In this document: positions 1 to 64,000 of the stretch, one piece after another
Position numbering within the stretch: position 1 is the stretch's first letter
Layout of the letters: each line of letters opens with the position of its first letter
Assembly (NCBI GenBank): GCA_032622095.1
Contig: CP136062.1
Span: forward strand, 199,275,887 to 199,339,886
DNA from: Siphonodentalium dalli
Lineage: Eukaryota > Mollusca > Scaphopoda > Gadilida > Siphonodentaliidae
DNA length: 64,000 bases
Direction: 5' to 3'
The notes under the pieces: model-generated
Told to the model about the DNA's origin: nothing
What the model saw: the letters and a program-made list of their open reading frames with translations, nothing else
Database searches by the model: none
Made by a program: the position numbers and the translations under genes

Positions 1-1568
1 AAATGACCCCGCAACAGAAGTACCGGTATAGAAAGCATAGTCACCGTACATGAGATATATGGGTGCATTGGATTATATGGGTTTGGGTTTCCTTGACGGC
101 CATCGCATGGTCGCTGCGTGAGGGGCCCGGAAGCCCTACATGTCAACAACGCATTGATGACACTTCATCCCTATCCAAATGCAGTTATAGAACTATTGAG
201 ATTTGCAATTGGCTACAATGATTCAAGCGAACTGTTATTTGGCCACCGACATGTCAGGATGTACTGGTATTTGAAATGTGAGGATATCTGCATGGAATAC
301 CGAAGTAGTGACAATTTTGACTTAACTGGCTACCCTGAGGATGAGCAGAGTTATTAGGCATTTTCGTCAATCAATTATTCATCACAATAAATGAGTTGGT
401 ACAAGATATTAGAGTTCTTTAGTTTGTTGAGGAGCACCAGTGAGTGAATGCATTCTCAATGAACAATTCCATTATCCCCACATGACGAACCCAGTTTAAT
501 TTGTGTCGGTAAGTTTGAAAATCTTCGATGTTGGTGGCCGTTTTGGATGCCATCTTAAAACAATTATCAAACATGAAGTGTCCGATGCTGTATATATCGT
601 CAATTGTGTCTAGTGTCACAAAATGCGCCACAAAATAAGAAAATACCTCCCAGTAAAACGTAAGTCTCACCCATCAGCCTTTGCTAACCATATGTGACCC
701 GCTGAAATATATAAATATATAATCGGCTTTGTACACAAATTTAAATAAAAATTGTAAAAATATGACATAGTTGACAAAAAAGTGATCATGTGAGGTTTTG
801 TGAATTTCCATTTTCTGGACCAGTATTCTCGTGTGACGTTTCCATACCACTATCAAAATTTAATCACAATGTTGTAACATTTTGAGAAATTAGTAAAAAA
901 TACCATTTTTCACCATTTCCCCTCAAATTTTCATCTTAGAACATGTTCGGACAAAGTTGTTTATGATTCACCTTCATCAATCTCTACACTGTTTCATGTT
1001 ATGCCCCTAAAGCATTCTTTGCATGCGGCATTCTAAGTTTAAACTATGCAATTCATTTTTCTGAGAAAATTATATTTTAGGGGGTGGGGTTAAGTTTATG
1101 CCCACAGCGCATTTTCACAGATATATAATTATCAGTCCATATCCAAATTGTTTTGCTAGATCTTTGGGGCAAATTTTGAGATATGTTGTGCGTCAATAGC
1201 CCATGTGTTTCACAAGTTACATCCAATTATATGTGACACTATTTTTCAAAATTCAAGTAATTTTTCGCAATTTCAAAATATTTATCGCAATGTTTTCGAA
1301 CTAGCTTGTACATTGGTCCAGTGTTGTATCTCATGTTGTTTTATGGTGATCTGTAATTAATATAAACGATGTCTTGTTCACTTTATAACCACAGTCATAT
1401 TTTTATACGCTGACACTAGTCTTGTACTCGATGAAATTTTATTTTATTAAAGGGTAGGAGTTGTCTTCCTGGAAAAAATCTATTTTGGGACACATTCTGA
1501 AGCGGGCAACAATCAAAATCGGATGCGTCATATACTGACCTTTAATTTGATATATACAAATATTTGTT
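1..1568. other. Gene-free AT-rich stretch
   Basis: No reading frame here is long or recognisable. The frames at 118-357 and 419-856 have no motif and look like chance openings in AT-rich DNA. I see no clear repeat structure. Confidence 0.6.
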
Positions 1569-1574
1569 GGAGGC

Positions 1575-1592
1575 GGGGGGGGGGGGGGGGGG
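1575..1592. repeat. Poly-G tract, 18 G
   Basis: An uninterrupted run of 18 G follows AGGC. Similar runs occur at 3909, 13694, 24104, 54970 and 62029, and as poly-C near 56250 and 63630. The opposite strand reads as polyproline in a chance frame, which should not be annotated as protein. Confidence 0.9.
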
Positions 1593-1912
1593 TTGCAGCT
1601 TACTTCTAAACTAGAGGCTTTCTGAGAATTGGCCCACGGACTATAACTCCCAAACACATGCCACCCTTCTTAATTATGAAGACGCTCGTTGAGATGATCT
1701 ATCCAATACTTACTGTGTATACTGACCGAGCATATTGATGTAGCTATATATGTTGATTTTACGGGATCAGGTTATGCCGCAGTATAATTATACATGTAAC
1801 AGTAAAGTGTTTTTATTATAATTCCCCCACACACGACATTTGGCGGGGGATATATAAATGGGCTTTGTCCGTCCGTCCGAACTATGGAGCTCCCTGTCTC
1901 AGTCAACATATT
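1593..1912. other. Non-coding stretch with TCCGTCCGTCCG motif
   Basis: No gene is visible. The block at 1840-1895 contains a GGCGGGGGATATATAAATGG-like run followed by TCCGTCCGTCCG. I recall this style from dispersed repeats in invertebrates but cannot name the family. Confidence 0.4.
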
Positions 1913-2325
1913 TGACCCGCCATATCAAATCCAGTCGTAAGTGGGGATTTTTTTTACCCTGTGCCAATGCATTCTATTATATATGCGAGTCGACCATAGG
2001 TCGCCTCGCATATATAAGAGAATGCATTGGCCTAACAATGTTTTATCATTTTTTTTAAATAAATGTTTCTTACAATTTTTAGGACATAAAATAAAAAACA
2101 TCCATTACCCTGCAGGGAGCGCCACATATATATAGAAGCATATAGAAGAGTGTCGTCTGCTCATGTTTGTCTGGGGCTCTGTATGGGTGAAATTATAAAA
2201 TTGTTAAAGAATACAAGAAAAAATTATTAAAATTGTTAGGCCAATGCATTCTCTTATATATGCGAGGCGACCTATGGTCGACTCGCATATATAATAGAAT
2301 GCATTGGCACAGGGTAAACAAAATC
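1913..2325 (+). mobile_element. Hairpin-core element, TGACCCGCC type, right end missing
   Basis: The left terminus TGACCCGCCATATCAAATCC is followed by a GGGATTTTTTTTACCCTGTG arm, a full 67-bp hairpin at 1964-2030, a 210-bp spacer, and a second hairpin in opposite orientation at 2241-2307. After CACAGGGTAAACAAA the expected right terminus is absent. The sequence then runs into a copy of the element's own left flank (CTCAGTCAACATAT at 1897 and 2329), so the next element abuts it through a local duplication. The spacer shares its TTCTTAACAATTTT-type AT-rich text and a GAGCCCCAGACAAACATGAG segment with the copies at 7643 and 14019. Confidence 0.8.
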
Positions 2326-2345
2326 TCAGTCTCAGTCAACATATG

Positions 2346-2514
2346 TGACCCGCCATATCAAATCCAGTCGTAAGTGGGGATTTTTTTTACCCTGTGCCAA
2401 TGCATTCTATTATATATGCGAGTCGACCATTGGTCGCCTCGCATATATAAGAGAATGCATTGGCACATGTTAAAAAAAATCCCGACTTACGACTGGATTT
2501 GATATGGCAGGTCA
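2346..2514. mobile_element. Short hairpin-core element, TGACCCGCC type, complete
   Basis: This is the simplest form in the window: 169 bp with a single hairpin (2397-2463). The flanking arms are perfect or near-perfect inverted repeats, TGACCCGCC at the left and GGCAGGTCA at the right. It is bordered on both sides by CATATG (2340-2345 and 2515-2520), read as a 6-bp target-site duplication. No protein is encoded, so movement would need a transposase in trans. Confidence 0.85.
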
Positions 2515-2659
2515 CATATGTCAGTCTGAATGATCTCTTGTTATGCGACATGCTGGATAAAAGGATATCCACATGGAACCGGTTTCGTACCTTCAGTTGT
2601 TTTGCAAAGGTATTTCCCTTAGAGCGAGAAATGCATCGTCCGTGCCAACGTTTTATCTC

Positions 2660-2905
2660 TTAACCATTTCGTGATTGGAGCTTCCTGGAATTTTGCGAAA
2701 ACCCTGTGCCAATGCATTCTCTTATACATGCGACTCTGCCATAGGGAGCCTCGGATATATTACACAGTACATTGGCATAACAAGATTTACATTGTTCTTG
2801 CAAGCCAGTACATTCTCTTATATGTGTGAGGCTCCCTATGTGAGACTCGCACTGGCACAGGGTCTTTTTGTTGCACCAGCGCAGCTCCCGCCATGAAAGT
2901 GTTAA
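2660..2905. mobile_element. Diverged hairpin-core element with TTAA ends
   Basis: The ends are TTAACCATTTCGTGATTGGA at the left and, read inward from the right, TTAACACTTTCATGGCGGGA. Both begin with TTAA, and the arms carry GGAGC/GGGAGC next. Two decayed hairpins occupy about 2709-2776 and 2807-2856, with the outer CCCTGTG/CACAGGG boundaries still legible. It is clearly older than the other copies. The related element at 10296 shares the CGGGAGC and TCATGAAAGTG end segments. Confidence 0.65.
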
Positions 2906-3518
2906 CTTGGCAATCATGACTCACGTTTGTATGGCCATCAATATACAAACGGGACAGCATGTGGAACAATATACAAAAGCAACATGTTCTTTTGAAGCTA
3001 TGGCCTTCAGCGGAAAGCCACATTTTTTCGGGGTTAATGGACGAGTGACTGAACATTCGGAATATAGAAGGTCGAACCAGATGGGCGGGATCTTCCAGTT
3101 TCCGAATGTCCAGTCGCGAGTCCATTAACCGACTTTAAAAAGCCCATTGTGGACTTTTCCCTTTATTCAGTCTGATGGCACGGGCCACAATGAAAACACA
3201 CTATACAGAGGTACATCCGGTCAATATAGGTTCATATATAGCGTATTTCAGATTCAAATAATGCCGATATGGGTTTATTTGTGTTTTTGAAGTAAGTTCA
3301 ATATGAGCTTAATTTGAGGAGAACAGGCTGAATTGAGAAATATCACGACTTTTTATGTATAAAAAATAGGCCTCGTCTGAGAACCAAATCAGTGTAGACG
3401 CGAACTATTTATCTGTTAGAGGTTTCCGTGGTACATTGTAGCTCATTGTGCATACATAGGGAGAGATGGAAGTTTTAGATTACGAATGTCGACTGGTGGT
3501 ATAACGCATGGTATAAAG
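2906..3518. other. Non-coding stretch with a partial foldback-like repeat
   Basis: No recognisable gene is present. The block at about 3205-3345 contains phrases such as AATAATGCCGATATGGG and GAGAACAGGCT. They resemble, in diverged form, the foldback at 58488-58740 and blocks near 47720-47880 and 48600-48700, so it looks like one old member of that dispersed family. Confidence 0.4.
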
Positions 3519-4025
3519 TGTCCATTCGGAAGATGGTGATAAGCCGTGCGTGCAACTTTCTCGTATTTTGAGACAACTGGAAGCACTGTATTATTACGCG
3601 CGCCGCGTGTATATACTAATGTAGAAATTCTCATTTCGCCTGGGCGCTGACATTAACATGGGTGTTTGATTTATAGAATAGGAACTTTTTGGAGGATTAA
3701 AAGTCGAACTGCCAGCCGGAGGCCGAGTCCGGTAAAAGGTGTAGTTTGGAATTTCAATTTCGTTTATTGTTGTTAATTAACGTTATGTCAATAATGTTGA
3801 TTTTTGGTTGTGATAAGCTATGTTAATTACAAATAAAAGAAATGAAAAAGATAATTTGTAAGTCTTATATTTAAACTTTTATAGACTTTTTTCGTTCTGC
3901 AGCCCACTGGGGGGGGGGGGGGGGTTGTCGGAGACGGCGGAGTCGACCGCCGGTTCGTTAATTAATTAGGTGCTGGTTGTTATTGTTATTGTAGCGGAAT
4001 TCTGAGTTGGCATTCGCAATAAAGG
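3519..4025 (+). repeat. Dispersed repeat R1, copy a
   Basis: This block recurs in opposite orientation at about 32975-33487 and in the same orientation at about 45040-45530. A fragment of its distal end lies near 54770-54860. Shared landmarks are GGAGGATTAAAAGTCGAA, GGAGGCCGAGTCC, TCAATTTCGTTTATTG, and a CCGCCGGTTCGTTAATT segment close to TTCTGAGTTGG. There is no coding capacity. Copies a and c have a CAGCCCACTGGGGG segment that copy b lacks, expanded to 16 G in copy a. The family is unnamed here. Confidence 0.75.
3909..3924. repeat. Poly-G tract inside R1, 16 G
   Basis: The run follows CAGCCCACT. The equivalent site in R1 copy c (near 45315) has only five G, so the tract expanded after the copies separated. 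Confidence 0.85.
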
Positions 4026-5119
4026 TGTCAATATTAAATGTTAATTGCAGCAGCAGGTGAGTTTACTAGAGTCGTGTAATCAAGTTAGTACTTCCATAAA
4101 TTGTACATATTTTCAATCATACTAATTCTTTATCCGAGAGAGATGCATCAGCGAAACTAGATATTCTATGGTTAAACACTGATTAATAAGAGATAACCTG
4201 ATACATCTTTAGTTGTAAACCCCATCACAAACCAGCCCCAGTTTCTAGACAGAAGGCAGTGTAAAGTCTATACTCCAGCGTATTATGGGAACATAGCTAT
4301 GTACACACGGACACAATTAAACCGACCAGATCGACTCGGGACAACCCGATCCGAGTCAAACCGGCACAGGGACAACCCGATCCGAATAAGGCCATTACTT
4401 GATTTCATTAATCAATTAAATGTAAAACATATCTGAAACATGTGATAAGATATATATGCATTTGTGATTCATAGATCAATAAATGCGTTACTTTGTTCCC
4501 TGGAAATCGGGGCGACCCGACCAACAATAGCCCCTGGATTGTCCCTGTGTCGGGTGTTACGCACCAAAGTGAATGTACATGAGGTCGAGTTGTCTGGACT
4601 CGAACTGGAGATGGTAACTATATATTGGAAACACGGGCGAAGGTGGAGATTGAGTGATTTGAGTTGTGCGCCGTGTTTTGCCATCAATGCATATCACAGC
4701 CGAAACACGATAAGAATCAGCGGGTTACAAAATGCGAATTTGACTTTACTTTAAACATATTTTATTTGTATATCGATATAATACAAAAGGAATTGGGGAC
4801 AAGTTACAAAAACTTACTTAGCCCCTCTCCCGGTTTACAATAATTTTATTCATACAAAATGGCGAAGAAAAAGAGTCAAAATCATATATAGGTTAAACAT
4901 ATTTACATTTACAATGAGTGGGTTTGGGGGTTTGGGGTGGGAGGTGCAAAAATCGATTTCGCGATTAATTTGCTTTTTTGTGGCTATTCTGAAATGCGGT
5001 TGATCTGTCCGACTTCGAATCGTTTTGTCGCTGTTATATACCGATGGACCATTTCAAGAGAATTTTTTTTCTTCTATTTGAGGTATCGGGAATTCCGAAA
5101 AGTTAATCGTTGATATGTG
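4026..5119. other. Non-coding stretch with a short inverted/tandem repeat
   Basis: GGGACAACCCGATCCGA occurs twice in tandem (about 4340 and 4371). An inverted partner containing TTGTCCCTGTGTCGGGT lies at 4538-4554. The 96-codon frame at 4464-4754 overlaps this repeat and has no recognisable motif. Confidence 0.4.
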
Positions 5120-6565
5120 TAATTTTCAGTCCTTCTTGATATAATTTTTCACACATTTCCATTCTTTCGGTGTGGAATGTGGGACACGCCCAGAGGTATA
5201 GTGGTAAGTATGTTCGCATGGATTTCCACAATGGCATTTGTAGGTGGTTTTATGAATCAGGGGGCTAAATGTGTACCAGAGTCGTGGAGCGAGTACACAG
5301 TGGAATGCTAAAGGTGAAGGTAACTGAAGAATGACCTTCACCTGATACATGTGACACGTTATTAAAGGATGACATCGTGTTTATTTGATTTGTGCATCAT
5401 ATCTAAGTAATTTAAACTGGTGAATTAATGGGGGAATGGATTTTTGTGAGTGGGAAATTGATTTAACTAGCTGCTGAAGTTCTGGGTTTTTCCAGACCAA
5501 ATTTGGCTGTGGGATAGCCCTGTCGTACACTTGGGGATTTATTTAAAAAAGTAAACACATGACCTATGTTTTTCTTGCATTTCCGTGATCAACTGGTGTC
5601 AATCTAGCTGGGTGAACACCGCTGGAATAGCCTGTAGGCTTCAATTCAGAGAATTCGGTCGAAACGTTAACACTGTCGCCTATGGGAAACCATTTAGAAC
5701 AGTGATTCCTATACGGTAGGATCTATTAGTTCGAGATAAAATTTGAAGTCTACGATAGTTTCGGCGTCTGTTGTTTCTGTGGGTATATCATTCCATGTTT
5801 TTAAAGTAGCGGGGAAGATTTTTTTTTATAGTGTTCAGTGTTAAAGAAGTATGAATATAATTTTCCCGCTTTTCTCAAGTTATATCCAGAGACTTCTGAT
5901 GATCTAATTGTCAAGAGATTCTGCAGGTATTCGGGGGCATCAGCCTTTACTATTTTATACACTGCTTGCAGTTTATGGATCTCTTGCTCAGTGTTGGCCA
6001 GCCAAATTCATTTAGGTTTATATTGGAAACCGATCATGTGAGGCCACTAACTGTTCGGGCGGCGTCGCAATGTAATCGGTCGAGCTTCTATGTGAGGTAT
6101 TTATGGGCGCAATCCCATAATACATAGGAGTAATCAAATAGTGGTAGGATAAAAGTATTTTAATGCTTTCGAGCGATCTTCGGTCAAGGTGATACTTAAA
6201 TCTTCGGAGCTGTGCTGAGCGTGCTCAGGTTATTCGGTTTTTTATTTCATTCAGGTGATTATTCCAATTTAAGTTGGCTTGGAGTTCCAGACCGAGGTGT
6301 TTATGTGTTTCAACAAATGAGACTGGATCCTGTTTGAAGGTTAGGTATAGACAAGGAAGAGAAAAGGTCCTAAAAGTTAGCCCTGTGGTACACCAGACGG
6401 GATGATCTTTGTTGTTGTCATCTACGAAGGTATAGTCCTATATCCATCAAAAAGTTATCCCGCGAACTCCATAATTATAGAGCTATGTAACAGTCCCCTG
6501 TGCCAAACTCTCTCGAAGGCTTTAGAAATATCACAGTAAACAGAGCATGTTTTTACTCGCTATCC
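5120..6565 (-). pseudogene. Decayed LINE, Jockey/CR1-like reverse transcriptase remnant
   Basis: Minus-strand translation in shifting frames gives reverse-transcriptase landmarks in the right order. CDISKAFERVWHRGLL lies near 6495-6545 and SGVPQG followed by LLGPFLFLVY near 6360-6400. ETHKHLGLELQANLNW lies near 6270-6310, and LDRRSLESIKIL near 6150-6200. A late WNDIPTE...FKFYLE block lies near 5740-5800. At 5195-5250 a Cys/His C-terminus (TTYKCHCGNPCEHTYHY) appears, with its continuation in another frame. The catalytic FADD segment between LFLVY and VETHKHLG is missing, consistent with an internal deletion of tens of residues. Stops and frameshifts are frequent and the 5' half is absent. The clade is inferred from motif style. 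This is a dead copy. Confidence 0.75.
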
Positions 6566-7642
6566 AAATCCCGTGACCTCATGGAACTCTACGTTAATTT
6601 CTGCTATAAAATGCAGACCCGTTTTATGTAATAAAACGCCGCCCTCTGTGCTCCCCGAAGAACTTTGATGGACCAATCTCTTCTATCAGAATAATATATG
6701 AATAAATGGCATTAAAGTGCACCATAGTCCCCACATGCAAGGGCGAGCACACACACACACCGGAAATTGACTATATACATAATATATAATTGTGTAAGAA
6801 TATAACGTGCGCTTGTTGTTTGATATGTGAACTAGAGCTTTATAATTCCATCAATGATTGCACAGCTGGACATTTTCAGAAGTTAGCTTCCACATGTCGA
6901 TCCGCTGAGAATCAATCGTGAAATTATTCAGTTTAATTATGTTATAGATGTGATCACACGTGTAATAGTTAGTGCACTTAACGCGACTTGGTACCTTCGC
7001 GATGGTCTGATCGTTAAACATTTTACAATCCACAAACAGAGAGAAAATGAAAAACCTAGACATATGTTGTTCTTATATTCATTGCCCCAATTTGGAGATT
7101 TTGGCGATTCTAGTCATTGTTTATAAACAAACCCTGGTTTTTATTGTAAATGGATGTCGTTTACTCACAAACAATCATTAAACATTTCAGCATCAGATTA
7201 TCGTCACTTGGACAATACAAATAATCAATCTAAGAATATATTAAGGTATGCCTGTATCGCCACGTTCTTTCCATGTAAGTACAAACTTTAACCATCAGAC
7301 CAATCGCGAATGAATGCCTCAAGTCGCTTTGATTTGTGATTGAAAAATATAACTCAAAATGCTTTATGGTATTTGTAGTACAATTATCAAATGAACAAAC
7401 AGACTAAAGATACTTTGAACGTTGTATATAGTATCACCACGCGTATATGCCGTTCTCTTTGTTCTTTTCGATCTCATGAAATGTGCAAATGCATTGATTA
7501 TTTCTACGGGGAAGAAGAACCACATTTATCACAGACTGAGAATCAAAAGTTAATACAGTAGTTCAGCACAAACACCGACCAGAAAGTTGAAAATCAGCAA
7601 CCAAATAACATCGATGTTGCTCGAAGAAATGCATGCGGGAAT
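6566..7642. other. Non-coding stretch
   Basis: No gene, hairpin element or clear duplication was seen. A short (AC)n run lies at about 6750-6761. The minus-strand frame at 6851-7063 has no recognisable motif. Confidence 0.5.
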
Positions 7643-8014
7643 GTCGCCTCGCATATATAAGTGAATGCATTGGCCTAACAATTTTTTACAATTTTAATAA
7701 TTTTTTCTTGTATTCTTTAACAATTTTATAATTTCACCCATACAGAGCCCCAGACAAACATGAGCAGACGACACTCTTCTATATGCTTCTATATATGTGT
7801 GGGGCTCCCTGCAGGGTAATGGATGTTTTTTTTTATTTTATGTCCTAAAAATTTTAAGAAACATTTATTTAAAAAAAATGATAAAACAATTGTTAGGCCA
7901 ATGCATTCTCTTATATATGCGAGGCGACCTATGGTCGACTCGCATATATAAGAGAATGCATTGGCACAGGGTAAACAAATCCCGACTTACGACTGGATTT
8001 GATATGGCGGGTCA
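7643..8014. mobile_element. Hairpin-core element, TGACCCGCC type, left end truncated
   Basis: The sequence starts in the middle of the first hairpin (GTCGCCTCGCATATATAAG at 7643), so the left terminus and half a hairpin are lost. The spacer matches the 1913 and 14019 copies, including GAGCCCCAGACAAACATGAG. It is followed by a full hairpin at 7898-7964, CACAGGGTAAACAAATCCCG, and the right terminus GGCGGGTCA ending at 8014. Confidence 0.8.
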
Positions 8015-8060
8015 CATTTTGGTATGGTCTAGTTCAAGGGAGTGCAATTGTAAATTATTT

Positions 8061-8254
8061 GGTGGGGAACCACCCCTCCCCGACAAAAATCACCCACGTC
8101 CCATTATTCGGTGGGGAACTACCCCTCCCCGACAAAAATCACCCACGTCCCATTATTCGGTGGGGAACCACCCCTCCCCGACAAAAATCACCCACGTCCC
8201 ATTATTCGGTGGGGAACCACCCCTCCCCGACAAAAAACACCCACGTCCCATTAT
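8061..8254 (+). repeat. Minisatellite, 49-bp unit, four copies
   Basis: Units begin at 8061, 8110, 8159 and 8208 with GGTGGGGAAC(C/T)ACCCC and continue TCCCCGACAAAAATCACC. The copies are nearly identical, differing at single positions, so the expansion is recent. Because 49 is not a multiple of three and the unit lacks stops in several frames, it creates overlapping open frames at 7797-8291 and 7999-8274. These are artefacts and not genes. Confidence 0.95.
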
Positions 8255-10295
8255 TTTTAAATATAGTTTTCTGATAACGATTCAGCCGTAAATGTAACAA
8301 AAATCAATCACTTTAAAAGTATAAATTGGAATGTGAATTTGGGTGATATCAAGGATGTGAAGATCGACGATTAGATGACCCAATTATAAGATAGCTAAAT
8401 ATACATAATTTATATATCAGAAAATCTTGGACAAAACCATAATATCGTATCTCGATAACATCACAACGAGCCATCGATAGCTTACATTCATGTCAGGGCA
8501 AGAATGTTGTAGCTCCAGTAACACATATTAAGATGCTCCATACATCATAACATGCGTTTAAACAAGTATATTTAGTTGACTAAACATTTACGAAGACAAC
8601 GTAGCAAACCATTAATTAATAAGGGTGAGAATACAATGAAACAATGTTATTTACTTGCGATACCATTTCTTCCAAATTTCAGAATCTGCCATTCGTCAAA
8701 GTTTTTCCACGTGACGATTTTGGGTGGTGCAATTGGTCAAGGAGATACGACATTATATCACGGTGAAATTGTGCACACATAGACATACACAGCATTTATC
8801 GTGGGGACTGTTGGGCGAATGCACAGTTCAGGGGCATCAAATGAAAGAAAATATCGCGGCGATTCCAACGATACCAATATCTCATTTTATCACCAAAATG
8901 GACATACGACATTATAGTTATAAGGCAACGCTTAGCATCACGAGTAGCTTCGATGCCATGATAGCTGTTATTGTTCTGAAAATTATTTCGGCAAAAAAAA
9001 GAAGAATATGACATTCACAGAATAAAGGCACTGTATAAATTGTGTACCCCCGCTCCTTTCATAGTGTGATAAGCAGGGATGGCACAGTGATATAGGCACA
9101 CTGTTATGTGCAACAATGTGCACACCGTAGCCGTGGCGATGAAGTTATGGGCAAATGGCAAACTGACCGGCTCGAAGTCGAGTCATCGGAGCATATTATC
9201 CTTTATTGAACCTCTCTAGGTCTTAGGGCCGAATAAACTCAGACACTGACGATACATTACTAAATATTGGTTACTGATAGTTTGTCACATGCCTTTTAAG
9301 TAATCTTGGTGATCGATCGTGAGTCGGAAGAGAACAGCACGAATATGGGTTTACTTTACTTTTACAGTGCTGCTATCCGTGACCATATATTTGGCGCTCG
9401 AAGCATCGTAAATGACTATGCCATGGATCATGTTAATGGCAATATCGCATGTCCATTAAACGTACGGGGATGTTGGCATCGATTCTACTCAGAACGCAGC
9501 TGTCTAGGGGTCACCAGATGCAGCACCGTTGGTATCAAATGTATTGGAATAACCAAATATATGTCCCATGAGAGAATTGAGCTTGAGTGCTCGCCCAATC
9601 TAGGAAAGATTTGTCTATTTCATTTGCCCAAATTCAGCATCAAGCATCATGATACTGATAGAGAATGCAATTCAGAAGCATGAACATATATCGACATAAC
9701 ATTGTTGCAATGTTGGCTATTTAACTGATATTTCTGCTGTAAATATAAGTATCGATAACTATCACAGAAATGTCGTACTAACTTGACATTATGGGGAAAA
9801 CGGCACACAGTTAAAACGGCGACCCCTTTCAACGCTGCATATGTCAGCATTCGGACATCTCCCCAGTGATGCGGCCATGGACTAAACTAGGCTCAAACGG
9901 TAAATAATCAGAACAAAACGCACTTGAAATAAACACAAATTTTCACAAGGAGCCAACATTGATAAACGAAGAAAATCAAGACTGCTAGTGGATTTGATCG
10001 GGTCATAATAACCGCACGGCGTGAGACACATCAGCACCAAAACTGAACCATGAGCTAGGCCTGGTCGTTAACGTGATGCTTCGCGCGATATAATCGACCT
10101 AAATGGCCACCATGAGTACACTATTTCTCTCGGGATACATCCGATTGCCGTTTGCAGACTAACGATACTATTTCATAATAGGGGATGTTAGCTTATTCTG
10201 CTCGAAACCCAAACGGGGTGGTGTCTTTGAAGGTACCTGACGAGAGTATGTACTGCTAGGATGTATTCGAACCCCCGTTATCAGGTGCTCCCTCT
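8255..10295. other. Non-coding stretch; no supported gene
   Basis: Several frames of 60-125 codons occur (for example 9306-9683, +, 125 codons with scattered cysteines). None has a domain, splice context or coding-like composition that I can support. Confidence 0.45.
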
Positions 10296-10662
10296 TTAAC
10301 CCTCACAATGCGGGAGCTTCCATAGGTCGCATCGCATATGCAAGAGAAAGCATTGCCTAACAAATTTTATATTATTTTTTATAATTGTTAAAAAAAATGT
10401 AAGAAATAGTGATAAAGTTTGATAAATTGTTCAAGAATGTAAGACAAAATGATTAAATTGATAAAGAATGTACGAAAAATATTGATAAAATTGTTAAAGA
10501 ATGTAAGAAAAATGATAATATATTGTTAAAGAATATAAGAAATATTGATAACAATTGTTAGACCAATGCATTCTCTTATATATGCGAGGCGACCTATGGT
10601 CGACTTGCATATATAAGAGAATGCATTGACACAGTGTTTTTACCCTCCCGTCATGAAAGTGT
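10296..10662. mobile_element. Hairpin-core element with expanded spacer, TTAACCCTCACAATG type
   Basis: The left terminus is TTAACCCTCACAATGCGGGA (from 10296). The right end reads CTCCCGTCATGAAAGTGT, homologous to the 2660-2905 element. The first hairpin survives only as its second half (about 10323-10356). The second is complete (10563-10629), with one changed terminal base. The spacer at about 10357-10562 is made of repeated, slightly diverged ATTGTTAAAGAATGTAAGAA units. The right TTAA is not intact. Confidence 0.7.
10357..10562. repeat. Tandem spacer units inside the hairpin element
   Basis: About five to six copies of a 30-40 bp unit based on TTGTTAAAGAATGTAAGAAA lie between the half hairpin and the full hairpin. 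The same unit occurs once in the spacer of the TTAACCCTTTACCC-type elements. This links the element types and shows local expansion in this copy. Confidence 0.7.
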
Positions 10663-10690
10663 ACGGAACATATATACTAGTGCACGAATT

Positions 10691-11452
10691 TTTATGAAGG
10701 GATCAATGTTCATTGGTATAGAGGTTTTATAAAGATATCACTGTTCGTTGTAGATGTTTAATAAAGAGATCACTGTTCATTGTTAAGTAGGTTTAATAAA
10801 GAGATCACTGTTCATTGTTAAGTAGGTGTAATACAGAGATCAATGTTCATTGTTATAGAGGTTTAATAAAGAGATCACTGTTCATTGTTAAGTAGGTGAA
10901 ATAAAGAGATCACTGTTCATTGTTATAGAGGTTTAATAAAGAGATCACTGTTCATTGTTAAGTAGGTGTAATAAAGAGATCACTGTTCATTGTTAAGGAG
11001 GTTTAATAAAGAGATCACTGTTCATTGTCAAGGAGGTTTAATAAAGAGATCACTGTTCATTGTTATAGAGGTTTAATAAAGAGATCACTGTTCATTGTTA
11101 AGTAGGTGTAATAAAGAGATCACTGTTCATTGTTATAGAGGTTTAATAAAGAGATCACTGTTCATTGTTAAGGAGGTTTAATAAAGAGATCACTGTTCAT
11201 TGTTAAGTAGGTGTAATAAAGAGATCACTGTTCATTGTTAAGTAGGTTTAATAAAGAGATCACTGTTCATTGTTATAGAGGTGTAATAAAGAGATCACTG
11301 TTCATTGTTAAGGAGGTTTAATAAAGAGATCACTGTTCATGAGGTTTAATAAAGAGATAACTTTTCATTGTTAAGGATGTTTAATAAAGAGATCACTTTT
11401 CATTGTTATAGAGGTTTAATAAAGAGATCACTGTTCGTGTTATAGAGGTTGT
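10691..11452 (+). repeat. Minisatellite, about 35-bp unit, about 22 copies
   Basis: The unit is GTTTAATAAAGAGATCACTG plus TTCATTGTTATAGAG. Nearly every unit contains the hexamer AATAAA. Three linker variants recur (TTATAGAGGTTT, TTAAGTAGGTGT, TTAAGGAGGTTT) and partly alternate, suggesting amplification of two-unit blocks. The edge units are most diverged, and one internal unit near 11337 is shortened. There is no coding potential. Confidence 0.97.
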
Positions 11453-11561
11453 CGCTATTGTTGCTGTCGCGGCAGTTGAAATCACCAACATACGACGAAG
11501 GGAGTGACATATCAATCGGCACGCAATCTCGATGCTAAATCGAATCACCAGACAAATACAT

Positions 11562-11959
11562 TTAACCCTTTACCCAACAAACCGGCCAAAACCGGCCAAA
11601 TAAAGCTTCAACAGCCTAAAATATCTTCGGTCTGTCTCAATAGAACCATACAAATATGGATATAATTGGAACCGGCTCCTTGACCACATTGTGATAGTTA
11701 CAGTTATACCATGTGCCAATGCATTCTCTTATATATGCGAGTCGACCATAGGTCGCCTCGCATATATAAGAGAATGCATTGGCCTAAAAAAATCTTTTTT
11801 AACACTTTTTACCATTTTTTCTTACATTCTTTAACAATTTTATAATTTTTAATGTGTTAAGCCAATGCATTCTCTTATATATGGGAGGCGACCTATGGTC
11901 GACTCGCATATATAAGAGAATGCATTGGCACAGGGCCCTTCTGTTGGGTAAAGGGTTAA
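11562..11959 (+). mobile_element. Hairpin-core element, TTAACCCTTTACCC type, complete
   Basis: The ends are TTAACCCTTTACCCAACA and its inverted copy TGTTGGGTAAAGGGTTAA. A long left arm carries ACCGGCC direct repeats and AAATAAAGCTTCAACAGCC. It is followed by hairpin 1 (11716-11782), an 80-bp T-rich spacer, hairpin 2 in opposite orientation (11862-11928) and a short right arm. TTAA ends with CCC next fit piggyBac-type transposons in general, and no transposase is present. A 25-bp direct repeat also flanks it (11538-11562 and 11958-11982), which piggyBac insertion alone does not explain. Confidence 0.85.
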
Positions 11960-14012
11960 TCGAATCACCAGACAAATACATTCAACCCGAGGTGAATACA
12001 CGTTGATGAACGCGGCTCGTAGTTCTCCCATATGTACAGATTTATGAAGCAGATCTCAGAGGTGGCAAAGCTGCTATGATCGCACCGAGGAATAAATATA
12101 TGGACGTCAGCTACTTAATCGATTACTTTAGCGGCTCTATTACATTCAGCCATCTTGGGAAGAACAAATATTGGCAAACACTATATCACCCACAGAAAAC
12201 GGAGACAACTCACTTGATGCAGTGCTTTGATGATGTCGCAGTGAGACGTATCGCGGATGAATAATTCGTCCGTCTAATAGACGAGTCAAATCCGTGATTG
12301 ATCAAGTTAGAGCAAATGTCTCGCTGATAGTCTTCGTTCAGAAACTGATTAGAAGAGGCATCTATCTTTAAGCATTTATGTGGTAACAATGTTTCTATTA
12401 TACGCGGGTATTAGTACAATTCCAAATGGACGGGCATACATCATTACTGATATTTTGTGATTGAACGCATCTTTGATAAGGAAATCATGGCAGAACTACG
12501 ACTCTTCAGAATTAGAACATTATGCCATACGCTCTTTTGTTGTCATTTTGATGGTGCACATGGTCTTGAATGTTTTGGTGTATTTGGGACCATTGGTTGC
12601 TGGTTTTGATGCCGGCGAGGGTGTGTATCGTTTTCTATTATTACAGGTGTACTGGTACGGTGGCGGCAGCGGCTGATGTATGGTATTTGTAAAATTCAAA
12701 AACCATTACACATCGTCTTACTACAACTCAAGTAAATAAAAGTGAAAAACTATTGCAGATGTGACAGCAATTACAAATTCATTTACAACGGTTTTTAAAA
12801 CTTACTAATACAATAAAAATACAATACAATTGAATACAATAACCGTTCGTAATATAAAGACTGATTTACATTATTCCAAACAAGATGACAAAAAGAAACA
12901 TCAGCCTGAAAATAAGCTCATATTTAACTTATTTTAAAAGCACAAGTAATCCCTTATCGGCATTATTTGAATCTGAATTACTCTATATAAACACTAATCT
13001 ACTTACCAGTACACTCTTTATAAATATACGTTATAAGCCCGTGAAATTTACAATGAGTGATGCGTTTCTCTTACCAATTAAATATGTGGTCAGTCTTACA
13101 AACCTGATCTGGTAAATACCAATCAATACTCCATAGTCTTCAGCTTCAGTGATCGATTAATCGGAACTCTTATCTATATTTATTTGTGCCGAACCACGAC
13201 ATTTCAATTGACGTTTGTGTTACTCTTGGAATAATTGAAGAGCACACTACTCTTCTCTTATGTTGTGCATTATTCCTACGTATCTGATTTATTCCATACA
13301 TTTTTTATTGTTTATGCCATTATGGCAAAGGGGATGTCAGATCTAGTAATCTCTTACTGGGTGGATAGCACCACACTGAATCACTGACCCACCGGACTAG
13401 CAGGAAAATACTAGTATGAAGGATCAGCTGGTAACCGAGAGTTACCCCTCGGCTATCTATAAGTCAACAAAGGATATAGGATAGTAAAACGGCCGATCAT
13501 TCTGTCGTCATATATTTATTCCATACATTCGAAGCCGGTTTTATAATATCACGAGCAGCACTTTCGACCAATGTTAAGTTATTCAACGGGGTCCTGTTAC
13601 TGACCATTATATAGTTACTTTAAATATATGTTAGTTGTTACCTGGGCAGTCAAACGTTCTGTCGTTAACTATATTTTTTCATTGTGTTGGTGAGGGGGGG
13701 GGGGGGGGGGGTTACGAAATATGCCACTGTTCAGGACGGTAACTATAGGATTTCGACGAAAAAGCAAAGGTCCATGTAATTCGTCTAAATACCCCCACCC
13801 GATCTGAAGTTTTAGCATGGAGTACTCGGTATTACAAACTGTTCTGATTTAATTATTAGCGTTTATATCTTTGGCATGATGTGTCGCACCTGTCTTCGGC
13901 GTCGCAAGGTCCCTGCTTGCAATTGCCTTTGTGAGAAAACATGATATCACAGCCCATATTAGTAATGATCACCTCGGCGGACAAATCACTTGTTTCAATA
14001 ATCTGGAGTGCA
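11960..14012. other. Non-coding stretch
   Basis: There is no supported gene. A CGCAGTGAGACG(T/C)ATCGCGG segment at 12237-12256 recurs at 19454-19473, next to another hairpin element. A run of 20 G lies at 13694-13713. Frames at 12461-12676 and 12885-13115 have no motif. Confidence 0.45.
13694..13713. repeat. Poly-G tract, 20 G
   Basis: This is the longest homopolymer in the window, preceded by GGTGA. The assembled length of such runs is often unreliable. Confidence 0.9.
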
Positions 14013-14018
14013 TAATTG

Positions 14019-14465
14019 TGACCCGCCATATCAAATCCAGTCGTAAGTCGGGATTTTTTTTACCCTGTGCCAATGCATTCTCTTATATATGCGAGTCGAC
14101 AATAGGTCGCCTCGCATATATAAGAGAATGCATTGGCCTAACAATGTTTTACAATTTTTAATAATTTTTTCTTGTATTCTTTAACAATTTTATAATTTCA
14201 CCCATACAGAGCCCCAGACAAACATGAGCAGACGACACTCTTCCATATGCTTCCATATATGTGTGGGGCTCCCGGCAGGGTAATGGATGTTTTTTATTTT
14301 ATGTCCTAAAAATTGTAAAAAACATTTATTTAAAAAAAATGATAAACAATTGTTAGGTCAATGCATTCTATTATACATGTATGTATATGCGAGGCGACCT
14401 ATGAGAATGCATTGGCACAGCGTAAAAAAATCCCGACTTACGACTGGATTTGATATGGCGGGTCA
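14019..14465 (+). mobile_element. Hairpin-core element, TGACCCGCC type, near complete
   Basis: The ends are TGACCCGCCATATCAAATCC and GGATTTGATATGGCGGGTCA. TAATTG borders both sides (14013-14018 and 14466-14471), a second apparent 6-bp target duplication. Hairpin 1 is complete (14070-14136). Hairpin 2 is damaged (about 14358-14415): its centre is partly deleted and ATGTATGT has been added. The spacer matches the 1913 and 7643 copies. Confidence 0.85.
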
Positions 14466-14471
14466 TAATTG

Positions 14472-14896
14472 GTCTATCAAGGTCGGGGCCGCGATTACAA
14501 TGCATATACCTATTGTCTATATTGTCTATACCGTCTGATAGAACATGGGCCAACATACATATCTTTACAATTAATAAAGTTCGGTCACCGGACCTCATTA
14601 GATAACTTCCATTGGTCGAGGGCTGATTGGTGTGTTATAATGTGTTTTCACTGTTGCCCGCGCCATAAAACGAAATAACGGGTAAATGTCCACTATGGGC
14701 TTATTTAAGATAATAGGAACATAATTGCTGGTCCAATATATATTGGCAGCAAGTGGAGCGAATAAGTCAGATTTTATTTGGCTCTATTAGTTCCTTGTGT
14801 GTCAGAGCGTCGGTACGAGTGATTTGTGCGGTCTGTAACCTTTATTGGAAGCAACCGCCCTCGTGCTGATTTGGATTAGGCTTAGTGCGACGGACA
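14472..14896. promoter_or_regulatory. Upstream region of the 14897 gene; no defined promoter
   Basis: No CpG-rich block and no TATA box at a sensible distance can be supported. The stretch could hold the promoter and 5' untranslated leader of the next gene, by position only. Confidence 0.25.
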
Positions 14897-16156
14897 ATGG
14901 AGCTAATCCCTGACGCCGCGTTAGCAGCAATAGAGAGATCTCAAATTGCGGACATTGTTAGCTGGAATCTCCAGTCTAACAGGGGTTATTTGACTCTCTG
15001 TGTTGAATTCCGGACGAAAGATACTGGAAACCAGAGATCTTCCACCCGGAGCAGGAACGCCAAGACCAGCCGTACCATGAAAGAGGAGCCTCCTAAGAAA
15101 AAGACGCCAGCTCGAAGGAGAAGGGACGCAGCCAGACGGGCGAAATGGAAGAAAAAGAAGGGGGTGACTGTTGATCTGCCGGTCACCCCTCCCCGTGTGG
15201 TTCAGCCATCCAGTGTCACAGCCGGTAGGCCGGAGTTGTCTGAGAGACGCCCAGACGACCCGGCCTGCATGGAGACAGGTGACATCAGACCAGCTAGCAG
15301 GGACTCCGTAGATCTGCCGGAGGTCCCTGCTGTCGGCACAGAGACGAGCGGAGACAGGGACGCGGATACCACCCCCGATGTTCCTGCCGCCAGTTTCGAC
15401 GTGGAGATGGAAACACCACCCAGCCTCTCTCCACCAGGGGCGGATAGCACCATCTCGCCGCCTCCGACGCCGAAGTATGACGAGAAGCCGGCGTCGCCAA
15501 CACCACATCAGGTCAAACAAGAGCGTGATGATCTCCAAAAGACGATTCTCGAACACCACGCAGCAGGAATGAAATATCCAATCACCAACCGCGATTTCTT
15601 CCTGCTGAGGGATCACCATATTTACAGAGGACCTGACGAGCTGGACCCTGCAAAAGGCATCTACAAAATGCAAGATGGGAATATATACCTGTCTAAACAC
15701 CCTCCTCCACGGGGAAAGCAGGAAAAAACAGAAGAAAAATCCAGTTCCGACTCAGACACAGCCACAGCATCAACAACAGCAATACAAAACCGACGAAAAA
15801 AGAAAGCCAACAAGACTAAAAAAAAGAAGAAAAAAAGATCATTTTCATTTTCATCTCACCGATGCATGCTTATGTTATACCATACCATGTTTCAAATTAA
15901 AATTCATAAGTGGGTTGTAGGAGAGGGGTTCCGCCCCTTTCAAATCTTCCCGGGAAAGTTTCCCAAACCCCCCATAGTAGTAGTAGTAGTCCAATATATA
16001 TTTGCACGAGGATATGTTAAATATATTTGTGCTTTCGACGTAAAGACATCCGCAGACTCCATGGTCCGAATCAGAGACTGGTTTAGACTAGGTGTTATTC
16101 CAGTCCTGGTTTTACTCAAGTTTAAGATAGGTTTTAGTGGGAGTATTTTACTGTAG
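14897..16156 (+). CDS. Basic, proline-rich protein of unknown function
   Basis: The chosen ATG (14897) has A at -3 and G at +4, a good animal start context. The frame is also open four codons upstream from a GTG, but ATG is preferred. It encodes about 419 residues. Residues 17-40 form a short beta-like module (IVSWNLQSNRGYLTLCVEF). Residues 65-89 are strongly basic (PARRRRDAARRAKWKKKK), suiting nucleic-acid binding or nuclear targeting. Residues about 90-205 are Pro/Ser/Thr-rich with acidic patches. Residues about 230-275 look folded (NRDFFLLRDHHIYRGPDELD), and a lysine tract follows near 305-320. The coding part is visibly GC-richer than its surroundings. I recall proteins with a similar SW-module plus RRRRDA motif as multi-copy unknowns in invertebrates, some possibly ORF1 proteins of retroelements; that is memory and not proof. 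The last 90 or so residues, including five valines from a microsatellite, may be read-through into non-coding sequence. Confidence 0.6.
   Translation: MELIPDAALAAIERSQIADIVSWNLQSNRGYLTLCVEFRTKDTGNQRSSTRSRNAKTSRTMKEEPPKKKTPARRRRDAARRAKWKKKKGVTVDLPVTPPRVVQPSSVTAGRPELSERRPDDPACMETGDIRPASRDSVDLPEVPAVGTETSGDRDADTTPDVPAASFDVEMETPPSLSPPGADSTISPPPTPKYDEKPASPTPHQVKQERDDLQKTILEHHAAGMKYPITNRDFFLLRDHHIYRGPDELDPAKGIYKMQDGNIYLSKHPPPRGKQEKTEEKSSSDSDTATASTTAIQNRRKKKANKTKKKKKKRSFSFSSHRCMLMLYHTMFQIKIHKWVVGEGFRPFQIFPGKFPKPPIVVVVVQYIFARGYVKYICAFDVKTSADSMVRIRDWFRLGVIPVLVLLKFKIGFSGSILL
15974..15990. repeat. TAG/GTA trinucleotide microsatellite
   Basis: A short run of TAGTAG repeats lies within the 3' part of the 14897 frame and reads as valines. 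It is one reason to doubt that the extreme C-terminus is real protein. Confidence 0.85.
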
Positions 16157-16756
16157 CAAAATTAGGTTTTACAGGACTAAAACTAGGTTTTAGTGTAGTT
16201 AAACCCAGTTTTGTAATAAATTCAATCTCAATTAACACTAGGTTTTATTGGCGTGATAAAGTTATGATAATATCGCTAATTGTTTGTCGTGAATTGGCGA
16301 TTTAACGATCAGGATACGACTATATATCTGATGTATGCTTACCATTATTACGTCTCGTCTCGAAAATATACTTTTAAATATACTTTGAAAAAAAACTACC
16401 CTACCCCAGATTTTACTAAAACTAGTTTGGTGGGTTTTATTATTCGGTCGATTTTTTTCGCCAACTATTGATATTGTTTCTTCGCGTATTTGGGAGTGTT
16501 TCTTTTTAATTGGGACAGGCGTTTATGCTCTGGCGTTTGTCACTGAATATCCATGTGCAGAGTTTATGTACATATAGGCGAGTCTCAGTGTAATTCGGGG
16601 AGGCGATGTCGGTACTTATGAGATCACTTCTAACAAATATGCCAGTGTAATGGGCTATTTATTGCTATATAGGTTTTTTCGATTCGCTCGTTCGAAGATC
16701 AACTTGGCGACAGAGAGCATGGAGGGATCGGACTGATTCCTTTGAAACGTTCGACA
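16157..16756. other. Non-coding stretch with repeated AAACTAGGTTTTA phrases
   Basis: From about 16085 to 16250 the phrase (A)CTAGGTTTTA(G/C/T) and its variants occur several times, suggesting a decayed short tandem repeat. No gene was seen. Confidence 0.45.
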
Positions 16757-17395
16757 CGAACATGACTTTTGGAATTGATTCCGTATTCACAAAAACGTCT
16801 CTCTCAGTCAATTTGACGGCATGTGTTGGTGACCGCCCCAATACCCTCTACAAACAATTTTCGAGAACGGTAAGGATTTCGGGCAATTTGAATGTGTGGG
16901 TGACCCGCCCCAAATACCCCATATAATCACCCCACCCTCAATCCAGGGGGAACCACCCTGATGTGGTGAAAATTGGGCATGGACCATTTTCGAGAACGGT
17001 AAGGAATTCGGCCAATTTGGTGGCAGGAGTGGATGGCCCGCTCCAAATACCACATAGCACCACCCACATCCTCATCCATGGGGTTACCACCCCGATGGGG
17101 TGAAAAAGGGGTATGGACCATTTTATTCCTTATTTGCAAAAATGCTTCTTTCGGTCAATTTTACGGCATGAGTGGGTGGCCTTACCGTTCTCGAAAGGGG
17201 TCCACCCATGTACGTTGGGGCCAACGATACACCAAACAAAACCAGTCCAGCGTTTCATATTGTGTCAGCAATGATTGGTTTTACGGAACAAATTCGCCAA
17301 AATCCTTACCGCTCTCGAAAATGCTCCATACCCCATTTTCACCGAAAGAGATAGTTTTGCTAATAATGGAATAGGGATTAAGTTCCAAAAGTCAT
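16757..17395. mobile_element. Inverted-repeat element, unclassified
   Basis: The outer arms CGAACATGACTTTTGGAA (left, 16757) and TTCCAAAAGTCATATTCG (right, ending about 17391) are inverted copies. Inside, TTTTCGAGAACGGTAAGGA occurs in one orientation near 16858 and 16982. It appears inverted near 17183 and 17303 (TCCTTACCG(C/T)TCTCGAAAA). CCACCC-rich segments occur between. This suggests a foldback element about 0.64 kb long with subterminal repeats. It encodes no protein. Confidence 0.6.
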
Positions 17396-19494
17396 ATTCG
17401 TCCATGACATTAGATAACTAACCCATATACAACAGACCGTGTATTGTCAAAGCGCACGGGTTATTCGCCTGATTAGTATATTAAATAACGACAACCGAGG
17501 GGGGCGTGACCCGACAATGCATTGCCAGGCAGCCATAAACAGACATACCACGTTTCCTATCCTTGCAATTGAAATTGTGGCGCACAGTTAACGCATTCGA
17601 CCAAATCCATGTCGTCCCGTGGTTGAGTAAAACTTGGTTGTGCTACCAAAACCCATCTAAACTGGAGACACCGATTCGGACCTATAAGTAGCCACAGTTC
17701 ATAAAGTTGTATAGTAAGGAACCAAATCCGGACGCTTTGGGTCGTATATAGACTATATCTGATTTCGTGACGTCACCAATTATTATCTAATACGACATTG
17801 CTGTTTTTGAATTTTTGCGAGCACTTTTGTCGCACAAGAGATCTGTGGGCTTAAAGCATTAATGTCGTAATCTGAAATAAACGTGTGCGTCTTTCAATGG
17901 CCGGCGTTCCAAAATGAGGGAAGTTACTATCGGAATTATGCACAGTTAGGTTCATTCGTAGCCGCTGTTTACATTTTATTGAGAACATAATTATAATATA
18001 TTATGGACTGTCAAATATTTGCAATGGAATGGCCTAATATATAAATGTCGCGTGCAATGGGAAAATCTCAATCACTCTGGCTGGGCTGTGGACAATACTG
18101 GAATCGAAATCGAAATTCGTGATGCAAACAAACGTTATTATATCGCGTTTAAATTATCATAATATTACATAGTACATACGTGAATCTGATAATACTCAGA
18201 TATCCTTCTATTTTCATGAATCGACAAGAAACACATACTTATGAACAAAGCAGAACATACATTCAGGTTATCGGAAATTCGGTAGATGGTGAAAGCTACA
18301 TGAAGACGTTGCTCGTCGAGTTTCATTGAAATCGACATGATGACACTTTGTGAATGAAATGAACATGATGAAATCGGCAAGCTTCTTCGTATAGTACACA
18401 TCTCAATCGGATTGCGCACACAGCGTCAATAATATACTGGTTAATTTCAGTAAAATACTCCCCTCTAGACAACAACCGACAGTCTTTATTTTTGAATACT
18501 TTCAGTTTGATGTTGGTAGTTTATATTCAATAATAATTTGTTCAAAAGGATTTGGCTTTTAAAAGTTTTTTATTTAGATTTTAAGTATGACTTGGTGAGC
18601 TCCTAGTCTGTTTGCATTGTGAATCTCTGATTTCTCACATGCCTTGATGTATGATATGATTGACCTAATTTATACACGAAATTGCTATAGAACCCACTCT
18701 GTGCATGTCTGGAGTGTAATATATCATAATCTTATTTGATGGGAATACGCATCTATGAAGTTATTTTATAGGATTAAAAAGACACAGATATATCCTAGCT
18801 TATGCGTGTGTTTTAATTGTGGTTCGTTAATTACGATAGTGTATGGTCATATTATATTCTACCCATCACACGAAAGCCAGATATATTGCTATATTTTATA
18901 CATTCTGTAGGTAGCGGACCTCCGTGTAATTTTCTGTGAACTTGTCCTCCAATCCCTTACATATAATGTATATATTCATCATACATTATTTCAATTAAGG
19001 ACTCTATATACTAAAATTATAGAGCATACCGTGAACACTGGTGACACGATTATTTACTATAAAAGTAACTTATCAAAGCAATTAACAGTAAACTATTTCA
19101 TTTTACCATGCATACATAGCTCATTTATAATTGACGATTTACTGATAGTATTCATCAGTGATTGTCTATATAAATTGTTCTATATACATTCATGTTTATT
19201 ACGTATTCCGCAAATGTTGAGTGTTGTAGTCCTTAAATATGTTTGAGTCGATCAATCACAATTGATACTAAAATATAACCACTTATTAGGGACTTCAATG
19301 GGTGCATAACGACTCTTAGAGGACTAGTCTAATAGAAGTCAGTTTCTGTCGGCTCTGTAAACAGCCATCCATGTGGGGAGGAACCATTTCACAACCAATA
19401 CATCATCCAAAGAAAAAGCAGTTAATCGTCGAGACGAACCCCATTGACACTGCCGCAGTGAGACGCATCGCGGCTAGTAAGTACGCTGGTGGTA
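17396..19494. other. Non-coding stretch
   Basis: I see no supported gene and no strong repeat. The frame at 18165-18419 (-) has no recognisable domain. The segment just left of the next hairpin element (about 19450-19475) shares CGCAGTGAGACG(T/C)ATCGCGG with 12237-12256. Confidence 0.45.
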
Positions 19495-19896
19495 TTAAAC
19501 CCTTTACCCAAAAAAACGGCCAAAACCGGCCAAATAAAGCTTCAACAGCCTAAAATATCTTCGGTCTGTCTCAATAGAACCATACAAATATGGATATCAT
19601 TGGAACCGGCTCCTTGACCACATTGTGATAGTTAAAGTTATGCCCTGTGCCAAATGCATTCTCTTATATATGCGAGTCGACCATAGGTCGCCTCGCATAT
19701 ATAAGAGAATGCATTGGCCTAAAAAAAATCTTTTTTTAACTCTTTTTACCATTTTTTCTTACATTCTTTAACAATTTTATAATTTTTAATGTGTTAAGCC
19801 AATGCATTCTCTTATATATGCGAGGCGACCTATGGTCGACTCGCATGTATAAGAGAATGCATTGGCACAGGGCCCTTCTGTTGGGTAAAGGGTTAA
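19495..19896 (+). mobile_element. Hairpin-core element, TTAACCCTTTACCC type, complete
   Basis: The left end is TTAAACCCTTTACCC, with one extra A, and the right end is GGGTAAAGGGTTAA. The long arm is on the left. Hairpins lie at 19650-19717 (one extra A in the outer arm) and 19799-19865, in opposite orientations. The encoded peptides seen across it also appear at every other copy and are not proteins. Confidence 0.85.
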
Positions 19897-21457
19897 CGAT
19901 CACAATTCGTTGTTGAGGTAGCAATACACGATTTCATGGGTTTGTGGGAAGGCTGAAACATAGGATTTTAAGTATATATAAGGGCTAAAAAAAACTGTCA
20001 TGTTGGCTTCTGTTATGTCTGAAAGTAATGGTTTGGTGGTATAATTATTTTATAAAGGTACCATAGTATAGAAAATGGGATGATGTTTGATTACGAAGTA
20101 TGTTTTTTTTAATCTGCTGTCGGCCAGCTCTGTATGGTACTCCACCGGAAAAGAGCTCGATTTCTCTCCCTTGAAAACAGTCGTCTGCACTTCGAAGACA
20201 AAATTTCAAAATTGATACGATAACTTTTTTCTATTTTGTAATATATCTTACATTTATCTAGGTTCTATCAGATCATAAGGTGATTATAGAGTTACATTCG
20301 CTCTGACATGGTTAGCTATGGGACCGAAAACGGCAAATTTCGGTAAAAACAAATGGTTAAAATTAAGATTTTTCTAAGTCAGATTAAGGGAGATAATTCA
20401 ACTTGTGATGAGACAATTCCTGTCAAAATACAGACATATAATAATCTGACCATTTCTGTATCTTGTAACCAAGCATTCAAGTGCTGTTTTTCAATGACCA
20501 TGGCGTAGTAGAAAGTTGTAGTACAGTACCCCCTAAAAATTGTGAAAATGGCCAGAAATCGTGTATTGGTACCTGATCAATTTAGAAGAAAAGTTAAGTT
20601 GTGATTTTGCGTTCGGACACTTTTCATCGAGTATTGAGTCACGGGTTTAATAGCATAGCTAAAACAAACACAAAATTGAAGACCGACTTTATGATAATCG
20701 TATCACACTTTTAAAGCACTGATACGATGTGCATGCATGGAGGTTCGCATGTATTCAGCCGTTTATGAACTCAAAAAGAATGTTTGAATTCTGGACCAAG
20801 CTGTTCGTTCGATGTAGCAGATTGTTTGCAGTGCGGTGAATTCCACGAGGGGAGCTGTAAGAGTCTTGGAATTGGATGGATTAACTAACGCGTCCGTCTG
20901 GCCACGTCTCTTCTCGGTGTTTCATATTATATCATTATTATCAGCACTGTCTCCCTGCTCGGTTTTGCGTCTTGGTGTGTAGTAATGTGTGCTGTGGGTG
21001 CAGTGTTGTATATTTTTGAATTATGTATTACATAAATGTTGGAATCTAGTTTTGTTCATGCCTGTCTCACTGTGATGATATACCGAGAGGCTGTATTATA
21101 TGTACTGGGTAAACGGGCCACGTACCTGCCTAATTTGAAGTAGTGGCTGCTGGGATAGTTGTCGGCTATTTGATTGTCATATGTCAATGAACTAAAAGCA
21201 ACGCACTGAACGTAGGAGAGACGATTAGCTTAGACCCAATGCTACTGAGCATATCCTCAGTACTGTGTTATCGATTTATTCCAATGTCAAACATACTTCT
21301 GTTCGTCAGTGATAAAACACCACAAAGTATTGCTAGGCAATTTATATCCGTCAACCCAGTCAGGACTGGCCCCGAAAATAGCTTTCTCAACGAATATTCA
21401 ACGAAAGTTAATTATGTCTCTCTTTTAGTTAATATCACCAACACCATACAGTGTTGG
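19897..21457. other. Non-coding stretch
   Basis: There is no gene I can support. The 86-codon frame at 21239-21499 runs into the next hairpin element and lacks motifs. Confidence 0.45.
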
Positions 21458-21856
21458 TTAACCCTTTACCCAACAAACCGGCCAAAACCGGCCAAATAAA
21501 GCTTCAACAGCCTAAAATATCTTCGGTCTGTCTCAATAGAACCATACAAATATGGATATCATTGGAACCGGCTCCTTGACCACATTGTAATAGTTACAGT
21601 TATGCCCTGTGCCAATGCATTCTCTTATATATGCGAGTCGACCATAGGTCGCCTCGCATATATAAGAGAATGCATTGGCCTAAACAAATTTTTTTTTAAC
21701 ACTTTTTACCATTTTTTCTTACATTCTTTAACAATTTTATAATGTTGAATGTGCTAAGCCAATGCATTCTCTTATATATGCGAGGCGACCTATGGTCGAC
21801 TCGCATATATAAGAGAATGCATTGGCACAGGGCCGTTCTGTTGGGTAAAGGGTTAA
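21458..21856 (+). mobile_element. Hairpin-core element, TTAACCCTTTACCC type, complete
   Basis: The ends are TTAACCCTTTACCCAACA and TGTTGGGTAAAGGGTTAA with TTAA on both sides. The long arm is on the left. Hairpins lie at 21612-21678 and 21759-21825. This is one of the best-preserved copies and a good reference for the type. Confidence 0.88.
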
Positions 21857-22349
21857 TCCACACACGATACTGAGTACAGTTTGCAGGATGTGAATCCGCG
21901 ATAGAGATGATTCGTTTGAGTCAGATGTATTGGCTGAGTGGCTCCACAAGAAGCCACACAACTGCATAGAATGTCAAAACAATTGGCCCTGAGAAGGTGC
22001 TAATAAACATTAATGTTCTTACCCTCAACAGGGAAAGGTGTTTCTAATTCACATGACCATTAGTCTCTGTGGCATATGCAGTCCGTGTCAGATTATTTGT
22101 GAATCGACTTATTTTGATCCCAGGAACCGGACCGGAGCCTAATTTCAGGCTACATGACCATTTTTTCTCTCTGTGGCATATGCAATCCGTGTAACAGTAT
22201 TTACAAGAAAACTAAGATGCATGCATCAGGTCGCCGTGAACTATCTACCATAGAATTGTTGTAGCTATCGATTATACATTTTGGAACACCTGGCTGTATG
22301 TATGTGTGTATGCATGAATGCATGTCTGTATGTGTTATAGACTCTAACA
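21857..22349. other. Non-coding stretch with a dispersed segment
   Basis: The block near 22100-22150 (GAATCGACTTATTTT, then GGAACCGGACCGGAGCCTAA) recurs with changes at 25525-25575. A TGTATG/TGCATG-rich microsatellite lies at 22293-22335. No gene was seen. Confidence 0.45.
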
Positions 22350-22656
22350 CTGCTCGACTGATCCGACTCGGATTTGGTATTTAACGTGTCAACTTGACCT
22401 CGCTCATAGGCATATTTCTGGACTTTGACCGATCCGACTAAAAATGTGTGTGTAGGACTACTTCGATCCCGGGAGCAATATGGACGGGTCCAATTTCACG
22501 TGGGACCATGTTCTCGAACGTGTTGATATAGGCATGTTTCTGGACCAATTGAACAATAGTTTGGCCAGACGCTGTATATACTGGGTACTGTCCAGATGGA
22601 GGCGACCACAACAAAAATCCCTAAATAGCCCGAACGAAGTCGAGTACATCAGCTAG
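22350..22656 (+). mobile_element. Helitron-like fragment, first 3' end
   Basis: The segment ends with a short imperfect hairpin CCCGAACGAAGTCGAG (22629-22644), eight bases, then CTAG (22653-22656) followed by T. A small hairpin about ten bases before CTRR and insertion next to T is the Helitron 3' signature. The left limit is approximate and no Rep/helicase gene is present, so it would be non-autonomous. Confidence 0.5.
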
Positions 22657-22659
22657 TTT

Positions 22660-23154
22660 AATATATATTTTGGACATTTGTCTCTCTGTTTGTCTGTTAG
22701 CTATGGCCGGGAAAACTGCCGGACAGATTTGACGAAATTTGATACCTAGGGGAAATTATTTCCAGGGAGTATTTTGGACGGGTCAAATCTTGATCCCGAC
22801 CTGACTTTGACATTCAAAAAGATCAATTCAAGGTCAAATCTGGTAAAACGGAAGTATTTCAACGAAATTTAATACCTACTGTTACTTTTGTCCCAGGAGT
22901 GTTTCGGTGGGTCAACTCATGACCATGACCTGATCTTGACATTCAAAATTGTCAATTCAAGGTCAAATCGGGTAAAGCCGGGCGGATTTCGACGGGTACT
23001 TTTGTCGTGACTTTTGTCCGGGGAGTGTTTTGGACGGGTCAAATCGTGACCCGACATGACGTTCACCTTTAAAATGGTCAATTCAAGGTTAAATCGCGCA
23101 ATTCTCCGAAAATCAGAGGGGAACATCCCGGACGAAGTCGGGTCCACCAGCTAC
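22660..23154 (+). mobile_element. Helitron-like fragment with internal 130-bp repeats
   Basis: This is a second, adjacent copy. It opens with TCTCTCTGTTTGTCTGTTAG and ACAGATTTGACGAAATTTGA phrases. It then has three diverged units of about 125-135 bp (near 22772, 22903 and 23028), each with GGACGGGTCAAATC-like text and CAATTCAAGGTCAAATC. The end is hairpin CCCGGACGAAGTCGGG (23127-23142) followed by CTAC where CTAG would be expected, so the terminus has decayed. Confidence 0.5.
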
Positions 23155-24517
23155 TATTATATATTTCTAGATTTAGTTACAAACTAAATACCTGTATATT
23201 GTACAAATAAATGTTTGACAAATATATCTGTATCAATATTACCATACGGGTCATTAAAATAGATACGACGAAACAAATTTTGAAGGGTGCATGTGTCAGG
23301 TAAATTTTTATATTTCAAATGATGACAGGAGGGATATGTCTGTACAGTTGCTAAACAATTCAGTCATGCAAAAGAGGATCAAACAGTAAGATACCAAATT
23401 GCTGCCTGTGGTAGTGTTTTTTAACGAAATTAGGGACAATTAGATTTCTCTCACCCTGGTTATCCAGAAGATCATTGTGGAATCTGGTGACGATCGGACA
23501 AGGGGTGTCGTCTGTAGGATCAACCAAATTATTTAGCCATAAAAATAGTAAAATTCAAGATCACCGCTGGCAGTGATGTCTTCACAAGGACAGTTTGAGA
23601 AAAAAATATGGCTCACATCTAGCGGTGACCCAAAATATCCACATGAGAAAAAGTTCTCCAATAAAAGCTGGCTGCAGGGTGCGCCAATTGATTCAAATTC
23701 GAAATTTAGCAGGGTGTACTGCCTGTGGCCATGTTTTCCCCGCAAATTTGATGGACAAAACCACTGAATCCGTTGAATCAATATACATGTATACATGGAT
23801 TAATTTATATGCATTGTTATACACAGTACTTGTATATAAAGGTACTGAAAATAACAATATTACTAGTATACACAAAATAAACCATATATCATGGCTATGG
23901 GTTCTAATATCCGAATATGACAGCTGAGAACTTGGTATGAATTGAAGAGTGGTGGTGTCTCAAGTATATCTTACCCTCCACGTTAGAAACATGCCATTAA
24001 ATCTCATAAGTATAATCTAGCTTGAGGACAGAAGTTATCCATAAAACCCCCTTTAATTCAACCAGGTCCTCGCGCGATGTATGGTCGATCACATGATGAT
24101 CTTGGGGGGGGGGGTTATAATTGTTGTATAAAAACAGCACTGCATGTAAATATAAAATAAAATAGTGCTACATCTTCTTACAGATTATTGCCATATATAA
24201 TCAGTGACTATACAGACAGTCTGACAAAATAAAGTTTCAGTGACACTCTATCCGAAGAGGGGAATAATTCCATATGTTACAGTCAATGGAGCAATTATGA
24301 ATATGGAAAGGTGAAATTTCTAAGTAATACTAGATATCGACATGACGCGATAACATATAACGTAAATGCAATATGGCCGCTGGCGACCATTTTTTCCTAT
24401 AAAATTAAAAAAATATTTGATAGCTCTCATCTGATAGATCAATATCAAGATAAATATGAAGTTTGGTGATGATCGGATGAGTGAAGTGGACTGTGCTAAA
24501 CGGTTTAGTAATGCTTA
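23155..24517. other. Non-coding stretch with short G run
   Basis: No gene is supported. Phrases about a GATGATCGGA-like segment recur near 23485 and 24470, hinting at an old duplicated repeat. A G run of about 10 lies near 24104. Frames at 23533-23927 overlap each other and look fortuitous. Confidence 0.4.
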
Positions 24518-24855
24518 AAAGATTCATACCTTAATATTTTTATGTTCACTTTATAAACTTCACGAGTCATCTTTGTCATGTATTGAGTTTGATATCTTTT
24601 GTTAACAGTGTATAAATCATGTATGTCTCATGTTTGTTATTTTAATTTATGTGTTTATTATCATTAAATAAAGTTGCATTCCTTAAAAAGATTCTTACCT
24701 CAATGTTTTTATGTTCACTTTATAAACTCCACTGAGTCATCTTTGTCATGTATTGAATTTGATATCTGTTGTTAACAGTTTATAAATTATGTATGTCTCG
24801 TGTTCGTTATTATATTATATACACTTTATAGTGTGTTTCAGAACGAAATTTTTTT
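24518..24855 (+). repeat. Two-copy tandem duplication, about 170-bp unit
   Basis: TTTTTATGTTCACTTTATAA and TCATCTTTGTCATGTATTGA occur at about 24536-24590 and again at about 24706-24765, about 170 bp apart with few changes. Between them, CATTAAATAAAGTTGCATTC (near 24664) includes a polyadenylation hexamer, so the unit could be the 3' end of a transcript or LINE. That is inference. Confidence 0.8.
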
Positions 24856-25696
24856 TTTAATAAAATCAACAAATTTGTAAATTTAAAAACAATTCAAACG
24901 TTGTTGTATTCCATGTCCCAGCCCGGACATATGCACCAAATTTCAATAATATTCATTGAGAAACAACGGACCAAACGCCATATAGCACCCCGTATACATC
25001 TTTTATTCCGAGCTGGCCTTTTATTCCGAGTTGGCACACGTCGATTGGGGCGAGTTAGCCATGGGGCGAGTACGCCGATTCCGACACCTTCTCTATTTGC
25101 AGCAGGTATACGTTTACGCTAATTTACGCGTAATTTAATTTACAAAGTTCCCCAATTGGTATCGTAAATAGAGCGACCTTATTTGATCGAGAATGCCTCT
25201 GTTATTGATTATCAAGTTGCTATACATTAAAAACGACAAATTCACATGCTCGTTCAAGCGCAGTAGTCTATTTTCCCCATGTTAAAGGACATCCACAAAT
25301 ACTAAATAACGCTAACCTACTGCGAATGTTTGACACGACAACTGTTAACATATTTGGGCTGAAATCATCTGACGCGGTATTATTCCTCAAAATAAACAAC
25401 AAAACCATCGTTACTTGGAAATGTAGTTTGGGCTAACATTTACATAAATCCCCCACATTATTTATCCCGACACACACGTCAGATGAAAAACAGCCATGAA
25501 GTAAACGGCCAAATTGGCCGAAATGAATCGACTTATTTTTATCGCTGGAACCTGACCGGAGCTTAATTTCAGACCTCATAACGCCACGGCGCTTTGATGA
25601 TGGATTGTCATTGGCCCGACGAACGGCTCTCTTCTTGGCCTTGCATCCATCGTAGCTATTCATCCGCAGACGAAACTGATAGCACCGACCTATACT
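24856..25696. other. Non-coding stretch
   Basis: No supported gene. The block at 25525-25575 is the second copy of the segment seen at 22100-22150. The frame at 25433-25699 (-) overlaps it and has no recognisable domain. Confidence 0.45.
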
Positions 25697-26189
25697 CAAG
25701 TAAGCGAGGGGTCTGGCGATGAGTGACCTGTAGCTGTAGCCTTACTATTTTTACACATCTGTTTATAATTTGGCCACTTGCGCACCCAGTCCAGGGCGAT
25801 TTGGACGATTTCAATTTCCCAGCGAAAATTAGCAACGCATTACCAATAGCAACCTTCGAATTATTGTTTAACGTTGAGTCGAAATTGAGCGGAGGAGACG
25901 TGTCATCAACAATGTGGCTTATCTACAACGTGATTTCTTTCCAAACTTGATCACTTCAATCAGACCTTTTGTGGCACCCAAAGTACACTTGCTTGTATAT
26001 CCCGTATACATAGACCTAGTTGGTTCGAATATGACAAAGGCGAAAACTGATTTTCAGGCTGCATGCCATCACCATTAGTCGAATTGAAGTGTTGTCGGAC
26101 AGACGGTCGTACCTTATCTAATCATGTATTCATCGTAGCCTATTATTCGCAGACGATTCTGACAGCACTCAACCTATATTCAGATCAGA

Positions 26190-27930
26190 GATTGATTGAT
26201 TGAGGGTTTACGTCGTTTTAGCCGCTAGGCCAGATCACGACCAAGAACATAATTATGCATCAACAAAGATCGCATCGAAGCAACTGTATAAATAAATCAG
26301 GCAGTTGATTAGATTAAAACATTGCAGTGATGAACTATGAACAAATACAAGCACCCAAGAGGAATGTTAGTACTTGGAGTCAGGAATATAAATTCAAGAA
26401 CTTACTAGTGTGCAGTCATACTATAAACCGTATAAAAGTAGTACAAGAACAGATTATAAATATCAAATAAATAATAACACGAAATTACATCGAAATATGT
26501 AAAGCAGCTTTTAAAATCAGATTCTGCGTCAGCCGCGATCGACAAATAGTGTTTCTTGTCCTTGAAAAGTTAACCGTTTCTCAACAATCATGTGGTCAAA
26601 TTTTGAAAGCTCAATGAAGTACCTCTCTTTCTGATAGTCTCAACGTTTGAGTGACATCGTTGAATCTTGAATGCATAGTCCCAGATGGGACATGAGCGAT
26701 CCATTGAAGCAAGCGAACCTTTACAGTTTAAATTTCTTTTAAAGATTCGTACAATGCTTATGATCATGACCAGAAATAGAATCTCGTGCACATAATGGTT
26801 TCTTTACTTGTACAATGTTCCTGCATGGCCATGACCATATCCCTAACATCAAAACATCAAAATGGGTTTGGAACAAATGTGCTTAAATCCATCTTCGTAT
26901 ACCCACCCTTCAATGTCGGTGGATGCTCGCGTCGGTTGAAGGTCAGAAGATAACTATGCTGAAGAACTTTTAGTCCACCAACAGTCTTTGTAAATCTACG
27001 GACCCATGTAACACCCTGTGGTGCCAACTCCGACAATATTTCTGATTCCGAAGAACAGCTATATCGGGGATCCGTAACCCAGCTCTGCTACTAATCAATG
27101 TCTTGTGATGAGTAGCCAACACTGGTGTATGTGCAATATCAGAGCATCAGATTGAACTATCTTTGAACAGTCAATCAAGTAAGAGCCACTGATTGGCCCA
27201 GTCCTGATTGATTGAACATATTTCAATTGTCCAGCAATGCTTTGTAGCGTTTTATCAATGACAAAGATAGAAGGTCTTTTCACATTTGGGTCAAAACAAG
27301 AACCGCAGCATCATTGGAACTTGGTGAGTCATCATTCGTACGAGGAATACGTTGTTTTTTAATATGAGTTGCCCTACGAAAAGCCAATAATCGACAACTA
27401 GCACAGCAGCCGCCGTGGATTACCTTCGAATTATGGTCGGGCCAAAAGCTGGTACATAGTTGAAGCGGTGATCCGTTTAGCCACTGCATATAGCAGCCTA
27501 CCGGTTCCTCTCCACAGTGAGACTGCATGCGTGAACAATACAGGATTCAACAATCACCAGGACGAACAAAAAAGACAGGAGAGAACAGAAAAAAACATAC
27601 GTGGAAAACAATACTTCAAACATCAGACGAGCAATGCAACATATAACAAGAATTGAATCTGAAACACTGTGGAGAGGCGTGACTAGCATATTGATTGAGT
27701 CGGGTCAACTCAACCATCAACGGTGAAGAGATGTAGGACCAAAGAGGACCATGGGTTAATTCGTATCCGCGGGTCGATGCCTCGTGTGATTCGGCCGCCC
27801 TAGTGCATCCGGGACTCATGTGCCCCACGGCAAACAGGGTGCCACGTTAGGGGATTTGTACCATTCGCAGTGGGCGGTAAGCCTATTTTACCCCGGGCCC
27901 ACACTGGAGATCAAATCTAAGAAAAACTTT
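26190..27930. other. Sequence interrupting the array; possible pearl-like segment
   Basis: GATTGATTGATTGAGGGTTT followed by ACGTCG (26196-26221) resembles the start of pearl/CvA-like non-autonomous elements known from bivalves. This resemblance is weak and from memory. The rest lacks a recognisable gene. Overlapping frames at 27280-27828 appear fortuitous. A CCGGGCCCACACTGG segment near 27894 resembles CCGGGCCCACATGGG near 42413. Confidence 0.3.
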
Positions 27931-28302
27931 CGGCGATGGGTGAGCGTATAGCTGTTTGTATTAAATGGACGGACGACAGTAAACTATCTCTCTCTCGTAT
28001 GTATATACCTACGTGTAGCTGGGTCGCTGGAATGTGACAAAGGCGAACACTGATCGTCAAATTGCACGCCATTGTCAGTATTCGAATCGAAGTGTTATCG
28101 GACAGACGACCGTGCCTTATCTAATCCATTACTCATCGTAGCCAATGATATGCAGATATAATTTTATATTTATCCACATACATGTATAATCAAATAAGAG
28201 ACAGAAGTGAAGAGTTGAATGAGGGAAGCAGATCCCAGTTTGGATTCAATATATTGTAATGAGTAACCGATCAGAAATTTACCAAACGAGCTTAGCTGTA
28301 GC

Positions 28303-28667
28303 TCTTTACCCAACAGAAGGGCCCTGTGCCAATGCATTCTCTTATATATGCGAGTCGACCATAGGTCGCCTCGCATATATAAGAGAATGCATTGGCTTAA
28401 CACATTAAAAATTATAAAATTGTTAAAGAATGTAAGAAAAAAATGGTAAAAAGTGTTAAAAAAAGATTTTATTTAGGCCAATGCATTCTCTTATATATGC
28501 GAGGCGACCTATGGTCGACTCGCATATATAAGAGAATGCATTGGCACAGGGCATAACTGTAACCATCACAATGTGGTCAATGAGCCGGTTCCAATGATAT
28601 CCATATTTGTATGGTTCTGAGACAGACCGAAGATATTTTAGGCTGTTGAAGCTTTATTTGGCCGGTT
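28303..28667 (-). mobile_element. Hairpin-core element, TTAACCCTTTACCC type, both ends clipped
   Basis: Orientation is opposite to the 21458 copy, with the long arm on the right. Hairpins lie at 28329-28395 and 28478-28544. The left end begins at CTTTACCCAACA without TTAACC, and the right end stops at GGCCGG, about 30 bp short of the usual TTAA. Compared with sibling array units, roughly 85 bp of array sequence between GTAGCT and TTTCAATTTCCC is also missing. End loss and a target deletion therefore accompany this copy. Confidence 0.8.
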
Positions 28668-30430
28668 TCAATTTCCCACCGACAACTAGCAACGTTTTTT
28701 CAAAAGTAGCTTTCTAAGTATTGTTTAACATTAGGTCGAAATTAAATATCAAGCATCACAGATGATACACGTCATAAACAGAGTGGCGTATAAGCAACGT
28801 GATTTCTTTCTAAACTCGATCACTACAATCAGTTTGTGTATGCACCTCAAGTTCGCTTAATTGTAGATCCCATATGTATCGACATGGTTGGTTCACCAGC
28901 GTCTGACAAATGCGAACACTGATTTTCAGACTGCACGTCGTCACCAGTATTCAAATTGAAGGGTTGTCGGACAGTTGGCCGTACCTTATCTAATAATGTG
29001 TTCATCGTAGCCAATAATCCGCAGACGATTCTGATAGCACTCGACCTATAATCAAATCAGATAAAAACATTCGGCGATGGGTGAGTGAAGCGTATGGCTG
29101 TTTGCAGTCAATAGATGGACGACTGTACGCGCTCTCTCTCTCTCTCTCCCGTATGTATAGACCTACATGTAGCTGGTTCGCCGGAATGTGACAAATGCGA
29201 ACAATGATTTTCAGACTGCATGTCATCACCAATATTCAAATTGAAGGGTTGTCGGACAGATGACTGTGCCTTATCTAATCAATTACTCAGTATGGCCAAT
29301 CATCTGAGGACTAAGTTGATAGTTATCGACATATTATCAAATAAGAGAATGAAGTGAAGAGTTTAATTAGGGAAATATAACCCTGTTTGGGTTCATTATA
29401 GTGTAATGATTAACCGAGAAGTTTAGCCAGCGAGTTTAGCTGTAGCTTTATTATTTTTTACTTCTGATTAGAAGAGGGCCACTCGCTCCGGTCCATCCAG
29501 GACGATTTGTGCCGATTTCAGTTTCCCACCGACAACTAGCAACGGTTTACCAAAAGCAGCTTTCTAAGTATTGAATATCATTAGGTCGAAACGAAAAATC
29601 AAGCATCACAGATGATACACGTCATAAACAGAATGGCTTATTAGCAACGTTATTTCTTTCTAAACACGATCACTTCAATCAGTCTGCGTTTGCACCTCAA
29701 GTTCGCTTAATTGCATATCCCGTACGTATCGACATAGTTGGTTCACTGGAATGTGACAACGGCGAACACTGATTTTCAGGCTGCACGCCATCACCATGCA
29801 GTATTCAACTGAAGGGCTACCTTTTATCTAATCATGTATTGATCAGAACCTATCAGACGAATCTGAGAGATCTCGTTCTACATGTATAATCAGATCATAA
29901 CCTTGTTTGGAAATGAATTGATCACGATGTGCGACGCAATGACTCGTTGCATGTCGATTGCGAGACGATTAATCAATGTCGAACATATTTGCCCCAGGGA
30001 CCCTAACACACCGATACGTTCAGGCTGCATGCCATCACGAGTCTTTAAGCTGAAGGGCCATCGGACATGCGCCCGTGTTGCCTTTGTGCACTCATCGTAG
30101 CCAATCTCATGAAAACGAATCTGATAGCACTTAACCTATAACCAGATCGGATAAAGATATTGGTCAATGGGTGGGGGAGCGTAGCTCTGTTGATCTATAA
30201 TGGCATGTGAGGAGTAACTGAGCATATTTTCCCCAGTGTGCTTTACACACTGATACGTTCAAGTTTCTAGACACCACGGGTCTTCAAATTGAAGCGCTAT
30301 CAGGCAGACGACCATGTTGTCTATGATCATGTACCCATCATAGCCAATCATCTGCAGACGAGTGTGATAGCTCTCAACCTATAATCAAATCAGAGAAAGA
30401 CGTTGGGGCGATGCGTGAGTGAAGCGCGGG

Positions 30431-31624
30431 TTCCAGCAAGCAATCAGAGTCACCATCGCCTTGGAAACGGGAATATCGGGTCAGTCATATACCTGCTCCC
30501 TGTGGTATGAATCATTATTGGAGAAAGAAATAATAACAGTATGTAGGGCTTTGTGGTCGGTTAAGTATCTGCCACAAAACATAAAACAAAGTGTGATGAC
30601 ACGGTTTTACGACAGTCACGAAGAAATAACAGCTGGTACCTTAGCCTCATTCTTAGAACATACATCATTTCACAATGACATTGTATAATATCCCGTGGCA
30701 CATTCATAGTCAACTATGGTAGTTGTGTATACGATGCTGGAATGCGTCTGTGAGTCTCATTATAGTATCGTATTAAGATATATATTCAAACTTATTAAGC
30801 TGGTACAGTGTATGGGTAATTATTATTGTGCAATCAGACATTCCAGCTGTCCAGACACCTGAGGATCAACTATAGGGACAATTAGTTAAGTGTATTACAT
30901 ACGCGTTTCGATCCGTGAGTCTTCCCCAGGACCGGGGCAAGAAGGTGGGGGGTCGTGTATCAATATTCGGACTGTCACGTGATCAAATACATTTGTCATG
31001 GATCTCGATATGTTTCCACCGCCAGACTCTTGTAGTATACTCTAAATGTACCCATTCATTGCACATAAGACTGTGATTAATTTCGATGCGCGGAGCAATT
31101 ATTGTCTCGCAATCGACATGCAACGAGTTATTGCGTCGCAAATCGTGATCAATTCATTTCCAAACGAGATTATCGGTCTACGATGGAGTCCCATGTGACA
31201 ATCACAGTATGAGAAAGCTTTCCAAGGACTGCATAGTTATCCGATTTTTTTCGTGTGGCACCTGGTGGCTGTTTATTAGACTGAGATGTGCACGTTCTAT
31301 AACTGTAGACGTGTTGTGCTAACCGTCACAACTGATACGGTATCAATGTCTTCCGTGTGTAATTAAACACCATTCAAATATACAGGCATTCAGGCAATTA
31401 GTTTTGTTGTATCTTACATTTTCACCCTATCGAACCTCAGGCAATATCCTCGACTGACCGATTGAATAGAAGATTATTGTACGCATTGTGCTTAATTTGG
31501 ATGCATTGCCGTCGAGGGTATAGATCCGCAACATATATGTCAGGAGTTCTTAGTCGTACGAGGGCAATACGGGGGTCCGGCTGTGAGTTGTTTTATTGGG
31601 GGAACACGTTTGTAATTCTGGCTG
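30431..31624. other. Non-coding stretch
   Basis: No gene, hairpin element or tandem repeat was recognised. The frame at 31462-31647 lacks motifs. Confidence 0.45.
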
Positions 31625-31968
31625 AATCTGGCAAGTTTAGGGGTTAATATCGGTACTTCTGTTTGACCGTGACCACCCTCCGTGCGTATTTGGGTTTCAT
31701 TGACACCCGCGCACAGATATGGACACTAAAATCACCCCTAGACGCAACAGGGGCGGTCCGGGCTGTTAGCTTCATTCGCGGCGAACATATTCGCCGATGC
31801 CGGCATTGTGAGGGTTAATATCTACATTTCGCGACCCCTGTCCGTGCGTGAGTGAGTTTCCATGACACCCCTGCACTTATATTGCCCTTAAAATCACCCC
31901 TATGCTCCACAGGGGCGGTCCAGGCTGGTCCGGGCTGGTCCGGGTGGTGTTTAGTCACACCGCCGTAT
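31625..31968. mobile_element. Foldback-end fragment, two tandem 180-bp units
   Basis: Two units (about 31640 and 31822) share GGGTTAATATC, TCCGTGCGT, TTTC(A/C)TTGACACCC-like text, AAAATCACCCCTA and CAGGGGCGGTCC. The block ends with GTGTTTAGTCACACC (31954-31968). That matches the terminal AATTAGTCACACC of the large foldback at 42463-43510, so this looks like a detached end of a related element. GGCATTGTGAGGGTTAA at 31802-31818 also resembles the inverted left end of the element at 10296. Confidence 0.55.
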
Positions 31969-32974
31969 TCAGTATTCGCACCCGTCGTTAATTTGGTGAA
32001 ACGAATTTTTATTTTTGGCCCTACATGAGTTCTACGATTACAAATAGCTGAATATAGTCGCAACTCTACCCGTGTTTCGCGAAACCTCGCTATTATTTTC
32101 ACCCACCTTGACGAAACCGCCTCATTTGACAGATTGAAACTATTAGTACCATTGTACGTAATTACTCTTAACTAAATACACTGAGACTTGGCGTTATAGA
32201 GACGTCGTCTGATCCAGATTATGGCGCGCTGTGATGCTACTGTGCTGTACATGTACAATAAGAGCATAAGGACATAACCGAATTAACGGTTAACTACTCT
32301 CTCCGCGCAACTATAACGCAGCGAGATTGCAGCGTCTTCACGCCATCTTATGAATCGAATCACGGGATCGCCACGTCACTATGTGACCCATCATAGTGAA
32401 CATATACCAATATAAATACGAGGACGCCGCTTTCCGAAGATGACTACCACACCGTGATTCAGCAAGCCATGCCGAACACATGACGACTTGAGGCACGGTA
32501 TGAATCGAGTACCATATAATCACCGGATCGGCTGGGCACGTCCCTGATGCATAGATAAAGCACGACGACGCTATCGCACTGACACATGCCCTCCCCTAAT
32601 CAAGACAGCCAAAAGCAGAGTGATGGCAAGGTTTATACCACAGGGACCAGTCAACGCCACTATGCGCCCAATCATTTAAAGTGAATGTTTATCAGTCTTA
32701 GAGTGAGAACGCCGCTTTCTGACGGTGACTAACGCAGCGTGATTTCGGCAAGCGGATTTCGAACACATGTTGTTTCAAGACATGATATACGATTCGAGTA
32801 TACGCTATATATAACCACCTAATTCGTCACGGTACTGCAAAACCTTGATGTTATTCTATCTCATTTCTAAAACTTAAAGCCTTCTTTGGCATCAGTATTC
32901 CCTCGGGAACATGCATACAACGGCATACCCCGTTGTTCATGTACGATATGTTAACAGACGGAAAACATTAAAGC
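31969..32974. other. Non-coding stretch with a diverged duplication
   Basis: Parts of 32340-32560 and 32650-32830 share an order of short phrases (CGCCGCTTTC, GTGATT(C/T), GAACACATG, GATTCGAGTA), indicating an old duplication of about 300 bp. No gene was found. Confidence 0.45.
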
Positions 32975-33487
32975 TATATATACAAGAAAACCAATTTCAG
33001 ATATGGTAACGCGCTCAAGATCATATATTATATATACCCATGATTGTAATTATAGAATATAAAATATATTGGTTTTGCGAATTACCAACTCAGAATTCCG
33101 TTAAAATAACAATAACAACCAGCACCTAATTAACGAACCGGCGGCCGACTCGGCAGAACGAAAAATGTCTATAAAAGTTGAAATATAAGACTTACAAATT
33201 ATCTTTTTCATTTCTTTTATTTGTAATTGGCATAGCTTATCACAAACCAAAAATCAACATTATTGACACAATGTTAACGACAATAAACGAAATTGAAATT
33301 CCCACTACACCTTTTATCGGACTCGGCCTCCGGTCGCATTTCGACTTTTAATCCTCCAAACAATTCCCATTCTATAAATAAAACACCCATGCGCCCAGGC
33401 GAAACAGGAATTTCTACATTAGTATACACATGGAGCGCGCGTAATGAACTGCAAAACTGGATTTCGAACTGCTGAATGGACATAGGG
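32975..33487 (-). repeat. Dispersed repeat R1, copy b
   Basis: This is the reverse-oriented homologue of 3519-4025 and 45040-45530. It includes the GATCTTGAGCGCG... segment, read on the minus strand, that is shared with copy c. It lacks the CAGCCCACTGGGGG segment. The two frames at 33274-33537 are repeat shadows. Confidence 0.75.
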
Positions 33488-33700
33488 GTCCTCTCCCGGT
33501 ATTTGGTTATACCCCATCGATTACAAGCCATTTCCACAGCAGCTATCCTAACATCCTCGTTATCGTTGAGATAAAACTGTTCGGGAGAATCTACTGAGCT
33601 GTAGGCGATGAACTTCTGAACCGGATTTTGAACTGCGGAACAGGGTGGGGGTAGGTCAATGGTATTCCCTCATTGTATTTAGGTATACCCAGTCAATTAC
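33430..33700 (+). repeat. Duplicated segment also found near 37270
   Basis: GAACTGC...GGTATTTGGTTATACCC and GAACTTCTGAACCGGATTTT with a later AGGTATACCCAGTCAATTAC are two diverged units about 170 bp apart. A third related unit lies at 37268-37390, beyond the recombinase gene (GCTGTAGGCGATGAACTGCT). Confidence 0.55.
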
Positions 33701-33752
33701 AAGTCCAGTTGCCAAATATATAATCTAACTTAATATCCTCGTTACGAGTGGG

Positions 33753-34152
33753 TTAACCCTTTACCCAACAGAAGGGCCCTGTGCCAATGCATTCTCTTAT
33801 ATATGCGAGTCGACCATAGGTCGCCTCGCATATATAAGAGAATGCATTGGCTTAACACATTACAAATTATAAAATTGTTAAAGAATGTAAGAAAAAATGG
33901 TAAAAAGTGTTAAAAAAATATTTATTTTAGGCCAATGCATTCTCTTATATATGCGAGGCGACCTATGGTCGACTCGCATATATAAGAGAATGCATTGGCA
34001 CAGGGCATAACTGTAACTATCACAATGTGGTCAAGGAGCCGGTTCCAATGATATCCATATTTGTATGGTTCTATTGAGACAGACCGAAGATATTTTAGGC
34101 TGTTGAAGCTTTATTTGGCCGGTTTTGGCCGGTTTGTTGGGTAAAGGGTTAA
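33753..34152 (-). mobile_element. Hairpin-core element, TTAACCCTTTACCC type, complete
   Basis: The short arm is on the left (TTAACCCTTTACCCAACAGA) and the long arm on the right, ending TTGTTGGGTAAAGGGTTAA. Hairpins lie at 33784-33850 and 33932-33998. The right arm keeps two intact GGCCGGTTTT-type direct repeats. TTAA flanks both ends. The sequence right of it (34153-34186) is inverted relative to 37222-37256. Confidence 0.88.
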
Positions 34153-34541
34153 AGGCCCACTTAATTTTCGAATGCCCAGATAACAGTTTTCCATATTTTA
34201 TACCATTTGGAAGAGGAATAAAAATATATATATTCCACCAGAATGCGAAGCAGCTGTTGCCTAGAACTGTCCACACAGTGATAGAGATTCATTCCAAGAC
34301 TCCCCCTTGTCAACCCAGAATGCATCATAATTCAAACTAAGAGATAGAGTTATTCCCCTTCCATTGAGTATAATAGACTTTATAGTACAGTCCGGATCAA
34401 AATTAAATACAGGACACACCTTGGTACCTCGACAAAAACAACATGTTCCCAGTTTATTCGACCGGATCAGCTAATAATACGATGATTTGGAGCTTCCTCT
34501 TTCAAATGGTATATAACATGGAATATGTTGTATATATATAG
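34153..34541. other. Non-coding stretch
   Basis: Only the inverted match of its first 35 bp to 37222-37256 is notable. No gene was seen. Confidence 0.45.
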
Positions 34542-34683
34542 AATACACACGTAGTGTTTCTGAATACCAAATTTACACCACGAGTGGGATTGATGATTTA
34601 CCACACGAGCTTTAGCGAGTGTGGTAAATCATCAATCCCACGAGTGGTGTAAATTTGGTATTCAGAAACACTACGTGTGTATT
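34542..34683. repeat. 142-bp near-perfect palindrome
   Basis: The arms are about 65 bp with only two mismatched positions, around a 12-base loop (GAGCTTTAGCGA). The left arm begins AATACACACGTAGTG and the right ends CACTACGTGTGTATT. CACGAGTG occurs in the same direction in both arms, which causes the two mismatches. No convincing target duplication was found. It lies 408 bp beyond the stop codon of the recombinase gene, so it may be a foldback element or part of that mobile unit. Confidence 0.92.
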
Positions 34684-35091
34684 TTGTTTATACCATGACC
34701 GGTACATGAGCAAAAATGCTATGAAATCGAAATAAATCCACTTAAATTAAGACGTTTCTGTCCCACCATTCACAATCATCCCCGTTGTGTTCCCCACACT
34801 TGGCCGTACATCGACGTACACTATCACAGCTGATCAGGCGTATTGATACATTGAATTAGGTCAACACTCAATTGTACGAATATGGCATCTGTATAGCCAA
34901 TTCACAATAAAATGTAATGAAAGAGCCATAATTAAACAACATGAATATAATTGCGAATACGAATTTAATGAATATATTCAATATAAATATAACACATTTC
35001 CGGAACTCTTTTTTTTATCCGCCTGATCACAACACAGGAAACCACGAAAGTCATTTTGAAATCCGTCGTTTTTTGTTCAAATTTGTTCCGA
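34684..35091. other. 3' flank of the recombinase gene
   Basis: This is AT-rich non-coding sequence between the palindrome and the recombinase stop codon. No terminal repeat or clear polyadenylation site could be assigned. Confidence 0.4.
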
Positions 35092-36708
35092 CTATTCCTT
35101 GAAATATACGTTTAATGTGTTTATCTGGATGCGATTTCCACGGAATAAACTGTTCGTCAGGTCCGTGGCTCTTGTCGTAATGTTTCCTTCACCCATGTTG
35201 ATGTTCAGAGTGTTCTGTGTGGAGGTAATATTTTCAACATTTCCGGAGTTCGAGTTGTCACTGTCAGGAACAACTAGCTGAACATCACTCACACTGGAAC
35301 TACTAGCATTAATATCAGAATGCTCAGCTGAGGTAAGTTCAGTACCGGTAGAAGATTTTGTGGAACTCATTAAACGCGAGCATCTTTCCCTCTCGTTATC
35401 ACTGGATGTTGAGTAATTATTAATACTTGCCAGGTTTTTATGTCCAGTAATGTTAGCGATATCAATTGGTGCAACATTGTTTTCTCTCAATTTCTGCACC
35501 AGGTGTTTTCGGGCACTTGTGTTGGTCAGTCTCTTGTTCGTATCCAATCCACCCTCTTTTGCCATGACCGACATAATGCTAGCAAGTTTATTAATTCCTA
35601 CTTTCTGTCGCTTAAACCATCTATCACCTGGAATCTCAACGGGTGTTGTTCTAGCCGCAATATAGAACGGATCATCCTCAGCGCTGTATCCAATTGGTCG
35701 TTTCGTTGCGTATAGCTCATACATGTATACTGGATTATGTTCGTCATTTATGCCTGTACTATACATCCTCGGAGTGATTTCCCGAACATTTCTGATATCG
35801 GCACCCGTTCTAGTTTTTGTTTGTCGCTCGTTTAACTGTAGATATTTTTTTCCTTCACTCGACTGCTTCAATGCTACATCTCCCCATGACAAATTGTAGT
35901 GTTCGCTCACTCCTCGTAGACCAAACTGAACTGTGTTATTAAACCACAGTGTGTTTAAAATTGAATTTGGGGTCGATTCCCCAAGCAGCTCCTTCTGATA
36001 CAGAATATTGATTTCTGCATCATTGATCGGTTCAGCCTTTTTTGGTTTGTTACCTTTTCCGCACCGTTTTAATTGTTTCTGTTTTGCAACAAGCGCTCTC
36101 CGTGCAGTTTCAAATGAATCATCCAATTTATTCATCACATAACTTCCATATTTATGCCGTTTTAGGTAGCGGTCAATGCTACCAATTTGACCACGCAACG
36201 AACTGGGTTCAAATTCAGTACCGTCTTTTCTTCTCACACTGAGAATGTAATTTGCAATTACAGGATCAAGCTCACTGACTGGGATATCATGAATTTCCCT
36301 TGTTTCAGAATTTTTGGCCAAGAATGATTTGAAGAGTTTGATATCTGCAAGCGACTTTTTCAACGTGTGTTTGCTTTGTTGCTCACTGATGAAATCTTCC
36401 ACATTTTCGGGTGAAATGTCAGCAAATCTATCTGGAAGACTGACAACTTCGGGCTCAATATTCGCAATTGTTTCTGGCACACAATCAGCCTCATTGGGTT
36501 GTGGCTGAGTAATGTTCCCACCTGTCATAATCTCACTTGGCCCTGGGTAAAGTGGATTCATCATTTCATCAATTTCTTCAATTGGCATAGAAATTGGAGC
36601 TACTTCGGTTTCATGATCTTCACCAAATTCTGATCCGAATTGTCGCATTAGCGCCTGATCATTAAACAGATCTTCCAAGTCATTTGCAACGGTGAAACCA
36701 CCAAACAT
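35092..36708 (-). CDS. Crypton/KIAA1958-like tyrosine recombinase, intact
   Basis: This is a complete, intronless 538-residue frame with ATG at 36706-36708. It should bind DNA and perform strand exchange through a covalent tyrosine-DNA link. The acidic N-terminus (1-95) is low in structure. Residues 96-220 form a SAM-like, helical DNA-binding region (FISEQQSKHTLKKSLADIKL, then LRGQIGSIDRYLKR). Residues 230-435 form the catalytic domain. Visible candidates are R265 in FGLRGVSEHYNL, K298 in NERQTKTRTG, R400 in NTSARKHLVQ, H423 in TGHKN and nucleophile Y432 in INNYS. The tail is Ser-rich and ends SLFRGNRIQINTLNVYF, like the short C-terminal motif of animal KIAA1958-like proteins as I remember them. 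Lack of stops suggests recent mobility or domestication. Element ends were not found, so a single-copy host gene cannot be excluded. Confidence 0.88.
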   Translation of the reverse strand: MFGGFTVANDLEDLFNDQALMRQFGSEFGEDHETEVAPISMPIEEIDEMMNPLYPGPSEIMTGGNITQPQPNEADCVPETIANIEPEVVSLPDRFADISPENVEDFISEQQSKHTLKKSLADIKLFKSFLAKNSETREIHDIPVSELDPVIANYILSVRRKDGTEFEPSSLRGQIGSIDRYLKRHKYGSYVMNKLDDSFETARRALVAKQKQLKRCGKGNKPKKAEPINDAEINILYQKELLGESTPNSILNTLWFNNTVQFGLRGVSEHYNLSWGDVALKQSSEGKKYLQLNERQTKTRTGADIRNVREITPRMYSTGINDEHNPVYMYELYATKRPIGYSAEDDPFYIAARTTPVEIPGDRWFKRQKVGINKLASIMSVMAKEGGLDTNKRLTNTSARKHLVQKLRENNVAPIDIANITGHKNLASINNYSTSSDNERERCSRLMSSTKSSTGTELTSAEHSDINASSSSVSDVQLVVPDSDNSNSGNVENITSTQNTLNINMGEGNITTRATDLTNSLFRGNRIQINTLNVYFKE

Positions 36709-39299
36709 CGCTAGATTATTTAAAATTTTGACAGATTGTTATGGAACGCAGACGTACACGCATGGGTTTGTTTACAAATCGCCGGTACTTTTATTCCGCA
36801 TTTCGAAACGAAAAAAGTACCGGGATTAACTCATACTAAATGCATTTTTTTTGCGACATGAACCTGTAAACAATTATAAATAACAATCAACTTGTTAATT
36901 TTATTGTTAATCTATTTCATTTTCACCGCATTGGTAATATTCAATTGAATCGAACGTATCGAATTGTTGTCATCGCGAGGCGCTACGTTCTAAAAATAGT
37001 CATTTTGAGCGAGGTCACGGAAGGTTAATGAAAGGTCAACTCGGATGTAGTTCTACTATGGGTATAAACTTTAACCATTGAAATGCCATTCAAACGTGTT
37101 ACCCACAGTAGAAACGTGTTACCCACGGTCGGACTCCTGTTCACACACAGTAGGGTGTACAGCACAAATATATTGTATAGCATGTTTGTACACAGTACTA
37201 TAGGGAGTCATGGTATAAAATGTGATCTGGGGGTTCGAAAATTAAATGGGCCTTTAACGTGTTCTGGTGAATCTGCTGCGCTGTAGGCGATGAACTGCTG
37301 AACATGATTCTGAACTGAACGGCATGATGGTTAGTCAAATGGTGTCCCTTCCCTGTACTGGGATATCACACATATATTACCTGTCATTTACACAACAATC
37401 TGCTTTCTTCTTTATAAATGAGTTAACCCGAGTTTGGCAAACTGCTGATCAGCTGATTCGGCATTTAAGGTATACCCGACCAAGGTCCCGATTTGATGGC
37501 TTAATTATGTCGGAGTGAACAAATAGTTTAAAAGTTATATTTCTGTCCACTGTAGCATCGGATTCACAATAGTTGCCATGATAGCGAACTCACCCTAAAA
37601 GCAGGGGTCACCACATGTTCTTCGTAATATTGACGTATTTTTATAAGATCCGGATTTGATGGATATATATTTTTGGACTGAACCACCATTTCACCACCAT
37701 TTCAACAAAAATACCCAATTCTGGCCACTAGGACTCCATATACCGCCATTGAGAGGGTTTATTCGGTATTAAGGAAACTAAGATTTACTCGATTTCAAAT
37801 CGCCATCTTGACGGAATTCTTCAAAACAATCATCACAAATTCGGACGAAATAACACAATGATATCCTAAAACATAAATCATTGCGCTAGTGTTATACATT
37901 TTCTGGTTCTTCGATGGCAAGGGCAACCGCCATCTTAATTTAACTCGAATTACTCAAGGAGGCCGGTGAGTCAACTGGTGGATTATCCAGACGGATATCC
38001 CAGACCGCCGGAATCCACAAAGAAATACAAAATACTATATACGCACTGATATACGCAAAAACACACATTAGCCAAAAATCGCGGTTTGGCCGATGGACTT
38101 TCAGATCTCGCGCTAAGGTGCGAAGCTTGAGCAAGGCCAATTGTATTGTGATTGCTTCGTCGTACTTAAATGTGACACAGACCGGGTTATCTGGTTATTG
38201 TGTTAGCTTAAGAGCTTAAGTTCACAAAGGTATTTCCGTAGAATTCCACTTTTGATATCAACACGAAACATCCAGTGTACAGTGTCATAAGAAAATGTCT
38301 GCATTTCCGAAATACTTGTTTTTTTTAATTTTATTTTTATTTTTTATTGAATACCAAAACATACATGGAATATCACAACATACATTAGCATACGATACTT
38401 CAAGGGCGAGAGGGGAAACTATCTCACTGTCACATGCGCACAGTCTCACACTCTTCATTCGCACCTGGTGTCATGACATAATGGGACATGGACATATAAT
38501 GTGTTGATATCAAATGTGGGAGATTGGGCACGATACACGACACAGCGCTGCGAAACAGTCAGGATATGTCAAAACAGAAGATACAGCCTCGATGCCGGGA
38601 GATATATTAATAGAGTTGTTACCCTTTGTTCTTTGTCGACAAATTATTTCGTTGTTTATGAACAATCGGTCAATGACTGGCCATGTTTCAACTTTCTATT
38701 CTACCAATATAATAAGCCTTATCACTGGTTCGCGATGTTCAAGATGGCCGGTGGTTCCATATGGCCCGATTCCTAGCATTTTACCCAACCCACCGGTAAA
38801 AGGTCAAAGTTAAGAAGTAGCATCCATTTGTAATCATTCGACAGCTGAGTGCGAGCTTTTTTTATCAACATGTTATGGCTTAATTTCATTTATTCTGAGT
38901 GCAACTACGTGTTTAAGAATTGTTTTGTGGCCATGTCATCTACATAGTTAGGCTCTGGTGACGATGCAGACATTCAGACGCCCTCTTTTGTCAACGAACT
39001 TCCCATAAGCTACTGATAAATAGCGAGTACTTGCGTTAAAAAAATAACTCAAAAACATACATGATACATCCAATCCATCTACTGTGCGAAACCTACGTAT
39101 TGTATGTATCCAGGGTGATTGTTTAATTAGTTTTAGGAAGTTCTCGCACCTGCGATTCGGTAACGACCTGTTGCCATTTTATTTTGGTAACTGGAGCCAT
39201 ATGCTAAAAATAGATGCTACTTGTTAACTTTGACCTCCGGAGACCAAATGGCGGATTCACCGCGAGTTAGTGATCGCACTTATATTTAGATATATATCC
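36709..39299. other. Non-coding stretch, upstream of the recombinase and beyond
   Basis: An imperfect palindrome CCGGTACTTTT...AAAAGTACCGG (about 36782-36824) lies just upstream of the recombinase start and could be a regulatory or terminal site. At 37083-37140 CGTGTTACCCAC occurs twice. The segments 37222-37256 and 37268-37390 repeat sequences found left of the recombinase. The remainder, including the frames at 38501-38813, shows no gene. Confidence 0.4.
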
Positions 39300-41700
39300 G
39301 AACGGCCTTTTAAAGTGTTGTATCTTATCGGGTTTCGTGTTCAAGTGCTCGTTTCATTAGAAGCCACTTGGTATCGAACATATTACGTTCAAGTCTGCAG
39401 TATGCATTGTATTTTTCGCAATTATACCTAAAGTTGAATTCTGCAATTTAATTAAAGCATTCATAGACAATTGGTCCGTTGTAAATTTTGTTTTGTAAAT
39501 ATAGTTTTTAATAATGTTATCCGTTCGATTGCTCATGTTTCCAAGCGTAATTGTCTTTTTTGTTAAAGGAATGACGAAATTGTTTGATATTGTCCATTTG
39601 GAAAGCTTGTCTAGGAATGATTGAACATGCGGACACTCCCAAAATGTGTGGCATATCGTTTCTTGTGTTTGACATCGGTTGCAAAGATCGTTTTGTCTAA
39701 ACTTGGCCAGTTTTATAAATTTATTGGTAGCTAAAATTCTACAGTTTATACGAAATTGAAGCCAGTGTAATTTAGTGTCAGACGTGGACTGGAATGGGGC
39801 CTTGAAGCAAATATCCCATGTAATGTTGTACTCCCCTAGTTTGGATTCCCATTTCGAGCACACGTCCAGTTTCTTGTTTCTCGACACTAGACAGTTGTAA
39901 AAATCACGCCCATCTTTCGCATTGCGTAATTATAATATGTAATTACTTGGGAGGATTGGTGCCATCAGGGGATTATTAGGTTGTTTAAGGGTTTGACACG
40001 TTTTCTGCTTGTCGAAGAAGCGCATGCAAGGTGATTAAATGTCGATAAGAGGGAATGTCTAGTGTGAAATGTGCCATCAGTCTGGAAAAGATCGTTAACG
40101 AAAATGATTCCATGTTCTCTCCATGTCCGTATATTTAGTGTCGAACCATTTATTTTAAAATGTTCATTATTCCATAAAATTGAAGACAGTAAGGGTAGGG
40201 TCTCTTTTTCTGCTACCAATAGCTCAGACCAGGCGATAAGGACATCTCTCCAGAAAGGATTCTGGATGCGGGCAGAATATAGCTTTAAGTATTGGCCTCC
40301 ATATGCAAGAAAGAGGGGATCTTCGTCTATTGGTAAATCTACAAGGGGGTGCCATTTCGGCCGTTTCAGTATAATTCGGCGGATCCATGTTATCTTCATA
40401 GATGAATTAAAAGCTTCGACATCAACCATTTTCAGACCCCCTGCTTCGAAATTTTGGCAGAGTTGGGTTCTTTTAACTCTGTCTCGTTTTCCTCCCCAAA
40501 CAAAGTTAAACAGAATCGTTTTTAAATTTAGCTTTGAGTCGTAGTTATCTAATATTTTATCAAGGTTGGTATTATATTTGATCCCTAATAGAGTAAAGGA
40601 GTTGGTGAATTGTACATGTAGTTCAGGGCATACATGTATGTTGTGTGTATTTCCCTTCAGAGCCCCAATCCACGATGCCTGACATTTACTGTGGTTGATA
40701 TTCAGTCCTGACACCGAGGCGAATTTGTCTATTGTACTATAAGATTCTAATAGACTTTCCTGACTGTCATTGAGGATCAGCGTTGTATCGTCTGCGTACT
40801 GTGTAATTTTATATTATAAACCACCGAGGATTATTCCTTTAATTTTAGTGTTTTGTCTCATTAGGATACCTAGAATTTCTGAGGATATATTATTGTAGAA
40901 AATGGATATCCAAGACTTGATTGATTCACCAAAATTAAAAACATCTAGGCATTCATGTATGAATGACCATGATACAGAGTCGAAAGCATTTTCAAAATCT
41001 ATTAATAGCAGCATTCCTGGTTTTGATTCTTGCTCTGTTTTTTTGAAGATTGTCGTATATATGAGTCTGGTGTTGTCTTCAATAAATCTATTTGATCTGG
41101 GTCTATTATTACAGGTAAAACTTTTTTCAGTCTATCTGCTATGCAAGCTGATGCTAGTTTATATGTCACATTCAACAGTGAGATTGGGCGCCAGTTTTTT
41201 AGGAGTTGCCTGTCTTTGTCTTTCTTTGGAATAAGAGTGATCAAGCCCTGTTGTTGTGTAATGGACAGCTCCCCGGTTGTAATTGATTCATTTAGGGATT
41301 CCAAGAGAATGGGACCTAAATCTACCCAAAAGAACTTGAAGAATTCTACTGTATAGTCATCTGGACCAGGACTTTTGCCGTTCTTTGTTCGTTTCAACGC
41401 AAAAGTTAGTTCATTAAGGGTTATGGTGCCCTCTATGCTTTCAGACAGTTCGGGGGATAGCCTGGGGACATTTTCGTTACGGGTGATTTCGTTGATTTGT
41501 TGTTTATGGACCGGTCGGTGTGAGTAAAGATTTTTGTAAAAGCTACGCGCCTCATTGATGATTTCTGTCTGGGACGATAAGGTGTTGCCTGAGTTATCGT
41601 TAAGGGATGTTATTGTCTTAGATACATAATTCCTTTTTTCTAAATACTGGTACTTACTAAGAGAAGATCTGGGGAAAAGAACCAATAGTTTATGAGAAAC
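39300..41700 (-). pseudogene. Decayed LINE, L1/Tx1-like, 5' truncated
   Basis: Minus-strand frames give a reverse transcriptase in order. FYKNLYS lies near 41520 and LKRTKNGKSPGPDDYTVEFF near 41340-41400. NWRPISLLNVTYKLA lies near 41145-41190 and LIDFENAFDSVSW near 40965-41005. YADDT is at 40787-40798, in a frame different from its neighbours, and SGLNINHSKCQ lies near 40680-40710. A C-terminal Cys/His segment CNRCQTQETICHTFWECP lies near 39630-39700. The RQGDPLSP region is deleted between ...NNISSE and ILGILMRQN (near 40860). At least three frameshifts separate the pieces (about 41010, 40813 and 39890-39965). No endonuclease domain is present and the 5' limit near 41700 fits normal LINE truncation. 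The 3' limit is approximate. Confidence 0.9.
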
Positions 41701-42453
41701 TAATGTTACGATATTGGATTATGTTGCCCCCACCCCAGACGGACCTATTATGTTTCAAAGAACAACACTATCAGGATGTGGTTTCGTGTTATACCGATAG
41801 TTCCATCACTAAAAGTCGATATTAAATGAATGTCGATATTAAGTTAAAATTGACTAGCATCAAATGATTTCAATTGCGTAATGATCGAACTTGAATATAC
41901 CATACATTTTAGTATTTCACCGGCCGTGAAAGAGATGAGGAGTTATGGTATGCATGCTTTCTATGATTTTGTTTGAATGGATGTATACGGAGGATAGAGT
42001 GCTAGATTCATTTATAATGTTGATAATGATTTCAAATGTAATTTTTATCAATACAATTTTTAAGTTCGCAAAGTTGTGGATGTGCATACCTCGCTGCTCT
42101 GGATAGATCTTAACGTGAAAGAGACTGACAGTAAAAGACTAAATAAATGATGCATGAACACGGTTTGCTCGTCCAGGAAGACCTTACACGACCAATCCGA
42201 TTAATTTTGTCTGACTAACACAACCAAATGTCCAATGCAGTGTGTTGTGGCAACATAATTTCCACTTACTGAGCACTGAGGTGTTATATATGGCCTACTC
42301 AACTTCCAATCTCGCATCATCCGCTCCCTTTAAGTCGCACATCACGATAAACGAGGCGCTCCATGAGGGGGATCCTATCACTTGCAGCGTGTCGGTGTGC
42401 CTATGTGCTATTCCGGGCCCACATGGGGTGTTAAATCCCGATACAAATAAGTA
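41701..42453. other. Non-coding stretch
   Basis: No gene or clear repeat was recognised. The frame at 42242-42454 has no motif. Confidence 0.45.
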
Positions 42454-42462
42454 AAGCAGAGC

Positions 42463-43510
42463 GGTGTGACTAATTACCGCCCGTGGACACTATATCTCGA
42501 CGTTATAAGGTAGCGACATGCCACCTGAGGGCAACCTAGAAGATCTTACTCTCTCGCTCGTCTCCGGCCGGTGTTATTAACCCCGAAAATGCCGATATTG
42601 GCTAAGAGAGCCCGGATGATCCCGGGTGTCTTCGTGTGTTTTCGGACAGTATATTCTGGTGATATGTGGTGGTGCAATACCAACTGAGTGTGACTTCCAA
42701 ATATTGACTCGTTGACACGTCCAAGGCCGATGTTATTAACCCCTCAAAATCCGGTAAAATAACATATAAACAAAAAGAGCCCGGGACAGCCCGGGACCGC
42801 CCCATGGACCCGTGGACACTATATATCGACGTTATAACGTAGCGGCATACCACACACAAAAATATTATAAACATAACATGATATAATGTCGATTTGACAC
42901 ACTCTTTAACTTTCTCTATGGTATTTTATCGGATTTTGGTATTGCACCACCACGCATCACCAAAATATACTGTCCGAAAACACACGAAGACAACCGGGCT
43001 CCCCCGGGCTCTCTTAGCCAATATCGGTATTTGCGGGGTTAATAACAGCGGCCGGAGACGAGCGATCGAGTAAATTTTTCTAGGTTACCTTCGGGGGGAT
43101 CTCGCTACGTTTTAACGTCGAGATATAGTGTCCACGGGCCTATGGGGGCGCCCGGGCGGTCCCGGGCTCTTTTTGTTTATATGGTATTTTACCGGATTTT
43201 GAGGGGTTAATAATATCGGCCGTGGACGCGTCAACGAGTCAATATTTGGATGTCACACTCATGTGGTATTGCACTACCACGCATCACCAAAATATACTGT
43301 CCGAAAACACACGAAGACACCCCGGCTCCCCGGGTTCTCTTAGCCAATATCGGCATTTGCGGGGTTAATAACACCGACCGGAGACGAGCAAGCTTGTTAA
43401 ATTTTCTATGTTGACCTCGTGGGGTATGCCGATACGTTATAACGTCGAGATATAGTGTCCACGGGCCCGTAGGGGCGCCCGGGCGGTCCCGGGCGGTAAT
43501 TAGTCACACC
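42463..43510. mobile_element. Large foldback element with 9-bp target duplication
   Basis: The termini are GGTGTGACTAATTACCGCCC and GGGCGGTAATTAGTCACACC. The flanks are AAGCAGAGC (42454-42462) and AAGCAGAGT (43511-43519), an 8-9 bp duplication with one changed base. The arms contain GTGGACACTATATCTCGACG, TTAACCCCGAAAATGCCGAT, CGGACAGTATATT and CCCGGGC-rich blocks. One arm unit appears again internally (about 42940-43200), making nested inverted copies. Nothing is encoded. The duplication length would fit MULE, hAT or P-like transposases; I cannot choose. Confidence 0.85.
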
Positions 43511-43519
43511 AAGCAGAGT

Positions 43520-44295
43520 CACGAACATAATTATGGCCTGATGTAATCACGTGTTTGTCACTTCACGGTGCGGTCGTTCAAAATTGTGAAAGTACATTTA
43601 TTGTATAAGGTGCAGATAGATAAGACAACAATTATCAATATCATCGTATGACACCAAAGTGAGATAAGACATCCAAATTATCGAATCAGCGACGCGACGG
43701 GAAGGGGTGAGTGTTGTGGTATCTTCTCCCATATTTCTTTAAATTTATGATGGAAAGTTCATTCCTGACTCAACATCATTTATACATTTCAGATAAAAAA
43801 TATGTTGAAAATATTCTGATCATTGTAATTTCTATCCAGCATTTAGGGTTATTTTGTTCAGACCAAAAGTTGAATGTTTGTTTACCTTCGATCAAAATTT
43901 TGGACTGAAATGGCTGTCATTTATCTTACCAAAGAGGTCTTAGTTGGATTGCTTGGTGTATCAGTTGAGAGAATTTCAACCGAAGGGTTGCAAATGGAAT
44001 TTACAGAAATTTCGTTTTTGTTTAACAGATGCAGTTGTACGTTCCAAAGTGACACCCCCATCGGAGACGTCTGGAGCCATGTCCCTGTGTCGGATTTGTT
44101 CATTATTACATTACTGCCGCCATTTCTAGAATCCCGGGACCCTTTCGGAAGCAGGTTAGAATAACATAGGCGACTAAACGGACCAAAACAGCGTATTATA
44201 TTTCACCAGGTCATATATCGATTTCCAAATTTTTAGATGCTATTTCATCAAGCATGTCTCTATATTACGCACACACTGATTCACGGTGCACCATA
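43520..44295. other. Non-coding stretch
   Basis: Frames at 43711-44164 overlap in different registers and none has a recognisable domain. Confidence 0.4.
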
Positions 44296-44799
44296 AAACC
44301 CCTGTCACACTCAGACCGGCGCTCTCACTGTGCTGCAAAAGTACCAACATATGAGTAACACGCAGGAGGAGCGCCGAAAACTGTCGAAAATTGTCAAACT
44401 TTTAAAACAAAGTGTGCTCCGTTTGCGTTCCTACTTTGTCAAGTCTCACGCTCTTAGTGCGTTCAAGTAGCTGTCATTGTGATGCTAGTACGTTCTCAAT
44501 AAGTTCGCAAAACGTTCTCTGCGCGGGCGCGGAGAGTACAGATAGCGCCTCCTGCGTTCTCCAGTCATAGTCAGTTTTTAGGTTGTGGGGAAAATACCCA
44601 ACACTCCGCAATAGATTAGCTGTCCGATTAAACTACTGTCACACTCCGCTGCGATCAGGCCGGCGCTTGCATTGCGCTGAAAAATAATCAAAGCGCCAAG
44701 CAAAGCGCAGTAAGGTATCCAAGAACGTATTGTTGACGCAGTGGCCACTGGCTAGGACGGGAGACGGTCTCCGTGATCGCCCCAGAGCACCAGAGCGCC

Positions 44800-44831
44800 G
44801 CGCTTGTTTTGTGCATGCACAAAACAAGCGC
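44800..44831. repeat. Perfect 32-bp palindrome
   Basis: GCGCTTGTTTTGTGCA is followed directly by its reverse complement. An inverted partner near 46036-46067 has drifted by two bases. It is part of the GCGC-rich element arms. Confidence 0.95.
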
Positions 44832-45039
44832 AGAGGTTCGGCGTTCTGACCAGACGTAGTACCGTCGCCATGACAGCGCAAAGCGTACTAACAACGCAAT
44901 GACAACGACTTGAACGCATTAAGAGCGCGTTTACGGCGTGGAGGAAACGCAGTGAAAGCGTGAGACTTGACAAAGCAGGAACGCAATGGGTGGTACAATG
45001 AGGGCGATGAAAACGTGATAAGAGGGATAGGAGCATGGC

Positions 45040-45530
45040 TTGACACGCGCGCCGCATGTATAACTGGTGGGGAGTTTCTCGTTTCGCGTGCGGGCTGACA
45101 TTATCAATGGGTGTTTTATTAGTTTTATTTATAGAATGGGAATTTGTGGGATGATTAAAAGTCAAACTGCGAGCTGGAGGCCGAGTCCCGTGAAAGGTGC
45201 ATGTAGTTGGGGAAATTAAATTTCGTTTATTGTGTTAATCAACGTTGATTAATGTTGATTTTTGGTTTGTGATAAACTATATGTCAATTACAAATTAAAG
45301 AAATTTCTGCAGCCCACTGGGGGTTGTGGTCGGAGACGGTCGAGTCGGCCACCGGTTCATTAATTAGGGGCTGGTTGTTATAATTCATATATTGTTATTT
45401 AACATAATTCTGAGTTGGTCATTCGCAAAACCAATATATTTTATATTCTACAATTACATTCTTGGGTTTATATTATATGATCTTGAGCGCGTTACCATTT
45501 CTGACATTGGTTCTCTTGTTTTAACATATT
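45040..45530 (+). repeat. Dispersed repeat R1, copy c
   Basis: This copy is homologous to 3519-4025 and, inverted, to 32975-33487. It extends into GATCTTGAGCGCGTTACCAT, which it shares with copy b. A related GGCGTTACCATTTCTGACT lies near 54828. Confidence 0.7.
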
Positions 45531-46226
45531 GAAAATTTCTGACAATTTTCCGCGCTTCCACTGTGCGTTACTCGTATTTTGATACTTTTTCAACTCAAAG
45601 CAAACGGAGTGTGACAGTGGTATGAGCAGACCGCATTTCAAAGTGGGATCGTACTGTAAACCTGCTGTAAACGCCAGAAGAACGCCATGTATAACGCTTG
45701 GTCGTAAAGCGAGCGCCAGAGTCGCAGTGGCAGCACAATGTGGACGTTCTATGAGCGGGAACCAGTCCATAACACCCCATGACAGCGCAGAAAGAGCGCA
45801 ATAAGTTTTGGACAGAGCCTCATTGAGCGTATTAAGGACGGGAAAGGCACGTAGTGAGAATTTGATTAAGCTTACTGTAGTCGCAAAAGACAAGATTAAT
45901 TTCTTGCTGGGACCACGAGAAGCTAATATGCGCTCTTGCTACGTCCACATAACGCTCACGTCGCTCACTTGGCGCTTTGCTTTGCGCTGTCACGGCGACA
46001 GTACTACGTCCTGGTCAGAACGCCGAGCCTCTGCGCTTGTTTTGTGCATGCATAAAACAATCGCGGCGCTCTGGCACCTATGGGCGACCATGGAGATCCT
46101 CGCCCGTTGTAGCCAGTGTCAACTGCGTCACCAATCGGTTCTTGGAGACCTTAGTGCGTTTAGGTGGGCGCTTTGATACGTTTGCAGCGCAATGAGAGCG
46201 CCGGCCTGAGTGTGACAGGGGCTTTA

Positions 46227-48304
46227 CTGAGCAAAAGACTTTCCTTAATCAAAGAAAACAGTTTCCCGAAAAAAATTGATAACCACACAGTCAAACTAAT
46301 CAACACCAGCGAGAGCTGCTTTTCTGTCCTGTGTACGTGTCACCGACGACAAGGGGAGTGCGACTTGTTGGGGGAAATGAAACTAATTTGAAAATAAATG
46401 CTTTCGAAGTCGTTTGTTGTGGTCTCACTGTTATTCACGGGGTGTAATAAAGCATTCATGGGGGCAAAAACAGAAGAAAAAAAAACATATAAATAAAATG
46501 AAATACGGCATATAGTAAAACAAAGTACCTGTTACTCTTTTGTGTGTTATGTTTTAGAAGAAAAGCAGAATAAATTAAAGGGATTGTCTGCAAATTTCGT
46601 AGACATAGACTCGGGTCACCGTCACCAAATACAGCGATCGTTATGAATTCGACGCTCGTCGAATGGCGTCGAGATACTACCCTCTGTCTATTTTGTGTGG
46701 AGTTATCCCCTTTTTAGACTTAGAAAATTATATCAAGATGCAGACGTTTGTCCGAGCTTGTATTCCTTATGTTCCTGAGATTTTTTGTTAAACTGGCCAC
46801 AAATATTTAGTACAAGACTTGTTTGGGGAGTTATCCCCCTTTTTTATTTAAATTGTTTTTGTCAGAGCTTGTATTCCTATATTTTCCGGTCATTTTGTTT
46901 TAACCTTGGCACAGGGGGTGACACTGGCTGCCGCGGTGTACCCTTAGTCCCATTGGTACAGACCACCTCTAATTAAATATGTTGCCAATAATATAGTTGA
47001 CGTCATCTGAGGTCCATTTACATAAAGGGATTCATAATTTAGAATTCGACGTCTATTGAAGGCCTTTTTGTTTATGGGATTAGCATATCACTCTAATGCA
47101 TGGAGGTCGGATTAAAACGCCACATCACCTCAAATACCGCACGGTTCTAGATTATCTTTTTCTGAACTCAGAATGTTACCTTACATCAGAATAATAGCCA
47201 TACTGACTCACTCCAGACTAGCTTCTGATAGTCTGATCTGGTACTTAAAACTATGTTGTATGATGTATTAGTATCCAATAATTCTTCGCTATTGACAGGC
47301 CTATATCCATGTGGCATTGATAAATATAATGAACTATTAACAGTGACCAGTGACATCCACGACAACTGTATACGTATATATACAATATATATATTAGTTT
47401 AGAGCATATATAAGTGGAAACTCGACGATTTGCAATTGAAGACAATTACCACCGTCACTCTAACTTTTGGGGAGTCAAATCGCAGAACTTTCTTGAATAA
47501 TTGACAACACGTGGCGATACCATGTGGTCCTATAGCTCTTGGTAAAACGGAAGCTCTTGTTGGAACTTAAATTTATCATATGAGTATGTCACACACGGCG
47601 TGTAAGCAACATGGACTCAAGCTGGCGCGACACTGATATTAATTCAATTGTTGTGACAGAAAGGACTTCACGTTGTGTTGAGCTTCAACGAAGACAGTCT
47701 GTCCTCATCTAACTAAGCTTATAACGGACTTATTTCAGTGATCGAAATAAGCTCATATTACCATTATTTAACCCGAATGAACGCTCTATATGGACATCAA
47801 ACGAGGTTTATAAAACATTCCAATATGGAACTATTGTGATACGCAATAAGCCCGTATTGGCACTATTTAAAGACATATTTTGTACTTGTTCGGGTGCGTG
47901 AAACTGATCAGTTAGTATTCAGGCGCTATGACAATTGGATGAATGTAACATTCTACTAACATTGCCGAAATTTTGAAGCAAATCGACCGTACCACTCCAT
48001 AGAAAACATCGTCAGAACTGCGCTCAATTGTAAATATTTACTATTCGATTCGGGACGCATCTATCGGCGATAAACTAACGAAAACGATTTCGCCACCGAG
48101 AGTCACTGCATTTAATTCTTATATAAGAATGGCGGTGTGTGTTGTCAAGTTGGATATACTATTTGTAAAACAAATACTAATTTGAACGAGATTATTCTCC
48201 ATTTCTATTTTATCACCATACCGGAGTGTTTCACATCACTTTAATCTACTTGTTTTTATCGACACGACTTACCAGATTCACGCTCTGTATAAATAATCAA
48301 CTCC
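46227..48304. other. Non-coding stretch
   Basis: No supported gene. GGAGTTATCCCC occurs at 46700 and 46829, with further similarity (GAGCTTGTATTCCT) between 46755 and 46867, an old duplication. The segment 47720-47880 (ATAAGC(T/C)C(A/G)TATT phrases) belongs to the dispersed family seen at 58488-58740. Confidence 0.4.
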
Positions 48305-48549
48305 TTAACCCTTTACCCAACAGAAGGGCCCTGTGCCAATGCATTCTCTTATATATGCGAGTCGACCATAGGTCGCCTCGCATATATAAGAGAATGCATT
48401 GGCCTAAAAAAATCTTTTTTTAACACCTTTTACCATTTTTTCTTACATTCTTTAACAATTTTATAATTTTTAATGTGTTAAGCCGATGCATTCTCTTATA
48501 TATGCGAGGCGACCTATGGTCGACTCGCATATATAAGAGAATGCATTGG
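48305..48549 (+). mobile_element. Hairpin-core element, TTAACCCTTTACCC type, right end lost
   Basis: TTAACCCTTTACCCAACAGA begins the short arm. Hairpins lie at 48336-48402 and 48483-48549, the latter with CCGATGC for CCAATGC. Directly after the second hairpin the expected CACAGGG and long arm are replaced by unrelated sequence, so the copy is truncated exactly at the hairpin edge. Confidence 0.82.
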
Positions 48550-49214
48550 CATCTGTATCTGTGTTTTCACTGCAGTCCACAGAACGCAGTCCGCGCCAGT
48601 CAACAACATAGTGGGCATATATTTCAGAAACAAATAAGTCCAATATGAACCAATGTGAATATTTAGGTCCAATACGAACCTATTTGCACGAGGAAATCTT
48701 GGACGAAGATGACTGAAATCCTGATACTTTATTCATCAATACCGTTAGACCTTCTGACATGGATCCCAGTGTTGACTTAGCGTTAAGAGAATTTAGTCTA
48801 TTGGTTTTCTTCTGGATATTTCTCTTCCAATTTTATAGAGCGTGATGCGCATCCGATTTGATGGCTCGAAATTGGCGAGGCGTATAAGCAAGAGTGTGGA
48901 CATAGATTTGTTTACTAGTGAATGTATAGTTGTCTGCAGGTTATCAGAAAGTCGTCACTTCTTATAACATTTTACTATCTTGACCAGTGTATAGATCTAG
49001 TGTAACGATCCCTCAATGGTATACATACTGTAACTGCATTGGCTAAACACTCCGAGAGTTTGTTTTCTAGCCTGTGACTCTACGCTGTGTGATCACCCCA
49101 CCATGTCCTACAGCTACTTTAGTTTACCTACATGCAACTTTGAGCACCGTTTGTTCGTATAAGATGCAACAATGTGACAGGGATGTGGCATGCATGGGGA
49201 GAACGCCATTATGT
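48550..49214. other. Non-coding stretch
   Basis: Only AGTCCAATATGAACC-like phrases near 48640-48690 are notable; they recall the foldback family at 58488. No gene was seen. Confidence 0.4.
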
Positions 49215-49455
49215 ATTGTCTAGACACCTTTCCACCTCACCGAATTTATGGGACCAAAATTTTCTTGAAGCTGAACTATTCCCATTTGAGAATCCGGATG
49301 TTGCTAACCCCTAGCAGGGTGCAAAAAAAATTAGTTTGACTTTTCCAAAGGTACCCACCCGACAATTTTGCATTTTGGATGACATCAAACACTTTCCTAT
49401 TCAATGTTGAAAACATAAAAGGAAAACCTGGTGTTCTTCCGTTTGCCCGTTGATC
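49215..49455 (+). repeat. Dispersed repeat R2, copy a
   Basis: This matches 57805-58045 in inverted orientation. Shared landmarks are CGAATTTATGGGACCA, CCCATTTGAGAATCCGGATG, ACCCACCCGACAA, CTATTCAATGTTGAAAACAT and AAACCTGGTGTTCTTC. It has no coding capacity I can support. Confidence 0.75.
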
Positions 49456-50667
49456 ACTCTACCATACATGTACCAACATTCATTCGTCGCCAGATTCTGT
49501 CAATTTATGACGTCACGACGGCAAGCATTGAGACTCGTCATGAAATTATTCATCGATTCAGTCAATTGGTCACCTTTCAAATTATTTGTGATGTGGCCAT
49601 AAGTTTGGTATTATTGGAAACTACAGCCAATTATCCCACCAAAGAATTCCACTAGGAATAGGATATTTAACCTAATACTCGAACGGCGTCCAAAAACTTA
49701 ACCCTCCCCAATGTAGCTATTTTACAAGGAGCATAATATCGAACTTACGATCAAGACAAATCTCCTGAATAGATAGCTCCATGAATCTCCAAGCAAACAC
49801 GTACATAAAATAATACAATAGCGGCCATGAAATGGCTGTGAAAAATGGCCGCACATCCAAGCAACTCCACGACGAAAGCAACATATTGGACACACACGTA
49901 GAAGGTACGTATTGGTAATATACAAGTCTGTTGTTAAATATCTGTACAGGTACTCATATCATTAAAACAGATCCATTTGATGGGTGTATAGGTCACGGCA
50001 ACGCAAGTCAACTGTCAACTGTCAACCCTAATGAATTACGTATTTAATGTTCGGGTTTTCTGTTTACAATACCTTCGAGCCAAACTAATAACTTCGGGAA
50101 TTCACCGCACGAAGTATATATGTTTCGCCACACAATACGTGGTACTTTCATTCGGTTTGATGATTAATTAATTAATGTAACACAGAAACTGAAAATTTAC
50201 ACTTGAGGTATAAATATTATATTTCCGGAATGTTCAACACTCTCCGTGATGATAAACCATACACGCATGTCGCAATGGTTATCATAATGTAAAGAAACAC
50301 CCATATCTTCAATAGAATTAATAGCACCCCATCGCACAAGATTAAAGAGACAGCACATCACAACTTGTATGTAAGACAAATGTTCACGGTGGTACCCGAC
50401 CGGCTTCTTGGTAGAAAATTGTATTCGAATTACTTCAGTCGATACTTTACAACTGGAGTATGCTATCACGCAATGCACAATATTTTGTTTTCCGTATCTT
50501 ATTGTTGAAAATATTTTACCGATACCACCGCGTGCTTGTGGTAAATATCAGGCGATCCTCATTAGAGCGGTTATTGCGGCGTTGATCGTTCACTCAATGC
50601 CGATAGTTATTACGCCACATGGTGGTGTATCTAGTTTCGGTGATTTTGCTATTGTGTGGTGGACAGG
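49456..50667. other. Non-coding stretch
   Basis: Frames of 60-103 codons occur on both strands without domains. No gene is supported. Confidence 0.4.
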
Positions 50668-51150
50668 ACGAATGTATTCTTGGATATTTTTTGTGTACCT
50701 TACTCAATCGTACCAATAGAATCACGTATATGCTGAAATTGTAAAGTTAACGTCACCGGTGTATAATATGTTTTTGAAAATATGATAAATCGTATCCATA
50801 GGGTCAGGACAGGCTGAAATTGTAAACTTAAAGTCACCGGTGTAATAATATGTTGTTGAAAATATAAATAATCTGATAGCCTGAAAATAATATATCACCC
50901 ATTGGGAGCCCCTGGTGTATTCTTGGATATTTTTATTTGTACCTTACTCAATCGTACCGATAGAATCACGTAGATGCTAAAATTGTAAAGTTAACGTCAC
51001 CGGTGTATAATATGTTTTTGAAAATGTGATAAATCGTATCGATAGAGTCAGGACAGGCTGAAATTGTAAACTTAAAGTCACTTGTTGTTGAAAATATAAA
51101 TAATTTGATAGACTGAAAATAATGTGTAACCCATTGGGAACCCCTGGTGT
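50668..51150 (+). repeat. Two-copy tandem duplication, about 245-bp unit
   Basis: TATTCTTGGATATTTTT, ACTCAATCGTACC, AAATTGTAAAGTTAACGTCA, CCGGTGTATAATATG and CCCATTGGGA(G/A)CCCCTGGTG occur in the same order from 50676 and again from 50918. The second copy lacks a few bases near 51080. Confidence 0.9.
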
Positions 51151-51421
51151 AGTGAAGTGAATTGTGGGTAGTTTCATTGTGATTCTCCGCCATCTTGATT
51201 TTCTGGAATTATCACAAAGATTTCTCCACTCGATTCTCTTAAAATGCACCCGAATCGGTCAAATTCTTTTGATAATTCTTTCTAAATACATCTTAGCTAC
51301 TATTCGGATCTGCTGTCCCGGTCGAAAAGGGTTTAGTTTAACCAAAATGGCAATTGACAAAAGCCTGTTTACAAAAATGCGTCTACTAGATGACCCGTCC
51401 ACGGTCCACGCTGTAGTGTAA
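51151..51421. other. Short non-coding stretch
   Basis: This sequence separates two duplications. No gene or repeat was recognised. Confidence 0.4.
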
Positions 51422-51760
51422 ATTTATTATCGAAAACAAATTCAATTTCTTCCATCTAAAACATAATTACGCGCTGAACTCTGTCATTTTAAGAATATAT
51501 AAGTATTACACACATACACACCAGATTTCAGCTCAAAATTTTGAAAGATGACAGTTTTATAGACATAAATCGATTTTAATGGGAAATCCTGTGTTAAATT
51601 TTATCATCGAAAAAAAATCATTTCTTCGATCTAAAAAATAATTACGTGCTGTACCCTGTCATTTTAGGAATATATAAGTATCCCACGCACACACACCAAG
51701 TGTGAGCTAAACATTTTGAAAAATAAGAGATTTATCGACATAAATCGATTTGTATATGGC
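51422..51760 (+). repeat. Two-copy tandem duplication, about 170-bp unit
   Basis: Copies start near 51422 and 51592 and share ATAATTACG(C/T)GCTG, CTGTCATTTTA(A/G)GAATATA, CACACACACACC-like text and GACATAAATCGATTT. Confidence 0.85.
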
Positions 51761-51829
51761 AGATGCCAATTGCCTTGTTAAATAAATTTTAGGGCCCTGC
51801 AAATGTTTTCTGAGCTGTTCCATATTGGG

Positions 51830-52640
51830 CACTAGAGTCCATATTTGACCGTTATATCTGATAATTGTGCGACAGTACAGTCGCGTTACTTTATACGTCA
51901 ACATTGGTCATTATCACCCGACAAATTTATTTCGGCCTATCGTATCAACCCCTATTTCTCCCGCGTAGACTGACTAAGTTTCAACATTGGTCTTTATCGC
52001 TCCACTAATTTGTATCGTTTCATCGCTATGAATTCCATATCCAATTATCCACATATAACCAACCCAACCTCTAATCCCGGTCCAATTTATTTAATTTTTT
52101 CACCGCTATAGTCACGTTACTTAATATTTTATCGCGTGATACTTGTACTTATATGTATATGGTATTACAATAGTATACTGTATACGTATATCAATTGCTA
52201 TTCATTCTATATAATCCTGGTGCCATCTATAGAGATAGAGATAATTTCATACCTCCCTCCCATTTTATGTCATTGCTGCTTTAGTACGGTCGCGATACAT
52301 TACATGGCAACATCGCTCCACTAATTTATGTCAGTTCATCGGTACGAACCCCTTTTTCTCCGAGTCCATATAACGTACCAACCCAACATCTTATAGAAGT
52401 CCATAAATGACTATTCTGGCACTATATAGAGATGACTAAGATTCTGACACCCCTTATTTTATAGCCTTGTTGCAATGTTCAGTAGAGTTGAGATGCATAA
52501 TATGTCAACATTGGTCATTATCGCTCTATAAATTTATATCGGTTCAACCCTTAGTTCCCTGTATCGCCCACCCCTCCCTGAATTTATTTTTTCATTTGTA
52601 TTATAGTCTCGTTACGTACACATTTTATCTCTTGTAACTT
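51830..52640 (+). repeat. Decayed repeat series
   Basis: Phrases such as GTCGCGTTAC, ACGTCAACATTGGTC, ATTATCGCTC, AATTTATATCGGTTCA and ACCCCTATTTCTCC recur about four times at irregular spacing. This points to an old tandem array with insertions and losses. Confidence 0.55.
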
Positions 52641-52854
52641 TTGCTTCAATGCGTCGAGTTCCGCTGCAGAGAATACAAAACTGACAACATTTTGAAATGT
52701 AAGCAGGCTTCAAACTCATCTTATCCAAGAAAAACTCTGGTTACATAAGAAATTTGTGTATAAGGTGTACGCGCATTTGTTGCGTTAAAAACCAAAGGTC
52801 TCAAGTCAAGGTCCAAATCCCCAACACACTGTTGTGAGGTTTAACTCCATCTAC

Positions 52855-53375
52855 ATACATTAATGTCCAAAGTAATTGATCACTTAACCACAGCAAAATT
52901 ATGGGTATTTTTTCATGATTTTAAATCCTGAAAAATTACCCATAATTATGCTGTGGTTAAGTGGTCAATTACTTTGGGCATTACTGTAACCAATATAAGG
53001 ATTTGAGGTTTAATGATAACTCAATCCTCATACAGTAATGTTCAAAGTAATTGACCACTTAAGCACAGCAGAATAATGGGTAATTTATCAGGATTTTAAA
53101 TTGCTGAAAAAATACCCATAATTCTGCTGTGGTTAAGTGGTCAATTACTTTGGGCATTACTGTAACCAATATAAGGATTTGAGGTTTAATGATAACTCAA
53201 TCCTCATACAGTAATGTTCAAAGTAATTGACCACTTAACCACAGCAGAATTATTGGTAATTTTTCAGGATTTTAAATCCTGACAAATTACCAATAATTCT
53301 GATGTGGTTAAGTGGTCAATTACTTTGGGCATTACTGTAACCAATATAAGGATGTGAGGTTTAATGAGAACTCCA
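52855..53375 (+). repeat. Three tandem 175-bp units, each a foldback
   Basis: Units begin at 52861, 53036 and 53212. Each contains an inverted repeat of about 115-125 bp. The left arm starts CAGTAATGTTCAAAGTAATT (or ATTAATGTCC in the first) and the right arm ends AATTACTTTGGGCATTACTG. In units 2 and 3 the foldback is bounded by TA, with CAGTAATG next, as expected of Tc1/mariner-type ends and TA target sites. The joining 50 bp (ATATAAGGATTTGAGGTTTA) is also repeated, so the units arose by tandem duplication and not by three separate insertions. Confidence 0.92.
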
Positions 53376-54253
53376 TCCACATAACTAATAAATATGTGTG
53401 AAAATTAAAACAAAACAAAATAAATTCCACGATGGCGTCCAATATGGACTGCCTAATTCTGCTCCAAAACATGTATATTGAATATATAGATGTTTATTGG
53501 GGGATACCGATTATTTCAATGATATTTTCATTAACTGGGATCCAAAACCCGACATACGGGAGCGTGCTTCGCGCGCGACTGTATCTTAAGCATATGTGCA
53601 TATTTAATAAGCCAACAATTGGAATCCCAACAGAGAAGATTGGCGTGGGTCCCTTGTGCGATCTGTCGATCGAAAACTATTTAGACATCTCAAGACACGT
53701 AAGACCCAATAACGTAATATACAGAATAGATACATCTATTGCCTGGGTGACTAATATTTATATGTGTTACAACGAGGTCAAATAGTTGCGAAGCCAGCAC
53801 CACAATTCTTTCCCTCCATAGTAAATCTTAAAACAACTTCTAAAGAATTATTAATTTACCTTACATTTGGTATGGAGCGTCCTTGGTTTACTGGAGTTCA
53901 GATTTGTTAACATCACGTCACCAAGTTAATTACATGCGAAGCCACAGCCATAACTATTTCCCTCCATAGTAATTCTCAAAACAACTTCTTAAGAACAATT
54001 GACCAGGTCAGTCGCGCAATTATTGGAAGAGCCACGGTCAATCATTTTTAAAAAACCAAATGTTACATATAAATTATTGCTTTATTTAATTAAATGAGAA
54101 AATTAAGTTTTACTACTTGCTAAATTTTATCTTTTAATTATTTCATTTAAATTTTAGTATTTACAGTATACTAAGTCCAAGTCTTTATAATCTGTTGAGT
54201 GACCCCACAGTCGTTTACTTGCTTTGTTAGTAATAATTTGAAGGATTACTTGT
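53376..54253. other. Non-coding stretch with a 148-bp-spaced duplication
   Basis: TGCGAAGCCA and TTTCCCTCCATAGTAA, then AAAACAACTTCT, occur near 53787 and 53935. The 117-codon frame at 53432-53785 ends just before it. It has a hydrophobic start and no recognisable domain, so I do not call it a gene. Confidence 0.45.
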
Positions 54254-54757
54254 TTAAAGGCACGTGAGGCCTTAGTTGTCGAAAATATTCATATTTGTTC
54301 TAATCACCGTAAACAGAAAAACATTAAAACGCATACAGTTTCGTTCATATATACCATGACCATCGCGTAAACAGCATGTTATCACCAAGACCTACTATAT
54401 TTTACCTACGCAAGAGCCTGATTGTGTTACAGAAGACAGCACAATTCTACTGGCTAATCACACACAAATGGCATAAACGCTCTTTATTAGTTCCATATCA
54501 GGAATTCACCAACAAAGAACGCTCTTTATGTTTACCATCATAATATAAACAAACACCAGAAAAGTTACGTTTTATGCTTTTGTTTACATAACAATGATCA
54601 AACAGATGACAAAAACATACTGTTTATGCGATATTTCTTATTTGTATACGGACAAAGTCTGTCTACATTTTGATGTTCTTTCTGTTTGTGGTGGTTTTTG
54701 ACGGGTGTACATATTTTCACAGGATACCCACCGCCAAGGCCAACCGTACCTTTAAAC
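54254..54757. mobile_element. Possible TTAA-flanked inverted-repeat element
   Basis: The left end is TTTAAAGGCACGTGAGGCC. The right end, inverted, is TTTAAAGGTACGGTTGGCC. TTAA sits at both borders. Inside, GTAAACAG and CTGTTTA words mirror each other loosely. The short match makes this tentative. Confidence 0.4.
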
Positions 54758-54959
54758 GCAATTGGTATCAACATATTTTATGTATTTTTTATAATTTCTA
54801 TTTATATGTAATACTATAATCTTGGTGGCGTTACCATTTCTGACTATGATTTTCTTGTGGTTCTGTGTGCATCATATATGTGTAACATTATGATGCGGTT
54901 CCAGAAAAATGTAGTACGTTTCGTGTATATGTGACCTTGGTGAATATAACCAAATATAA

Positions 54960-55160
54960 TTTCCAGGTATGTCGGGGGGGGGGGTATGAAAAACATTTCC
55001 AGGCACGTATGATCATTTTAATTTTTTCCGGCCTCGGCCACCCACCCACCCAATTTCTTCCGTTTCCGGCCTTTTTTTCCAGGCAATTTTGGACACCCAC
55101 CCTTTTTTTCTCCGTTTCAGGAATTTTTTTCCGGTCATTTTTGGACACCCACCCACTAAA
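54960..55160. repeat. Poly-G/CCCACCC repeat, copy 1
   Basis: A run of about ten G (near 54976) is followed by three blocks with (T)nCCGGNC(T)n and GGACACCCACCC. Related copies lie at 56160-56270, 61995-62165 and 63530-63670. Chance frames through it (54888-55319 and 54931-55233) are proline- or threonine-rich artefacts. Confidence 0.65.
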
Positions 55161-56159
55161 TAGTTTATTGCGCGAGATTTTAATAGAACAGTGCATAATG
55201 AAGATAACGATACTATTTGAATTTATCATATAAGTGTCATGAATCAAGAAATGTGTCAACATAATCACATTTCTAGGGATAGGCAGAGTGCCAAAGTTTT
55301 TATTAACATTCATTTTCATAATATATAGTCACATGATCTAGTCACATAATCACATTTGGGTATTCTACAGACTACCTGGTACAACACATTGCAGATTATT
55401 TGATATTTTGCTATGTGCTATATTGCTTGAACCAAATTGTTTATCAAAACATGTGGAAATACAACAGTTCATCCCAGTTCATCCCAGTTTGAAGAATAAT
55501 GCTAATACCAAACATAACCATGATATACCCGCATGACTCTTCTTGGGGCATCTCAGAAACCAGAACGGTGGAAACATGTTATAGCGTGTAATGGCAGGCT
55601 GGTAGCCACTGCCCGAAGTAATAGGCTTCGTAATAATTGGGAATAACATATGGATGGATAGCCCAATCTCACTTCTGTTTTGCTCACGATATCAGTGACG
55701 ATAAAATCTTTGTTACTGTGATTAACATTACAAGCTGACCCACATTAACTTGGAAAACAATTTGAAATTGTTCAAGCTGGCCCGGCTGGCCTTCAATTTA
55801 TATGTTAAGATTTTATGTTTTACGTTGTCAAAAGTCTATTTTATTCCATTATTTATTATATATTTATTTCCATGTCACATATGGTCAAGTGTGCTTTCAT
55901 TTTATTGCTTATTTTCAGCTGAGTTCTGCATAGTTATTCTTATTTTGTTGTATCAGTAGATGGAATCCCGATTAAATTTTATTTTTCCAATAGCGCAGTT
56001 TCTTGTTCTATCAAGTTGAATTTGGGTTATTGTTGGCCATTGTGCAACTGATCCAACTTTTGATAACCTCTATATATATAGTATAGCATTGCTATTAACT
56101 ATATAAGACCTGTTTCTGTTCAAAACACATCAAAATAAGACTCAATAGCAGAATTGAAA
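55161..56159. other. Non-coding stretch
   Basis: AT-rich. No gene was recognised. CAGTTCATCC is duplicated near 55465-55485. Confidence 0.4.
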
Positions 56160-56270
56160 AAAAAAATTGGCACATGGAAAAAACTGCTTTTCGGACCCGA
56201 GAGACACCCAACCACACCATCATACGTGCCTAGAATTTTTTTTCGACCCCCCCCCCCTGGGTATGTAGAC
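56160..56270. repeat. Poly-C repeat, copy 2
   Basis: CGGACCCGAGAGACACCCA precedes AGAATTTTTTTTCGACCCC and a run of about 12 C. The order of parts matches the 63530 copy. Confidence 0.6.
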
Positions 56271-57804
56271 AATTTTGGTTAAGTTTCGGATTTAGTCGCG
56301 TCAAAACTAAACAGGCGGGAAAATGATATATTGGTATCTTTCGATTCGGTGCAGGATTTCCTGTCCGAAAATCACCAGATATCGTGTCTAACGTATACCA
56401 AATTTGAATGAGAGGCTGTGTAAATCTGTTCCATCTCAAAAACTCACATTTTTGACAGTGCTATATTGTTCTATCTCCACTGTGGACCAATGAATCTATT
56501 TATTTTGTACCACGTGATTAAATAAATTTCAGTGCTAAAATGTTGTATCTCTGACCTTCAATAGAAAGCAATTGAACCCGAACATGGCAGAGTGCCAGCG
56601 AAGTGACTAGTTGGAAATAATGCTTTCTCACTCCTAGGTATGAACACCTTATTTATAGGATAATTAGTGGTTAAAAATTACACTGAAAATGGCGTGATTT
56701 GGGATTTTTGCACGTTTATATGATTAAAAAACAAAAACCACTATAACACGGAAAAAATTAAACGGAAAACTGTACACATTGTTCTATCTCCAAAGTGTTT
56801 TTTCATGATTACACCCAAGATATCATATGTTTTGTCTCGAAACTCGTCCTATAATAGTATTTTTACACCAGCTATCATGCCCGCTGTGTGCTATCTTCCA
56901 AAACAGAATGAGAAGATGTGATCCCGGGGATCAAAACTTTAAACTCTATTTCCCACAAAAATGAAAATATAGAGATAGAACACTTTAGTTCTGATGCGAC
57001 GATTTATAGAAGATAGTCTACGGTACTTTGTGTTTTGATAAATTGCGACCATAGTATACCAACATGCATTATTGTTATAAAAGCGAAATACCCGTGTTTC
57101 ATCAATTGATCGGAGACAACTATGACTACTATTTTGATACACGGACAACAGGATCTACACATTTGGCCAGTACTCTATGAATAACAGAATAAATAAATAC
57201 CTATTAAATCCAATTTAAGTGCTTAATTACACATATATCACATATTTAAGATAAACAGTACATATAACACTGAGTTATTTGTCCGTTTCTGGGCGCCCAA
57301 AACTCAAGATTTAACCGTTGTATGAAACCCTGCTATCGGTTGCTCTCTTGTGAGATACATTAGAGATACTATCTCTGATCAAAAGTTTCTTTTGTACTCT
57401 GCAATCATTCTTCCTCGCATAATTCGAGCGTTTGTTCACTCTTATATGACTAGTTACTCAATTTTGCAAAAAAAAGGGAATCATTCGATTTTGCCCATTT
57501 TGGAACATACCGTCTACAGGTTTAGTTTACGACTAAGCAGTGTTTCAGTATTTTTCAATTTATTATGAATTTGGCATTAATTGGTGCACATATCGCAGAA
57601 ATTTAGCTTTTTGCGATAACAATTGCCATTTTGGGCGCCATGTTGAATTGGGAATTTTCCATAAAGCGGATTTTTAGCGGATTTTGTATATATTGTTGCG
57701 CAAACCAGTCCCCATATTTTGAGACCAAAACGGCTTCGTTGCCGATTTCTTCCGATTGGTCGATCTAGAGACAAATTAATGTTGTGTTGAAAGGATCATC
57801 ATCA
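56271..57804. other. Non-coding stretch
   Basis: No gene was recognised. GTTCTATCTC occurs at 56467 and 56781, possibly part of a decayed duplication. Confidence 0.4.
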
Positions 57805-58045
57805 GCCAAACGAAGAACACCAGGTTTGCCTTTTTGTGTTAACGTGTTATGTTTTCTACATTGAATAGGAAATGGTGTGATATCATAAAAAAAGTGCATA
57901 CTTGTCGGGTGGATACCATTGGAAAAGTCAAAATTTTATTTTGCGTGCTGTTAGGGATCGGCAACATCCGGATTCTCAAATGGGAACAGTTCAGCCTCAA
58001 ACAAATTGTGGTCCCATAAATTCGGTGGGGGTGGGGACACATCGC
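57805..58045 (-). repeat. Dispersed repeat R2, copy b
   Basis: This is the inverted homologue of 49215-49455. It includes GAAGAACACCAGGTTTGCC, TCTACATTGAATAGG and CATCCGGATTCTCAAATGGG. Frames at 57839-58168 are shadows of this repeat. Confidence 0.75.
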
Positions 58046-58487
58046 CTCCTGTGGGGTCTAGACAAGTACAATGGTTTCTTCCATTCCGCGCTAAAAATGT
58101 TCATTGACTTGGTATATTCTTCAGCTATATACTATAGTAATACCGTTCATATATACCACAGACGATAGGCTGGGTTACGCTAAGAATTAATTGGTTGGAA
58201 AGCACTACATGTACGTTCAACTGGCAGCATATACGGGTCTATAGCAAAATGTGGATGCGAGTATGACTAGCCGCAGTGACTTTTAATGTGGGTGTTGATC
58301 TTCTGCTGAGATATTTATCACCCATTGTATTCGCTAATCAACCCGTCCTCGGGATATACTCGGTGACTGGTGGTTTGTGTGCAATTCTATTCAATCGACG
58401 AGCAATCAGTGCAATGCGCATTATGGCCTTGCAGTAGACAGATATTGCAACATATCCTCATGCACATAGGTTCATATTGGACTTATG
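58046..58487. other. Non-coding stretch
   Basis: Nothing was recognised beyond single-copy-looking AT-rich sequence. Confidence 0.35.
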
Positions 58488-58740
58488 CGAATCTAAAATA
58501 AGCTTATATGCCTTATTCGTGTTATGTTCCAGTCTGTTTTCGTGAAGATAAGCACAATACGGGCTTACCTCACATTGAAATAGACCCATAGAGTGTTGTT
58601 TTATAACCATCGTTTTGCCCATATAGAGCGTTTTTTAGTTTTCAAATAATGCCAATATGATTTTATTTCGCGCAATTGTAAAATAAGTTCGTATTGTGCT
58701 TATTTTCACGAGAACTGGCTTGACCTTAAATGACACTCCA
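58488..58740. repeat. Foldback repeat
   Basis: The left arm (CAGTCTGTTTTCGTGAAGAT, AAGCACAATACGGGCTTA) pairs with the right arm (TTCGTATTGTGCTTATTTTC, ACGAGAACTGG) around an AT-rich loop. Diverged relatives occur near 3205-3345, 47720-47880 and 48600-48700. Confidence 0.65.
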
Positions 58741-59654
58741 TTGTTATGAATTTTTGTTGTCATTTGGGTATGCATTAGTAAACAGTTGACAGTGGACCAA
58801 CCACCCTCGGGAAGGAAATGATTAACACCTGCTGTGAGCGCGAAGCTATGGAACTGCCAGTGAGTTGTCGCATTGGGGTGGTTCGACCTTAACACTCGGA
58901 CGTATGGACCGTAAGACTGTTCATTGAACAAATAAATCGGAGATTACTAATTTATCAAGAGTGAAACCAAATACTTGGTGAACAATAGCGGTCTGCTTCA
59001 TGTGATCAAATCTCCTTTTAGGAACTAATCAATTTAACTCCATTCAATAGAAGCTGTGTAACCTGTGTCCCATTCACTCGACAATAACGTTTATTAATAG
59101 ATTAGTTTGCCACTCGATTGAGATCGCATCCGATTAGCAGGAATACTCTGCGCAACTTCATCAGTTGACATCCGCTACATGTCAACGCCGGACATGATGT
59201 CCACACTAGCTGTAGATAGTATCTTCAATTGATTGGCGGATCATGGTATATACACCGAACGGTAGGAAGCAGATGGTGGTACTGGTCCCACCGAGCCTTC
59301 TACCACGCCATACCAGACTGCAGAAACTATAGTGTAGTTACCATGTCGTGAAATGCAGCGACATTAAATCATCAGATATTTTCTCAACTGGTATTCTGTA
59401 TTTAGCCGTTTGCGGTAGCATAACATTGTAGAGTGCGAGCACCGACGATAAGTTGTGAGATCAAATCTCCTTTTGGAAACTGGTCAATTAAAATCAGTTC
59501 AGGCAACACTGTGTCCCATCAGCAAGGCATTAATGTTTAATAGCAAATTACGCAGTTTCTTTGAAAAGCCGACGAAAATCCTGATGGATGTACGTTTCTA
59601 GATTTGTGATTTAAAATCAGTTTCTGTATTGATGGAATTCCCTCCATTTCATTG
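58741..59654. other. Non-coding stretch with a duplicated segment
   Basis: GATCAAATCTCCTTTT(A/T)GGAA followed by CTGTGTCCCAT occurs at about 59005 and 59459. No gene was seen. Confidence 0.45.
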
Positions 59655-60940
59655 GAGAGTGGAGCAGAGTACGCGCGATTGGTAATTTGCTTAACATTGG
59701 TTAACATTGGTTACTGGCATAACAGATCACTTCACAGACCAGAGGTCAATGACATATGTTGTTATTTTCTCACGCATTGTCAGCTAGATGACTTCTCACT
59801 GATAAACATAATCTGAATCGTTACGCGGTTCCCCCCGGAGGTTTAGTTTCGTTCCTATAGACTACAATGTAATAGCAGGAAACTCTAACTATGGTTAAAT
59901 TGTACATCGGCTTAACCCTTTACCCAACAAACCGGCCAAAAACGGCCAAATAAAGCTGCAACAGCCTAAATTATCTTGGGTCTGTCTCAATAAAGCCATA
60001 CAGATATGGATATCATTGGAACCGGCTCATTGACCACATTGTGATGGTTACAGTTATGCACTGCGCCAATGCATTCTCTTATATATGCGAGTCGACCATA
60101 GGTCGCCTCGCATATATAAGATAATGCATTGGCCTAAATTTTAACACTTTTTACCATTTTTTCTTACATTCTTTAACAATTTTATAATTTTTAATGTGTT
60201 AAGCCAATGCATTCTCTTATATATGCGAGGCGACCTATGGTCGACTCGCATACATAAGAGAATGCATTGGCACAGGGCCGTTCTGTTGGGTAAAGGGTTA
60301 ATTTACCATTTTTATACACAATACTCATTAAGGAGTAGTTCATTAGGTCGTTTGTTGAAATTATGAACACTTGTATTATCTTTTCGTCTGGCTGTCGTCT
60401 GCTAATTTATCCTGAACATCCCTCCAAATTAATAATAGACCATTACAATGTAAACCATTATAACTGAATGGGATAAACCATTTTGCATAGAAAGGTTTAA
60501 ATAATGTCGGGAACCGTATCAATATATGACATGTTTGAATTGAAACAAGTCTTATAAAGCGTCAATGACGTATAGTAAACACTGAACCGATGTTCGTCGA
60601 TACTGTGAAGTTCGATGTGCAATGTCAATGGCCTGTACAATCTTGCACACTATGACTCACACTTCCGGGAAGATGGGGCTACCTACAAATTAGTTTGTAA
60701 ACAAATAAAATACGAGTCACCATGCTCGAGAGAACCATTGATTTCGGCATTTCGTGTTGTTGAGATATTTGCAAATTCAATGTTTATCAGTGAGCAGTCA
60801 TCTAGCTGACAATGCGCGGGAAAATTATCAACATAATTATGTCATTGACCTCTGGTCTGCGAAGTTATCTGTTATGCCAGTAACCAGTGCTACGCCAATT
60901 AATCAATCGCGCGTACACTGCTCCACTCTCCAATGGTAAG
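59655..60940. mobile_element. Inverted repeat (about 155-bp arms) enclosing a hairpin-core element
   Basis: The left arm 59655-59812 (GGAGAGTGGAGCAG, ATTGGTTACTGGCATAACAG, CAGAGGTCAATGACAT, GTCAGCTAGATGACT) is inverted at 60784-60940. The loop of about 970 bp contains the element at 59912-60301. This resembles an older non-autonomous foldback that later received the hairpin element. I could not define its target duplication. Confidence 0.7.
59912..60301 (+). mobile_element. Hairpin-core element, TTAACCCTTTACCC type, complete
   Basis: The ends are TTAACCCTTTACCCAACAAA and TGTTGGGTAAAGGGTTAA. The long arm on the left has more substitutions than the 21458 copy (for example AAAAACGGCC, AATAAAGCCATAC). 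Hairpins lie at 60066-60132 and 60204-60270. The spacer is shorter, having lost part of its A/T run. It is an older copy. Confidence 0.86.
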
Positions 60941-61100
60941 AATGATGACAGATAGCAGAACCCGAAAGGTGAGCAGACTTAGATATTTTTGGGTAATTTT
61001 ATTGCATTTGTATTCCCAAACTTCATCGACAAAATAATGGCAAAAATAGTTATCAGGTGAGTTGCACTAGGCTGATAACTGTACTTCAAGGCATAATTGT

Positions 61101-61491
61101 TTAACCCTTTACCCAACAGAACGGCCCTGTGCCAATGCATTCTCTTATATATGCGAGTCGACCATAGGTCGCCTCGCATATATAAGAGAATGCATTGGCT
61201 TAACACATTAAAAATTATAAAATTGTTAAAGAATGTAAGAAAAAATGGTAAAAAGTGTTAAAAAAAGACTTTTTTTAGGCCAATGAATTATCTTATATAT
61301 GCGAGGCGACCTATGGTCAACTCGCATATATAAGAGAAAGCATTGGCACAGGGCATAACTGTAACTATCACAATGTGGTCAAGGAGCCGGTTCCAATGAT
61401 ATCCATATTTGTATGGTTCTATTGAGACAGACCGAAGATATTTTAGGCTGTTGAAGCTTTATTTGGCCGGTTTTGTTGGGTAAAGGGTTAA
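61101..61491 (-). mobile_element. Hairpin-core element, TTAACCCTTTACCC type, complete
   Basis: The short arm is on the left and the long arm on the right. TTAA is on both sides. Hairpins lie at 61132-61198 (perfect) and 61280-61346 (several changes: CCAATGAATTA, GGTCAACTCG, GAGAAAGC). The right arm has one GGCCGGTTTT unit where the 34152 end has two. Confidence 0.87.
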
Positions 61492-61994
61492 TTGTATTGC
61501 CCTGACAGATCTATTTGAAAATGTCAGTGACATTTCTGGGAAATACTGGTTAACCTTCTATGTTTTGACAAATACCACAACATTGTATCCCTTCTCCGTT
61601 AGCTTCTCCTAATTATTCTAGCATAAACACACTATACTCTGATTGCAGTTAGCGTACCATTCAAGGGTTGCGGGTCGTTGATGGTCAAATATTTGCACAG
61701 CAACTTCATAACAATCCCATGGAAATCCATCAAGTTGTCCGCCTGGGATCCACCTTCAAGTTGATTGCGTGTTAATTATAGCTCGCCTGTGCTTCACTAA
61801 ATCAACATGTCCGCGGATTTGGACGAATTACAACATGTATCAAGAGAACACAAAGTGCACTGTTGGTTATTAGAAGAAACAAAGCATTCAATTGTATGCT
61901 AGATATAACTACAATAGCCCAGTATAGAGCAATAGATTGAAATGCAACGATGTCAGCCATAACATGTATGTGTCCTACCTGCTGCCTAAATCGT
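61492..61994. other. Non-coding stretch
   Basis: No gene or repeat was recognised. Confidence 0.4.
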
Positions 61995-62165
61995 ATTGAC
62001 CACATGTCTACTAGATTCCATGGTAGCAGGGGGGGGGGGGTCGCGGAATTTTTTTACATATATAGGGCGAAAAAAATGTTTTTGCCCTTTCGGGGACCCA
62101 CAACCCCTCTACCTGCAATTTTTTTCTTTTTTTTCCGCCCAAATTTTGGGACCCACCCCCCAAAA
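61995..62165. repeat. Poly-G repeat, copy 3
   Basis: About 13 G near 62028-62040 are followed by TCGCGGAATTTTTTTACA, a CCCTTTCGGGGACCCAC block, then (T)n CCGCCC and TTTTGGGACCCACCCCCC. It shares its parts with the repeats at 54960, 56160 and 63530. Confidence 0.65.
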
Positions 62166-62640
62166 TCTTACAAAAAACATAACATATAAACCAAATCAAA
62201 GCCTAGCAAAGAATTGTTCCATTTCTTATTATTTAATACTATTCCCAGCATTTTAGTAAACCTCTAAACTGCTCTAAAGGGAGATAACACTATTAGTATA
62301 AAATGTGGAAATGCTGAACGCATGCACTTAAAAACATTGGGCATAATGCCATAAAACATAATAATTACGAGGTAATACATTTCCTGATATCCTCAATAAC
62401 TCCATATTCTTTTATATAACAATAGTATAAGATGTTTTAGAGTCAAGGCCCAATAGTAATACTGTAGTAATGAGGGGTAGAACAAATTTCATCTGGGACC
62501 CAAGCCAAGGAAAGTCACACTCACAGCAGCTCAGTCTAAATACATGTATGTATGTCATGTTGGTTTGCAGATTGACATATACCAATATTAGCGAAAAATT
62601 GGTAGTATTATTAACTTATTATCAGAGTATAAAGTTTAGT
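62166..62640. other. Non-coding stretch
   Basis: AT-rich. The first part of the frame 62470-62832 lies here but looks unlike protein. Confidence 0.4.
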
Positions 62641-62651
62641 TTAAAGCCAGC

Positions 62652-62832
62652 AGAGATATCCAAGCCACGGTCACCTTGTACAAACCGTCTGTATACATGT
62701 AGGTTCCCCCTGTGCAATGTGGTTTACTGGACGTATCACATGGAAACCCATTATAAGAACAAGCATCCTGGATCAGACTGTTCAGTTGAGATATGTGACT
62801 CTGAGAAAGTTCGCATGAAGAGAGTTGCATAG
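62652..62832 (+). CDS. Possible exon with a C2H2-like zinc finger
   Basis: The open frame runs from 62470, but only the part after a plausible splice acceptor (GCCAGCAG ending 62653) looks like protein. That part reads SPCTNRLYTCRFPLCNVVYW and then TYHMETHYKNKHPGSDCS. Cysteine and histidine spacing is C-x4-C-x11-H-x4-H, close to a classical C2H2 finger, and THYKNKHPG is typical finger-to-linker text. It would bind DNA or RNA if expressed. The frame ends at TAG 62830-62832. No donor site or neighbouring exon could be identified, so it may be an exon, a terminal exon, or a fragment of a transposon protein. Confidence 0.4.
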
Positions 62833-63529
62833 ATTACCTGTGCAGTTTGATCCAGGTTAGTATGATTTATAATTAGTTTCAAGAACAAAGTTCATATTAG
62901 TCATGTTTATATTCTAGCTTTATGTTGCATATGGAATAAGTTGAGACTTTAATACCAAAAGCTACTTTTATAGTTACATTGCTCTATCCTGCTATATCCT
63001 AAATTGAATATCAAAGCAACCAATAATGAACAAACAACTAATAATTACAATACCATATGTATTGGCAGTCAAATAACTGGAACTCCAAGATATACTACCT
63101 TATTACATGTATATGTACAGTACCTAACTGCTTAGACTTGTGAATAATAACTGTGGTTGATTTAATATCACAAAAGGCTAAGTTTTCATATTGTTATCCA
63201 AATAGTATGAACTTTTTGTATGAGTTATTTTGTTTTATAGTTTTAAACCAGTGGAATATAGTGGAACTGTTATTTTTGTTTGTATCATCAAGTTTATCTT
63301 GATAACAAATAATATCCATTATGTGGATTAAGAACAGAAGATGGTAATCATTTCATAATTATGCTTATATAATATATCTTTCATCCGTCGAAATCTGGTA
63401 CATTAATTTTGACATACATCAGCATACATACACCCCTAAATGGTAGTTAGTTCTGGTTAGTATGTTTTAAATAGCATAGTGTGTCATATGGTTGATATTA
63501 ACAGATTACATGAGCACAAAAACAGTGAT
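62833..63529. other. Non-coding stretch
   Basis: AT-rich. GATCCAGGTTAGTATG (62849) has a loose echo at GTTCTGGTTAGTATG (63450). No gene was seen. Confidence 0.4.
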
Positions 63530-63670
63530 TTTAAGTGGAGGAAAAAATTTGCATTTTTTGTCATTTACGCATTTTTTCCGGGTGAAATGACCCACCCACC
63601 CCCGCCTCATATATGGAATTTTTGTGCGCGACCCCCCCCCCCTGATGGTAGCCCCATTTTCCAGGAATAT
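63530..63670. repeat. Poly-C repeat, copy 4
   Basis: CCGGGTGAAATGACCCACCC and a run of CCCACCCCCG precede ATGGAATTTTTGTGCGCGAC and about 12 C. The frame 63479-63757 through it is an artefact. Confidence 0.65.
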
Positions 63671-64000
63671 CGAATAAGACAAGCAGATACTAACCTTCTA
63701 AATTACCTACATATATCCACAAGAATTAAGGTCGACCCACCGATTCATCTCAGTTAATATGACATTGACCAATTTGAATTTAGATAGTACATTCTGCACC
63801 AATTAAATTGTGTATCAATGTATTCTTCAAGCGCTTAACTGAGCGAAGTTCTGAATAGAATTCCTCCTAACTTGGAAAAAAACATGGATCCCAAACCCTT
63901 CTTGAATCAAAACAGTTTCGACAAGAGAAATCTCAGCGAGAACAAAAATTGACATCAGATGGACAATTGCTATATCTCTGGCAAATTTTGTCAGGGTATA
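63671..64000. other. Non-coding stretch to the window end
   Basis: No gene or repeat was recognised. Confidence 0.35.

Follow-up and report, generated by a model that had tools for sequence, protein, structure and literature searches.

Fourteen short noncoding elements in a 64,000-nucleotide stretch of Siphonodentalium dalli DNA (hereafter, the window) share a common interior built around a pair of 67-bp hairpins and carry different ends and different target duplications. The hairpins are more conserved between two of the element types, A and B, than are the spacers between them, and single copies have the structure of recombinants. The best explanation, to which we assign a probability of roughly 0.55, is that a single group of MITEs inherited the core as its interior and that its palindromes are prone to recombination, with the hairpins being homogenised and the outer ends exchangeable.

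The window contains 27 hairpins, namely, 22 near-full copies, one full-length but diverged copy (2709-2775, 82% identity), and four partial or rearranged ones (2805, 7643, 10308, and 14359), which are distributed among eight type A, four type B, and two type C elements (Table 1). This agrees with the sequence-only reading, which counted 22 full copies and a further 5 that were partial or diverged, in 14 elements, and the opposite orientation of paired hairpins noted there is likewise borne out: two hairpins or their remnants are found in 13 of the 14 elements, with a single hairpin in 2346-2514. The consensus is self-complementary at 62 of its 67 positions, with an ATA loop and a single T/C mismatch. 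Palindromes with arms of ≥18 bp, a loop of 1 or 3, and ≤2 mismatches were absent from each of 10 dinucleotide-step simulations of the window. The CCCTGTG motif, said to lie always on the outer side, is exact in 18 of the 22 near-full copies, so that “always” is slightly too strong: the motif has one or two changes at 10563, 11716, and 60066, and at 48483 this side has been lost. The inner side reads C(C/T)TA(A/G) or TCTAA in 21 of the 22, the exception being the single-hairpin element. The hairpin copies are too alike to yield a tree.

Table 1. Hairpin-bearing elements of the window and two of their internal segments
Feature	Coordinates	Strand	Structure
Type B, TGACCCGCC end	1913..2345		Hairpins 1964-2030 and 2241-2307; a copy of its own left flank, up to 2345, follows where the right end is lost
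Type B, 6-bp duplication CATATG	2346..2514		Two outer arms around one hairpin, 2397-2463
Type C, TTAA at both ends, tips TTAACCATTTCGTG and TTAACACTTTCATG	2660..2905		Two diverged hairpins, 2709-2775 and 2805-2851
Type B, broken within first hairpin	7643..8014		First hairpin matched from position 37 onward; hairpin 7898-7964 intact
Type C, damaged	10296..10662		Hairpins 10308-10355 (partial) and 10563-10628 (intact) around a spacer with tandem repeats
Type A, complete, TTAA at both ends	11562..11959	+	Hairpins 11716-11782 and 11862-11928; 31-nt direct repeat on both sides
Type B, both ends present, 6-bp duplication TAATTG	14019..14465		Hairpin 14070-14136, rearranged hairpin 14359-14415
Type B centre	14197..14290		Match of ~24 bp to diverged hairpin 2805-2851
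Type A, left tip TAAACCC	19496..19896	+	Hairpins 19651-19717 (one-base insertion) and 19799-19865
Type A, complete	21458..21856	+	Hairpins 21612-21678 and 21759-21825
AT-rich spacer of type A element	21679..21758	+	Stretch of ~50 bp aligning with type B spacers and with the spacer of type C element 10296
Type A, ends damaged	28302..28671	-	Hairpins 28329-28395 and 28478-28544
Type A, complete	33753..34152	-	Hairpins 33784-33850 and 33932-33998
Type A recombinant	48305..48552	-	Short arm, hairpin 48336-48402, spacer side normally facing the long arm, hairpin 48483-48549; outer arm beyond absent
Type A, complete	59912..60301	+	Hairpins 60066-60132 and 60204-60270
Type A, complete	61101..61491	-	Hairpins 61132-61198 and 61280-61346

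The target duplication of type A is TTAA at both ends of five of the eight elements and TAAA on one side of another; in the remaining two it is damaged. Their tips read CCCTTT at 13 of 16 ends and CTCTTT at one, with two ends lost. TTAA duplications and a CC[C/T]T terminal motif, which the type A tips match, are given as features of piggyBac/TTAA MITEs in the available text of PMC2872659, and the TTAA/CCCTTT form appears piggyBac-like; the elements described here differ in having long palindromes inside both ends. Type B elements end in TGACCC..GGGTCA, and a 6-bp target duplication is present in both of those (of four) that keep both ends, one of which sits in a local duplication. One of the two type C elements has TTAA at both ends, and the type C tips, to be compared with the piggyBac motif, are CCATTT and CACTTT in element 2660 and CCCTCA and CACTTT in element 10296.

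The arms of types A and B do not match above chance, the short-arm score being reached by all 1000 shuffles and the long-arm score by 642 of 1000. Because these arms are unrelated and the duplications differ, at least one exchange or capture of ends has to be assumed, and the outer ends have likely been replaced at least once. Type C stands closer to type A, with matching tips alone that are weakly above chance (scores reached by 62 and 37 of 1000 shuffles); it shares an 8-nt stretch with type B (91 of 1000). Of the three terminus types previously distinguished, A and B are indeed unrelated, but type C also uses TTAA and has tips similar to those of A, so that three unrelated transposons are not supported, and A and C may belong to one superfamily. 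Arms of type A or B are found in the window exclusively together with the core, so capture by independently existing transposons is not supported either. A core-free sequence of 19 nt at 31800-31818 that matches a type C tip (E value of 0.005) was set aside as probably due to chance, since it lies within an unrelated diverged tandem repeat and, in the surrounding 1200 bases, neither a hairpin nor another C arm scores higher than 9.5.

A single ancestral element whose ends merely diverged, with the core retained as a cis site for transposition (recognised by the transposase or a host factor), is a rather unlikely source of this pattern. Such descent would fit the constant association of A and B arms with the core, the TTAA and similar tips, however weakly above chance, of A and C, and the cis role that the authors of the coral CMITE study propose, in the available text of PMC2872659, for a conserved interior. 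However, the target duplication of type B differs in length and its 44-bp arms are unrelated, and a cis role predicts neither a flipped spacer nor breaks at the hairpin tips, both of which are described below.

The homology extends beyond the hairpin. In their best stretches, the spacers of type A align with those of type B (14019, 1913, and 7643) and of type C element 10296 at ~86% identity (gapped alignment; blastn), with scores that none of 300 shuffles reached; a value of 0.155 for the A-B spacer distance is too high owing to a one-base shift in 14019. For the short spacer of element 2660, the scores against A and B were reached by 62 and 54 of 300 shuffles, respectively, and it thus matches neither beyond chance. 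Since the A/B and A/C spacers align, it is the double-hairpin interior, and not the hairpin alone, that is homologous; judged from these alignments, the shared unit extends past the hairpin and comprises CCCTGTG, the hairpin, C(C/T)TAA, and the AT-rich spacer. The earlier proposal of a module exchanged between, or captured by, unrelated transposons is therefore upheld as far as the core lies within at least two unrelated end types, as judged by the A and B arms and duplications, but the unit concerned is the whole interior with its spacer.

The core, from CCCTGTG to CACAGGG, could also be a transposon itself that had inserted into several unrelated MITEs, although this appears improbable. The core is symmetric, with inverted repeats of ~79 bp, and its CCCT fits the piggyBac tip motif as given in the part of PMC2872659 consulted. 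Layering does happen, as the type B centre (14197-14290) holds another hairpin-like stretch, which matches the hairpin at 2805 with a score of 16.5 (reached by 0 of 1000 shuffles) and shows no significant match to the hairpin at 2709 or to the consensus (93 and 37 of 1000 shuffles, respectively). Inspection by eye, however, shows the core without flanking target duplications in types A, B, and C, and the outer arms of type B are mirror images as far as the core boundary, an arrangement that random insertion would not produce. Further, the window holds no lone core outside an element and no A or B arms devoid of it, and the core-free C-like tip belongs to the unrelated tandem repeat mentioned above.

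The hairpins have remained more uniform than the sequences around them. Fixed differences between types A and B number 0 in the 67 hairpin positions and 6 in the 47 positions of the spacer block (Fisher P = 0.004; based on 21 of the 22 hairpins, seven of the eight A spacers, and all three B spacers), and among seven of the eight A copies there are 8 substitutions in 938 hairpin positions versus 41 in 1805 elsewhere (P = 0.009); the element copies are related, so that these tests overstate independence. The mean hairpin distance is 0.018 among A copies and 0.021 among B copies, and slightly higher (0.024) between the two types. Four informative sites in seven A copies form four incompatible site pairs, all across positions 135-211, a range that spans most of hairpin 1, and two compatible ones. 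Counting against homogenisation, copy 61101 has one hairpin with four changes and a long arm with just a deletion. Element 2660 has kept strongly diverged hairpins (82% and 81% identity to the consensus), so homogenisation does not reach every element.

Recombinant-like structures at the hairpins are found in the 48305 and 2346 elements. In the former, the inner flank of the short-arm hairpin is CCTAAAAAAAT, whereas the other seven short-arm hairpins have CTTA(A/G)CACATT. Breaks within hairpins fall close to the centre at position 34, between positions 36 and 37 in 7643, between 32 and 33 in 14359, and, less surely, between 30 and 31 in 10308. The last can be read in two ways, with ATGCG fitting the hairpin and GCGGGAGC a C arm, so that the count is two sure breaks and one possible. 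The stretch in the type B centre that resembles the C hairpin at 2805 and the central breaks of human palindromic repeats (PMC4255720) also count in favour of a recombination-prone interior. The recombination events are few (one swap or inversion, one deletion, and two or three tip breaks) and were chosen after being seen.

According to the explanation based on an inherited, recombination-prone interior, the ancestral unit would have consisted of CCCTGTG, the hairpin, C(C/T)TAA, and an AT-rich spacer, followed by the same in inverted order, within a nonautonomous MITE of the fold-back type. Each hairpin is palindromic, and therefore its inverted partner and the copies in other elements match it in either orientation. 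An extruded hairpin would be expected either to stall replication or to have its tip opened, and repair from another copy could then render hairpins alike by conversion, flip or delete spacers, and swap flanks. At least one replacement of the outer, transposase-recognised ends would have given rise to the TTAA/CCCTTT form and to the TGACCC form with 6-bp duplications; the boundary of the first replacement is outside CCCTGTG and therefore not inside the hairpin. We infer the tip opening, the repair from other copies, and the route of this first replacement, as well as the movement of the elements by transposases encoded elsewhere. Neither an empty site nor an autonomous partner was seen, which counts against this explanation.

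Selection for a function is not needed to account for hairpin conservation, and the suggestion that the core is selected for replication, transcription, or silencing is unsupported, palindrome recombination explaining the data at least as well. Retention of the hairpin for an RNA or DNA structural function, such as that of a small-RNA precursor, promoter, or replication start, is rated as quite improbable. Its predicted fold as RNA is very stable (-50.9 kcal/mol), and in diverged element 2660 some changes, identified by eye, retain pairing (positions 29 and 39 in both hairpins; positions 30 and 38 in hairpin 2805), while others break pairs (positions 26 and 30 in hairpin 2709; position 31 in hairpin 2805). 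Templated repair inside a palindrome, however, also yields paired changes, and no pair is altered on both sides in the 22 near-full copies, among whose 17 listed substitutions one is an artefact caused by the insertion at 19651. Assignment of the hairpin to a known RNA family was rejected, as Rfam gave no match at the gathering threshold.

Mobile double hairpins are also known from fungal mitochondria, but those are organellar and, unlike the elements described here, are not known to have target-duplicating ends. The coral CMITEs are a close precedent. The available text of PMC2872659 describes CMITE families I to VI of Acropora as short (~100 bp) TTAA elements with a 75-bp interior that is more alike between families than the ends are, which is left unexplained there. 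The likeness thus lies in TTAA elements with differing end sequences and one interior conserved across types; in addition, CMITE-IN, a related type, is flanked by 23-bp direct repeats and element 11562 by a 31-nt repeat. The interior described here is a pair of inverted 67-bp palindromes, a 60-bp CMITE consensus had no match in the window better than an E value of 2.1, and the second, 6-bp duplication type goes beyond CMITEs. Duplications of 6 bp, found in both testable type B elements, are shared with GingerRoot and IS3EU, as described in the part of PMC10045372 consulted. There, IS3EU ends are described as always TA..TA, which does not fit the TG..CA ends of type B; GingerRoot has mostly TA..TA and occasionally TG..CA ends. 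For highly conserved SINE domains, including domain V in the MITE MER6, module exchange is one of the reasons proposed in the available text of PMC6887750, and these too are conserved modules common to otherwise different mobile elements; their sequence differs, and the MER6 module is attributed to insertion of a SINE into a Tc1/mariner MITE. Human palindromic AT-rich repeats, which break at the centre and join another such repeat in recurrent translocations (PMC4255720, available text), resemble the hairpins in their central breaks but are several hundred base pairs long, chromosomal, and nonmobile.

Exact patterns of the hairpin with its outer flanks gave no hits in viral contigs or in bacterial and archaeal genome contigs (these are not animal collections, and records from the genome of the window may be missing from them), an exact-sequence search of the literature with a 20-base hairpin piece found nothing, and translation of the hairpin in four open frames for a search against proteins yielded one candidate and no match. 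In the literature on common interiors, palindromic elements, and bivalve MITEs, just the CMITEs and MER6 looked close among the matches listed, judged by titles and the beginnings of abstracts. No transposase family was recognised among the 15 scanned of the 19 window open reading frames of ≥110 amino acids. A 538-amino-acid recombinase-like frame has its best named matches in bivalves, followed by corals (at best 47% identity, to Mytilus edulis); a 423-amino-acid frame had no match at an E value of 0.001.

These elements bear on how short nonautonomous elements acquire new ends and, thereby, new transposases. The palindrome pair, the second duplication type, and the visible recombinants together suggest that repair and conversion driven by the palindromes, rather than selection, may be the cause, which is testable. 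An unlikely extension of this reasoning is that a palindromic module spreads between transposon superfamilies by its own fragility, opening at the tip and being repaired from any other copy, which would keep the hairpins alike and let outer ends be traded. If this were true, one interior would gain different transposases, those of the TTAA class and those of a 6-bp, integrase-like class.

The window (animal DNA, 39% G+C, with transposon relics present) contains 22 near-full copies of the 67-bp hairpin, together with one that is diverged but full-length and four that are partial or rearranged. They are distributed among 14 elements, which range in length from 169 to 447 bp and include damaged ones; these counts agree with the 22 full and 5 partial or diverged hairpins in 14 elements counted in the sequence-only reading. 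Palindromes with arms of at least 18 bp were absent from each of 10 simulated windows; the real window carries a handful of them beyond the 67-bp hairpins. By their ends, the elements comprise type A (n = 8; TTAA, CCCTTT ends), type B (n = 4; TGACCCGCC ends and, in the two elements that keep both ends, 6-bp duplications), and type C (n = 2; TTAA, with more varied tips).

The element plan is an AT-rich spacer between two opposed hairpin units. The earlier claim that CCCTGTG always lies on the outer side holds exactly for 18 of the 22 near-full hairpins; the inner side reads C(C/T)TA(A/G) or TCTAA in 21 of 22, and the T/C mismatch has the same direction in the 19 copies examined. A homologous stretch of ∼50 bp occurs in the type A spacers, in those of three type B elements, and in that of element 10296, a damaged type C element; identity is ∼86% both for A against B and for A against 10296, and none of 300 shuffles reached the scores. 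The 29-nt spacer of the other type C element, 2660, has no significant match to A or B (scores reached by 62 and 54 of 300 shuffles, respectively). Because this stretch recurs in A, B, and element 10296, the module that these have in common, if not also element 2660, is the whole interior with its two hairpins.

In a shuffle test, the arms of A and B show no likeness beyond chance; those of A and C have at most the tip in common, and those of the two C elements match one another (0 of 1,000 shuffles). No A or B arms without the core were found in the window, and a hairpin-free stretch of 19 nt inside a diverged tandem repeat (31800-31818) matches the left tip of element 10296, probably by chance. 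That one interior has had its ends replaced at least once is well supported; the earlier proposal of one core inside different element ends stands to that extent, but the shared unit extends beyond the hairpin alone. The 6-bp duplications of type B agree with the description of GingerRoot in PMC10045372, according to which GingerRoot ends are mostly TA..TA and occasionally TG..CA, the form that type B has; a relationship to GingerRoot is a lead only. IS3EU does not fit, since its ends, according to the same paper, are always TA..TA.

Fixed A/B differences affect none of the 67 hairpin positions and 6 of 47 in the spacer block (P = 0.004, excluding a hairpin and an A spacer that both carry a one-base insertion), and seven of the eight A copies (truncated copy 48305 omitted) have 8 substitutions in 938 hairpin positions versus 41 in the remaining 1,805 (P = 0.009), both P values assuming an independence of positions that related copies violate. 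Counter to this trend, copy 61101 has four changes within one hairpin, and the hairpins of element 2660 are 82% and 81% identical to the consensus. A conserved cis role of the core and a structural function of the hairpin are both possible readings, ranking below one driven by the palindromes. Both hairpins of element 2660 (2709-2851) have the centre variant GGGAGCC, which departs from the consensus and suggests homogenisation inside that element.

Several rearrangements lie at hairpins. In type A element 48305, a hairpin links the short arm to that side of the spacer which, in the seven other A elements, lies towards the long arm; at 2346, a lone hairpin is flanked by two outer arms, as a deletion between two hairpins would give. 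Hairpin copies 7643 and 14359 are broken between positions 36 and 37 and between 32 and 33, respectively, the centre being at 34, and copy 10308 may be broken between 30 and 31; under an even-break model, the post hoc probability of breaks so near the centre is ∼0.008 for two of two and ∼0.002 for three of three. Seven A copies provide four informative sites. Each of the four site pairs that span positions 135 to 211 conflicts with a single tree, and the remaining two pairs are compatible; hairpin 1 of type A occupies positions 155 to 221. The type B centre contains a stretch resembling diverged hairpin 2805 (for two B elements, 0 of 1,000 shuffles each), with no significant match to hairpin 2709 or the consensus (93 and 37 of 1,000). 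Given the rearranged hairpins, the site incompatibility, and this hairpin-like stretch, the elements look like layered mosaics. Nested insertion of the core is a further possible reading, ranking below the palindrome-driven one. The best reading, from few events, is that palindromes would drive both exchange and homogenisation; in human translocations, according to PMC4255720, palindromes break at the centre and two palindromes join.

Other features in the window
Feature	Position (strand)	Description
Recombinase-like ORF	35092-36708 (-)	Intact, 538 aa; DUF3504 match, phage-integrase match under Pfam cut-off; product resembles a tyrosine recombinase or KIAA1958/QRICH1-like protein; best named match Mytilus edulis (47% identity), with bivalve, then coral proteins among best named matches
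Broken reading frames	39357-41685 (-)	One with reverse transcriptase match just under Pfam cut-off; probably a retrotransposon relic
Tandem units	52842-53383	About three, 175 bp each; palindromic stretch in each contains CTTAACCACAG...TGTGGTTAAG (109 bp in best unit, 53219-53327); possibly a TTAA fold-back element become satellite
31-nt direct repeat	11538-11568, 11958-11988	On both sides of type A element 11562; second copy has TCAACCC at its end
Separate hairpin	34584-34641	58 bp, GTGGGATTGATGATTTACCACACG...
Tandem array	10690-11450	∼22 copies of 35-bp unit; directly adjoins damaged type C element
Tandem repeat	8054-8255	Four copies of 49-bp unit, just beyond type B element

No earlier report of such elements was found among the matches listed, in a literature search limited to open-licence papers. 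The closest known case is that of the coral CMITEs, described in PMC2872659 as likewise having one interior with several end types, all TTAA and of unexplained origin; the 31-nt repeat around element 11562 is similar to coral CMITE-IN or to a tandem array remnant. The CMITE sequence is unrelated to that of the elements in the window, which add paired palindromes, a second duplication type, and visible recombinants.
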